NCBI GenBank assembly: GCA_012295275.1
Contig: CM022665.1
Coordinates: 48,003,564 to 48,067,563 of the forward strand
Source of the DNA: Chrysomallon squamiferum
Taxonomy: Eukaryota; Mollusca; Gastropoda; Neomphalida; Peltospiridae
DNA length: 64,000 nt
Direction: 5' to 3'
Part shown: piece after piece, positions 1-64,000 of the stretch
How positions within the stretch are numbered: position 1 is the stretch's first letter
Layout of the letters: every line of letters starts with the position of its first letter
Notes under the pieces: model-generated
Seen by the model: only the letters and a program-made list of their open reading frames with translations
What the model was told of the DNA's origin: nothing
Databases searched by the model: none
Program-made: the position numbers and the translations under genes

Positions 1-1988
1 TCTAAATACATTTATAAATGCTTACCCTACAAAGGTCACTGTACTGTTACTAGTACACACTTTGGGATCCTAACCTTCAGAATTATTTGATAAAAGACAG
101 AGAAATAGAAAGAAGTTATGAACCACTGTTCTAAATCTGAGGATAGTCTTCAGTGTTGGGGAAACGTTCTGTGTAACATTGCTAGTTTTGTAAATATTTC
201 TTTCCTTCATTAATTAAAGTATGTATCTTCTTAGATTATGAATTCTGGGTTGTTTAAATAATGTTAAACGTAACAAATAAAATGAACTTTTCTTCCAAGT
301 TTTTACTTCAACAGATGATTAGCACCAGTTTGATGTTCCGATTTTTATATCATTTGTTTGCGTATATTCCATTTACATGTAATATTGTATTGTTTAATGA
401 TCTGTGTTTAATACATAGATATTTTCAAACAATTTGCAAGTTTTTAAAAATTAAAACAGTTTCAAACTTAACAGTTTATTGTTGTTATTTTTATTCTGTT
501 CTTTGTCCACTATTAACAATGCTAACTGTCACTAAGGGCGCTTGCAGACAAGGCGAATCCATAACCTCAAACTATTACGCTAATATACTATATGTTTAAA
601 AGCAGCAACAAAATAACAGAAAAATTATTCACAACTCTTACTCAGGAATGATCTCACAAATCAATCGAAACCGGCCAAAAATATTTAATTCAGTTAAATC
701 TATCTCTGTTACGGTCGTTATAAAGAGAACACTTTACCGTACAGTACGTGCAGGTTTTCATTGGTATAAAAACATCTTTATTTGACAATAATACAAAAAA
801 AACAACACCAGAATACTTTCACAGTGAGGTGACGTTCAGCAAGTATCACGTAGTTAAAATTTCAAAAAAATTTCATTCCGTCTAATAATTTTATTTTGAA
901 ACTAAGACATCGCTATCAAAAATAGTTTTATAAGTAAAAATGTAACATAACTGTATTCAGAAATAAAACCTCACTATCAAAAATAGTTTTATAAATAAAA
1001 ATGTAACATAACTGTATTCAGATATAAAACCTCGCCTTTCTTTGTGGTTTGTATTGCAAAAACTTGCGACATCAATGCGACTTGATAACCAAATATATCA
1101 AACAATCCTATGAGAAGAAATACGTGACGAATACAGGTGATATAAATGGTTCAACTCACCAGCCTATCGAATGATCAAAACAAAGTGGTCGATAATTATG
1201 TTTGTAAAGAAAGGTCTTAATAACCTTCTTGTTGATGAGTCTACGTTCCTGGACAGGTTATTTAATTTAAACAGCCTTTACCGCTGATTAATAAAAATGT
1301 CACCTGTTAATAAGAGTTTATTGTCTGTAACCGATGCATGTGAATAAATTATATGTAGAAAGTTAAATATTAACGTTTATTTTCCAGAACTAAGTTTATA
1401 TCGGTTTAAAATGTATTTTGATCTCTATATACTACTATATAATTCTATAAATGGTTTTAAGCTGTCTGAAACAATAAAGTATTTAAATTTTATTTGACTT
1501 AGTCTGTGGATATTTGTCATTTACTAATATTTAAGTCACCTGTTCATACATTTAAAAAAATTTTTAAAAAAATGTATACTTTTTCATGCGGCGTAGAAAT
1601 TGTACATTATCATTTGTTTTCTTTAAATCGGCGAGTTTCTAATGAGAACAGCTGTTATTCAGTAGTTTGACACACGTGTCTGAAATGACATACACACAGA
1701 CAGATGTACAGCAAACAACCAACTGACGCCTGTTTTTCACAAACATCTTCTTAACACGTGACCAGGTGAAATTTGTGTGTGGACAGGTACATCTAGTCCA
1801 GCCTAGTAAATAAACATTGATCTAATTGGTTATTTGCATTTATGACGTCACTGACGTCTGCTGATAATCCGATACTCTCACTTGATAATTCAGTGACGCG
1901 ATCGTCCAACCAGCATGCAGTTTATAAGTCTACACTTCTTAGTATGGGTAATATCTTATTATTTTTAATAAGTATATCACTGTTACTG

Positions 1989-2048
<60 letters not shown>

Positions 2049-3021
2049 ATGTGGTGGCGATATTAGTGGTGGTGGTAGCAGTAGTAATGGTAGTAGCAGC
2101 AGTAGTGGTAGTGGTATTAGTAATTGTAGTAGTATTGGTAATTGTAGTAATAGTAGCAATAGTGGTAGTAGTAGTGGTGATGGTGATGGCAATAGTAATG
2201 GTAATGGTAGTAGTAGAAATAGTTGTATTGGTAGTGGTAGTAGCAGTAGTAATTGTTGTTGTTGCTGTTGTTCTTGTAGTAATTGATTTAAGTAAGTGAC
2301 TAAGAGTTAGGTATAATTATTTCAAGTGAAAAATTCAGCTAAAGTTATTTAAATTCTGTGTACAAAACATACGTAAAGTATTAATATGTAAACAATTTTT
2401 AACGAGTATTCAGACGGTCATAGTACATACATAGACATGTTAGACATCAAAATCATGTGGATGTGTACGCATATTACTAACGTTTAAAAATCAATATACA
2501 GATAATTAGTTTTGATGTAGTTAACAATATAAGAAAAAAGAAGAAAAAAAACGTTCAAATACAGGCACAGTTGCAAAACATTTATGCACAAATATGCAAA
2601 TGTAAACGAGCAAGTTGACTGTAAACAACAATGTCAATAATATTAGAAATTAACATTTTTTCAGGTTTTTTCGCCCATTCACGTTTTTTCTCAAATACTC
2701 AGCAGAGGAACATATCCATGTGACGTGATTGTAAGTAACCATGACAACACATTGTTATTTACTTTCAAACATGTTCAGTTCATTATCAACAAACATACTT
2801 TAGACCTGCTAATGTTTGGGTTTTGTTTTTCTATAATTGTTATTATTATTTTTGAATTGATGTTATTTATTTATTAATTTATTTATTATCATTATTATTT
2901 TTTATAATAATATTTTTCTTGCTTGTTTGAATTATTTAAAAGTAACTAAACTAACCAAGATTTTATCTTTTTTTCATTTCGTTTCTTTTTCTTTTTTCTT
3001 TTCTTTTTAATTTATTTTGTT

Positions 3022-3085
<64 letters not shown>

Positions 3086-3624
3086 GTATTTATTTTATTT
3101 TTTATAGTTGATGGTTTTGGATGTTTTGGGAGGCTTTTTTTTGGTTGTTTTTTAAAAACTTTTTGCCTTGTTTAAATTTTTATTTTTAATACATTTATTT
3201 AATAGTGGGAGGGCTGGAATGGCGACTTAAGGTTGGTTTGTTCATTTCATTTTTTTTTTTTTCTTTTTTTTCAAATAATTTTCTTGTTTACATTTGTGTG
3301 ATTGAATGTGAACAAGTTTGACATAATGTAGGTAAATAATAATATGACTCTTTACATGTTTGAACTGTTGATAATAACAAAACACAATTGTTTACACGGT
3401 TTTAACAAAATGTAAGTAAAAAGTAAAACAACTGTTTACAAATGGTTAATTTAGTAATACTATCATTGTAAGTATGCGTGTGTGTGTGTGTTGGTGTGTA
3501 TATTTGAACCGTTTGAAAATGAATACAAAAATAATTATTTACAGGAAATTTATATAAATAAATATAACACATGTTTAGCCATGTTTATATGAAAATAAAT
3601 ATAACAGTTCTTTCCATATTGCAG
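1..3624. other. AT-rich non-coding upstream region
   Basis: No exon with plausible splice signals and protein-like content was found here. A 62-bp segment is present twice at about 905-1025. An imperfect GTA/TAG trinucleotide tract lies at about 1988-2285, an ATT tract at about 3028-3082, and T-rich tracts around 3250. A double TGACGT motif lies at 1842-1858. Short open frames such as the one at 261-599 are low-complexity and unsupported. The region may be part of a long intron of the cysteine-rich gene that begins at 3625, because that gene's first visible exon has no start codon. Confidence 0.6.
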
Positions 3625-6600
3625 GACATTTCGTGTCCATACGGTACAGTGTGCGGTCTGCAGGAGAAATGTGTCTACCCGGAAAAATGTCCGGCCCAGC
3701 CAGCGTGCGTAGGTGAGAAAAATTTCATTTATTAACACTTTCGTTCATTCATTTATTTGTTCATTCATTCAGTCGTGTAAACCTTTTTATATTGTTTAAT
3801 TTATTCGTTCACTAGCTCCACTGAATAATCCTTACATTCGCTGTCCCGTCGGAGAGCCAGTGAGAGACGCTGACGGAAACGTGGTGTATTCTGGGAGGGG
3901 AAGCCCTCCAGACAGATGTCCGGAAGGAACAGAGCCGCTCATTTCTCCCACAGATCGATTTGCAGTCTGCTGCTGGCGTCACAGTGAGAAAAACACATTG
4001 CTTGATGTTATTTAGTTAAAACACGTTGCTTGATGTTATTTAGTTAAAACACATTGCGTGGTGTTATTTAGTTAAAACACATTGCGTGGTGTTATTTAGT
4101 TAAAACACATTGCTTGATGTTATTTAGTTAAAACACACTGCTTGATGTTATTTAGTTAAAACACATTGCTTGATGTTATTTAGTTAAAACACACTGCTTG
4201 ATGTTATTTAGTTAAAACACACTGCTTGATGTTATTTAGTTAAAACACATTGCGAGGTGTTATTTAATTAAAACACATTGCTTGATGTTATTTAGTTAAA
4301 ACACATTGCTTGATGTTATTTAATTAAAACACATTGCTTGATGTTATTTAATTAAAACACATTGCTTGATGTTATTTAATTGCTTGATGTTATCTATATT
4401 TGTACTAGACAAACGTGTAATGATACTTACTATGAATCTATATTTGTACTAGACCAACCTGTAATGATACTTACTATGAATCTATATTTGTACTAGACAA
4501 ACGTGTAATAATACTTACTATGAATCTATATTTGTACTAGACCAACCTGTAATGACACTTACTATGAATCTATATTTGTACTAGACCAACCTGTAACGAT
4601 ACTTACTATGAATCTATATTTGTACTAGACCAACCTGTAATGATACTTACTATGAATCTATATTTGTACTAGACAAACGTGTAATGATACTTACTATGAA
4701 TCTATATTTGTACTAGACAAACGTGTAATGATACTTACTATGAATCTATATTTGTACTAGACAAACGTGTAATGATACTTACTATGAATCTGTATTTGTA
4801 CTAGACCGATCTGTAATGACACTTACTATGAATCTATATTTGTACTAGACAAACCTGTAACGACAAGTTTGGAAACGACGAAACCTGGGATCTGTCCGGT
4901 GTCACGTGGTGTGGGAGACTGCAGAGACTCGTGCAGAAATGACAGCTCGTGTCCAGGACGACTCAAGTGCTGTCAGAATGGGTGTGGAGTCTCGTGTATG
5001 TCTCCCGCGGCCAATCTCACTGACCCCTGCATCTCACACGTGAGAACGTTTCAATTAATAACTTTACTATTTCGAAAGAAATTGAATCTAACTATTTTTA
5101 GAGTCTAACTGTAGTTTAAAATCGCAGAATAACAGTGTTTCTGTGTTAATGCTTCACTTTCTTTTGCTACGTGGTCATCGACAACAAATTTAGGTTGTGT
5201 GGTTCTTTGTTTCTTTACACTTATAGATAGATATATACAGAAAATAACAAATATATTGACCATTATAAAAATTACTCATCTGTTGTTACTGTGGTCAAAT
5301 CAGTTGATATCAACAGCGCATCATGGTTTTTGTAATAAAAATCTGTAAAAGAATTCCTGAAAATCTTCATCTAATTCAACAAATATCTGATGCTTATAAA
5401 AATTAAACAAAGTTACAAATTTAAACTTGTTGTTACCTACGATCTGTAGTTTGATTACGCGGTTTGTTCAAGAGAATACGTACTAACAGTGAGTCTGATG
5501 TTTACAGAATATCAGGTGTAACCCTGGTTATGTGTGTCGTCTGCATCGCGTGCAGTGTGTGACGTCACCGTGTCCCCCTCAACCTAAATGTGTCTGTGAG
5601 TTCTCTTAACTCTTATTTGTCTAATTACGATAATTACAGTAATGTTACTTTATTGAAATCAGTCTGGTTTGTGTGTTTTCCTTTTTAATAGTCTGTAGTT
5701 TAAATATTCTAATTTGTTCTCTATGCCCAGTAAAGTATGAAGAAATGAATATTGTAATAGTTTGTGTTCTTCCCTTTTCGTTGTGGCATTATTTTTGTTA
5801 TATCATACAGTGGCATCCAAAGTAATAACGCAGGCGCACTGTCCTCTGGGTAATCCCGTGCTGGACGTGGATGGACGAGAACTGAACTGTGGGTTTGTGA
5901 TAAATCCAGACCGTTGTCCTGACAACACTTCCTGTAGTGCTTCGCCCGTTGACAAATATGGCGCCTGTTGTTGGATTAATAGTAAATTTAATATTTCATT
6001 TTTATTTTATAAGATGTTTTAATTATTTTTAATAGTCAGTGCATATTAACAGAACAAAATATTCCGAAAAAGAGGAGACAGGAACAATTCATTTAAAAAA
6101 AAACGTCCTTTAAAAAAATTATATTTCCAGTTAAACATATGACGTTGTAAATATTATATTTTTTTACGAAATACTAAACGCGATATTTATAATCAGACAT
6201 AAACAATCTCTATGGAAAATACTGACAACAACAAAAAATATATATATATATTTATTGTTCTGATTATTACTAATATTACTTATTGAATATTATTAATACT
6301 TACTGATATTAATGACAATATTCACGTCGTTGTTTTTAAATTATTAAAAATATAATGAGTTAAGATTTCACACAGACACTCACACACTGCACCCACCCAC
6401 ACCCAGACCAGTGAAACCTGGACGATGTCCCAGCAGGAGGGGTGTGGTCGGAACCTGTGTTGAAATGTGTAACAACGACAGCGGCTGTCCCGGCAGTATG
6501 AAGTGTTGTAACAACGGCTGCGGCCACGTTTGCATGGAACCCGAAAACAGCAGTAATTCCTGCAAGGTTTTCTTTTTTTCTTTCTTTCTTCTTCTTCTTC

Positions 6601-9050
6601 TTCTTGATCATCATCATCTTCGTCGTCGTTGTCGTCGTCTTCATTATTTATTTATTTATTTATTTACTCATTCGTATAAGAATGTGTAGTGAATTCTGAT
6701 AACAGTGTAAAATATATTGTTTTAAAGTACCTATTATTATAATTTTACGTCTATTATGATTTGAATATTTAAAATTATGTTGTTGGTTGTTTTTTGTTTT
6801 TTTGAAGAACGTCGTCTGTCCACGGGGAAGCACGTGTGAACTACGACCACTGCCGTGTCTGATAGCGCCGTGTGCTGTCCAAGCTGTGTGTACGAGTGAG
6901 TTTTCTTGTTACGTCATTACGTCCGTGTGCTAGTTGTTACGTCAATGAGTTTATTGTTACGTCATTACGTCCGTGTGCTAGTTGTTACGTCAATGAGTTA
7001 GTTGTTACGTCATTACGTCCGTGTCCTAGTTGTTACGTCAATGAGTTAGTTGTTACGTCATTATGTCCGTGTACTAGTTGTTACGTCAATGAGTTAGTTG
7101 TTACGTCATTACGTCCGTGTCCTAGTTGTTACGTCAATGAGTTAGTTGTTACGTCAATTGTTACGTCAATGAGTTAGTTGTTACGTCATTACGTCCGTGT
7201 GCTAGTTGTTACGTCATTATGTCCGTGTGCTAGTTGTTACGTCATTACGTCCGTGTGCTATTGTTACGTCATTATGTCCGTGTGCTAGTTGTTACGTCAT
7301 TATGTCCGTGTACTAGTTGTTACGTCAATGAGTTAGTTGTTACGTCATAACGTCCGTGTCCTAGTTGTTACGTCAATGAGTTAGTTGTTACGTCATTACG
7401 TCCGTGTCCTAGTTGTTACGTCAATGAGTTAGTTGTTACGTCATTACGTCCGTGTGCTAGTTGTTACGTCAATGTGTTAGTTGTTTCGTCATTACGTGTT
7501 TTAACTTAGTTATTCCGAGATTTTAAAATAGAAAGATAGTTAGATTCTACTTTTTTTCAAAACAGTTAAATTAACAATTAAAATGTACTCACAGTTATTA
7601 ACTGTTTGAAAGCGTTGTTTTGATTACGTAGATTTATATACAAAATTTCTTGTGTTGTTGTGAAAAGGTGCAAAGATCCCGTGGAGATGTCGGCAGCCGC
7701 CAGTTCGAGGTCACTGCAAAGGGAAGTTTGTCTACTGGTACTACAACGTCGTCACCGTCCGCTGTGAGAAGTTTGTGTTCGGTGGTTGCGGCGGAAACAG
7801 CAACCGATTTCTCACCGCCTCCGAGTGTTACAGTCACTGTGAGTGTTATCTCCGTAACAGTGTTTAGATATGTTACAGTGTGAGTGTTATCTAATGTAAC
7901 AAAGTTTACGTATGTTATAGTGTGAGTGTTTTCTAAAGTAACAAAGTTTACGAATGTTACAGTGTAAGTGATGTAACAGAGTTCATGTATGTTACAGTGT
8001 GGGTGTTGTCTAATGTAACAAAGTTTACGAATGTTACAGTGTGAGTGTTATCTAATGTAACAAAATTCACCTATGTTATTATGTTTTAACAATTACTTTT
8101 AATTAAATAAAAAATATTTGTTTATTGCAGGTAATCCCAGTGCAAGTCCGTGTATGGTAAGACATTTAATAAATATTTATTTAATACATTCTATTGCTGT
8201 CTGTTAGTATACAGATGTTATTTATTTAATACATTCTGTTACTGTCTGTTAGTATACAGATGTTATTTATTTAATACATTCTGTTACTGTCTGTTAGTAT
8301 ACAGATGTTATTTATTTAATACATTCTGTTACTGTCTGTTAGTATACAGATGTTATTTATTTAACACATTCTGTTACTGTCTGTTAGTATACAGATTTTA
8401 TTTATTTAACACATTCTATTGCTGTCTGTTAGTATACAGATGTTATTTATTTAACACATTCTGTTACTGTCTGTTAGTATACAGATGTTATTTATTTAAC
8501 ACATTCTGTTACTGTCTGTTAGTATACAGATGTTATTTATTTAACACATTCTGTTACTGTCTGTTAGTATACAGATGTTATTTATTTAACACATTCTGTT
8601 ACTGTCTTTTTGTATACAGATGTTATTTATTTAACACATTCTATTGCTGTCTGTTAGTATACAGATGTTATTTATTTAATACATTCTGTTACTGTCTTTT
8701 TGTATACAGATGTTATTTATTTAACACATTCTATTACTGTTTGTTACTATACAGATGATATTTCAGATAGAACTGTTTGTAATCCAGCAGTAACATGACA
8801 GTACTTTATAATCATCATTCAGCAGACTACATAGTACTGATACTAGTATAGAATGAAGCAGAAAATTGAGCACAGAGAAAAATTCAAACTTCTAACACAT
8901 CTTGCTTCACGCAAACAACGTAATAAAAAATATATCAATCAAGTCTTTTATCAAATATCTGTACATCATAAATCACATTGTAATAATTCTGTTTCTTTTA
9001 ATATTATGTGCTGTTGGTTTATTTATTTATTCATTCATTCATTTATTCTT

Positions 9051-9085
<35 letters not shown>

Positions 9086-10775
9086 TCCTTGTCATCATTC
9101 ATTGTTTGTTTTGTTTCAAAGAGAAAGTCATGTGACGGGAAATGTTTCATACATTCAGACAAAACGTGTGAACATGGCCCTTGTAACCAGAGAGCGACGT
9201 GTGGTACGTTTTATATATCTTAATATGTCTTACAGTAATATTAATATGTCTTACAGTAGTATAAATATGTCTTACAGTAGTATAAATATGTCTTACAGTA
9301 GTATAAATATGTCTTACAGTAGTATAAATATGTCTTACAGTAGTATAAATATGTCTTACTGTAGTATAAATATGTCTTACAGTAGTATAAATATGTCTTA
9401 CAGTAACATAAATATGTCTTACAGTAGTATAAATATGTCTTACAGTAATATAAATATGTCTTACAGTAGTGTAAATATGTCTTACAGTAGTATAAATATG
9501 TCTTGCTGTAGTATAAATATGTCTTACAGTAGTATAAATATGTCTTACAGTAGTATAAATATGTCTTACAGTAGTATAAATATGTCTTACTGTAGTATAA
9601 ATATGTCTTACAGTAGTATAAATATGTCTTACAGTAACATAAATATGTCTTACAGTAGTATAAATATGTCTTACAGTAATATAAATATGTCTTACAGTAA
9701 TGTAAATATGTCTTACAGTAGTATAAATATGTCTTGCAGTAGTATAAATATGTCTTACAGTAGTATAAATATGTCTTACAGTAGTATAAATATGTCTTAC
9801 AGTAGTATAAATATGTCTTACAGTAGTATAAATATGACTTACAGTAGTATAAATATGTCTTACAGTAACATAAATATGTCTTACACTAGACAACAGTAAT
9901 ATAAATATGTCTAGTTACTAATATGTATAATTATCTCCATATATCAGCAGATAAACACAGGCTATTTACTATAATTATTTATACATATTTATTTATTATT
10001 TTTCATTGATTAATATTTTCTCTCTTTCACATATAGAGATTAGTCAATCTCAAGATTATATACATATAATAATTATTATTTTAGTAAAATATCTATACTT
10101 AGAACACACAAAAGAAATGAATGTTTATATATTACCGGGATTTTCGTTTTTAAAAAATGGGATAATATCTGTCCTCGTCACAAGGTGTTTTTGTGTAATA
10201 TTTACAGATGTTTAAGGCTGACTTTTCTACACTATTTGCTGATGTTTAAGGCTGTCCTCTACAATATTTACTGATGGTATTTCGTGTAATATTTACTGAT
10301 GTTTTTATTCAAGGGCGTTTTAGAATTTTATTCGGTTGATATCATTTCTTAACATACATCACTGCTGTTATTATTTAATATACTTAGTTAAATTATGTTG
10401 ACAATTAGTAGAAATAATAAATTAATTAAATTTCATTCAGCTATAGGATATTTGTAATTGTAATTTATCGTTATATGAGTTACAGGTACCACCACCACCA
10501 CGACAACGACGTCAGCATTAGTAAAGCCAGGTCGGTGTCCCGTTCCCAGGGGCAAACCGTCCTGTGAGGTCACGTGCAGAAACGACTACGACTGCAGCGG
10601 CGACCTCAAGTGTTGTTACAACGGCTGCGGTCGCCTGTGTACGAGATCAGTGACGTTGCCGCCGTTGCTGCCACCGTGTCCACCTGGTGTCCCAGCTGTG
10701 ATGTGCAGGTGGCTCGAAAGTCTGGCGAAGATTTTAGTGAACATGTTCAGACAAACTATCAGCAGTTCACACTAG
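3625..10775 (+). CDS. Secreted multi-domain lustrin-type / WAP / Kunitz protein, 5' partial, 11 visible exons
   Basis: Visible exons: 3625-3712, 3816-3983, 4849-5039, 5508-5595, 5811-5981, 6376-6566, 6808-6895, 7668-7838, 8131-8156, 9122-9203 and 10486-10775. They sum to 1554 nt, or 517 residues plus a TAG. The exons encode short cysteine-rich linkers (88 nt), lustrin-type cysteine-rich domains (168 and 171 nt), three WAP four-disulfide cores with eight Cys each (in exons 4849, 6376 and 10486), and one Kunitz domain. The order is linker, lustrin, WAP, linker, lustrin, WAP, linker, Kunitz, microexon, linker-like, WAP. Lustrin-type modules are known from molluscan shell-matrix proteins; WAP and Kunitz modules are commonly protease inhibitors. 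An extracellular inhibitor or matrix role is therefore inferred. No start codon or signal peptide is seen, so the 5' end lies upstream. A candidate AATAAA is at 11145-11150. The last exon boundary is the least certain, because a GT lies just after the TGCAG near 10710. Confidence 0.85.
3984..4384 (+). repeat. 28-bp minisatellite starting at a splice donor
   Basis: About 14 copies of a 28-bp unit (core ACACATTGCTTGATGTTATT). The first copy begins within the donor of the exon ending at 3983 (CACA, then GTGAGAAAAACACATTGC). Confidence 0.9.
4385..4848 (+). repeat. 44-bp minisatellite carrying the WAP-exon acceptor
   Basis: The 44-bp unit contains TTTGTACTAG followed by ACMAACSTGTAA. The real acceptor AG of the WAP exon at 4849 ends at 4848; the same AG recurs at 4804, 4760, 4716 and so on in 44-bp steps back to 4408, giving ten upstream copies. 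The first ~18 coding bases of the exon (ACAAACCTGTAACGACAA) are repeat-derived. Confidence 0.9.
6896..7495 (+). repeat. Minisatellite rich in TTACGTCA after a splice donor
   Basis: Composite array whose core is GTTACGTCATTACGTCCGTG alternating with TTACGTCAATGAGTTAG. It starts at the donor of the exon ending at 6895 (ACGAGTGAGTT, resembling the unit piece CAATGAGTT). The 8-mer TTACGTCA, a variant of the CRE/ATF site, occurs more than twenty times. Confidence 0.85.
7668..7838 (+). CDS. Kunitz/BPTI domain exon of the lustrin/WAP gene
   Basis: This 171-nt exon is phase 1 on both sides and encodes one complete Kunitz domain with six cysteines in BPTI spacing. Landmarks are CRQPP, HCKGK, a central WYYN, FGGCGGN and ECYSHC. 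The last Cys codon is split: T at the exon end plus GT at the start of the next exon (8131). The residue after the second Cys, which is the P1 position in BPTI, is Lys followed by Gly; in the family this favours trypsin-like proteases. The exon occupies the slot that lustrin-type exons of 168 and 171 nt fill in the two preceding cassettes. Confidence 0.88.
7839..8075 (+). repeat. Diverged repeat that copies the Kunitz-exon donor
   Basis: About five copies of a unit with TGTTACAGTGTGAGTGTTAT, matching the exon-intron junction CACT/GTGAGTGTTATCT at 7838/7839. Each copy therefore contains a donor-like GTGAGTGTT. Confidence 0.75.
8131..8156 (+). CDS. 26-nt microexon completing the Kunitz domain
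   Basis: The sequence reads TTGCAG, then 26 nt, then GTAAGA. Its first two bases complete the final Kunitz Cys codon, and the other eight codons read NPSASPCM, ending in phase 0. The tail resembles the ends of the WAP exons (an Asn/Ser-rich stretch followed by P-C or S-C). Skipping it would lose the last Kunitz cysteine and shift the frame. Confidence 0.75.
8170..8758 (+). repeat. 45-bp minisatellite, about 13 copies
   Basis: The unit core is CTGTTACTGTCTGTTAGTAT with TTATTTATTTAATACATT. It begins about ten bases after the donor of the 26-nt microexon. Because 45 is a multiple of three, one frame stays open for about 200 codons; this is not evidence of coding. Confidence 0.92.
9210..9900 (+). 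repeat. 21-bp minisatellite, about 32 copies
   Basis: The unit is TATGTCTTACAGTAGTATAA plus A. It starts just after the donor at 9204. Each unit contains a TTACAG acceptor-like site. The 21-bp period keeps long frames open on both strands (348 and 248 codons), which are repeat artefacts. Confidence 0.93.
10486..10775 (+). CDS. Terminal WAP exon whose stop codon lies in a repeat
   Basis: The exon opens with a Thr-rich stretch (about eight Thr), then a WAP core KPGRCP...CEVTC...CSGDLKCC...NGCGRLC with eight Cys, then a Pro-rich segment and a weakly characterised tail. It ends at TAG 10773-10775, inside the first TTCACACTAG unit of the following array. A donor-like GT follows TGCAG at about 10708, so a further downstream exon cannot be excluded, though none was recognised. 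Confidence 0.7.
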
Positions 10776-11110
10776 AATTCACACTAGAATGTTTACTGTG
10801 TACATCTCACACTAGATTCTACTCAGTGTAGTTCACACTAGACGTTTTACTCAGTAAAATTCACACTAGACTGTTTACCCTGGCCACTTCACACTAGAAT
10901 GTTTACTATGTACATCTCACACTAGATTCTACTCAGTGTAGTTCACACTAGACGTTTTACTCAGTAAAATTCACACTAGACTGTTTACCCTGGCCACTTC
11001 ACACTAGAATGTTTATGTACAGTTCACACTAGACTACATTTCACACTAGATTCTAATCAGTATAGTTCGCACTATATTGTTTACTGTGTACAGTTCACAC
11101 TAGACTTTTT
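10767..11110 (+). repeat. TTCACACTAGA-based repeat in the 3' UTR
   Basis: About ten imperfect units of TTCACACTAGA with variable spacers (GTTTACT, TTTTACTCAG). One ~115-bp block (about 10795-10890) is repeated almost exactly at 10910-11008. It supplies the stop codon of the preceding gene. Confidence 0.85.
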
Positions 11111-11144
11111 GCTTTGAATTGTTCACACGGAAACACTTGTTTGA

Positions 11145-11150
11145 AATAAA
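11145..11150 (+). terminator. Candidate polyadenylation signal of the lustrin/WAP gene
   Basis: AATAAA, overlapping further AATAA, about 370 nt after the stop codon and past the UTR repeat. It is the first canonical signal after the gene. Confidence 0.45.
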
Positions 11151-11848
11151 TAAATAAGAATTAAAAATTAAAAAGTTTAGAATTTCTTGTGATCCGGGCA
11201 GAATAGTTTATCTGTGTTTTTTAAGCATGTCCATGTACATTAAACAAAACTTGTATAATGTTTCTTACTAACAGGAAGTAGGCCAGATGAACATTATGTC
11301 ATTCCTCCTCACTATTCAAGTCATGTGACTTCCAAGTTATAATTAGTTTTTTTTTTTTTTTTTTTTTTTTTTTTATTCATTGTCATCAAAGGTTCATTTA
11401 GGTTACGTTCTTATGCAGTCATAACCTAACTGAGCCTGTTTTTTCGTGTTTTTTTTTTGTTGTTTTGGGGGGTCTGATATGTTTATTTATTTGGTTGTTG
11501 TTGTTTGTTTTTGTTTTTTTTTTTTTACTCTCCCTCTTCTCAGGAAAGATTTCTGGAAACACGACATTTTCTTCTCTTTTTTTTTCTTTTTTTTTTCCCC
11601 CTATAATGTTAATAAGTAGAAATTCAAATTAAAAGTCTGATAAAGAAGATAGTTTATTCTGTACAAAACAGGCAGGTTTAAATCAAAATTAAGTTGAGAA
11701 AAATGTAAGCAAACAGTTTACGAAACACGTCATGAAGGTTACAAATTCCTTATAGTTTGCAGCTCAGTCTTTCACGCATTATTGCGCACACAAAAAGCCC
11801 TACATTTAGAAAGACGACTTTTGAAAACATTTTTTTAATTTTTTTTAT

Positions 11849-11897
<49 letters not shown>

Positions 11898-12252
11898 AAT
11901 ATATATATATAAAAATACAAAGATTATATGGAAAAAATATAAAATATAAATCTCTGTTCCGATAGAAGCGATATCCACTGAATGAATTCGTTTATGTCTA
12001 CGGTTTCCGTTTGAAGTCTACCGTAATCGTTGCGATGAAAAACATCTAGTTACTGCCATGACATACATTTGTGAACTGCACAAAACATCGCAAGACAATT
12101 TTGCACATTTAAATCGAGTGTGGTTTCAGACTTGCAAAACAGGAAACAAGTCATAATAGACTAGATTTATGATTAAAAATATAATCAGTAATGAAATATC
12201 AAACACGAGAAGATGATGATAATGATTATTGTTCTTATTATTGTTGTTCTGG

Positions 12253-12317
<65 letters not shown>

Positions 12318-13099
12318 CAAATAAATAAATATACCTGTAATGTTATTGTTTATGGGTTGGATTGTGCACTTGCAAAAAGCTGAAGTCGTGGATATAACCA
12401 GTATTATGTGACAAACGGCAACAATAATAATCATTATAATTACCTACTCCACTGAAAAGTAACCCCTTCATGCCCTCCGTGAAGACAGAGAGTACCTTAT
12501 AAACAGACTCATGCCGCCAAGTATCAACGCTGGCTTCTCGAGTATGGCTAAGTATTCTCAGATTATAACACGTTTAGAACTAGACCCATATGATCTTATT
12601 AATTAAGTTATTCCATAAATAATATTACATTTTATTTAATAATCAATTAAACTTATTTTGGCAGGATTCCTTGGCTTTTGACAATAACGGGTTCAAAACA
12701 AAACAAAAACAAAAGATAAAATCATTTTTAAAAAAGATGAAAAAAATAAATTTAAAAATTGTTTTCAATACGTCATACTCAAAATACCCACGTCACTCAA
12801 TATTTCCTTCTCTTGAGCATAGGCCCCAAGCCGAGAAACAGTGTTACATATGTTTACTTGAATTACATTACATAATCGATTACTGCACATTCGTTTTAAA
12901 TTTTAATTGCTCAAATTGCACCAGAAATGATAATGTTATCGACAGATGGATTATTTAGCACTGGGTACTTTCATTCATGAGTTCATCCACTCGTTCTGAG
13001 GAGAGGAAGTTAGACTTTTTGAGCGTAACATTACAAAAGCAGCCAGTTCAGTGTGATGCTCTAACCGGAAAGGAGGTCGTATAAAACAAGAAAATAAAA
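11151..13099. other. Intergenic region between the lustrin/WAP gene and CSTF2
   Basis: Contains long T tracts (about 11348-11374 and 11510-11600), a TA tract (about 11855-11893), an ATT tract (about 12257-12314) and unique sequence. The last ~150 nt presumably holds the CSTF2 promoter and 5' UTR. The open frame at 12671-12958 is Lys/Asn-rich and unsupported. No RNA gene was recognised. Confidence 0.6.
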
Positions 13100-16000
13100 A
13101 TGACTGCCAGCGCTGCCCAGCTTTTAAATATTAATCCACCCTTAACAGCTCAAGAAAGGGCTACAAGATCGGTGTTTGGTGGGTGATGCATTTAAAGTTT
13201 GTAATAGTAGTATTATGCTTTATAACCAAATAAAATGTAGTAATAGCAAATTACGCATATGATGAATAACGAAGTTTAGAATTAATACCATTAATTATAG
13301 GATTATTTTTATTAATATAACATTAAATTTAAAATATTGTATTTCGTTAAATCATAAATATAACTATTGTCTTTTTTATTTATTTAAATAATTTCAATGA
13401 TATAAATACATTAAAGCACCATAAAGTCATGTGAAAACACTTATTTCCATTGTCACATTGTGGTTCTGTTTCAGTTGGAAATATTCCCTATGAAGCAACA
13501 GAAGAACAACTGAAGGAAATTTTCACCCAAGCTGGTCCAGTTGTCAGTTTCAGGTTGGTTTTGCATCTTACACACACACAGATATATATAATTTGATGTG
13601 AACAGATAGAAATGTATTTAGATTACAGGCTCTTATAAACATGTCAATATTTCAGGTTGGTGTATGACAGAGAAACAGGCAAACCAAAAGGATATGGCTT
13701 CTGTGAGTACCTGGACTTGGAAACGGCACAGAGTGCTATGCGTAACCTCAACAACCATGACTTCAACGGGCGACCGCTGCGAGTTGGCGTAGCTGCAGGA
13801 GAACAGAGTAAAGATGACATCAAGGGCATGCAGCAAGCTGTGGGCGGAGCACCCATTGAAGTGAGATTCTTTTAAAACAAGAGTGAATCAAATTGTTAAA
13901 CACCAGTTGATTCCTCCAACTTCTGTTTCACGTAGAACACCATTCACAAAATGTTTAATTTCTTTGTATTCACAGAGTCCATATGGAGATCCAATTGAGC
14001 CTGAGAAAGCCCCAGAAGCAATTTCTAAAGCTGTGGCCAGTCTTCCTCCTGAACAGATGTTTGAACTCATGAAACAAATGAAGGTAAACTGCATTTCTGT
14101 TGTTTAAATTATTTTTATATTACATCACAGTTGAATATCTGTGCTTGTTGTTCCTTTTTTGTTGTTTTATTCTCTTTCACAAGGATTCAAAGAATTTGAC
14201 AAATAATTTTAATATAAACTATAATGGATATTTTGAGTAAAAAGAATTAAATAAAAGAAATTTTTAGTTTTTACTGATTAAAACTGATAGTATATTTCAT
14301 TTTGTGAGTTGGTATGAAAATAATAGTATGTTGTGCTGTTGACTTTTTGGTGTAAACTGGTGACTATATAATAAAATAAAGTGTAGTTAAGTGTTCTGTG
14401 TAAGTTATTGTGTTAACATGTATTTCAGCTGTGTTAACGTGTATTACAGCTGTGTTAACGTGTATTTCAGCTGTGTATTCAGAACAACCCGACGGAGGCG
14501 CGCAGCATGCTGTTACAGAATCCACAGTTGGCGTACGCTCTGCTTCAGGCTCAGATTGTCATGAAAATTGTCGATCCACAAGTTGCACTGGTCAGTAACT
14601 ACACAGAAAATGTTTAATTTAAATTTCTGTACCAATTCTCTTCACAGCAGTGGTTAGTTAAAAATAGATTCCTGATTTTATCTGAAATCAGTCTTGAATA
14701 AACTCTCAGAAAAAATGTATCAGCTCAGTTAATTATTTAGAACATTTTAAGATACTATATGAAAATATTTTACAGTCAGTGACTAATTCACAAAACAAGT
14801 ACTTACTGGAACTGAAAATGTAAAAAATATTAACCATTCATTGTAGAGTTTTAATGGAGTCATTCTATTGACTTGTTACATTTGTTAATGATAGTTTTAC
14901 ATCATTCCATTGTCTGATGGTTGTAGTTAATTATGTCTGCTGGAGTTATTGTTGTGATTTTGTTCAACAGGCCATGTTGTATCGAGATCCAAACCAGATT
15001 CCCACCTCAACACCTGTTTCTAATGGAGCTGCTCATGTGGTACGTATAAACAACACTCTGCTGTTACACTTTAAATAATACTGTACCTTTATAATACATT
15101 AAACCAGACAGTGCCATTATTATACATTAAACAATACAGTGCCATTATTATATATTAAACAAGACAGTGCCAAATTTGTATATTAAACAATGCAGTATTA
15201 TTATAAATTAAACATTGCAGTATCATTATTATACATTAAACAATACTGTACCTTTATTATATATTAAACAATACAGTGCCATTATTGTATGTTAAACAAT
15301 ACACTTTTATTATGACATTATTTAGATGTTCAGTAATACAGTACAGCCATAATAAAACTAACAAACACTGTGTTTCTATGGTTACAATATTTTTCAGCTT
15401 GTGAACAACACAGTTATGTTATTTTATTACTGCACTGTTTAAACAAATTTATTTCTGTGTTTATTTTTAAAATTTTAAAAAAAAAAGACAGTTCATGAAT
15501 TACAGTAAAATAGTCCTGTGTTAATATGAACTACTTCATTATAATTAAATTATCTGTATGTTTCCACACAGAACTTTACACTGATAAGTCATGTAAAAAC
15601 ACTAAACTTGTACTTCAAGAATTTGCCTTAATGCTAAACATTCTCTTAGTAAAGAATTTAATCAGGGAGTTAAGATAAGATATTTTGTAAAACTGTTTTT
15701 AATGATTTTTGTATTTATAATCTCTATCTGTAGATATGTAGATATGTAGATAGTACATACCAGTATATGTTATATTGTGTTTTAAACAGACACCCACTTC
15801 CTCATCACCTATGGACATCAGTCAGTCTCAGGGCATGATACCTCCAGGTAATTAAATAATAACTACATACTTTTAATACTTTTAAACAAGTAAAATATTT
15901 ATCATTAAATTTGTTTGCTAGGTGTATTTAATGTTGAGTAAATTATAACTTTTTCACTTTTAATGACATCTTATTTTATATTTCAGTATTATGACAGAGG

Positions 16001-18299
16001 TGGATTCTGCATATTATTGTATATTTTAATATTATACAGAGGTGTAATACTGTATATTATTGTATGTTATAATATTACAATAGAGATGTAAAACTGTATT
16101 ATATATATCTTAGTATAATAGAGATGCAGTGCTGTACATTACTTTATATTTTAATGTTAAAAGAAAAGTGTAATGCTGTATATTGTTCTGTATTGTAATA
16201 TTATACAGAGATGTAATACTGTATATTGTTGTATGTTTTAATATACAGTGTATATTTTAACTATATTATATATCTTAGAGTAATAGAGATGCAGTGCTGT
16301 ACATTATTTTATATTTTAGTGTTAAAAGAGTGGTGCAATGCTGTATTTTGTAATATTGTAATAGAGATTTAATTTAACGCAGTGTCATGGTTTCGTGTTA
16401 TTTTCTACAGGAGTGCGTGGTCCAGCCATGATGAGTGCCCCTCCCCGGATGTCTGGACCTGGGGGAGACATTCTGCCTGGACCTCAAGGCTTAATGCAGG
16501 GAGGACCACAAGGACCTATACAAGGTAAACAGTTGTTACACAGATATTTACTTCACACATTAAAACTGAAATGCTCGTTTCACATCTCTATATAAATTAT
16601 GTTTAATATACAAATATTAATTTCAAATATCAGCATAAAACATAAACATTCACTTCACGTATCTGTTTAAGTTATACTTTTGAAACAAAAAACATTTACT
16701 TTTTAGAAACAGTAGCTTATAGATATTTCTAAAATATTATGTTTGAGTGGAAAAACAGGATTTTTTATTTATAGCACTAACTATAATTTTTATTTATAGC
16801 TAAACCAGACTTTTTATTTATAATATTTCACTGTACTTTGTGTCTGTACAGGAAGACCAGACTTTTTATTTATAATATTTCACTGTACTTTGTGTCTGTA
16901 CAGGACGACCAGACTTTTTATTTATAATATTTCACTGTACTTTGTGTCTGTGCAGGACGACCAGACTTTTTATTTATAATATTTCACTGTACTTTGTGTC
17001 TGTGCAGGACGACCAGACTTTTTATTTATAATATTTCACTGTACTTTGTGTCTGTGCAGGACGACCAGACTTTTTATTTATAATATTTCACTGTACTTTG
17101 TGTCTGTACAGGAAGACCAGACTTTTTATTTATAATATTTCACTGTACTTTGTGTCTGTGCAGGACGACCAGACTTTTTATTTATAATATTTCACTGTAC
17201 TTTGTGTCTGTACAGGAAGACCAGACTTTTTATTTATAATATTTCACTGTACTTTGTGTCTGTGCAGGACGACCAGACTTTTTATTTATAATATTTCACT
17301 GTACTTTGTATTTGTCCAGGACGACCAGACTTACCTGGATCTTTCCATGGTCAGTCTGGACCAGCAAGAGCAGACTCACGAGATCCTCGTCTTGTTGCTG
17401 ACCCTCGGTCAATTCCCAGACCAGGTCCTTCAGCTGTTCCCATCAGAGGACCAGGAACACCTGCTCATCTCGCTGGTCCCGGTCCTGTTCCTGCTGCACA
17501 GGTCAGTCACCCTTAGTTATAATTAGTAACATCAATCACCCTTAGTTATAATTAGTTACACTTAATTATATGAGTTACATAGTTACATTAGTAAAATTAT
17601 AGTTGGTTATGTCAGTCATATTTATTGCATTTTTTTGGACAATTTATTGCACTTTTATAATTATCTAAATCACTTTTCATTAACACATTTTATTATTATT
17701 GATATTTGAGTTTCATTAAACAATAATTTTGTTAACTAAAAATCCTCATGTAAATACTAATACACTGGTTTTTTTGGTTATTTGTTCAAGTTGATCATTG
17801 TCTGTACTAAACAAATGTGTTGTGTGTTTCAGCTGGGTGTTCTCGGACAGCTAGGTAACCTAGGCAACCTGAACGCACTAAATCAGCTGGGGCTGACCGG
17901 TGGTCTACAGTTGTCGGGCATAGGTGGACAGGTGCCTTCCATGCCAGGAGGTACTCAAATATCCGCACAGGATCAGGAGAAGGTGAGTATTCTCTGTTCA
18001 AGTAATAACAACAATGTCTGTGTTTTATACATTTTAATGTTCTGTTAATGTTTGAAAAAAAAATACTATTCTCTGAATTTAAAATGAACGTATTGTTCTG
18101 TTAATGTGACATTCAGTGTTTGAGAAATAACATTCAGTGTGTGATGTGGAAAGTAAAGTCAGGTGAAATCTGTGTTTTGCAGGCTGCTCTCATCATGCAA
18201 GTTCTGCAGCTGACAGATCAGCAGATTGCAATGTTACCTCCAGACCAGCGACAGAGCATCCTCATTCTCAAAGAGCAGATCTCACAGAGTGGAAAGTAG
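13100..18299 (+). CDS. CSTF2: Cleavage stimulation factor subunit 2 (CstF-64)
   Basis: Eleven exons: 13100-13178, 13475-13553, 13656-13860, 13976-14083, 14471-14590, 14971-15039, 15790-15847, 16411-16524, 17320-17501, 17833-17982 and 18183-18299. They total 1281 nt, or 426 residues. CstF-64 binds the GU-rich downstream element of pre-mRNAs and works with CSTF1/CSTF3 in nuclear 3'-end cleavage and polyadenylation. The RRM spans about residues 24-98, with RNP2 VFVGNI at 25-30 and RNP1 KGYGFCEY at 64-71. The hinge follows (SPYG..., then [14 protein letters not shown], then [15 protein letters not shown]), then a Pro/Gly-rich linker, then the conserved C-terminal helical domain ([14 protein letters not shown] ... 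[11 protein letters not shown]). All match the vertebrate protein closely. It is shorter than human CSTF2 (577 residues) and lacks the MEARA-type repeats of the linker. The start codon has A at -3, and the N-terminus is alignable up to RSVFVGN. Confidence 0.97.
14409..14470 (+). repeat. Three 21-bp copies of the CSTF2 exon 5 acceptor
   Basis: TGTTAACGTGTATTTCAG followed by CTGTGT occurs with AG ends at about 14428, 14449 and 14470; only the last joins the coding exon (CTGTGTATTCAG). The upstream copies run into TAA two codons later. Confidence 0.85.
15080..15310 (+). repeat. Imperfect ~30-bp repeat in CSTF2 intron 6
   Basis: Units of ATTAAACAATACAGTGCCAT with TATTATAT spacers, about seven copies. 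Confidence 0.75.
15985..16350 (+). repeat. Diverged AT-rich repeat in CSTF2 intron 7
   Basis: Recurrent TGTAATACTGTATATTGTTG and AATATTATACAGAGATG pieces, degenerate, about six to seven copies. Confidence 0.65.
16800..17319 (+). repeat. 52-bp minisatellite with nine decoy acceptors before CSTF2 exon 9
   Basis: The unit contains TTTGTGTCTGTGCAG followed by GACGACCAGACTT. AG ends fall at 16850, 16902, 16954, 17006, 17058, 17110, 17162, 17214 and 17266, and the real acceptor at 17319 keeps the register to within one base. The first 13 nt of exon 9 are present in every unit (GAAGACC in some). Since 52 is not a multiple of three, decoys lie in rotating frames. Confidence 0.95.
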
Positions 18300-19520
18300 A
18301 CATCAGTTTACCATCTCACAGTGGAGAGCTTGTTTACCATCTCACCGTGAAGAGCTCATTTACCATCTCACAGTGGAGAGCTCACTTACCATCTCACAGT
18401 GAAGAGCTCTTTTACCATCTCACAGTGGAGAGCTCACTTACCATCTCACAGAATGGAAAACAGATAAAACGTCTCAGTGGTCAATATTTTTGTTAAATAT
18501 TGTCTCACATTATTGGTCCTTTTAAATATATCATCTGAGTTATAATCATCACAAATCTTTTTATATTAAAAATGTTTACAAAAGAGACTGCCTATTAAAT
18601 CACCATTTCTTCTTTCTTTTTTTTAAAGATGTTTGTGAAAAAGAAAACAAATATATGCTTGTACATATTTCCTTGTGTTTTAAACATTTGTTCCTATTAT
18701 ATTACATCCAACAATGAATGACTGAAAGAATAGTAAACAATTATTATGTATTTGTTAACTGAGAAATTATTTTATTAATCTCAGTGTCAGGATTAACATA
18801 TAAAAATGTTTTGAATTAAAGAATTACAGTGTGGATAGGAAATGAAGTTAAATGTGTGTACAAATATGATTTGTAGTACTATATCAGCTGACATACAGTC
18901 TTTCTTCTGTTGTCAACTTTATTTTATTTTTTATTTTTCCCCAAGATGAGTTTGTCATCTTGTAAGAGGTTTTTCTTTGTATAAATATGGTTTAAACAGA
19001 TTAAGATTTTGGTGTTTAAATGTTTTCTGTCTAATAAAGTAATTAAATTTCATTTTGTTTCTTATTTTTATCCCATTAAAATTCTGTTTTCCTTCTCATC
19101 ATGTTGCTTTTAGTTACTATGTATATAAATTTTCAACACACACACACACACATTAATAAAGGGCATAATGGCATGATCATTTCTATATGTTTTACTTTTT
19201 TAACCGATTTATAAATGTTTGAGGTGTCAGGTAATGAGATAAAGGATTTGCTATGACTGACTTATTTTAGTTTGTTTAAATTAGTAATGGATATTTTATA
19301 AGTGTCTGTACACAGGAAATTAAAAAACAAACTTCAAGTACTAAACAGGAGCACAGAGAATTGTCTGAGGCAATTGTTGCACCAATGAAAACCGGAGTAC
19401 ACCATCTTTTTATTTATTTATTTATTTATTTATCTATTTATTTTATAGTGTATAAAAACAAATAAATGATAATTAAAAACCATGAATAATGAAATCCACA
19501 AAATGTTTTTTCTTCTTAAT

Positions 19521-19556
<36 letters not shown>

Positions 19557-19584
19557 TTCTCTAATTCATACACAAATGCAGTAA

Positions 19585-19642
<58 letters not shown>

Positions 19643-20106
19643 GTCCGGTTTGATTTGTTGTATACATTACAAGTGAAATGTAGTTTCTATGGATAACTCG
19701 GGTATCTTAACGTAGTTCACATCCGTTATTTTATAAATAAACTAAAATCCGAATAATAGTAATATAAATGTCATGAAATAAACATTCTTCCCGTTTAAAT
19801 TCCAGATTCACAGGGCAAAAATCAAATTTATATTTTAATTTAAATGTAATAAATATAAAATGCACAAATGAACGTAATGTTAATAAATGGCATTTATATG
19901 TGTCTGTACTATGCTTAATATTATATTATTCTTTCTCCCTTATATACATCGAGTTTATTAAATGTTGATAAATGCAATTATGCATGAATATCAACGTGGT
20001 AGAACTTTGGCCCCATTGCTTTGAAATAATATGAAAGTATCAGTCTAAAATACCGATTGAATCCGGAAAGTGCCGAAGCTGGTGCAGGATAGCAGCCTAA
20101 ATCGAA
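18300..20106. other. CSTF2 3' UTR and intergenic region
   Basis: A short repeat (ACCATCTCACAGTGGAGAGC) recurs about five times at 18308-18450. AATAAA occurs at 19033-19038 and 19155-19160; either could be the CSTF2 polyadenylation signal. Beyond are a CA tract (19137-19152), a TTTA tract (about 19412), a T run (about 19521-19553) and an ATT tract (about 19586-19642). The MPC1 promoter should lie in the last few hundred bases. Confidence 0.6.
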
Positions 20107-23100
20107 ATGGCAGGCGCTCTGGTTAAAAAGGGAATTTCATATTTGTCCAGCAAGGACTTCAGAGATTACATTTTCAGGTATGATATTATTAAGAAATGTC
20201 TTTGTTTTTAATTTCTTGTTAGAAGTTAAATGCTATATTCTGTTTTCCAAACGTTTTGTAAAGTGTAAATTTTTTTTTTTTTTTTTTTTTTTTAATGAGC
20301 TCAAAACATCAAAACATGATCTAGTCCAAGTTGTTAGTATTAATTGTGCATCATGAAAGCAGAACTAAATAAGCCATGTTAGTGCATTTTTATATATTTG
20401 ATGTACAAACATACGTGTACTGTAATTTTATATTGTGATTTGTGTATCGTGATTTAGGACTTACCTCAGTACATGTTCCGATCGTTCGTGTTTATTATTA
20501 TTATTATAATTATAATTACAGATTAGTGTGTATGTTGTATTTGAGATGTGTAAATTTTAATTAAAAATTTTGTATGAGTGTGCTGAGATCTGATTGTGGG
20601 TGTGTGTGTGTGTGTGTGTGATGTTTTCACAATTGTGTGTAATGTTTAACCACTTTATCAGCCTGATATAAACGGTTACAATATTAATATAAAACACGTC
20701 TTTACAAAATTGCAGTGTGACTGAAAATTATTACAGCACTAAATATTTTGTTTTGAATAACAACAAAAATATATTTTGTTTCCAAAATTGTTATAACAGT
20801 CAAAAATGTGAAAATAATATTAAAATACTAAACTGAATACAAAGAAATGAAGAATGAATTTCAGATATTTTGTGATTTTCGTTATTTTCCTCTAGTGTTT
20901 TCTTTTTTCAACTAATCGTTAATCAGAATCTTTAAACTGTTTTTTGGGGTATTACTAATTCTGTCAGCAAAAACTATATAACACATGTATTTTGTTTTAA
21001 TTTCATATTCCTACAACTTATTTGCTGTGTGTTGTTGCTGTTTTCCAGTACTGTAAGTTATTTATCATTTTGACATTTGTTATTATATTATATTATATTA
21101 TATTATATTATATTATATTATATTATATTATTATCAAAATTATAATATTTTTTTAATTATTATTTTAATTAAATATTTTCCAGCAGCAGGTGTTGTCCAG
21201 TCTGACTCATTACAAAAATAAACATCACTGATAATTATTAAAATATGCTGAATATTAAACATTCATCACAAACTGAACTCAAACGACTTTTCATTTAATC
21301 TGCAGTTATATACAATACATTCAGATGTTGTGAAAATATGCTTAAACAGTTTTTACAAACAGTTTTCATTACTGTGAATTTATTTATCTTGAGACTTAAT
21401 TAATTTTATTTTTTCTTCTTCATTTCAGCATTTCTGGGGTCCTGGTAAGTAAATGAAACCTTAAAAGTTTAAATATTTAGTTGATGTAACACAGCTGTCT
21501 ATCACTATTGCAAGTAAATATTAGTAGAGAGTTCAGGAACCTGTAATTTCCATTATGCAGACAGGGTCCAGGTAATACAAACACCCCAGTGAGGTGCAGG
21601 GGCAAAATCAGGTTGGGGGGACAAGCAGGGAAAAGTCCTCAGGCTGAACACAAATGTTATGATTTTCAAGATGTTTGGAGACCCATTCTGACATCTATAT
21701 ATCAGCAACTGCAAATTTTCCCCATGTTCAAATGTAATGATTTTTATAGTGATACCTGTTTTTGAATTTCCACTGCACACACATAAGTTGGGTACAGTAA
21801 ACAACTGAGGAAAGTCCAGGACAAGTATAAAAGAAACACAGAAAAAAACTACACATACAGATATGTCCTCTATATGTGGGAAATTGATGGAAATGGAAAA
21901 CACAGTAAAAGAAAAACATAAACATACCATGAAAATCATGTTTTTTAAATATCCATTTTCCAGTTTGGCCGTATTCCCCAAAACTAATGGGAAAAAAACA
22001 ACATACTCAGTACTGATAAACTGTATACACTGTCAGGTATGACATAAATACTATGTTATTTATAATATATATATTAACAAAATCTCAGTTCTGTACTCTT
22101 TGTCATCCAGAAATATTCACAACTACATAATTATTATATCATATGATGATGGATATTTTGTTGTTTCCAAGTTTGTTCCATCATACTTTTTCCTCTTTTC
22201 TGCACTTTATGTTAATATAGTGTCTAGGTGGGAGATACACTGCTAATCTGGTTTGCTGTTTATTTTCTAGTTGCTAACTGGGGTCTGCCACTTGCTGCTA
22301 TCGGAGACCTGAAAAAAGATCCAGAAATCATCAGTGGCAAAATGACAGCAGGTAAAAAGTTTAATTTCAGTTTTTATTATTGAAAGGATAAAAATAATAT
22401 TTAGTATTGTCAGACCAAGTATTGAACATTTTATGATAAAGTAAATTTAAATAATTTTAAATTGGAAATAATAAAAAAAATTCAGGATGGCTGAAAATTT
22501 TATTATAAAACATAAATTTAAATAATCTAATTCAATTCATCAAATTTGTAATATTTTGTTTGTAAATTCTAGGATGTGTCTTCATTATCAAATGTACAGT
22601 TGAAGTATCTAATTATAAAATCATACAAATATTAAAAAAATCTTCTGTACTTCAAATGTAATAGTCTGTTCATGTTTTAAATGTTCAGTAGATGATTTGT
22701 ATCTGTTCACACAATGTTTTAAATTTCTGTGGTATAAATTTACCTGTCTGTTCACACATATTTTAAATGTTCAGTTCATTATCTGTTCAATGTTTTAAAT
22801 CTTCTGTACTGAAAATTTATGTCTGTTCATGTATTTTTGAACATCATGACAAACTGTCTGTTCAAAAAATGTTCTGTACATGACAGATTTACCTGTCTGT
22901 TCACAAATGTTTTAAATCTTCTGTACTTGACAAATTTGCCTGTCTGTTCACACGTTTTAAATCTTCTGTACTTGACAAATTTACCTGTCTGTTCACACAA
23001 TGTTTTGAATGTTCAGTAGATGACAGATTTACCTGTCTGTTCACACAATGTTTTGAATGTTCAGTAGATGACAGATTTACCTGTCTGTTCACACAGTGTT

Positions 23101-25457
23101 TTAAATCTGTTGTTTCAGCGCTGGCTATCTACTCAATGACGTTTATGCGTTTTGCCATCAAGGTGAAGCCGAGAAACATGCTGCTGTTTGCCTGTCACTT
23201 CACCAACGAAGTCACTCAGCTGACTCAGGGAGCCCGGTTTATAAACTATCAGTGAGTAACTCAACTCATACATTACTTTTATTTTTATTATTACCAGTGA
23301 GTAAGTGTCTTCATGAATTACTGATTGTTTTATTTTTATTTATTATCAGTGGATAACTCAGTTCATGTATAACTGATAATTATTATTTTTTATTTTTTTC
23401 AATTTTATACTCATTTCATTTATTTCTGGTTATTTTCTTAATTGTTATTATTATTTAAAAATTTTTAATCGTTTAAAAAAAATTAAATTATTAACAGTGA
23501 ATATTTTATTTCTTATGTTATTTGTCAATCATTGGCTTGGTTCTGTAGTAACATTTATTAAAAAAAAAAAAAATAATAATAATAATAAAAATTAATGACA
23601 GGTTTGATTCATTTGTAAATTATTTTCCTTGGAACTGGCTAATTTAATTGAACTTTTTTCGTGTGAAATATTTCAATTGTTAATCCACACAGTTTGAGAA
23701 ATTGTAGATATAGAAGTTTCCCTGTTATTAAGTCATTTTGGCAGTATGGTTTTTCTCTCTAATTATTATAGAAAGACACAATACTGCTATTATTCATTTG
23801 TGTTTAGGTGTGATAAGAGACATATTTTTTTTTCTAATATTTACTCTATTATTTCAGCTAAAGTGTTATATGTGTAGTTTTGTCAAAATTGTTCAGTGTA
23901 CTGTTGTGTTTTTTTTTTATATCCTTTATATTTTGTGTTCTAATTCATAGCTGCAGGGCAAGACAAACATTTGAGGTTATCATACTGAAGTGTTTGCAAA
24001 GTCATCATCGTTTTTAATTTTTCTACTAGTAGAACATTTAACCATTTTTTTTTTTTTTTTTTCACATACACACGCACACACACATTGTTATCATCATTTT
24101 TAAAATTTAGTTTTTTATTCTTATTATTTTTAATTGATTACTGACATAAATAAATAACAAAAGAAACAACAACAACAAAAAAAAAAAAGTGTTGGTCAAA
24201 ACTTTAATCTGCCCTCCTTTCATATATAACTGTAACCCACTGACTGCTTGTTGCTGGTTTTAATCATACAGTTTTCAGAAATAGGTGTGGTGGTTGTTTT
24301 GTTTTTAAGTGAAAAGAAATTGTCTGAATCTATAGATTTGCATGTCTGCACGTAAGCAGCTGTGATTTAAATAAGAATTGTTTGTTTGTTATTTCACAGT
24401 GTTCAGATCTCATATCTTGTTTCTTTTTCTCTCTTGTCATTTTTACTTATTTAATTATTTTTAATTTTTCTTTGATTCAAATTTTATTTTAGTGTAGCAA
24501 GAATTATGTTTTAATAAATATTACTAATTTATTTTAGATATATAAACTAGATTTGTAATTAATTTTTCAGCTATCTGTCTGAAACTAAGGGTTCATGACT
24601 GCTCAAAGACATCCCATTTGTAAAAAATCTTCAGTTTTAGTTAATTTTTGTTACCTTTGTTAAAGGTTTTTTTTTTTTTTTAATTGTTTGTTATTATTAT
24701 TATTATTATTTTTTTTTTTTAAACATTTGTAAATTTATAATTTATCTTGTTTTACATTTTGTCACTTTGTTTTTATAGCATTTTGTTTATTTTGACATTT
24801 TGGTTTTACAGTTTACAGTTTAAAAAAATAAATTTTTATTTGTGTTACAGCTTATCTGTTTTACATTTTGTTTTTGTTTTAGTTGTTATTGGGAGATTAT
24901 TTTTAATTTTAAAATTTATTTATTTTTTTGTTTTCTTAAATTTGTTTTTCTTTAATTATTTATTTATTTATTTATTTATTTATGGTTTTTTTTTGGGGGG
25001 TTGGTATTGTCTTGTTTTATAGTTTAACTTTGTTTTTAAATTCATTCATCACCTTTTCAATGTTTGCATGATATAACATTTTTTGTATTGTATTTCTTTG
25101 TATTGTGATTTTATTTCCAGTTTGTTTATTGTGTATTTATTCTATATTTGCAATGTTTCTGTTGCCCCACTTTCATATTTAAATAGTGTAATATTTCAAT
25201 GTAAGTTTAAAAATTTAATTATATATTTTTTAAAATTATTTTTCAGTTATTTCACAGATCCTGAGACTAGAAAAAAACATCACATAGAAGTTATTGAAAA
25301 AGAAGTCCACGCCCACCCAGAGAAATACCCCGCCCTTCACATACAGAGTCCAACGCCCCCCACCACACCCGACGAGATTGAAAAGGAGGTTGTGGAATTT
25401 GAGGCACATTACCAGCTGCCTAAAGATCCCCAGCCACACATCTCACCAACGTTGTAG
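20107..25457 (+). CDS. MPC1: Mitochondrial pyruvate carrier 1
   Basis: Six exons: 20107-20177, 21049-21052 (4 nt), 21429-21444 (16 nt), 22271-22351, 23119-23251 and 25247-25457. They total 516 nt, or 171 residues. MPC1 pairs with MPC2 in the inner mitochondrial membrane to import pyruvate. The N-terminus MAGALVKKG...[17 protein letters not shown] and [16 protein letters not shown] follow the family residue by residue. [20 protein letters not shown] and [15 protein letters not shown] cover the remaining membrane core. After residue ~100 a C-terminal tail of about 65 residues, rich in Glu, His and Pro, extends beyond the ~109-residue human protein. The tail is encoded mainly by the last exon and is out of line with vertebrate MPC1. 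The start codon matches the conserved family start. Confidence 0.96.
21049..21052 (+). CDS. MPC1: 4-nt microexon (TACT) of MPC1
   Basis: TGTTGCTGTTTTCCAG precedes TACT, and GTAAGT follows. Exon 1 ends in AG (phase 2). AG+T gives Ser and ACT gives Thr, after which the 16-nt exon reads His-Phe-Trp-Gly-Pro. This restores the conserved S-T-H-F-W-G-P of MPC1. Without it, exon 3 reads S-I-S-G-V-L and exon 4 goes out of frame. Both splice sites are strong. Confidence 0.88.
21083..21135 (+). repeat. TATTA pentanucleotide tract
   Basis: About ten copies of TATTA (ATTATATTATATTATATTAT) in MPC1 intron 2. Confidence 0.9.
21429..21444 (+). CDS. MPC1: 16-nt microexon of MPC1
   Basis: CATTTCAG precedes CATTTCTGGGGTCCTG, and GTAAGT follows. 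It encodes H-F-W-G-P plus the first base of Val, which is completed by TT at 22271. Confidence 0.92.
22690..23118 (+). repeat. ~48-bp repeat before MPC1 exon 5
   Basis: About eight imperfect units with ACCTGTCTGTTCACACAATG and TTTTGAATGTTCAGTAGATG. The last unit ends at the acceptor TCTGTTGTTTCAG of exon 5. TTCAG occurs in several units. Confidence 0.85.
23252..23370 (+). repeat. Repeat that copies the MPC1 exon 5 donor
   Basis: The junction TATCA/GTGAGTAACTCA is echoed at about 23294 (ACCAGTGAGTAAG) and 23345 (TATCAGTGGATAACTCA), each followed by TCATG-like and ATTA-rich sequence. This gives three units of roughly 45-55 bp. Confidence 0.7.
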
Positions 25458-27709
25458 ATGTCAGTGACGTTGTAGAGATCACCTGTATTTACTCACCTGT
25501 AATTAGCCAGATATAAGATTATTTGTTTGCTTAATTTGTTGTGATTATTAAAGACATAGTGCTGTAGATAATTATAAATAATGAGGAGATTATTTTACAT
25601 TGTTTTCTTTCTAAATAGCTGTGAGAGTGAATATTTTTAATATATTTAGTTTTTATTTGGACGTGGTGCATATGCATATTAAGATGTTTGCTCAAAATAT
25701 ACATTTCATTTAGTACAGAAACAAATTTGCAATTACACAGATTTGATTCTGTTACAAATATAAATTACATTACTTGAAAAAAAAAAAAAACATGTTCAGA
25801 TTTCACTGTGATTGAAATCCAGCAAATATAAGTTTTAGAAATATTTGTAAATAACAGATTTTTACTTTTATGTAAATAAATCATAAAAAAAGAAAACAAA
25901 TAATTAAAAATAAAGTATTAAAAAAATAAATAAATAAATAAACAAACAAACAAACCTCACTTTTCAAAGTTTATTTCATAAATTAAATTGGCAAATTTTT
26001 GTGTGATTATAATAATTTCAGCAGATGAGTATTATTCATAGTATTTATTAACTATTCAAACAGATTACTATTTACATTTACTAATGCACAAATTTTATAA
26101 TATACTTGTATATATATTGGTATTAAGGCAATACAAATTAGTGTGTGTATACTCATGTGTGTGTGTGTGTGTGTGTGTGTGTTTGTGTGGAAGGACTCGG
26201 TATTTTTATACCAGATACATTAATAATACTTTGTTCAATAATACTTGAAACTTTTGAAATTCATTTAGTAATATCAGGTTGTAAATCTCTAACAGTATGT
26301 AACTGTTGATATGTTGTTACCTATGACACTGTTTTATGATTTTCTAAAACAACAAAATCGTTTGTGTCACCACAAAGATGAGTTTAGCACATGTAACTCG
26401 GAATGTATTTCATGTTATGATACACATTGTGCACTCACAGTATTAAACATTGTTAATTACCTCATAGTGTTAACCTCCAGTTCCTAACACTGTAAACTAT
26501 ACACTGCCGGTATAGAGATTTTAAAATTTGTGGAAACGATTTCTCACGCACAAAGTTTAGTAATTTATGGAAAACAAACTGTTACATAAAAAATTTTAAT
26601 TAACAAAGAAAACATTGTTACAGAAAGTTTTATAATTTATAGAAAACATTGCTATGACACTTAAGTTTTGTTATTTACAAAAGGTATTACTATTACACAA
26701 ATGTTTGTATTCCAGTAAACATTAATCCTACCATTTTTTAAAATAATTTATAGGAAAACAAATACACAATGGGTAACATTGGTGGAAAAGATTAGTCACG
26801 CACAAAGTTTTATATTACAGAAAACATTAATCCTTCAATTTTTTTTATAATTTATAGAAAAAATAATATTTCTATTACATAAACTTTTGTCATTTTCAGA
26901 AAACTACTATTGCACAAAGTTTTGAAAGTAACAAACAAACATGAAAACTGATAAGTGAATAACTAAAAATAAAATGATTTTAAGAAGAGTAATGTTTGTT
27001 TATGTGCTATAGTAAGTGAATATAATTTGTAAGTTGTAGTTGTGAGGTTTTTGTTGTTGTTGTTGTTGTTGTTGTGATTTATACTTGGGGAATATTAATA
27101 TAACTAGGTTATCTTTACTGAATAAAAATTATTTTATTGTTATTTTTTGTTTTTTGTTATTGGTATTATTATTTTGAACATCAGTTATTCTCACTAATAT
27201 GACTTGTATGAGAAACTCAAACATTTTAACCTAAAATATATGCAGCTCTGTGTGCATGTACATGTCAGAAAAATAAAATAAAATAAATTGTTAATGTTTT
27301 TCTTCAAGAACTGACGATTAAATCACACTAAATATTCTTAATGAATGTCACTAATTTGCAGATAATATTTTATTATTTTTTAATGCACTATTAATTTTTA
27401 TTTCTCTTAAAAAGTATTGTTTTTAAAGGACATTAGATAGAAACAACTTCCCATCAGTGTAGTGTTTGTTTTAAATTAATTAACTTTTTTTTTTTTTTTT
27501 TTTAATAATTTTTGGTCTTATTTAATTCCATTTCTAAAATTCAAATCAAATCTGATCTATTTAAAAAAAGTTATGTTTCACTTTAAGATTAAAAATGCTG
27601 GATGAACTTTTAAAACAATATAAATAGCCAAAGAAGGTTGAAAGTTCAGACTTCTTAATATATATATTGTCTCTACTTGGCATATATGTGCTCTGCCTCT
27701 TCACACACA

Positions 27710-27753
<44 letters not shown>

Positions 27754-28528
27754 TGTATTCAGGGGAAGAAAACGACACAACATAAAACGTTTGGATAAGA
27801 TTTACTTCCCTTACCTGTTTCCCATGACAACAGTTGTAAAATGGCGACGAATATCCGGAACATTTTATTAAACTGGAAAATGTTGATAAAATTTTGTTAT
27901 TTCCATGTAGTCAAATAACGAAGGAAAAATTCGGTTATTGGAACCTGTCGGGGTATATTTTCAATTGTTTTTGCTATAGCATTTGATATCTTGAGTTTAC
28001 TTTTTCTTTTATTCTGTTTTTTCTTTTCTTTCTTTATTTTATTTTTGTTGTTGTTATAAAATTTTCTTTTTTTTCAACTGTTCAAAATTAATGTCAAATT
28101 AAATCTAAATTGTGAACAACATAAAATGTACAAATACTTTTAATTTATATTTCTGAAACGTAATTAAAAAGAGACGAGTTCGAATGGTCAAAGCGGTATT
28201 AATATATATATATACCAAAAAGGTTTAAATCGTATTTAGATACGTTATTTATATTTATGATACTAGTATATTTATTTATTGTTAATTAAATAAATATATC
28301 CAGATGTATCAGAACAAAACAGTTTAACAGTTATTTATACCTCGAAATTATTTATAAAAGTATATAAATATTACTGTTGTATAAATGTGAAAGACAGGAT
28401 TTTTTTGAAACGTCTGTATTTGTGTAGACATACTACAGAGAAAATTTAAATTTTTTTAAAAAAAAAAAAAGCATATGTTAATAATAAATCAATAATGAAG
28501 TATGTTTTGTATTTATAGCTAAATTAGA
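25458..28528. other. MPC1 3' UTR and intergenic region
   Basis: Possible polyadenylation signals are ATTAAA at 25547-25552 and AATAAA at 25875-25880. Other content is an AAAT/AAAC tract (about 25920-25955), a GT tract (about 26157-26182), a loose series of ACAAAGTTTT-containing repeats (about 26540-26930), a GTT tract (about 27050-27075) and a CA tract (27707-27750). The rest is unremarkable AT-rich DNA. Confidence 0.6.
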
Positions 28529-31500
28529 ATGGCATACACATTTGTTTCATCGAAGCAACTGAAAGGACTTCTTAATGATGTTGAAAGGGTTCACAAGAAA
28601 GATATCAATGATTACACTGCAGGACATCTAAATGATATGCACCTGCATCAGCATGCAGCACAGATCAACCGTAAATCATGGGCTAGTGCTGCAGCCAGCC
28701 ACCTGACCAGGAAACCAGCAGTAGTCGAGAAACCAGCTGAAATCAGCTACAGAGACAGTCCCATGAAAGAAGCACTCTTCCAGTTTAGTCTGGGCACAGC
28801 AGGGAGTGTCCCATACCCCTCACCACAGGGCAAGACGAGTCGCTCTCCGACAAAACGGTGGGCAAAGTTTAAAGATGGAAGAAGCTCAACGACTTCAGAC
28901 AAGTCTGTGTATTCAGAAATTGAAGACGAAGTTTTGGTGGAGGAGCTTCAGAATGATAAGATGATGATTCCTACTGATCGGTCTAAATGCATTGATGCAC
29001 ACAAATCTGATCTGAGTCCGCGATTGTTTGTGAAGAAAAGCTCTGTGAGACACATGTTCATTCCGATGCAGTCGTTTGGAATCACCAGACTTGACCAGTA
29101 TCAGAACATGAAGGATTTTGAAAGCTGCATTCTCAGAACCAAAGACACATCAGAAAAAAATATCTTGTTAGGAATGAAAAAAGTTCAGCACCATGAGAAG
29201 AAGCTTAAACAGGTAACTGATAGTTATTTAACTGATTTGAAAATAGAGAGAGAGAGAGTCACATCACTTTACATACAAATGTAAAGGCAAGAAGTAAAAA
29301 TATTACAAAACATATAATCTGCTCACAGTCCTCTTACCAGAAGTAAATGTGTAACTTAATCATACTACATAATTAAAACAATCAACTTTTTCTGATTAAG
29401 TTGTAATTTTCACATACAAAATCTCTTTTGGATGACTGTTAATTTTTTTTTTTTTGAGGACTGCATATGTGAAAAAACAATATAAAAAAATTAATGTGAT
29501 GAAGTTATTTTATTTTACAGCAGCTGACTATGTATGATCTACATGACACAGGTCCTAACTTCCACAAACTGCAAGTTTACAGTGACATCTTCGAAGATGT
29601 TATTCAAGAATCCCCCACCTTTTCCTACATTCTGGGCTGTATCAAGGTTTGTTTTGTGATATGAAAATTCTCTGCAAAAAAAGGTGTATTACGGTTCATA
29701 TTACTGGCATTCATTTAACATGTAAACATCTTCTGAAATGTTTGTTTTTAAAGAAATCTCGGAAATACAGGAATATTTCTGAAGACATGTCAGTTCAGTT
29801 GTCATATCTTTAAATGCTTAATTACAGTGACTGGCAACAGAATCTGTTAGCTTTTTGTGATCGCATTCCTACACAAATTTTTTAACTTGATGTTTGTGAA
29901 ACTTTAATGTTTTAATGTCAGACAATGTTACATTTTATTAAATGGTAACACATGTCAGACAATGTTAGATTTTATTAAATGGTAACACATGTCAGACAAT
30001 GTTAGATTTTATTAAATGGTAACACATGTCAGCCAGTTCTCTGATAATGACTTACAGGTGGAGTATGACAACTACATCACCAAACTTCTGGACAGCCAGA
30101 CGACACAACATCATCTTCTACAGGAGCAGGTGGAGCAGATGGCATCGCGTGGCACGTCACGTCCCAAAGACCTCAAGTTCATCATCGACAAACTGAAAAG
30201 TCTCGAAACAATCGCACTGGACGAGCTCCATAAAACACTGCGTAAAACACATTTTTATATGCATTGTTTGTCACATGACTTGTAATTTAATACAGCTCTG
30301 ATGACAGTGCTACACATTTTTATATTTGTGTTTGCTCATGTTAGGGTGTTGATGGTAATGAATGTTTGTGTTAAAATAATTGTAGTAGACATTAAGAATT
30401 GAAACTAATGGATGTTTGTGTTTCAAGTTGATAATAACAGATGGTTGTGTTACAAGTTGATAATAACAGATGTTTATGTTACACATGTTGATAATAATGT
30501 GTGTTTATGATACATGTTAATAAAAGGGATTATGCACTGATAATAACATGCTGATGTTTCAAGAATTGATAATAACATGTTACAAGTGCTGATATTAACA
30601 TGTTGATGTTACAAATACTAATTGTAACATAATACTGTCATACATATTGATAGTAACATGTTCATGTTACAGATATTGATAGTTATGTATGTTACTGTTA
30701 CAGGTTACGTGAACAACTTAAACAAGAATCAGAATGGCTGGCAAACTTCACTGAACAAGGTGAGAGTTTTCTACTAAACATACACTTTATTTCAGAGACA
30801 GTGCAGTCTAGCACTGAGAGATGAGTAGATGAAGTGTATGTTTGTATTTCAGAGTCAGTGCAGTCTAGCACTGTTTGATGAGTAGATGAAGTGTATGTAT
30901 TTGAGTCAGTGCAGTCTAGCACTGTGAGATTAGTAGATGAAGTGTATGTTTGTATTACAAAGACAGTGCAGTCTAGCACTGAGATTAGTAGATGAAGTGT
31001 ATGTTTGTATTACAAAGACAGTGCAGTCTAGCACTGAGATTAGTAGATGAAGTGTGTGTTTGTATTTCAGAGTCAGCGCAGTCTAGCACTGTGAGACAAG
31101 TAGATGAAATGTATGTTTGTATTTCAAAGACAGTGCAGTCTAGCACTGTGAGATTAGTAGATGAAGTGTATGTATTTGAGAGTCAGCGCAGTCTAGCACT
31201 GTGAGACAAGTAGATGAAGTGTGTGTATTTCAGAGTCAGTGCAGTCTAGCACTGTGAGATTAGTAGATGAAGTGTGTGTTTGTATTTCAGAGTCAGCGCA
31301 GTCTAGCACTGTGAGACAAGTAGATGAAGTGTGTGTTTGTATTTCAGAGTCAAACACAGTCTAGCACTGTGAGATTAACTAGATGAAGTGTATGTTTGTA
31401 TTTCATGTGTCATATAGTCTAGCACTGAGATCAGTAGATGAAGTGTATGTTTGTATTTCAGAGTCAGCGCAGTCTAGCACTGTGAGACAAGTAGATGAAG

Positions 31501-33531
31501 TGTATGTTTGTATTTCAGAGTCAGCGCAGTCTAGCACTGTGAGGTCTATTGAGGAGGTGGAGGCTGACTTGGCTGATGAAGTGGAACATGTGAAAGCTCT
31601 GATTCTGGAGAAGCTGGATGCTGTGAATGCTCTGAGGACTGAACTCAAAGACAACTGTGTCCCCCTCACTGTGTGCACTCACCTGGAACAGTGCATCAAA
31701 GAAACTGAGGTAACTTACGTTGCAGACACAACACCTGTTACATACATTGTAAACATGTAGCATACATTTTATTCATAACAGCTGTAACATACTGAAAAAA
31801 CAATATCTGTAACATACACTGAAAATGTAAACACAGTTGTAGCATACATTGTAAACAAACTCTGTAACATGCACTGTGAATGCAATATGTGTAATATACA
31901 CTATAAACCTATGATGTAATATATGTGTGTGTCTGTGTGTGTGTGTGTGTGTGTGTGTAACATGTAACACACTGAAACTCTAATATTGACGTGAACTTAC
32001 TAAATAAGACCAATGCTGAGATGTTACTTGTTACAGACTGAAGTACAGAAACTGGTAAAACATAACAAGTATTACAACATGTAACTTAATCACACTGATA
32101 TTGTGATAGTGATGTGAAAGTGTTAAATAAAGACCAATGCTGAGACATTGCTTGTTACAGACTGAAGTACAGAAACTGGTAAAACATAACAAGTATTACA
32201 ACATGTAACTTAATCACACTGATATTGTGATAGTGATGTGAAAGTGTTAAATAAAGACTGATACTGAGATATTGCTTGTTGCAGATTGAAGTGCAGAAAC
32301 TGGTAAAACATAACAAGTATTACAACATGTAACTTAATCACACTGATATTGTGATAGTGATGTGAAAGTGTTAAATAAAGACTGATACTGAGATATTGCT
32401 TGTTACAGATTGAAGTGCAGAAACTGCTGAAACAGAATGAGTATTACGAGAGGAGCATTGCTGAGATGGAGAGTGACTTGAAGTTAGCCATTGTTGATGC
32501 TGACACCAGTGAGAAAGATGCCAAGTATGTGTTTGTAAATCACAGTTTATTTTTATATCACATTGTTGTAAATCTTGTTTGTAAATATTAGTGCTTTTGT
32601 AATTACAAATATTAGACAAGTCTTATTTGTAAATAATATATGATTCTCTGTTTTAAATATAAATATGAAGCTAGTAACTGTAACTACTTCATGGCATTTT
32701 TTTGTAAATACACCCTCCTGACAAAAATATATTTATTGTTATATGTAACACTTGTAATACATGTAACAGTTATGTGTTGTCATGTTAAATGTGTAAAGTT
32801 GTACAAGAAGTGAGATAGAAGTATACAGTGAAGTGTTGTATTAAATGTGTAAAGCTATACAAGAAGTGAGATAGAAGTATAGAGTGAAGTGTTGTATTAA
32901 ATGTGTAAAGCTATACAAGGAGTGAGATAGAAGTACTAAATGTGTAAAGGAGTGAGATAGAAGTATGCAGTGAAGTGTTGTATTAAATGTGTAAAGCTAT
33001 ACAAGGAGTGAGATAGAAGTATGCAGTGAAGTGTTGTATTAAATGTGTAAAGCTATACAAGAAGTGAGATAGAAGTATACAGTGAAGTGTTGTATTAAAT
33101 GTGTAAAGCTATACAAGGAGTGAGATTGAAGTATGCAGTGAAGTGTTGTATTAAATGTGTAAAGCTGTACAAGGAGTGAGATAGAAGTATACAGTGAAGT
33201 GTTGTATTAAATGTGTAAAGCTGTACAAGGAGTGAGATAGAAGTATGCAGTGAAGTGTTGCATTGAAGTGTTGTATTAAATGTGTAAAGCTATACAAGAA
33301 GTCAGAAGTATGCAGTGAAGTGCTGTATTAAATGTGTAAAGCTATACAAGGAGTGAGATAGAAGTATGCAGTGAAGTGTTGTATTAAAACATAAACTCGT
33401 TTTCATCCTTCAGACGTATTTGGAGGAAAGTGAACTCAAGAAAAGGAGTGCCAGGAGTTGGCACCAAGGCTGCCAACGAGGAAAGCGATGATGATGATGA
33501 AGAGAGCAAGTGGAACTGGTACATTTCGTAG
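28529..33531 (+). CDS. C6orf118: C6orf118-like coiled-coil protein (TSNAXIP1 N-terminal domain family)
   Basis: Seven exons: 28529-29212, 29521-29646, 30058-30281 (end uncertain), 30704-30759, 31519-31709, 32409-32524 and 33414-33531. They sum to 1515 nt, or 504 residues. Exon 1 alone gives 228 residues, including a DYTAGHLN motif like the YISGHLN of human C6orf118. Exons 2-3 carry FEDVIQESPTFSYILGCIK-VEYDNYITKLLDSQ, matching the TSNAXIP1_N-type region. The remainder is predicted coiled coil (EEVEADLADEVEHVKALI, IEVQKLLKQNEYYERSI) ending in an acidic DDDDEE tail. The human relative is expressed mainly in ciliated or testis tissue, so a flagellar or ciliary role is possible but inferred. The exon 3 donor is weak: reading phase requires phase 2, and GTAATT at 30282 fits. 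Confidence 0.82.
29925..30037 (+). repeat. ~37-bp repeat in C6orf118-like intron 2
   Basis: Three copies of GTTAGATTTTATTAAATGGT plus AACACATGTCAGACAAT, just before the acceptor of exon 3. Confidence 0.85.
30787..31518 (+). repeat. ~57-bp minisatellite carrying the acceptor and start of exon 5
   Basis: About 12 units of GTAGATGAAGTGTATGTTTG plus TATTTCAG plus AGTCAGYGCAGTCTAGCACT. The real exon 5 starts at 31519 with the same 26 nt (AGTCAGCGCAGTCTAGCACT then GTGAGG). Several upstream copies keep a good TATTTCAG acceptor; others read TACAAAGAC. Confidence 0.93.
32030..32408 (+). repeat. 124-bp tandem duplication carrying the acceptor and start of exon 6
   Basis: Three upstream copies have acceptor AG ends at 32036, 32160 and 32284, and the real one is at 32408. 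Each copy carries TTGTTACAG (or TTGCAG) and about 45 nt of exon-like sequence (TEVQKLVKHNKYYNM, then stop), against IEVQKLLKQNEYYERS in the real exon. Each copy also has CAGAAACTG followed by GTAAAA, a possible donor. Confidence 0.92.
32790..33395 (+). repeat. ~55-bp minisatellite before exon 7
   Basis: About ten units of TATTAAATGTGTAAAGCTAT plus ACAAGGAGTGAGATAGAAGT plus ATGCAGTGAAGTGTTG. The array stops about 20 nt before the acceptor at 33413. Confidence 0.93.
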
Positions 33532-34760
33532 TGAGAGAGTGAAGTTCAGTCAAGTTGTGTAACATAAAGTTACAGAGTAACTTGTAGAAATGGATTCTTT
33601 GACGCGTGTGATAAACATTGTGTAACAAACTGTATAAAAAAACCCAAAAACATTAAAAATAAACAGTATAAATAAACAGTGTAAATAAACTGTATAAATA
33701 AACTGTATAAATAAACTGTATAAAAAAAAACCCAGTATAAATAAACAGTATAAAAAATAAACAGTATTAAACATTATTTCAACAACAAAACCAAAGGTTA
33801 AATATGTCTCTGATATTTGATATTTGCACTGTCACATGGTACTTGATATCACACAATCACCAGTATTTGATTCACCAGTGATCAGTATACAGTGTCACTA
33901 ATACAAGTTGCATGTGATCAGTATGCAACGTCACTAATACAAGTTAGATGTGATCAGTATCCAGTGTCACTAATACAAGTTGCATGTGATCTGTATACAA
34001 TGTCACTAATACAAGTTGCATGTGATTAGTATACATTGTCACTAATATAGTTAGATGTGATCAGTATACAGTGTCACTAATACAAGTTGCATGTGATTAG
34101 TATACAGTGTCACTAATACAAGTTGCATGTGATTAGTATACAATGTCACTAATACAAGTTAGATGTGATCAGTATACACTAATATAGTCAGTATACAGTG
34201 TCACTAACACAATTTAGATATCAGTATACACTGTCGATATGTGATCAGTATCAGTATAAAGTATACAATGTCACTAATACAAGTTAGATGTGATCAGTAT
34301 ACAGTGTCACTAATACAAGTGATATGTGATCAGTATACAGTATCACTAATACAAGTTACATGTGACCTGTATAGTTTCACTAATATATTTGGATGTGATC
34401 AGTATACAGTGTCACTAATACAAGTTACATGTGATCAGTATACAGTGTCACTAATATAGTTAGATGTGATCAGTATACAGTGTCACTAATAAAATGTGTG
34501 TGATTGGTACGCTGTGTCACTATGTCACTAATTAAAGTTGATGACGAGTTTTTTTATCATTGTTTGAGTACATTTATTTATTTATTCATTCATTTATTTA
34601 TTTATTTATGTTAGGTTATCTCTAGTTTATTTATATTATTTTTGTGACTGTTTTGGAATGGCCGCGTATGCATTGTTTAGCTATTTATATGTTTCTGTTG
34701 ATGTCAAAATCAAATTGTTAATGTACAGTAAAGAGGTGTGAATAGTGAAAAAAAAAAAAA
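33532..34760. other. 3' flank of the C6orf118-like gene with 36-bp minisatellite
   Basis: An AATAAACAGT/AATAAACTGT tract follows the stop (about 33655-33775) and offers several polyadenylation hexamers. At about 33840-34500 lie about 18 units of GTATACAGTGTCACTAATAC plus AAGTTGCATGTGATCA. An ATTT tract and a 22-nt A run (about 34749-34771) follow. Confidence 0.8.
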
Positions 34761-35010
34761 AAAAAAAAAATAATAAACGTTCGATATTATTTAAATTCGA
34801 TTTACAAGTTATATAATGCGTTCACTCTCTGTTGTACATGTTAGAATTAAAAGTAACAAAAGTGAAAGGATATGGTAATGTATGTTAGAGTACACAGCAC
34901 ACCCTTCTTTCAAATGCAAGTATGACTCTCTGGCTGGACTGAGAACAATGGGGCCCACCTACCCCTGTGAGTTCTGTTATCTGATGGCGGAAGTGTTACT
35001 ATACTGAAGC

Positions 35011-35530
35011 CAGGGCCGGGGCAAGGTTAGATTCTGCTGCCCCCCAGGTCTATATCAGTTTCAAAATTTAAAAACAATATTTTAAAAACATTTATTTTCA
35101 GCCTCCTTTCAGCGATCTCTAGAGGCGAGATTTTTCTGCGACGGACAATTAAATACCCCACGAGACCATTTCTTTCCTTGTTTATGCCATTAAAATAAGG
35201 AGTTACCGCCCTTAGTTTGGTTTCCGCGGCAAACTGAAGGTTTTGTAAACGCGTGATTCTTTGCATGTGAAAACACGCGAACCTAATTAGGTTCTTAAAG
35301 TTCCGTGTACGCGAGGTTTTCATTCACACGTTTTGCTTGTTCCCGGCAGCCTGAATCTACCCGATTATTTGTCCCTGTATGAATAAAACGAGGATAAAAA
35401 AATTACCTTCAATAAAACTGAAATTGATTTATTTATTTTTCAAAACTGTTGTTGGTTTGGAGAAATGCTCCCCCTGAAATCAGAGCCTAGGCTGCTGCCT
35501 AGTTTATCTGTGTGATAATCGCCGGATCTG
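35011..35530. mobile_element. Decayed non-autonomous hAT-type DNA transposon, about 520 bp
   Basis: The left end CAGGGCCGGGGCAAGG and the right end CGCCGGATCTG (reverse complement CAGATCCGGCG) resemble the CAGGGCCGG terminal inverted repeats of animal hAT elements. The subterminal CTAGGCTGCTGCCTAG on the right also fits that class. Flanking 8-mers ACTGAAGC (35003-35010) and TCTGAACC (35531-35538) agree at six of eight positions, as a decayed 8-bp target-site duplication would. The interior has no transposase. The reverse-strand open frame at 35027-35323 shows no recognisable domain. Confidence 0.5.
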
Positions 35531-35964
35531 TCTGAACCTAGGGCACTTCTCAGCCTTTGGTTGGTTGAAAGGTTTTTTTTTATTACAACTGTGTAATACC
35601 TCGGTCAAAATCGTGCATTGCATGATATTAAAGATAGTGAAAGCTCAACCGATACGAAAAAGGTGAGAAAAAAATAGTTTTTTTGTCTGATGTAAATGTA
35701 ACTGTTTGCTATTTTTGTAGGTGTATAGTGCTAGTGGGTGTATAGGAACTTATATAGGATGTTACATGTTTGTAGGTTAAGACATAGTTTTTGCATATGA
35801 GGATGAAAAAGTTGATTTCATCCCGCGCCCAAAAAATTGCGTGCGGGCATTTTTATGTGTGGAGCCTTTTGCTGAACCAGGAAGCGGTCCGAGTATTGAA
35901 CCAGCAGTCGAAATGTTGCGACATCTGGCGCTGCAGAACAAGTGTGTGGTTTGATATTGTGCAG

Positions 35965-36370
35965 CGAGACTTGAAGTGGAAAGTTCAGGTCCCATCAACA
36001 GAACTCCTCGTCACAGAGACGTCACTGACACGTCACAGAGACGTCACAGTGACGTCACAGACAGCAGGAACACTATGGAACCTGACAATCAGCACTGTGC
36101 TCCACCCGAATCCGCAAGTGAAGATTTCGAACCTGACAATGGAGACCATGAGTCGTGATCCGAGAGACCCAGAGAGAAGAGCGTCACCAGGACTCGACAT
36201 TGATGTCCTCTCTGAAACCAGTCGACGCTTCTACAAATCAGTAAATAACCAGACACACAACTTCAAACACCGCCAGGACTCGACATTGATGTCCTCTCTG
36301 AAACCAGTCGACGCTTCTACAAATCAGTAAACAACCAGACACACAAATTCAAACACCGCCACAGATGAGG
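35965..36370 (+). other. Coding-like island of unknown nature with internal 86-bp duplication
   Basis: After a plausible acceptor (ATATTGTGCAG) one frame runs to a TGA at about 36156-36158, with a polar, acidic composition (EPDNQHCAPPESASEDFEPD). A second frame then continues (GLDIDVLSETSRRFYKSVNN) through about 36270. An 86-bp segment starting at 36189 is repeated at 36275; 86 is not a multiple of three, so the copies are in different frames. TGACGTCA-like sites cluster at about 36018-36060. No family was recognised, and no upstream exons or start were found. It could be a terminal exon, a pseudogene fragment or a regulatory island. Confidence 0.3.
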
Positions 36371-37586
36371 ACTGACATTCAGTTGACTTTCGAGGTGACA
36401 CAGTCAGATATCCTAAATCAAAAATGACGAATCATATGTTGGAAAGCTTCAACTTATATGTGGATCTGGACAATGTTACTGACACAATGAATATGCTATT
36501 TTGAATCGATGTTTATTCCTTCCTTCCTTTTTTATCTTCTAATCTTAGTTTTAAATCTACATCTCATCTCAGTCTCAGTTAGGCGAAAGATAATGAAATT
36601 TAAATGGAATTGACAAAGGATACTCGGAATTTCCTACCCTGAGTCACTTTGTCCTTACACTGAACCCGGGTTCTGTCTAAATGACGGGGCCCTGAACTGA
36701 ACTTTTGTCAGTATTTTTTATTTCGTCCATAAAACTTGCAGCTTTTAAGTTAAACCTTTTGTTTTTACTTTACGGGGGTCTTAGGGAATCTAACATCTGT
36801 CTGTCCATCTGGACTGAGCGATGAGAGTCACGGGGAGGTACAGTTCCCCTGTTTACAGAAAATGTGGCCTTTCATGTTTACTGATACAACTTGAACTTAT
36901 CATCGAGAATTGTTTCTAAAGACGAGCACACAGTCAGATTATCATTGTCAATGTACACGAGTGGGTTTTACGTATTAAATCTGTTCTCGGAGATGCTGGC
37001 TGAACATAGATACTGTTAACACAGTGAACTCGTCTCACTTCCATTTAAAAATCATGTATTGAAACAAGGCTTACTGATCAGTACTTAATACTGATAACTC
37101 GGCCAGAGCTTCAGATCATGAACTATTTAAAAATTACTGCTACACTCAAGATTTACAGAGAGAAAACACTGCTGCCCATTGTCACGGTTTTCACATTCAG
37201 ATAATAATCTTCTTACTGAAACGAGCAGAAAGAAAAGTATACTACTAGCAGACAGAATATGTCCACTGTACAATAATTATGAAACAGACACGAGTTTCAT
37301 TATATATTTACATGTATGTTTTTAAGAATCAAAAGAACCGTTACCTATATTTTCTGTCAGTCTAAACCAAAGTGTTCGTAAGATTTATAAATGATTTAAC
37401 TCAACAAAAAAAAGATGGCTATTTAAAAAAAAAAAAAAAAAAAAAAAAAATAAAATGCTATGTTTTCCAGTTTAATCATGGTTTGTATTCCTAATCCTCT
37501 GTCTTATCTGTTATATATTTCTATACTTCATTGTAAATCACCATCTTGTTAAAATTATATTAACTGTTGTATGTAAATATCCTCAT

Positions 37587-37603
37587 AAGCCGAAACACGG
37601 CTT
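37587..37603 (+). other. Perfect hairpin AAGCCG-AAACA-CGGCTT, possible retroelement 3' tail
   Basis: A 6-bp stem and 5-nt loop, followed by GAGTGTAATGAAATTCAGTT. Terminal hairpins of this sort occur at the 3' ends of CR1/L2-type LINEs. No reverse transcriptase frame was seen upstream, so this is only a suggestion. Confidence 0.25.
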
Positions 37604-37629
37604 GAGTGTAATGAAATTCAGTTCACTTA

Positions 37630-39128
37630 GGCTGTCGTGAACGTAGCTGCATGGTGACGACACGATCTCTTTCTTTGGTTTGACATACGTCGTGCCACAA
37701 GTAACAAGTTATACTTTCATCTGTCACACTGCTTTCACAGTCACTGAAACATCTGCTCTTTTCAACAGTTATGTTTACACACGAACCACATAGAAATACG
37801 TGAGGTAAATTTTAAACGCCTGTCAATATTCAATTGTTTTCTTCAGCGCGTAAAATTTAATGGTTATTTTACTTAATGACAGCACGCGTTGAATATTAAA
37901 ACTTTATGTTTATATATTTAATGACAGCATCTGTTGAATGTTAAAACTTTATGTTAATTATTAATGACTACACGTTTAATGTTAAAACTTTATGTTAATT
38001 ATTAACGACAGTACACGTTTAATGTTAAAATTTTATGTTAATTATTAATGACAGTACACGTTTAATGTTAAAACTTGATGGTATTTTTTTAAATAAAAGA
38101 ACGTATAACAATGTTAAAATATGTTAATTAATGTTAGTATACGTATAATGTTAGAATATGATGTTAATTAATGATAGTGTATGTATAATGTTAAATTTAT
38201 GTTAATTAATGTTAGTATATGTATAATGTTAGAATATGATGTTAATTAATGATAGTGTATGTATAATGTTAAATTTATGTTAATTAATAATAGTGTACGT
38301 ATAATGTTCAAATATGATGTTAATTAATGATAGTATACGTATAACGTTAAAATACCATGTTAATTAATGATAGCATACGTATAATGTTAAAACTTTATGT
38401 TACTTAATAATGATAATAATTATAAAACTTTACGTTACCTAACGATGGTATTACATAACGTTAAAACGAAGTTATTTAACAGTGCTAAACCGCGTTGTTA
38501 CACGAGAAGGACGGAGACATTCTATCACACTGTCTGTGATGCATTGCCGGTTTGTGTCTCGTTATCGATTGCACAGACGTTTTGGGCAGTTCTTCATTTT
38601 GTCCGCTGTTAAGAAATATTTTCACATGTCTTTGCGGCGAGGTTAAACGTGAGACGTGTTATGTTACTGCGCTGTACCGTACTGCACGGAATCACTCAAG
38701 CGGAAGGTTGCACTAGACACACTGAAGTGAAAGGAACAATACACGTCTGCTGCAGGAACTCTGGGGGCGTGTTTCCCCCCACACACAAAAAACTGTAAGT
38801 CTATTGATTTGTTATCAGCGGCAGGAAAAACGTTTCCACGAAACCACGACAACACGTATCTCAGTGTTGTCTGCTTCTTCATCTTCTTCTGCTTCTTCTT
38901 CTTCTTCTCTTCTTCTTCTTCTTCTTATTATTATTATTATTATTCTTATTATTATTATTATTATTATTGTTGTTGTTGTCGTCGTCGTCGTTGTCGTCGC
39001 CATCTTTGTTATTATTATTAGTAGTAGTATTAGTACTACCACCATCATTATCATCATCATCGTTGTCATCGTCATTATTATTATTATTATTACTATTATT
39101 ACTACTAGTAGTAGTAGCAGTAGCAGCA

Positions 39129-39182
<54 letters not shown>

Positions 39183-39549
39183 ATTATTATTACTATTATA
39201 ATAATTATTATTACTATTATTATTATTATTACTATTATACGCCTCCATTGTATGAAACGTGATACGTCATAATCCGCCATGAAGTGTTTTAATACCCCAG
39301 TGATACACAGTCACACTTTACGTGTATGAAACTGATAGATATGTCACTGTGTGTAATACTGTCTGGAATGTTATTACATTGTTGTGCTATAGACATCTGT
39401 GTACATAACATCATATAAGTTATATAAATATCTTTTATATAAAATATATATATATTAATTAATAAACAACATTTATTATAATAAAAATGTAGATAAATAA
39501 AGATACACGTTTAAAAATGTTATAATAACCGAAACGTTTAGTCGTTATT

Positions 39550-39586
<37 letters not shown>

Positions 39587-40365
39587 TTATTTTGTTTTCT
39601 TTATTCTTTTTTATATTATTTACATACACACACATATAAAACGAATATATATATATATATATTCGTTTTTTCTTTTTTTTTCTTTCATAATCTAAGAAAA
39701 AATTATTAACAAACCAAAGCAGCAGCTGTAATGCTCTGCTGTATTACGTTAATAACATCATCAACGACGTCACCCTGGGATTTACGTGTGTAAGGAAAGG
39801 TAGATAATTCAGTCAGGTTATAATCGCGGTTTACTCTGGACAATTTCAGTTGTAATCAACTTTTTGTTAACATCGACCAAACTGACTGCATTCTGTTATA
39901 TCCAGAGACGGAATTTAGAAAAAAAAACTACAAAAAAAAAAACTACAAAAAAAACAAACAACAAAAATCAAAAATCAAATAAATAAATAAATTTTTAAGG
40001 ACTTTATCAAATCTCTAGTTTTAGGTAATTTATTTTTAATAAAACAATCCGAAATTTTTTTATCATATTTTTTCCTTTTACTAATAAGTTTATTTGATTA
40101 CAAAATACACGTTGTTATTTTTAATTTGGACATGACTATATGTTCTGAATATAAAGCAATATCTAATTAACTTACTTAATTGAAACAATACACTGCAGCA
40201 ATGGCAAAGTACTTAACATGCATATAAACAGTGTAAGCTGAACTTGTTAAAAAAAAATACAGTATGTGTCTGCTATAAATATTACACTGTGTCTGTTACT
40301 GATCATTTTATGTAATACCAGCATGAACGATATCGTTTGAATATTCTAGGTTGCTTTACCTCAGA
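37630..40365. other. Repeat-rich non-coding region upstream of the GT7 gene
   Basis: Repeats of GTTAATTAATGATAGTRTAC plus GTATAATGTTAAA lie at about 37900-38400. A compound TTC/TTA/GTT/ATC trinucleotide block lies at 38880-39240; it opens frames on both strands that are artefacts. A TTTA tract lies at about 39546-39583 and an AT tract at 39643-39660. A moderately GC-rich stretch at about 38440-38800 has no recognisable gene. Confidence 0.65.
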
Positions 40366-40397
40366 TGACGTCATAAGACATCGCTAGAATGACGTCA
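40366..40397. promoter_or_regulatory. Two palindromic CRE motifs at alternative exon 1a
   Basis: TGACGTCA occurs at 40366-40373 and again at 40390-40397, where it overlaps the start codon (ATGACGTCACC). TTACGTCA variants follow in the exon at about 40460 and 40570. The sites suggest a CREB/ATF-responsive promoter, which is inferred from motif only. Confidence 0.4.
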
Positions 40398-40809
40398 CCG
40401 GTTTGCGGCTATCTTGTGACAGCCAGGCGGACTTTCTATTGCTTTCAAGCAGTGGCTGGTTACGTCATCAGATCCCAGACTCGGCTCATGTCGACACTGT
40501 CTGCACGGCTAAGAAGGATGTCGGTGTTTTGCTCCACTAATGTGCCTTTGCTGTGCACAATATGTGCTTACGTCACAATCAGCAGCGGTTTAATGGTGTT
40601 GTTGTTCGTCGTGTGCTACACAGCCGTCTCCTCGCACATATACAGACTGCTGCACAGTGACAACGTCGTAGACATCAACAACGTAGTTCTGGCAAACGAG
40701 GTGTACGTGAAAAGGATATCGTCCATCATTGACAGCATGAAGTCCCAGAATCCAGTGTTTAGTGACGTCACAAAACTCACATCGTGTCCCACAATTCCAG
40801 TCGACCTTG
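40389..40809 (+). CDS. Alternative first exon (1a) of the GT7 glycosyltransferase gene
   Basis: 421 nt, 140 codons plus one base (phase 1), ending at CTTG/GTGAGT. It encodes a basic N-terminal region, a hydrophobic anchor at residues ~53-80 (VPLLCTICAYVTISSGLMVL...) and a stem. An in-frame Met34 (40488) would give a short cytoplasmic tail typical of type II Golgi enzymes. Joined to the exon at 51134 its end reads SCPTIPVDLEGPVDV, which fits the C-P-x-x-x-P-x-L-x-G-P stem/catalytic junction of B4GALTs. It could also belong to a different, unseen transcript, but the phase and junction motif favour this gene. Confidence 0.68.
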
Positions 40810-42518
40810 GTGAGTACTTGATATGTTTATCTGTTTACCACTTCCGTGGATTACAACTAATTACACCATTAATCTACTTAGTGTCTACACCTGTTCTAGT
40901 CTTGTTACTCGTTTAGCAAGACCGCCTACACTTAGTCTACTAATTTTACTAGTTTTCTCTTTAGTGAGATTTATTTGTGTTTTTATTGTAGTCATACATA
41001 CAGACATACACAAGTACGTACATATACATACATACACACAGATATATACACACATACACACACATACATACACATACATAAACCCATATACATAATACAT
41101 ACATATACACATATACATATTATATATACACACACATGCATGCATACACACATACATCCATACATATATTCATATATACATATATACATATATACATGCA
41201 TACATACACACACTTATACATACATGTATACACTCATACACGTAACATACATAAATTTAGCAGAAGAGACAATAACAACTATTACATGATGACAAGGAAA
41301 TCAGCGTTGTAGATTGTGTTGTTGTTTTGTACAGATTATCTATGAGATTGAATAACACGTAACAGGAAATCAGCTTTGAACTTTGTGCTGTTGTTTTATA
41401 CACGTTATCTATGAGACTGAATAACACAATACATCATATCAAGAAAATCAGCTTTGAAATGAGATTGAATAACAAACGTGTCTAAACCAAATTTCTTATC
41501 CACAATAACAGATTATGAATTATTTTATTTTTATGAGGTTTAAAATTTTCATTTTAAAACTGAGGCCTATAAAGCGAGGGGGGGGGGTATTCATTCTGTA
41601 CAAACTGATGAGGCCACACAATAAATGTTGACATTTTGCCCATTGACATTAAGACCATTCACATACGTTGACATTTTTTCAGTTGACAATAAGTCCATTC
41701 ACATACTGACCGTCGACATTTTTTCTGTTGATATTTTGTGCGTTGGAATTTTTTCTGTTGACATTACGCTTGTTCACATATTGCCTGTTGACATATTGAC
41801 TGTTGACACTTTGTATGTTGATATTTTGTGTGTTGATATTTTGTGTGTTGATATTTTGTATGTTGATATTGCCCGTTCACATGTTAACCGTTGACATTTT
41901 GTCTGAACCCCAGTTTAGAAAGATTGTCCGTACTCAGTCTGTGTTGTAAGCCTCCTGTCTAGACAGTTATTATAATCTTACATTCACTTTCATCTCAACA
42001 TAATATCAAATAAAATATTTAATTATATATTTATTTATATATTTATTATATATTTATTTATATATTTATTATATACTTATTTATATATTTATTATATATT
42101 TATTTACTTATTTACTTACTTAATCACTGATTTAATTTATTTTCTTTCTTTCTTTCTTAGCTCTACTTACCTTTTTATCATTTGTTTGTATTCTTTTTAT
42201 CATTTGTTTGTATTCTTTTCATCATCTGTTTTTATTCTTTTTATCATCTGTTTTTATTCTTTTTATCATCTGTTTGTATTCTTTTTATCATTTGTTTGTA
42301 TTCTTTTTATCATTTGTTTGTATTCGCTTTCTGCACACATTCGCATCATCACGTGGCTTCTTTCTTGACTCACAAACTCCGTCCGCAGTTTCTCTAATAA
42401 TTTATAAATGTCAAATTACAACAAGTATTTCTTCATCGGTAAACAAATATTTTCACCCTTGTGATCATGATTTACCCTGAATCTAACAAAATGTTTCTTG
42501 CCAACAGCAGCAAGCCAG

Positions 42519-42557
<39 letters not shown>

Positions 42558-42579
42558 CATGCTGTGTAACCATTCTGTG
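40810..42579. other. Intron between alternative first exons, mostly simple repeats
   Basis: Contains an ACATACAT/ATACACAC tract (about 40993-41245), degenerate GTTGACATTTT repeats (41630-41900), an ATATTTATTTAT tract (42018-42115), a 22-bp TTTGTTTGTATTCTTTTTAT array (about 42175-42330) and a CA tract (42513-42552). Confidence 0.75.
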
Positions 42580-43070
42580 CCTTCGGTGCAGGGTTCGTTG
42601 CTATAGAAACCGCCATTCCGCGAGCGCGGTGCGGCGCGTATTGATCGCGCGGAGTTTCACGTGTGTAGAGCCCCGCCAGACGCTTCACCGCCAAGTCCGT
42701 TCCACTCGCAGGCGAGAGAGAGAGAGAGCTTCAACTTTCCCTTTTCATTTCCCTCCGCGCTTTCTTCTCCTCAGCGTGTCAGTCGATATCTGGCTGTCGT
42801 ATAAATGCTGAATGTCGTCGTAGTGGCGCTCACTCCAGCGACTGGAGAGCACGCAGTATCGGAGAGAGGCAGACGCGTGGCGGGCTGCTAGCAGTGTTCA
42901 CAGACTCGCACTTCTCGGCCGTCGAGCTCGCTGATAAAAACATGTGTACGGAGTAACATGCCCAGCATCTTGGATTCGGTTGAACACGGGAACGCACTGT
43001 ACGGGAGATGTGGGATGAAAGGGGATAGAGAAGACCGCCCAGTCACGCAGTCCAGAGGGCAAGGGGGAGA
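42580..43070 (+). promoter_or_regulatory. CpG-rich promoter / 5' UTR of exon 1b
   Basis: Base composition shifts abruptly to GC- and CpG-rich (CCGCGAGCGCGGTGCGGCGC at about 42617), unlike the AT-rich surroundings. The shift continues through the coding part of exon 1b. A GA tract lies at 42715-42728. No TATA box was identified. Confidence 0.55.
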
Positions 43071-43122
43071 ATGCTTAAGAAGAAGGGTCTCCCCCCAGTG
43101 TCGGGCGAAGTTGTCATTTTAA
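42958..43122 (+). promoter_or_regulatory. Upstream ORF overlapping the exon 1b start codon
   Basis: An ATG at 42958 with A at -3 opens a 54-codon frame that passes through the main start at 43071 in another frame and stops at 43122. A 4-codon uORF (42942-42956) lies just before it. If both are in the mRNA they would reduce initiation at 43071. Confidence 0.4.
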
Positions 43123-43524
43123 CGCTGTGTCTGGTGTTGGTGCTGATCACGCTGTCGCAGATTCTCGTCGTCCACCACAAGTTCAGTGGGAGGTACGCCA
43201 AGGTGACGCGAACTCGCGGACCTCGGGCCCGACACGAACTTCGTCAGCTGGAGCGGAGTCTGGCGAGTCTGATGCGACAGAACATCCCCTCCCTGCAGCA
43301 GCACTCGCAGCTCCTCCGTAACCAGGTGTTTGTCAGCCGCATTTCTCAACTCATCCACAAGTCAGCCGCGGAGACAGTGGTTAGTCTGTCTGACAGCAAC
43401 AGCAGCAACAACAACTCTTCTCGCGGATTTAAAACATCGTCTTCCAAACCTGCCGTCTGTGCCGTTGTGCCTGATTCATTAAGTAAGTACACGCGAACCC
43501 AGATATTTACTATTTAATAGTATA

Positions 43525-43579
<55 letters not shown>

Positions 43580-44537
43580 CATTATCATACGTGTAAAAAG
43601 AAACTGTTTATGTTTAATGACGGTATTTTCATGTCCGCACTACGCTACTTAACTGTTCATTCAAATTAATTTAATCATACGTTATAAAATTCAAGAGCAT
43701 CTCGAAACTGTTTATGTTTAATGACGGTATTTTCATGTCCGCACTACGCTACTTAACTGTTCAGTACTTAACAAATTAATTTAATCATCACAATTATAAT
43801 AATTCAAGAGCATCTCGCAAACTGGCTAATACATTAATGATACATAACGAGCACTGGCAACTCGTGCAAACTGCTGGAAATTATTTTTAATTAACAGTGT
43901 GATAATTTAGGTCGTTTTGAAACACCTATCCAGTGACACGGGATAAATACAAACAGTCGTAGACTTGACCCTGGTCATTTCAGACAGAAAGGAAATACAA
44001 ACAGAATTCGAAATTTAAGATGTACTTTCACTGCAAATAAAACTTTTAATCTACGGTTGTAACGTCATACGTATGGTTCGGGGGGCAGGCGTATAGCTAG
44101 AGAAGAAACCCGATGTGATTACGTGAATACTGTTGTTTTTTAATTAACAGAATTCGATAATTTATAGACGTCTTTCAAGTAATTTGAAAGCTCCTATTAT
44201 TACAGACATTGGTAAGCGAGTTTTGTACTGAAATACAAACAGAATTCGATAATTTATAGATGTCTCAGGCCATCCGTAATAATCTCCGCTTTTAATTCAA
44301 ACGTACGAGTCAGGGCAGCAAATTTATGCGTTATCATACTCAGATTATATATATTAAACACAAGCTGGTATAAAAAGATACATCAGTATATCAGATGTCA
44401 GCATTAAAGCTGTTTCAAACACTGAATATATTAATCAGCACTAGTAATGCATAAATCAGTGTAATGAACACATGAATCAACTTATTAAGTAGGTAAATTA
44501 AAATATTAAATGCATGAATCAAGGTAGCAAATATATG

Positions 44538-44568
<31 letters not shown>

Positions 44569-47500
44569 TTATATGTGTGTGTGTATAGCTATATCACATA
44601 TATATAGATATATATATACATATTTTAGTATTATGATTATTATTATTATATATGTGTGTGTATAAAAATATATATATATATACAAACACATATATAATAA
44701 TAATAATAAAATATACACACACATACATATATGCACATACACACATATATACACACACACGTTTGTGACTACTCATTTATGAATGATGTCAGTGTAGAGT
44801 GGGTGGGTGGATGTTTTTCATGTACGTTTTAGTGCGGGTGAACGTGTTTACAACGTATAATATTACAACGTATAATATTACAACCTATAAAGGTGTAAGT
44901 TTTAGTTCTTGTATTGTTAGAACGTTTAAAGGTGTGAGTTTTAGTTTGTATATTGTTAGAATGTACAAAGATGTAAGTTTTAGTTTGTATATTATTAGAA
45001 TGTACAAAGATATAAGTTTTAGTTTGTATATTGTTAGAATGTACCAAGATGTAAGTTTTAGTTTGTATATTATTAGAATGTTTAAAGATGTGAGTTTTAG
45101 TTTGTATATTGTTAGAACGTTTAAAGGTGTGAGTTTTAGTTTGTATATTGTTAGAATGTTTAAAGGTGTGAGTTTTAGTTTGTATATTATTAGAACGTTT
45201 AAAGGTGTGAGTTTTAGTTTGTATATTATTAGAACGTTTAAAGGTGTGAGTTTTAGTTTGTATATTGTTAGAATGTACAAAGGTGTGAGTTTTAGTTTGT
45301 ATATTATTAGAACGTTTAAAGGTGTGAGTTTTAGTTTGTATATTGTTAGAATGTACAAAGGTGTGAGTTTTAGTTTGTATATTGTTAGAATGTACAAAGG
45401 TGTGAGTTTTAGTTTGTATATTGTTAGAATGTTTAAAGATGTAAGTTTTAGTTTGTATATTGTTAGAATGTACAAAGATGTAAGTTTTAGTTTGTATATT
45501 GTTAGAATGTTTAAAGGTGTGAGTTTTAGTTTGTATATTATTAGAACGTTTAAAGGTGTGAGTTTTAGTTTGTATATTGTTAGAATGTACAAAGATGTGA
45601 GTTTTATTTTGTATATTGTTAGAATGTACAAAGGTGTGAGTTTTAGTTTGTATATTATTAGAACGTTTAAAGGTGTGAGTTTTAGTTTGTATATTGTTAG
45701 AATGTACAAAGGTGTGAGTTTTAGTTTGTATATTGTTAGAATGTACAAAGGTGTGAGTTTTAGTTTGTATATTATTAGAACGTTTAAAGGTGTGAGTTTT
45801 ATTTTGTATATTGTTAGAATGTACAAAGATGTGAGTTTTAGTTTGTATATTGTTAGAATGTACAAAAATGTAAGTTTTAGTTTGTATATAGTTTGTATAT
45901 TGTTAGAATGTACAAAGATGTGAGTTTTAGTTTGTATATTGTTAGAATGTTTAAAGGTGTGAGTTTTAGTTTGTATATTGTTAGAATGTACAAAGGTGTG
46001 AGTTCTAGTTTGTATATTGTTAGAATGTTTAAAGATGTAAGTTTTATTTTGTATATTGTTAGAACGTTTAAAGGTGTGAGTTTTATTTTGTATATTATTA
46101 GAATGTTTAAAGGTGTGAGTTTTAGTTTGTATATTGTTAGAATGTTTAAAGGTGTGAGTTTTATTTTGTATATTGTTAGAATGTTTAAAGGTATGAGTTT
46201 TATTTTGTATATTGTTAGAATGTTTAAAGGTGTAAGTTTTATTTTGTATATTGTTAGAATGTTTAAAGGTGTGAGTTTTAGTTTGTATATTGTTAGAATG
46301 TTTAAAGGTGTGAGTTTTATTTTGTATATTGTTAGAATGTTTAAAGGTATGAGTTTTATTTTGTATATTGTTAGAATGTTTAAAGGTGTAAGTTTTATTT
46401 TGTATATTGTTAGAATGTACAAAGGTGTGAGTTTTAGTTTGTATATTATTAGAACGTTTAAAGGTGTGAGTTTTATTTTGTATATTATTAGAATATACAA
46501 AGATGTAAGTTTTAGTTTGTATATTATTAGAACGTTTAAAGGTGTGAGTTTTATTTTGTATATTATTAGAATATACAAAGATGTAAGTTTTAGTTTGTAT
46601 ATTGTTAGAACGTTTAAAGGTGTGAGTTTTAGTTTGTATATTATTAGAATATACAAAGTTGTAAGTTTTATTTTGTATATTATTAGAACGTTTAAAGGTG
46701 TGAGTTTTAGTGTTGAATGTATATTATTAGAATGAATAATGGTGTGTGGGAAGTGTTAATTTTGCCACTCATGTAAATGCAGGGTGGGTTTGAGATATCA
46801 CAATGATTTAAGTGTCTGAATGATGATTTAAGTGTCTGAATGATGATTTAAGTGTCTGAATGATAGGTGTAACGAGGCTGTTGTTACACTACAGATGAAA
46901 GAAAACTAACTTGTAACGCAACCGACGTAACCCACGCATTCGCCGTAATCAAATTTTTAAAAGTCACGTAGCGCGTTGTCATGGAAACAGAGCAAGGTTT
47001 TCAATCACGTGCAAGAAGAAATGAAGCCGCCTGACGTTTTCGTTTTTAAATTTTTTTTTTTTTTTTTTTTTTTGCAATCAATAAATGTACGAGTGATCTT
47101 GTTGAACAGTGATGGAGAACGGAAATCAGCAGTCTCACTGCAGCTGTTCAGTTCTTATTTTATTATTTTTATTATTGTTGTTGTTGCTATTATCGTTTTA
47201 TACGACCTCAAGAGTACACAGCTATGAATGACAAGTTCAGTTAGCACTCGAAAACATGTTTCGTTCATTCATTCATTCATTCATTCATTCAATTATTTAT
47301 TTTATTTTATTTTATTTTATTTTATATTATTTTAATTATTAGTAGTAGTATATTCATTTTCATTATTACTGATGTTGTTGTTGTTGTTGCTGTTACAAAC
47401 TGTTATTGTTTCTGCTGTTGATGTCATTGTTGTTGGTTGTGGTGATGGTGGTGGTGTTCATGTTAATCATATTTATGTTACGTTAAATAAAACACGGGCG

Positions 47501-47679
47501 GATATTTTAAAGCGATTTTCAAAGAAAAAAACAGAGCGTCTGTCGAATACTCTAATTACACACTCGAAACAAAACATCACTGGTGTGTTGTTGTTGATCC
47601 AGCTTAATGTAGTTACTCTCTTCCAATGAAAAACAGTATAACGCTAAATGACAGATTAATAGTTTTATTGATTTTTAAT

Positions 47680-47717
<38 letters not shown>

Positions 47718-47823
47718 TATATTAATAAAAATAATATTATTATAATAGTTATTATTATTATTATTTTATTATTATTTTACTGTTATTATTGTTATTATTA
47801 TTTTACTGTTATTATTGTTATTA

Positions 47824-47863
<40 letters not shown>

Positions 47864-47931
47864 GTTGTTTTGTTTTGTTTTTCCTTCTTTTTTATTATTT
47901 TATTTATTATTTATTTATTTATTTACTTATA

Positions 47932-47965
<34 letters not shown>

Positions 47966-48519
47966 TTAACCTCATTTAACCATATTTAATAATATTAATA
48001 ATAATGTAATAATAATAATAACAGCAACAACAATAATTATGATCGTGATGATGATGGAGGTGAGATACAAATATATCGTTCTACCTTTGTTATTACTGTG
48101 AAAACACCGCTGTGTATGTTTATAACCTGCTACGTTATGGACGTGTTGTGATTTGAGAGATGTACATTCTGCTGTGATTATGTCATGTTGTTCTGAACTG
48201 TCAGGTCTTGCATGTATATCTGCATCTAAATCTCGCAAATCTTTGTTTCCCGTTAATCGTTTTTCCGGTGGGATAACGAAAAAATATACTGCCATATAAT
48301 TATGTTCATTGTAAATTTGAAAGAGCCTGTCTTACTAGAAAACCCCTGGCAATGCACAAAAGATGCTGTAATATATTCTGTTTGCCATGAACCTGGGTAT
48401 TCAAAAATGCGTAGCACACGACTGGGTCTGGATCTCATTCTTTGTTAATAATAAAATATGATAACAGTAAAACAACTCCAGGTTTATCGAAGGAAGTTAC
48501 ATCTTATACAGAAATGTAA

Positions 48520-48574
<55 letters not shown>

Positions 48575-49413
48575 TAATAATAACAACATTAAAAACAATA
48601 ACAACAATAACAACAACAACAACAACAATAATAATAATAAAAAACACGCGTGATTAGTGTTAATGTTATAAATACTTGGTTATTGCTGTTACAAACAGGT
48701 GATTACTTTTACTGTTATGTTACAAATAGCGGGTTATTGCTGTTACAAACAGGTGATTACTTTTACTGTTATGTTACAAATAGCGGGTTATTGCTGTTAC
48801 AAACAGGTGATTACTTTTACTGTTATGTTACAAATAGCGGGTTATTGCTGTTACAAACAGGTGATTACTTTTACTGTTATGTTACAAATAGCGGGTTATT
48901 GCTGTTACAAACAGGTGATTACTTTTACTGTTATATTACAAATAGCGGGTTATTGCTGTTACAAACAGGTGATTACTTTTACTGTTATGTTAAAATAGCG
49001 GGTTATTGCTGTTACAAACAGGTGATTACTTTTACTGTTATGTTACAAATAGCGGGTTATTGCTGTTACAAACAGGTGATTACTTTTACTGTTATGTTAC
49101 AAATAGCGGGTTATTGCTGTTACAAACAGGTGATTACTTTTACTGTTATATTACAAATAGCGGGTTATTGTTCAAATACATTATTGTATTTTGTTCTTGA
49201 TTTTGTTTTGTTTTTAATTATAAAAACGTTTTTCATTTTACGTATGGTTCAGAACGCTCGGAAAGCGTTTCTCCGTAATTGTTAATAAACTCACAGTAAA
49301 CCTTTCCATTCTTTTTTGTTCTGGTCAAGTAAATGTCGGTGATGCTGCAGATGTTGATAGACAAGTGTTGATGCCACCATTATATCACAGTATACAAATG
49401 AATAATTATGTTT

Positions 49414-49444
<31 letters not shown>

Positions 49445-49540
49445 TTAGTATTATCATTATTTTATTATTATTATTATTATTATTATTTTAATTCGTTTAT
49501 TTTTTTATTTTATCATTTTATTTATTATTTTTTTATTTAT

Positions 49541-49587
<47 letters not shown>

Positions 49588-50848
49588 TTAACCTCATTTA
49601 ACCATATTTAATAATAGTAATGATAATGTAATAATAATAATAACAGCAACAACAACAACGACAATAATAACAATTAAGATGGTGATGATGATGGAAATGA
49701 GATACAAATATATCGTTCTACTGAACACGACATTTTTATTTTTTCAAACTATTTTATTTCTGGTTAAAGATTTCTACAATGAACAACACTAAAATAATAT
49801 TTTGTACAATTTATGATTCTGAAAATAAATAGGATTTACACAAACAAACTAGTAAATGAAATAACTTGTAATGGGTGTTATATATAAGGTAATGGCTTAT
49901 AAAACTGTTCAAGAATTTATCTACCAGTGAAAAAACACTCGACTGAACACCAGTCATTACCTTTGTTATTACTTTGAATACACCGCTGTATTGGTTTATA
50001 ACCTACTACGTTATGGGTTTACGTTCATAACCTATTGCGTTATGGACTTACGTTTATAACCTATAACCTACTGCGTAATTTGAGAGATACACCTTCTGAT
50101 ATGATTATGTCATGTGAGTTCTGTAGTGTCGGGTGTCGCATGTTATCTGTATCAAAATCTCAAATCTTTGATCCTGTTACAGAGATGCGTGGGATACTAA
50201 AATAATTTACTGCTGTATTATTTTATTTTTTAAAATTAATTCGTTCCCTCTGAAGTGGACAGTAAAACCCGACAACGACAGACAAGAAGACAACGTGCTG
50301 CAGTTGTAACAAAACCCACTCAGCGTGCGACCTCATGCAGCCGTCAGTGAGGTCGCTACGTAGCGTGTGACGTTGTTTTCTGATATGTATTGTTGTAACA
50401 CAATACCTTAGTAGTGACGTGATCAGTGACCTGCAGCCATTTTCTTAAATTCAATCCACGGTTCAGGATCTGCTCAGTAAGAATCACATGTGAAATTACG
50501 TAACAATACTTCATGAATATTAATGTTAACAATAATACTTTTAAAGAACATAATGACCCTGGAAGTTCAACCTATCCCTCGGAATGACAAAAAAAAAAAA
50601 ATTTTTGTTACTAAGTTTATTATTATCAACTTAATGCATTTTTACTCAGAATACTTGTTATAGAATCTAGAGTGATCTCTGAATTAAGTCAATAATAATG
50701 TGCGGTTATTTGAGAACTGTTGTGGTGTCCAGACTTTACTGGGACGAGAAAATGCAGAAAAGACTTATGTACACTTTTATTTGTTGCAATATTATGAATA
50801 TATTGTAATTAGGAATGACATGAGGTGTGTCTGTGTGTGTGTGTTTGT

Positions 50849-50896
<48 letters not shown>

Positions 50897-52498
50897 TTAT
50901 TTTAGATTAATAAAATGATAGTACATGCTGGTGTTAAATAAATAAAAATAAGTGTTTTGGATATTTCGTTGAAGTATTTATTAGCAGTTGTATATGCATA
51001 TATTCAGTATTGTAGAATTTAACTGCTGTTTACTAATACTAAGAACAATCAGTTAGTTAACAGCTGAGAGAACACACCAGAGTCTGGTCACACAAAAGAA
51101 GATGGTTTCTCAATTCTTCTTATCGTCTTTCAGAAGGCCCCGTTGACGTGAACGTCAGCCACTCTCACGACGACATCACGTTTAACTCTGTGATACGTGA
51201 CAACAAGGACATTCAATATGGCGGCAAATGGCAACCGTCCGTCTGTCGAGCTCGTTACCGCGTGGCCATCATCATTCCTTACCGAGACAGACTGCAACAC
51301 CTGGCCATCCTCCTGTCTCACCTCTTCCCGGTGTTACGACGTCAGCAGCTCAACTTCCGCGTGTTCGTCGTGGAGCAGGTTAGTCGTAGTGTAGTTAGTG
51401 TAGTCACCTTTCTGCCCCGTCACTTCGTTCTAAGCTCAGTTCTGTGACGTAATCTGACGAGATAAAGTTTAAAGTTGTAAACACAGACAACACAATAAAC
51501 AAACCTGATGAGAGAATATAAAACAAATGTGTTATTATTTTTTTTCAGAAATAACTATAAACATCCACTTTGTAAAAAAGAAAAAGTGTTACTATTTTTT
51601 CAGAAATAACTGTAAACATCCACTTTGTAAAAAAGAAAAAGTGTTACTATTTTTTCAGAAATAACTGTAAACATCCACTTTGTAAAACAGAAAAAGTGTT
51701 ACTATTTTTTCAGAAATAACTGTAAACATCCACTTTGTAAAAAAGAAAAAGTGTTACTATTTTTTCACAAATAACTGTAAACATCCACTTTGTAAAAAAG
51801 AAAAAGTGTTACTATTTTTTCACAAATAACTGTAAACATCCACTTTGTAAAACAGAAAATGTGTTACTATTTTTTCACAAATAACTGTAAACATCCACTT
51901 TGTAAAAAAGAAAAAGTGTTACTATTTTTTCACAAATAACTGTAAACATCCACTTTGTAAAAAAGAAAAAGTGTTACTATTTTTTCACAAATAACTGTAA
52001 ACATCCAACTTTCTCACGAATGTCTCGCCTTGTTATATTTAAACAAAATAGCTGCAAGAAGTCACGTTTGTAAAGTGTGTCTAAAGTTAGTTTTAAAACA
52101 GAACTCACGTTTGTAAAGTGTGTCTAAAGTTAGTTTTAAAACTGAACTCACGTTTGTAAAGTGTGTCTAAAGTTAGTTTTAAAACTGAACTCACGTTTGT
52201 AAAGTGTCTAAAGTTAGTTTTAAAACAACTCACGTTTGTAAAGTGTGTCTAAAGTTAGTTTTAAAACTGAACTCACGTTTGTAAAGTGTGTCTAAAGTTA
52301 GTTTTAAAACTGAACTCACGTTTGTAAAGTGTGTTGAAAATATATATGTGTAGTACGTATATTTAATACATTATTTAATACATATATCGAGTAGATACAC
52401 ATAAACTGTTATATTAAAATTTATATATGTAGTACATATATTTTACACATGATTTAATACATATATCGACTAGATGCACATAAACTGTTATATAACAA

Positions 52499-52555
<57 letters not shown>

Positions 52556-54587
52556 GTATATTTAATACATGATTTAATTTATATATTGAGTAGAATACGT
52601 GGAAAGTGTCATTCTTCTCAGTGTTTTGATAAATAAATTTTATTAAGTCATATGTCTATAAATTATTGTAATATTAGCACGAGTAAAAATTAGATTTTTA
52701 AATCATAAATTTAACTCTAGTGCCACAAATCATGATAAAGAGAAACGGTTGAAGAGTTTATACTTTTTTTCTTTTTTTTTTGTAGTTTCCGCTAATACAA
52801 ATCATGAACACGTTTCGTAAATAAAATTAAATGTTCATATTTTGTAAAGCAATAATTTTGTTCCAATTAACGCTCTAACAGTAACTGATGAGTTGCCGCA
52901 GGGAACTGCTATAGCTACGTAATTTAATAACAACGACAACACTTTCAGAAATCTACATGTACATGAGTCAGCACAGCTCTTTGATTCAGAAATATGAGTA
53001 ATTATTTAAACCGTCGAAGTGAGACGTTGATTTACACTGTTAATTTTATGTAAGTGTTGGTGCAATTGAGGTCCAGGTGTCACACAGTACTGCATGTGTA
53101 TTAAGTGTATTTAGTGCACATATCGAGTGAGCGGATATAAACTGTTGTTTGTGTGTGTGTGTGTCTGTGTGCGTGTGCCTGTGTGTCTGTGTGTGTGTCT
53201 GTGTGTGTCTGTGTGTCTGTGTGTGTCTGTGTGTCTGTGTGCGTGTGTCTGTGTGTCTGTGTGCGTGTGTCTGTGTGTCTGTGTGTGTGTGCGTCTGTAT
53301 GTGTGTGTGTCTGTGTGTGTGTGTTTGTGTGATACTTTCATACATATATCGAAAGACTGTATATAAACTCTGGTAATAATGTGATAAAACAAATATTTAA
53401 TACATGATTTAATACATGTATTGAGGAGATGCACATAAACTTATATAAAACAGATGAAAATAAACTGTTATACAAAAAAAAAATATATATATATATATAT
53501 ATCTGTAGTACGTATATTTAATACATTATTTAATGCATATATCAAGATATAAACTCTTTAAAAAAGGGTTATACGATTATTTAATACTTGATTTAACACA
53601 ACATAAACTGTTATATAAAAAATATGTATCTGTATTACGTATATTTATATATATCGAGATGTAAACTCGTATAAAAATGGGAAATACGATTATTGAATAC
53701 ACACATGGAGTGGGTGGTTATAAACTGCTGTACAAAAAGGAAATAAAAAGTCAGTTATATTTAATTAGGATCGCTCAGTCGGTAATGACGCAATGATAAC
53801 TGGGAAATAAAACAAAAAATCAATGAGAGAACTGGCCCAGTTAGCTTCTCCATTCTTTAGTCTGCTACACAATAACAACACTGCGTCAGTCAGTCGACAT
53901 GCATCTTCTGTAGCATGTATACTGTAATTAATGTAATATGAATTAATGTAATTAATTAATAATTAATATAATATAATGTAATTAATATAATATAATGTAA
54001 TTAATATAATTAATGTAATATGATATAATTAATGTAATATAATGTAATTAATATAATTAATGTAATATGATGTAATTAATGTAATGTAATTAATGTAATT
54101 AATATAATATAATGTAATTAATGTAATATAATGCTTATTAACATACATAGTAATGTGTTGCCATAAAAAGCCTGTGTCATATATAATAATTATAGCGTTT
54201 ATTAATTATCATTATGTTACATTAAACTATTACTAATTACAATTATTTCTTTACATTACACTGTTACTAATTACAATTACATTGCGTTAAACTATTATTA
54301 ATTATCATTATGTTACATTACACTATTACTAATCACAATTACATTCTGTTACATTATTACTAATTACAACTATATACGTTAAACTATTATTAATTATCAT
54401 TATCTTGCATTAGACTAATTATAATACGTTTCACTGTTACAAATAATCATTACATTTCATTATTACACTCTGTAAACTTACATTTTTTAATATAATTGTT
54501 CTATATTTTATGAAGCTGCTTTTTCTAAACATACTGTTTCTGTATATCAATAATTTTTATATAATTTACTAATTTTTATAGTATACG

Positions 54588-54618
<31 letters not shown>

Positions 54619-57600
54619 AAACACACTTGACACAAACATATTTTAATATTACGTTTTCGTTTTTTAATTTCGTAATTACACAAATGAGACGATATTAACC
54701 ATTTGTTTCAATAATAACAAATAGAATATGAGGTTCGTAACCATGACGAATACTGACTAACGTGTGTTTTTACATCTGACCATTGTCAGCTTATTTTAGT
54801 TATCTACTTACGTAATAATTCATCTCTGTATCAATATTGACTTAATTGTCATTTTATTCTATGACGTATCTATTATTGCGAGTTGAAAGTCAATAACAGC
54901 TCACGAGAAACCCAGTGTCAGTTCAATGTGCATGCGTGGACAAACGTCAGAAGTCAAAGAGAGGCAAGCTGTGTCGCTGAAAACAAACATCGACAACTGC
55001 ACATGTGTCAGACAAAACGCGATATTTAATATCAATTATGTTGACTCAAGGTTCAGCTGTACACGGCTATTGTTGTGACAGAAATACAGTGTATCAAAAC
55101 ATTTCTACCTTTCTTACACGTTTTCTACCAGTTAGGATGTTTGATACGAGAAATTCATTTTCTGGTCTTTTTTGATTTTCTTATTTTATCATTACGTGAG
55201 AAAAACAGCTTGCAGACGTATTTCAATTACACGTACAACTGGCTCTGTGCTGAATTATTAGAATCCTCTCCCAGAAAAGCAACCCCCTCCCCCTGAATAT
55301 CTCTAAGATTTCAGTGTTAAACGACGCTTACTTCTGTTAAAATATTATGGATTTATGGATCAACTGGATTCAGTATCTGTTTCACTGACCCCAGTCAGCA
55401 ATATTGATCGCTTCACAAATAATAACGTAATTATAGGAGGAATGCCGCCATTTTGCTCGCTAACAACGCCAATTCTATAAAGTGGCCTGGTCTATGATGG
55501 TTTCGTTACGTCACAGCGCGCGATCAATTGATGGCCAATCTTCAAATACCGTTCCTAATTGATACTGACTGAATAGCCAATTGACCACAGAAACTAATTA
55601 ATGGCGTCGCGATTAATGAAAAAGCCAGCGCAGCTGATTCTGAGTGCGTGACGTCGATCACTTGCAACATGCTGCTGTCGACTTCACGTCCACACAACAA
55701 CTGTCACAGCTTTGTGTGTTGTCGTTCATAAATAAATATGATTTACTCTTCAGAACATCAATACTAAACTACACGACACGTATCCAAATCAATGATTAAA
55801 ATTAACAACTTAAGATATGCTAAGTCGAATAACATGCATTAAAATGAATAATACAATACATAACATACACTATGATTAACAGTTTTATATACACTAAAAT
55901 TAATAATACAATACATAATATACAATAGAATTAACAATTTCACAAGCACTAAAATAAATAACACATTATGCATTACAGTTAACAACTTCAGATAGACTAA
56001 GGTGAATAACACAATACATAACATTTACCATAATTAACAATTTTACATACACTAAACTGAATGACACATTTTACACTAAAATTAACAGTATAACATACAC
56101 TAAAATTAACAGTATAACATACAATAAAATTAATATTTTAACATACACTAAAAGCATTAACTAGTCTAACATACAATTGTTAAAAAATTCACATACACAA
56201 GATTGTATGACAAATACTAAACAGATGACTGACTGATAATTGATTGTAAAAATTCATACACATGACGTAGTACACAAGATTGTATAACAAATACTATGCA
56301 GATGACGTAACACAGACAAGATTGTATGACGTACTATACACATGACGTAGTACACAAGATTGTATGACAAATACTATACACATCACATAATTACTCATAG
56401 TTTGAGGAATAAATGAGATTTCGTTTGAAGACAATATATTAAAATAATTTCTTGTGTTATATTTGATTCCAGTATATATTCATTCATTTTACAATTTTAA
56501 TCTCACTACATTGTTGATGTTGTTGTTTATTTTTTATTTATTTATTTATTTATTTGGTCTTTCTGTCCTTTGAGAAAATTTCCAGTTGCTAGAACTCGAA
56601 CGAATTCTGACTCATCATCATCATCATCATCATTATTATTATTTTTTATTTTTTATTTCATTTTTTTCTTTATTTTTTTTTTTTTTTTTTTGGTCGATAC
56701 TGGAAGTCACCCGCAAAATATCGATTTTTCCCAAATGTCCGTCGTTTTTGTTATCAGTTGTATTCAAACAGTTTCTTCAGTAACTAGTTCTTATTTTCCA
56801 TTTCATTGTGCGTTTTCCCGATCAAACCCTTGCCCAACAATTGACTTTTATCAAAAATAGAAGATTAATGTTTTACTGTCTATTCAAAAATAAAATATCT
56901 CTAGTCTGAAGCGTTTCTTCATCAGTTTTTCTATTTCAATTTATTACACAAAAATCATACAGAGACTTCAAACGTCAGTAGCTGATATTTTATATAAAAA
57001 CACACAGTTTACTTCATATAGCAACAAAACTAGGCAAAAACAAGGTATCAGCAAGCTGTAATCGACAAATTTATTCAATATTCCTGACTTTTTTACTGCA
57101 TATTTATTGCAAGTCGAATGTAAAATTTTATTTATTGTAATGTATCTTTTATTTATTATGTCACGTAATAATGGCGTAGTTATATTAAAACGTGTATGAA
57201 ATATGTTTTCAAAGTACGTAACTCTCTCTCTCTGTAAGTGTGTGTCTGTATGTGTGTGTGAGTGTCATGTGTACACTCGCGCATGCACACACATACACAT
57301 TCCTGGAAATGGGATTTATAAAGATAATTAATATTATGATGAATATATATATATAAATCTTTTTGTTTTTCTTTTTTTTTTGAAGTATGAAAACGGGACT
57401 TAATAAAGATAATTAATATGATGAATGATATATATATATTTTATTTTTTTTTTATTTTTAAACGGGACTTAATAAAAATAATTAATATGATGAATATATA
57501 TATATATATATTATTTTAATTTTTTTTTTTTTTGAAGTATGGAAACGGGACCTAATAAAGATAATTAATATTATGATGAATATATAATTTTTTTGAAGTA

Positions 57601-57637
57601 TGGAAACGGGACTTAATAAAGATAATTAATATTATGA

Positions 57638-57694
<57 letters not shown>

Positions 57695-60600
57695 GAAGTA
57701 TGGAAACTGGACGTTCAACAAAGGCAGGATTATGAACGCGGCTTTCAAGGAGGCTCTCAAACTCTACGACTTCCAGTGCATCGTCTTCCACGACGTCGAC
57801 CTCGTGCCCGAGGACGACCGCAACATGTACACGTGTCCGTGGCAGCCACGACACATGTCAGTAGCCATCGACGAGCACGACTACAGGTAAGTCAGTGAGA
57901 GAACGAACATCAGCGAAAGATAAATTTGTTGTTTTTCTGTACCGATGGAGAAAGGCTCCCATCTATACTTAACATCCCGTCCCCTGTTACTCAAACCACA
58001 CCCCGTCCCCCATCTGTAAAGCAACATCCCACCTCCTTTTTTTTTTTTAATCAATCAACCCCCCACCCCTCTGTATCAAACAGCACCCCCCCGTCCCTAT
58101 CTATCAAGCGAGATCTAGTCACCTATGTCTAAATCAACATGCCGTTCTTTGTCTGTGAACCAGACATCACAACGTACTAGTAATTCACGTCTGTTTCTTT
58201 AATTAGAAGAAGAAGACGAAAAAACATATATATTAACTGTCCGCTTTCCCTGTGATAATGAAGATATTAATAGCTGACCCAGAAGAGCGCTGTAAACAGG
58301 TGGCGCTCGTTAGCACAGAAAAGCCTGCAGGGTGAAGTCTAACTAACGAACAGCTCCGAGTGCCTTCTTAACTTTGTCTAATCTCTGCTGCTCGCGCTGT
58401 CACGTGACCAGCAGCGCTGGAAACATGGTAGTAAGAATACGGTGTTAAAAAAAAGAGAAAAAAAGACGTCAACGTGGACGAGGTTATAAAACCGTTTTGC
58501 AGGCGACATTTATAGAGAACTGGGATTATATTTCTCTGTAATTTTGACGGAACAGCTGTTGTCATTAGTTACTGCTGGTGATCACTGAGATAAATGACTG
58601 AGACGCGTTTTTTTATATATATTTTTTTTTTATATATATTCTATTTTTTTGTACTGATCACGTGATCTCTGTCCGATTTAAATTAACAACTGGACACGTG
58701 ACTAACGATGTTTTCGATTAGTTGGTCGAGTCATGATAATTTATTTTCAGAACGCATCTTTAATAACGTGTTTATGTGAAATCAATGCTTCACTTTTATC
58801 TTCAGTGACGTCTTTATGTTTCCATAAATAAATTGTTTTATTAAAGTAAAACTGAATAAAAACAGTAATCTCTCTCGACTCGGAAAAAATTGTTTCAATA
58901 TAAAAAAAATTATTATTATTACTTTTATTTTTTTATTTTTAATTTAAATCAAAATTTAAACAAAAAATCATTATTTTCCGAAAATTGACGTTTATAGGCA
59001 AGTTCAGTAAATAAATTCGTTATTTTACTTATAGTAAAATAAAAACACACACACACATACATATACACACACTCACACACACACTCACAGACACACACAC
59101 ACACACACACACACAGACACACACACAGAGACACACAACACACACACAGAGACACACACACACATAAACACACATATGGCATACTACTTGGAGAAGTGTT
59201 CAGTATAATGATTTCACTGAAGTATGACATACTAAATGTAAATACTGTAGATTCTAGATGTTTTATGTGACATTGTTTCTACTGTAGACTCTAGATGTTT
59301 TATGTGACATTGTTTCCACTGTTGGTTGTAGATGCATTTCGTTGTAGATGTTTTTTCTACATTGTTGTCTGTAGGTTTTTTATGTGACATTGTTTCTACT
59401 GTTGTCTGTAGATGTTTTATGTGACATTGTTTCCACTGCAGGTTGAAGTACGACATACTCGTTGTAGATGTTTTATGTTACATTGTTTCTACTGTAGACT
59501 GTAAATGTTTTATGTGACATTGTTTCTACTGTAGATGTTTTATGTTACATTGTTTCCACTGCAGGTTGAAGTACGACATACTCGTTGTAGATGTTTTATG
59601 TTACATTGTTTCTACTGTAGACTGTAGATGTTTTATGTGACATTGTTTCTACTGTTGTCTGTAGATGTTTTATGTGACATTGTTTCCACTGCAGGTTGAA
59701 GTACGACATACTTGTTGTAGATGTTTTATGTGTTTTGTTTTACATTGTTTCTACTGTAGATGTTTTATGTGACATTGTTTCCACTGCAGGTTGAAGTACG
59801 ACATACTCGTTGTAGATGTTTTATGTTACATTGTTTCTACTGTAGACTGTAGATGTTTTATGTGACATTGTTTCTACTGTTGTCTGTAGATGTTATATGT
59901 GACATTGTTTCCACTGCAGGTTGAAGTACGACATACTCGTTGTAGATGTTTTATGTTACATTGTTTCTACTGTAGACTGTAGATGTTTTATGTGACATTG
60001 TTTCTACTGTTGTCTGTAGATGTTATATGTGACATTGTTTCCACTGCAGGTTGAAGTACGACATACTCGTTGTAGATGTTTTATGTTACATTGTTTCTAC
60101 TGTAGACTGTAGATGTTTTATGTGACATTGTTTCTACTGTTGTCTGTAGATGTTTTATGTGACATTGTTTCCACTGCAGGTTGAAGTACGACATACTCGT
60201 TGTAGATGTTTTATGTTACATTGTTTCTACTGTAGACTGTAGATGTTTTATGTGACATTGTTTCTACTGTTGTCTGTAGATGTTTTATGTGACATTGTTT
60301 CCACTGCAGGTTGAAGTACGACATACTCGTTGTAGATGTTTTATGTTACATTGTTTCTACTGTAGACTGTAGATGTTTTATGTGACATTGTTTCTACGTT
60401 GTAGATGTTTTGTTTTATGTGACATTGTTTCCACTGCAGGTTGAAGTACGACATACTCGTTGTAGATGTTTTATGTTACATTGTTTCTACTGTAGACTGT
60501 AGATGTTTTATGTGACATTGTTTCTACTGTTGTCTGTAGATGTTTTATGTTACATTGTTTCCACTGCAGGTTGAAGTACGACATACTCGTTGTAGATGTT

Positions 60601-63600
60601 TTATGTGACATTGTTTCTACTGTTGTCTGTAGATGTTTTATGTGACATTGTTTCCACTGCAGGTTGAAGTACGACATACTCGTTGTAGATGTTTTATGTG
60701 ACATTGTTTCTACTGTAGACTGTAGATGTTTTACGACATTGTTTCTACTGTTGTTGTAGATGTTTTATGTGACATTGTTTCTACTTTCTACTGTAGATAC
60801 TGTTGTAGATGTTTTATGTTACATTGTTTCCACTGTAGACTTGAATGTTTTATGTGACATTGCTTCTACTGTTGTCTGTAGATGTTTTATGTGACATTGT
60901 TTCCACTGCAGGTTGAAGTACGACATACTCGTTGTAGATGTTTTATGTTACATTGTTTCTACTGTAGACTGTAGATGTTTTATGTGACATTGTTTCTACT
61001 GTTGTCTGTAGATGTTGAAGTGACGACATACTGCAGTTGAAGATGTTTTATGTTGTAGACTGTAGATGTTTTATGTGACATTGTTTCCACTGCAGGTTGA
61101 AGTACGACATACTCGTTGTAGATGTTTTATGTGACATTGTTTCCACTGCAGGTTGAAGTACGACATACTCGTTGTAGATGTTTTATGTTACATTGTTTCC
61201 ACTGCAGGTTGAAGTACGACATACTCGTTGGAGGAGTTCTAAACATGCGAGTTGAACACTATCAGCGAGTGAACGGCTACTCAAACATGTACTGGGGGTG
61301 GGGGGCTGAAGACGACGACATGGCGTACAGGTGAGTCACTAGGGTGTTCTGAGCAGAACTAACGTGTCAACATATCTTCTTTTTCTTTTATTCAGAGAGC
61401 GTATATGTTGAATAAAAATGTAAGATAGAACTGTTCTGTTTTATTTTTTATTTTTATTATTATTCATAGAATGTGTTTGTTGAGTAAAAAGTTCATAATA
61501 TTGTTCTAAAAGTATTAACTCTAAGATCATACAATAATTCAGGAATTTGAAAGTGTTCTGTAACTAATTATCAATAACTGACCATTTCAATTTATTCTTT
61601 TATTATATAACAAAAAATGATAACTAATCACCTAAAATATATATTGTATTCTGTGAGTTGTTGACTAGTTTACATGTTCATGCCAGTGTTGTTTTCTCCG
61701 CACTTTACAGAATTCTTCACGTGGGTTTGAAAATTAGTCGGCCGCCATCAAATCTCGCGAGATACAAAATGATAAAACACCAGAAACGTCGCCCTGCAGC
61801 GTGGATCACTAGGTAACTCTTCTCTTCAATTATACACTAGTTTCAGTAACTCTTCTGTTCAATTATACACTGGTTTCAGTAACTCTTCTGTTCAATTATA
61901 CACTGGTTTCAGTAACTCTTCTGTTCAATTATACACTAGTTTCAATAACTCTTCTCTTCAATTATACACTAGTTTCAGTAACTCTTCTGTTCAATTATAC
62001 ACTGGTTTCAGTAACTCTTCTGTTCAATTATACACTAGTTTCAGTAACTCTTCTGTTCAACTATACACTAGTTTCAGTAACTCTTCTGTTCAATTATACA
62101 CTGGTTTCATACACTGTTCAATTATACACTAGTTTCAATAACTCTTCTGTTCAATTATACACTAGTTTCAGTAACTCTTCTGTTCAATTATACACTAGTT
62201 TCAGTAACTCTTCTGTTCAATTATACACTGGTTTCAGTAACTCTTCTGTTCAATTATACACTGGTTTCAGTAACTCTTCTGTTCAATTATACACTGGTTT
62301 CAGTAACTCTTCTGTTCAATTATACACTAGTTTCAATAACTCTTCTGTTCAATTATACACTAGTTTCAGTAACTCTTCTGTTCAATTATACACTAGTTTC
62401 AATAACTCTTCTGTTCAATTATACACTAGTTTCAGTAACTATTTTTAATTATACTCTAGTTTCAATAACTCTTCTTTTTAAGTATACTCTAGTTTCGTTT
62501 CTTTTTAGTATACTTTTTTTTTAAATTATACTCTTTCAGTAACTCTTCTTTTAAATTATACTCGTTTCAGTAACTCTTCTTTTAAATTATACTCTAGTTT
62601 CAGTAACTCTTCTTTTTAATTATACTCTAGTTTCAGTAACTCTTCTTTTTAATTATACTCTAGTTTCAGTAACTATTCTTTTTAATTATACTGTATTTAA
62701 TAACTCATTTTGTTAATTATTCTGTAGTTTAAATAATTAATTTGTTAAATATTCAGCAGTTTCAATAATTAATTTTGTCAAATATTCTGCAGTTTCAATA
62801 ATTAATTTTGTTAAATAGTCTGTAGTTCAAATAACTCATTTTGCTAAATATTCTGCTGTTTCAACATTTTGATAAATATATTCTGAATTTCAGTAATTAA
62901 TTTTACAAATATGTGATTATATTCTCGGGCGAGTCGGTTTAGGTTCAGTTTACAGTTATAAATAATAAGGCTAAGTAAATAACAATCCACATTAAAAAAA
63001 ACACACGTTTATATCACATGTCAAACTGAAGATATAAAGTGTCATTTTTTACTGAAGCGATATGAGCAGTAATGTAGTTGTATATATGATATGTTATTTA
63101 AAGTGTTTAATGTACATATTATATAAATCACTTGAATTATACAGTATTTAATATATATGGTATATATCCTGTATTTAATGTATATGGTATATATACTTTA
63201 TTTAATGTATATGGTATATATTCTATATTTAATTTATTCGGTATATACACTTTATTTAATGTATATGGTATATATTCTGTATTTAATGTATGGTACATAC
63301 ATTGTATCTAATGTATATTGTATATGTACTTTATTTAATGTATATGGTATATGTACTGTATGTAATGTATATGGTATATATACTGTATTTAAAGTATATG
63401 GTATATATTCTGTATTTAACGTGTATGGTATATATAATTTATTTAATGTATATGGTATATATACTGTATTTAATGTATACGGTATAATATACTTTGTTTA
63501 ATGTATATGGTATATGTACTTTATTTAATGTATATGGTATATATTCTGTATTTAATGTGTATGGTATATATACTTTGTTTAATGTATATGCTATATGTTG

Positions 63601-63746
63601 TATGATGTATTTACAGGTCTAAACTTCTGCACACTGCGGTGAAACGTTACAAACTGGACGGACTGAACAGTGTCAAATACAAACTGATTTTCATTCACGA
63701 GGAAATTCTCTTTACACACATCATGGTGGACGTGGGCAAACCTTGA
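43071..63746 (+). CDS. Beta-1,4-galactosyltransferase-family (GT7) enzyme, predicted beta-1,4-GalNAc transferase
   Basis: Exons: 1b 43071-43482, then 51134-51378, 57699-57886, 61208-61330, 61711-61812 and 63617-63746. The total is 1200 nt, or 399 residues (402 with exon 1a). It is a Golgi type II membrane enzyme that transfers a UDP-sugar to terminal GlcNAc. The anchor is at residues 13-34, followed by a Ser/Asn-rich stem. The catalytic part has [27 protein letters not shown], the metal-binding DVD (251-253), [19 protein letters not shown] (311-319) and MIKH (Met343, His346), equivalent to bovine B4GALT1 Asp254, Met344 and His347. The Cys pair corresponding to C247/C266 is kept. Leu288 stands at the position of bovine Tyr289, and Ala315 replaces the second Gly of [15 protein letters not shown] and HIMVDVGKP close the domain. 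Invertebrate beta4GalNAcTs have Ile at the same position, so GalNAc transfer is the likelier activity. Confidence 0.93.
43483..44868. other. Start of GT7 intron 1
   Basis: A CT tract occupies about 43527-43575. A ~100-bp segment with GAAACTGTTTATGTTTAATG ... CGCTACTTAACTG occurs twice, starting at about 43600 and 43704. AT/GT-rich tracts lie at 44540-44760. No exon was seen. Confidence 0.7.
44869..46735 (+). repeat. 39-bp minisatellite, about 47 copies, open on both strands
   Basis: The unit contains GGTGTGAGTTTTAGTTTGTA and TATTGTTAGAATGTACAAA. The 39-bp period keeps frames open on + (374 and 280 codons) and - (326 and 259 codons), with one break near 45885 where a unit is interrupted. It lies wholly in GT7 intron 1 and has no recognisable domain. 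Confidence 0.95.
46736..48650. other. GT7 intron 1, simple repeats and one copy of a dispersed duplication
   Basis: A 20-bp unit TGATTTAAGTGTCTGAATGA is present three times (46805-46864). AAT/ATT tracts lie at 47680-47960 and 48523-48575. The piece at about 47964-48300 matches 49587-50215 (separate entry). Confidence 0.7.
47964..48300. repeat. Duplicated segment, copy 1
   Basis: Starts TAACCTCATTTAACCATATT and continues through GAGATACAAATATATCGTTC, TTATAACCTRCTACGTTATG and GATTATGTCATGT to about 48300. The same order of blocks occurs at 49587-50215. This copy lacks the 239-bp insert found in copy 2. Confidence 0.8.
48660..49175 (+). repeat. 54-bp minisatellite, about 9 copies
   Basis: The unit is GGGTTATTGCTGTTACAAAC plus AGGTGATTACTTTTACTGTT plus ATGTTACAAATAGC. 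It is nearly identical between copies, with a 1-bp deletion at about 48993 that shifts the open frame. Confidence 0.95.
49587..50215. repeat. Duplicated segment, copy 2, with 239-bp insert
   Basis: Homologous to 47964-48300 in block order. Bases 49722-49960 are absent from copy 1, and TGAACAC stands at the left edge (49722) and near the right edge (49944) of this extra piece. The second copy also has a short extra repeat of TTATAACCTAYTRCGTTATG. Confidence 0.78.
50216..51133. other. End of GT7 intron 1
   Basis: Moderately complex sequence at 50230-50500 with several ACGT-containing motifs, then AT-rich DNA and a GT tract (50820-50893). Ends at the acceptor CGTCTTTCAG. Confidence 0.6.
51535..52010 (+). 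repeat. 55-bp minisatellite in GT7 intron 2
   Basis: About eight units of AAGTGTTACTATTTTTTCAG plus AAATAACTGTAAACATCCAC plus TTTGTAAAAAAG. Some copies have TTTTTTCAG, others TTTTTTCAC. Confidence 0.93.
52050..52335 (+). repeat. ~44-bp minisatellite in GT7 intron 2
   Basis: About seven units of AACTCACGTTTGTAAAGTGT plus GTCTAAAGTTAGTTTTAAAA. Confidence 0.92.
52336..55380. other. GT7 intron 2, simple-sequence tracts
   Basis: A GT tract at 52503-52551, an interrupted GT/CTGT tract at 53141-53332 (opens artefact frames on both strands), ATTTAATACATGATTTAATA repeats, a TAATGTAATATAATG tract (53930-54135), ATTACTAATTACAATTA repeats (54190-54470) and a CA tract (about 54588-54612). No coding exon recognised. 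Confidence 0.7.
55390..55700. promoter_or_regulatory. Non-repetitive, motif-rich island in GT7 intron 2 (candidate cis-regulatory element)
   Basis: In contrast to flanking repeats this stretch is complex and less AT-rich. It contains homeodomain-like cores (CTAATTAATGG, GATTAATGA, GTAATTATAGG), a GATCAATTGATGG palindrome-like site and TGACGTCGATC. It has no open frame of note. The enhancer role is inferred from composition only. Confidence 0.25.
55800..57300. other. Remaining GT7 intron 2
   Basis: Degenerate units of AACATACACTAAAATTAACA (55830-56180), then ACACAAGATTGTATGACAAA units (56190-56390). ATC/ATT and T-rich tracts lie around 56610-56692. Little else is discernible. Confidence 0.6.
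57300..57698 (+). repeat. Repeat carrying the acceptor and start of GT7 exon 3
   Basis: About four to five units of TGAAGTATGGAAACGGGACY plus TAATAAAGATAATTAATATT plus an AT/T tract. The real exon starts at 57699 with TATGGAAACTGGACGTTC after TTTTGAAG. The upstream copies read GAAG followed by TATGRAAACGGGAC. Confidence 0.85.
57887..59229. other. First part of GT7 intron 3
   Basis: C-rich sequence with CCCCGTCCC-type pieces (57975-58105), a complex stretch at 58250-58590, T-rich DNA and a CA tract at 59045-59172 that opens artefact frames. Confidence 0.6.
58399..58408. promoter_or_regulatory. Palindromic E-box GTCACGTGAC
   Basis: A perfect 10-bp palindrome identical to the CLEAR/USF-type E-box, nested in a larger imperfect palindrome (CTGCTG ... 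CAGCAG, GCGCT ... AGCGC). It lies inside intron 3. A role as a bHLH-factor site is inferred. Confidence 0.35.
59230..61207 (+). repeat. Large minisatellite with 14 decoy copies of the GT7 exon 4 start
   Basis: Units of about 60-130 bp are built from GTAGATGTTTTATGTGACAT, TGTTTCTACTGTAGACT and TTTCCACTGCAG followed by GTTGAAGTACGACATACTCG. The acceptor with the first 23 coding bases recurs 14 times before the real exon at 61208; in the copies GTTG is followed by TAGATG, in the real exon by GAGGAG. Confidence 0.95.
61813..62690 (+). repeat. 33-bp minisatellite starting at the GT7 exon 5 donor
   Basis: About 19 close copies, then diverged ones, of AACTCTTCTGTTCAATTATA plus CACTAGTTTCAGT. The exon-intron junction CACTAG/GTAACTCTTCT is itself a near copy of the unit (TTTCAGTAACTCTTCT), so each unit holds a weakened donor. 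Confidence 0.9.
63130..63612 (+). repeat. ~27-bp TTTAATGTATATGGTATATA array before the last GT7 exon
   Basis: About 17 imperfect units of TTTAATGTATATGGTATATA plus TACTGTA, ending just before the acceptor TGTATTTACAG at 63616. Confidence 0.9.
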
Positions 63747-64000
63747 TGTTCGCTTTCTCTAGGAGCTCTGCTGATTCGTGTGAGGAACGTCAACGTACTG
63801 AACATTTGTGTCAGCTGTGGATGTGTGTACAGTTAGTTTCCTATCCACGGATAACACAAATTATGACGTAACGTGCAAAATTTAACGAAAGAGATCTGAA
63901 GTGATAACATGTCCAGTGAAATCTGTTTTACTGACAGGACGAAATGGTGATATAATTCTGATAATAATAATAATACGATGTACATAATAATAACACTTTC
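63747..64000 (+). other. 3' UTR / downstream flank of the GT7 gene
   Basis: Non-coding sequence after TGA 63744-63746. No canonical AATAAA signal is visible before the window ends in an AAT-rich tract, so the transcript end probably lies beyond. Confidence 0.5.

Follow-up and report, generated by a model that had tools for sequence, protein, structure and literature searches.

Tandem arrays that take in splice sites in genes of Chrysomallon squamiferum and their resemblance to lancelet mirages

Boundary-spanning repeats in other systems

The closest described counterparts of the arrays considered here are the "mirages" of lancelets, known from Adh3, the globins BflGb6 and BflGb9, TnC and PGBD5, with units of 10-160 bp and AG or GT in many but not all copies, according to the available portions of two reports (PMC3087553, PMC3902484). 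These portions describe tandem units lying across the intron-exon boundary, both 5' and 3', and the same anatomy is found in a 64-kb stretch of the genome of the snail Chrysomallon squamiferum (the whole of which is hereafter called the window). Thus, exon bases are repeated in the intron across the boundary at 11 of 74 modelled junctions, as well as at acceptors 6909 and 9452 of a calpain gene on another contig; both boundary types are represented, by seven acceptors and four donors, and many but not all copies carry AG (48/56) or GT (Table 1). Unlike the lancelet cases, as far as the available text describes them, those of the snail belong to a gastropod mollusc, affect 11 of 74 junctions in a single 64-kb window and include up to 14 decoy acceptors per array. 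Further marks of lancelet mirages are regular splicing left as it is, copy-number polymorphism or instability, and cluster-edge units kept out of homogenisation. The snail arrays are known from the sequence of one genome assembly alone, the comparison with lancelets being one of anatomy, and by that anatomy they would add a mirage member in another phylum. A first-pass annotation of the window had suggested that a genome-wide habit of this sort would be new; as a kind, such arrays are not, given the anatomy shared with lancelet mirages in the accessible parts of those reports (PMC3087553, PMC3902484). Outside lancelets, no mirages were recognised in the literature on boundary-spanning repeats and on this species, a search in which few subscription journals were covered, mostly without full text.

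Other systems share part of these traits. In the Rogers model, as it is discussed in the available text of PMC3087553, introns are gained by tandem genomic duplication of segments containing AG/GT; in both this model and the snail arrays the duplications hold splice signals, although the snail arrays come without a demonstrated new intron. Minisatellite expansions with units of about 30 bp, for which cryptic splice sites have been proposed, alter the exon-intron structure of human segmental-duplication genes, and half of the variable repeats lie in the coding sequence of recent paralogs, as stated in the parts of that report at hand (PMC2812944); in the snail, by contrast, the exon is kept and the copies are intronic. 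Intron 3 of an abalone TSSK1-like gene contains a polymorphic 27-bp minisatellite (PMC6905558), which varies in length and is, like the snail arrays, an intronic minisatellite of a gastropod, the available text making no mention of splice-site inclusion.

Junctions spanned by tandem copies

Gene models for the five plus-strand genes of the window were built by hand, and all five are free of internal stops when the end of C6orf118-like exon 3 is set at 30281. In a strict ungapped test of 75 junctions, in which a span was defined as a copy with at least four exon bases, 7 of 38 acceptors were spanned and none of the 37 donors. A gapped test covered 74 junctions, together with a null of 296 comparisons per junction type. 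In both tests C6orf118-like exon 3 was ended two bases further on, at 30283, which affects one uncounted donor. The same seven acceptors (7/37) then scored 55-102, against a null maximum of 28, and four donors (4/37) scored 30-50, against a null maximum of 26. Donor cases are weaker than acceptor cases, the MPC1 exon 5 donor being the weakest one counted. Seven further junctions with gapped scores of 13-19 (null p 0.057-0.149) were left uncounted.

Table 1. Tandem arrays at exon edges in the window; exon bases are the maximum copied in the ungapped test, and the last column gives the copies that keep the splice dinucleotide
Feature	Array	Positions	Strand	Exon edge	Exon bases	Test	Dinucleotide kept
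WAP-gene exon 3 acceptor	44 bp	4392..4860	+	start 4849	17	ungapped, gapped	AG 10/10 (upstream exon-start copies)
WAP-gene exon 7 donor	48/28 bp, reaching over donor	6896..7497	+	end 6895		gapped	GT 0/10
Kunitz exon (WAP-gene exon 8) donor	42 bp	7838..8078	+	end 7838		gapped	GT 3/3
CSTF2 exon 5 acceptor	21 bp x 3	14409..14476	+	start 14471	6	ungapped, gapped	
CSTF2 exon 9 acceptor	52 bp x 10	16804..17332	+	start 17320	13	ungapped, gapped	AG 9/9
CSTF2 coding end and 3'UTR	26 bp	18279..18480	+			score 29, against a null maximum of 20 (373 comparisons)	
MPC1 exon 5 donor	52-bp repeat	23252..23395	+	end 23251		gapped	GT 1/1
C6orf118-like exon 5 acceptor	57 bp	30788..31543	+	start 31519	25	ungapped, gapped	AG 7/11
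C6orf118-like exon 6 acceptor	124 bp	32001..32447	+	start 32409	39	ungapped, gapped	
GT7 exon 3 acceptor	61/69 bp	57391..57712	+	start 57699	14	ungapped, gapped	AG 3/4
GT7 exon 4 acceptor	37/56/130 bp	59243..61230	+	start 61208	23	ungapped, gapped	
GT7 exon 5 donor	33 bp, beginning at donor	61813..62730	+	end 61812		gapped	GT 18/23 (intron-start copies)

The presence at exon edges of tandem arrays that include the splice site is thereby confirmed, since 11 of 74 junctions outscore every null comparison for the same junction type, and for this reason the ten cases named in the first-pass annotation all stand. The eleventh, the WAP-gene exon 7 donor, was absent from its list; the match of its intron-start copies is short (6 bases). 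The coding end of CSTF2 is copied in the same manner as exon edges, with no splice site involved, its 3'UTR array repeating the final bases of the coding sequence (16/17 identical).

The window, which was picked for being striking, is rich in arrays: 29.6% of it consists of arrays with a period of at least 10, and by the same measure 18 stretches of 10 kb taken at random (several including as many as 2,500 N) gave 1.1-23.2% in 17 cases, the remaining one being satellite (98%). Within the window, the share of bases in local repeats is 42.6% for introns, 16.1% for non-genic DNA and 2.3% for exons. As had also been remarked, many arrays lie away from exons, and at least 28 of the 39 intronic arrays span no junction.

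Beyond the window, genes were sought with an exon finder trained on it, which at a threshold of 20 recovered 26 of the 33 internal plus-strand exons exactly and made 31 minus-strand predictions; because of these many false calls, sampled genes were accepted by domain match (calpain, GH116/GBA2-like and alpha-amylase). Another sampled gene is presumably RNF10. The junctions of the sampled loci L005, L002 and L019 have coding score as their sole support. The sampled set amounts to 80 junctions (71 + 9), and all the cases counted in it belong to calpain, a gene encountered on a different contig in a stretch picked at random. With the window null as yardstick, its two clear acceptor cases, 6909 and 9452, have gapped scores of 74 and 50, and a two-copy donor at 6402, also counted, scores 29. 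Two candidates were dropped: a GBA2-like donor at 855, AT-rich and with a score (27) that exceeds the null maximum for window donors by one, and an RNF10 acceptor at 6906 whose score (28) equals the acceptor null maximum. The suggestion of a genome-wide habit thus gains an instance on another contig, in calpain, although the rate covers the window and the sampled genes only.

Splice signals in the copies and choice of site

In the seven acceptor arrays of the window, AG is kept in 48 of 56 exon-start copies. Of 45 homologous decoys that were scored, 34 equal or outscore the real acceptor, and 43 would introduce a stop into the exon. Taking these stops into account, the exon-proximal copy is probably the one used in splicing, as judged from the sequence. 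It would be used even with AG or GT retained by the majority of intronic copies, the likely reason being exon definition, in which the site closest to the remainder of the exon is selected. GT7 exon 4 illustrates the point with 14 AG-containing decoys whose acceptor score equals that of the real site. By the count applied to the window, the two calpain acceptor arrays keep AG in 2/7 and 0/4 copies; the latter count uses a register other than that of the alignment, in which AG is in place.

The exon-adjacent copy was taken as the real site on reading-frame grounds and, for the beta-1,4-galactosyltransferase (B4GALT, GT7), also by protein alignment with a solved relative, which runs ungapped through the joins of exons 2/3, 3/4 and 4/5 and has a 2-residue gap shortly ahead of the exon 5/6 join. 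The MPC1 alignment stops at the exon 5/6 join and is uninformative on the exon 5 donor. The earlier assertion that the real site is always the array member next to the exon is supported by this evidence, but "always" is too strong for C6orf118-like exon 5, where the upstream copy at 31462 offers an open in-frame alternative (+57 nt) with an acceptor score equal to that of the real site.

It is conceivable that some arrays function in splicing, as alternative acceptors, recursive sites or in-frame microexons. The frequency of AG in the copies and the in-frame copy at 31462 would agree with such a role, as would the three upstream copies at C6orf118-like exon 6, candidate in-frame 18-nt microexons with a donor-like edge (score 6.1; median of real donors 8.1, 10th percentile 5.8), and a 22-bp array following a calpain donor, with 22 donor-like sites of which 9 equal or outscore the real donor. 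The stops brought in by nearly all scored decoys and the WAP-gene exon 7 copies, devoid of GT, speak against it, and we consider a splicing function highly improbable.

Origin of the arrays

In our judgement, the arrays are likely to be mirages in the sense of local minisatellites whose founding unit by chance straddled an exon-intron boundary. Tandem duplications would arise often, and at random, in the non-coding DNA of Chrysomallon squamiferum; a duplication inside an exon would be removed, whereas one spanning a boundary would be tolerated because the exon-adjacent copy keeps both splice site and exon intact. The intronic copies would then drift and expand, presumably by unequal exchange. 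The proposal that purifying selection keeps the exon-side copy fits well here, selection on the exon being the simplest reason for its retention. In favour of this neutral origin are the low repeat coverage of exons compared with introns, the span count set against uniform founders, the confinement of the one unit searched genome-wide to its own locus, the recurrence in calpain, the stops that most decoys would bring and the copying of the CSTF2 stop-codon end; the excess at acceptors, the decay of a few arrays away from the exon, the in-frame acceptor at C6orf118-like exon 5 and five arrays situated just past donors count against it.

Under a founder model with uniform placement, applied to the 39 arrays lying in introns of the window (the MPC1 exon 5 donor copy is outside this set), 7.1 spans would be expected (3.5 per side) and 10 were observed, seven at acceptors and three at donors (P 0.18). 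When the four sampled genes are added, repeat-finder arrays give 12 spans against 7.8 expected (P 0.10), a pooled count in which 4 of 27 introns are not random, since L020 was chosen after calpain drew attention; with two copies from outside the repeat finder (the MPC1 exon 5 and calpain 6402 donors) the figures become 14 against 7.8 (P 0.029). Acceptors alone are in excess in this pooled set (9 against 3.9 expected, P 0.019), whereas donors are not (3 against 3.9). The enrichment for which the first-pass annotation asked a statistical test is thus not significant for window spans overall and appears in the pooled acceptors, and its special process expanding arrays outward from exon edges is not required, random founders predicting 7.1 window spans where 10 were seen.

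The acceptor excess keeps alive the idea of a process acting at exon edges, perhaps one connected with transcription or with splicing at acceptors, by which arrays are preferentially begun or lengthened there. Five arrays begin 1-24 bases past a donor without spanning it (WAP-gene exons 2, 9 and 10; CSTF2 exons 6 and 9), and in calpain 6909, the GT7 exon 5 donor and the acceptor side of MPC1 exon 5 the copies decay, by eye, away from the exon, as might be expected if arrays grew at their exon end. A general gradient of this sort, sought in 17 exon-side arrays, was absent in most. As for the exclusion of cluster-edge units from homogenisation, the identity profiles are mixed: that of the exon-side units dips in WAP-gene exon 3 and CSTF2 exon 9 and does not in C6orf118-like exon 5 and calpain 6909. 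Taking into account that the like-for-like total is not significant, that donors show no excess, that the window was selected as striking and array-rich, and that the CSTF2 coding end was copied without a splice site, an exon-edge process seems unlikely. Slightly less likely still is its extended version, in which an acceptor-biased process repeatedly duplicates the 3' splice site and exon start, with introns lengthening at the exon edge and certain copies turning into microexons or alternative sites. The candidate recruits would be the in-frame acceptor at 31462 and the three 18-nt copies before C6orf118-like exon 6, and such a process, if real, would keep supplying a mollusc genome with new exons and introns.

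Copies of a mobile element or introner carrying splice sites could also account for splice signals present in many introns. However, the units match the local exon, the 130-bp GT7 exon 4 unit is matched at least 18 times across the genome (404.6 Mb), each time within its own array, and 15 of 18 window arrays lack a match elsewhere in the window and 19 sampled stretches, the remaining three having short matches or the array's own continuation. No dispersed units were found for the single unit searched genome-wide (GT7 exon 4, 130 bp), among the matches listed, and a mobile origin is scarcely credible. Hardly better is the prospect of an artefact of long-read assembly and polishing: the source assembly is likely to derive from nanopore reads, and one lancelet mirage was misassembled in a genome draft, but that mirage was itself real in trace data, according to the available portions of the reports (PMC3087553, PMC3902484); the snail copies differ among themselves and contain local exon bases, and the arrays, at 0.1-2 kb, fall below the minimum read length of 3 kb given in the accessible description of the likely source assembly.

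Returning to boundary-straddling minisatellites of neutral origin, if the rate observed holds genome-wide, mirages would be no lancelet oddity but something to be expected generally where minisatellites are born in genomes rich in introns. Each array is a natural experiment in which up to 15 near-identical acceptors are set in series, most of which would ruin the protein, and such arrays would serve as tests of proximal-site choice, of exon definition and of the tandem-duplication route to new introns.

Junction-spanning tandem copies in the window

The window genes, among them one encoding a TSNAXIP1_N-domain protein that we take to be C6orf118-like, are listed in the table. The top relative of CSTF2 is that of Haliotis, followed by other molluscs (best 120 of 2,520 matches), and domain matches add Kunitz and lustrin cysteine-rich domains to the WAP gene, whose product may for this reason be a shell-matrix-type protein. 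In MPC1, a 4-nt microexon (TACT) inferred at 21049-21052 is required for the frame, and with it residues 1-102 align gap-free to MPC1 of solved structures. Upstream of the galactosyltransferase exons, two open exons (40387-40810 and 43071-43482), each with a hydrophobic stretch, could serve as alternative first exons or be what is left of a gene.

Location of the genes and of the calpain array
Feature	Sequence	Coordinates	Strand	Remark
WAP/Kunitz/lustrin-type protein gene	window	3625-11281	+	
CSTF2 gene	window		+	
MPC1 gene	window		+	
TSNAXIP1_N-domain protein gene	window		+	
Beta-1,4-galactosyltransferase gene (GT7, B4GALT)	window		+	
Calpain 22-bp array	L020 (stretch of about 10 kb, local coordinates)	2186-2589	reverse	41 bases after donor 2144

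The first-pass annotation described ten intronic arrays in these five genes that take in the splice site and, as a rule, some bases of the exon. An ungapped test requiring at least 4 exon bases detected copies crossing the junction (spans) at 7 of 38 window acceptors and 0 of 37 donors, and in a gapped test 7 acceptors and 4 donors, out of 37 of each, scored above all 296 null comparisons of their own type. The copies are real beyond chance, as had been described, and the donor of WAP exon 7 is added to those originally named. Three of the four donor alignments (WAP 7, WAP 8, GT7 5) can be made only by opening gaps of 4-5 bases, either within the exon part or close to or right at the junction; that of MPC1 5 is gap-free.

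Decoy splice sites within the arrays

Six of the seven window acceptor arrays contain decoys, upstream copies resembling the real acceptor (45 altogether), 34 of which score as high as it does, including all 14 of GT7 exon 4. Taking into account that the AG is also kept in 48 of 56 exon-start copies, most decoys are not disabled; it is presumably the proximal site that the cell selects, with exon definition as the likely, textbook reason. A stop would be brought into the exon by 43 of the 45 decoys. The CSTF2 decoy at 17216 is open but frame-shifted, and the C6orf118-like exon 5 copy at 31462 is open, adds 57 nt in frame and equals the modelled acceptor in score. No array-coded insertion was seen in B4GALT when aligned with a solved relative. 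Before C6orf118-like exon 6, three 18-nt in-frame copies (32037, 32161 and 32285; TEVQKL, TEVQKL and IEVQKL), each lying between an AG and a donor-like GTAAAA, are possible microexons.

Calpain, found elsewhere in the genome, carries a 22-bp array (L020) with 22 donor-like sites, of which 9 equal or exceed the real donor in score, and with three perfect CAG|GTGAGT decoys; donor 2144 itself did not pass the spanning test.

Exon edges and random founders

Calpain was one of four recognised genes (with GBA2-like, amylase and RNF10) in eighteen 10-kb stretches sampled at round-number positions. On the reverse strand of one of these stretches (L008), to which L020 is the adjoining 10 kb, arrays of 37 bp at acceptor 6909 and 36 bp at acceptor 9452 copy calpain coding sequence, and a single diverged copy lies downstream of donor 6402. 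No span was counted in the sampled junctions of the other three genes, borderline ones being left out. The GBA2-like gene has a GC-AG intron (L014, reverse strand, 1970), and one 10-kb stretch (L018, contig C9, about 5.0 Mb) is 98% tandem satellite, with 44.5% GC in an otherwise AT-rich genome.

Under a founder model, in which each unit may fall anywhere in its own intron or across an edge, the 39 repeat-finder arrays of the window introns should give 3.54 acceptor and 3.54 donor spans (sd 1.67); 7 and 3 were observed (P 0.18 for the sum), in a window that is array-rich and was chosen for its striking look. The MPC1 donor copy, an eleventh span, lies outside the 39-array list. When 27 introns from four genes elsewhere are included (9 arrays, 0.37 spans expected per side), the acceptor spans rise to 9 (P 0.019) and the donor spans stay at 3, which makes 12 on both sides (P 0.10), or 14 (P 0.029) with two non-array donor copies counted as well. 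These numbers are compatible with random birth and selection, with a possible acceptor excess. The suggestion that arrays grow outward from exon edges by a special process is unproven, though this possible excess keeps it alive; by eye, unit identity slopes away from the exon in a few arrays only. Boundary arrays would probably arise from randomly placed founders, followed by selection.

In the genome searched (404.6 Mb, 22 contigs), the 130-bp GT7 unit has at least 18 matches, all those found being in its own array, and off-locus copies were not found within the fetched DNA for 15 of 18 arrays. The last CSTF2 coding bases recur in the CSTF2 3'UTR array (score 29 vs a null maximum of 20), and therefore a splice site is not required for such copying.

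Relation to lancelet mirages

In lancelet mirages (PMC3087553), tandem units of 10-160 bp span the intron-exon boundary at either end of the intron, many with AG/GT; RT-PCR suggests regular splicing, and an intron-gain model has the exonic part of the repeat turn into a real exon. TnC and PGBD5 are further mirage genes in a second report (PMC3902484). The snail arrays share the anatomy so described and, judged by their sequence, are placed with the mirages as putative members. The observation itself is sound and of a known kind; the phylum is probably a different one from that of the lancelets, and the local density of such arrays is high.
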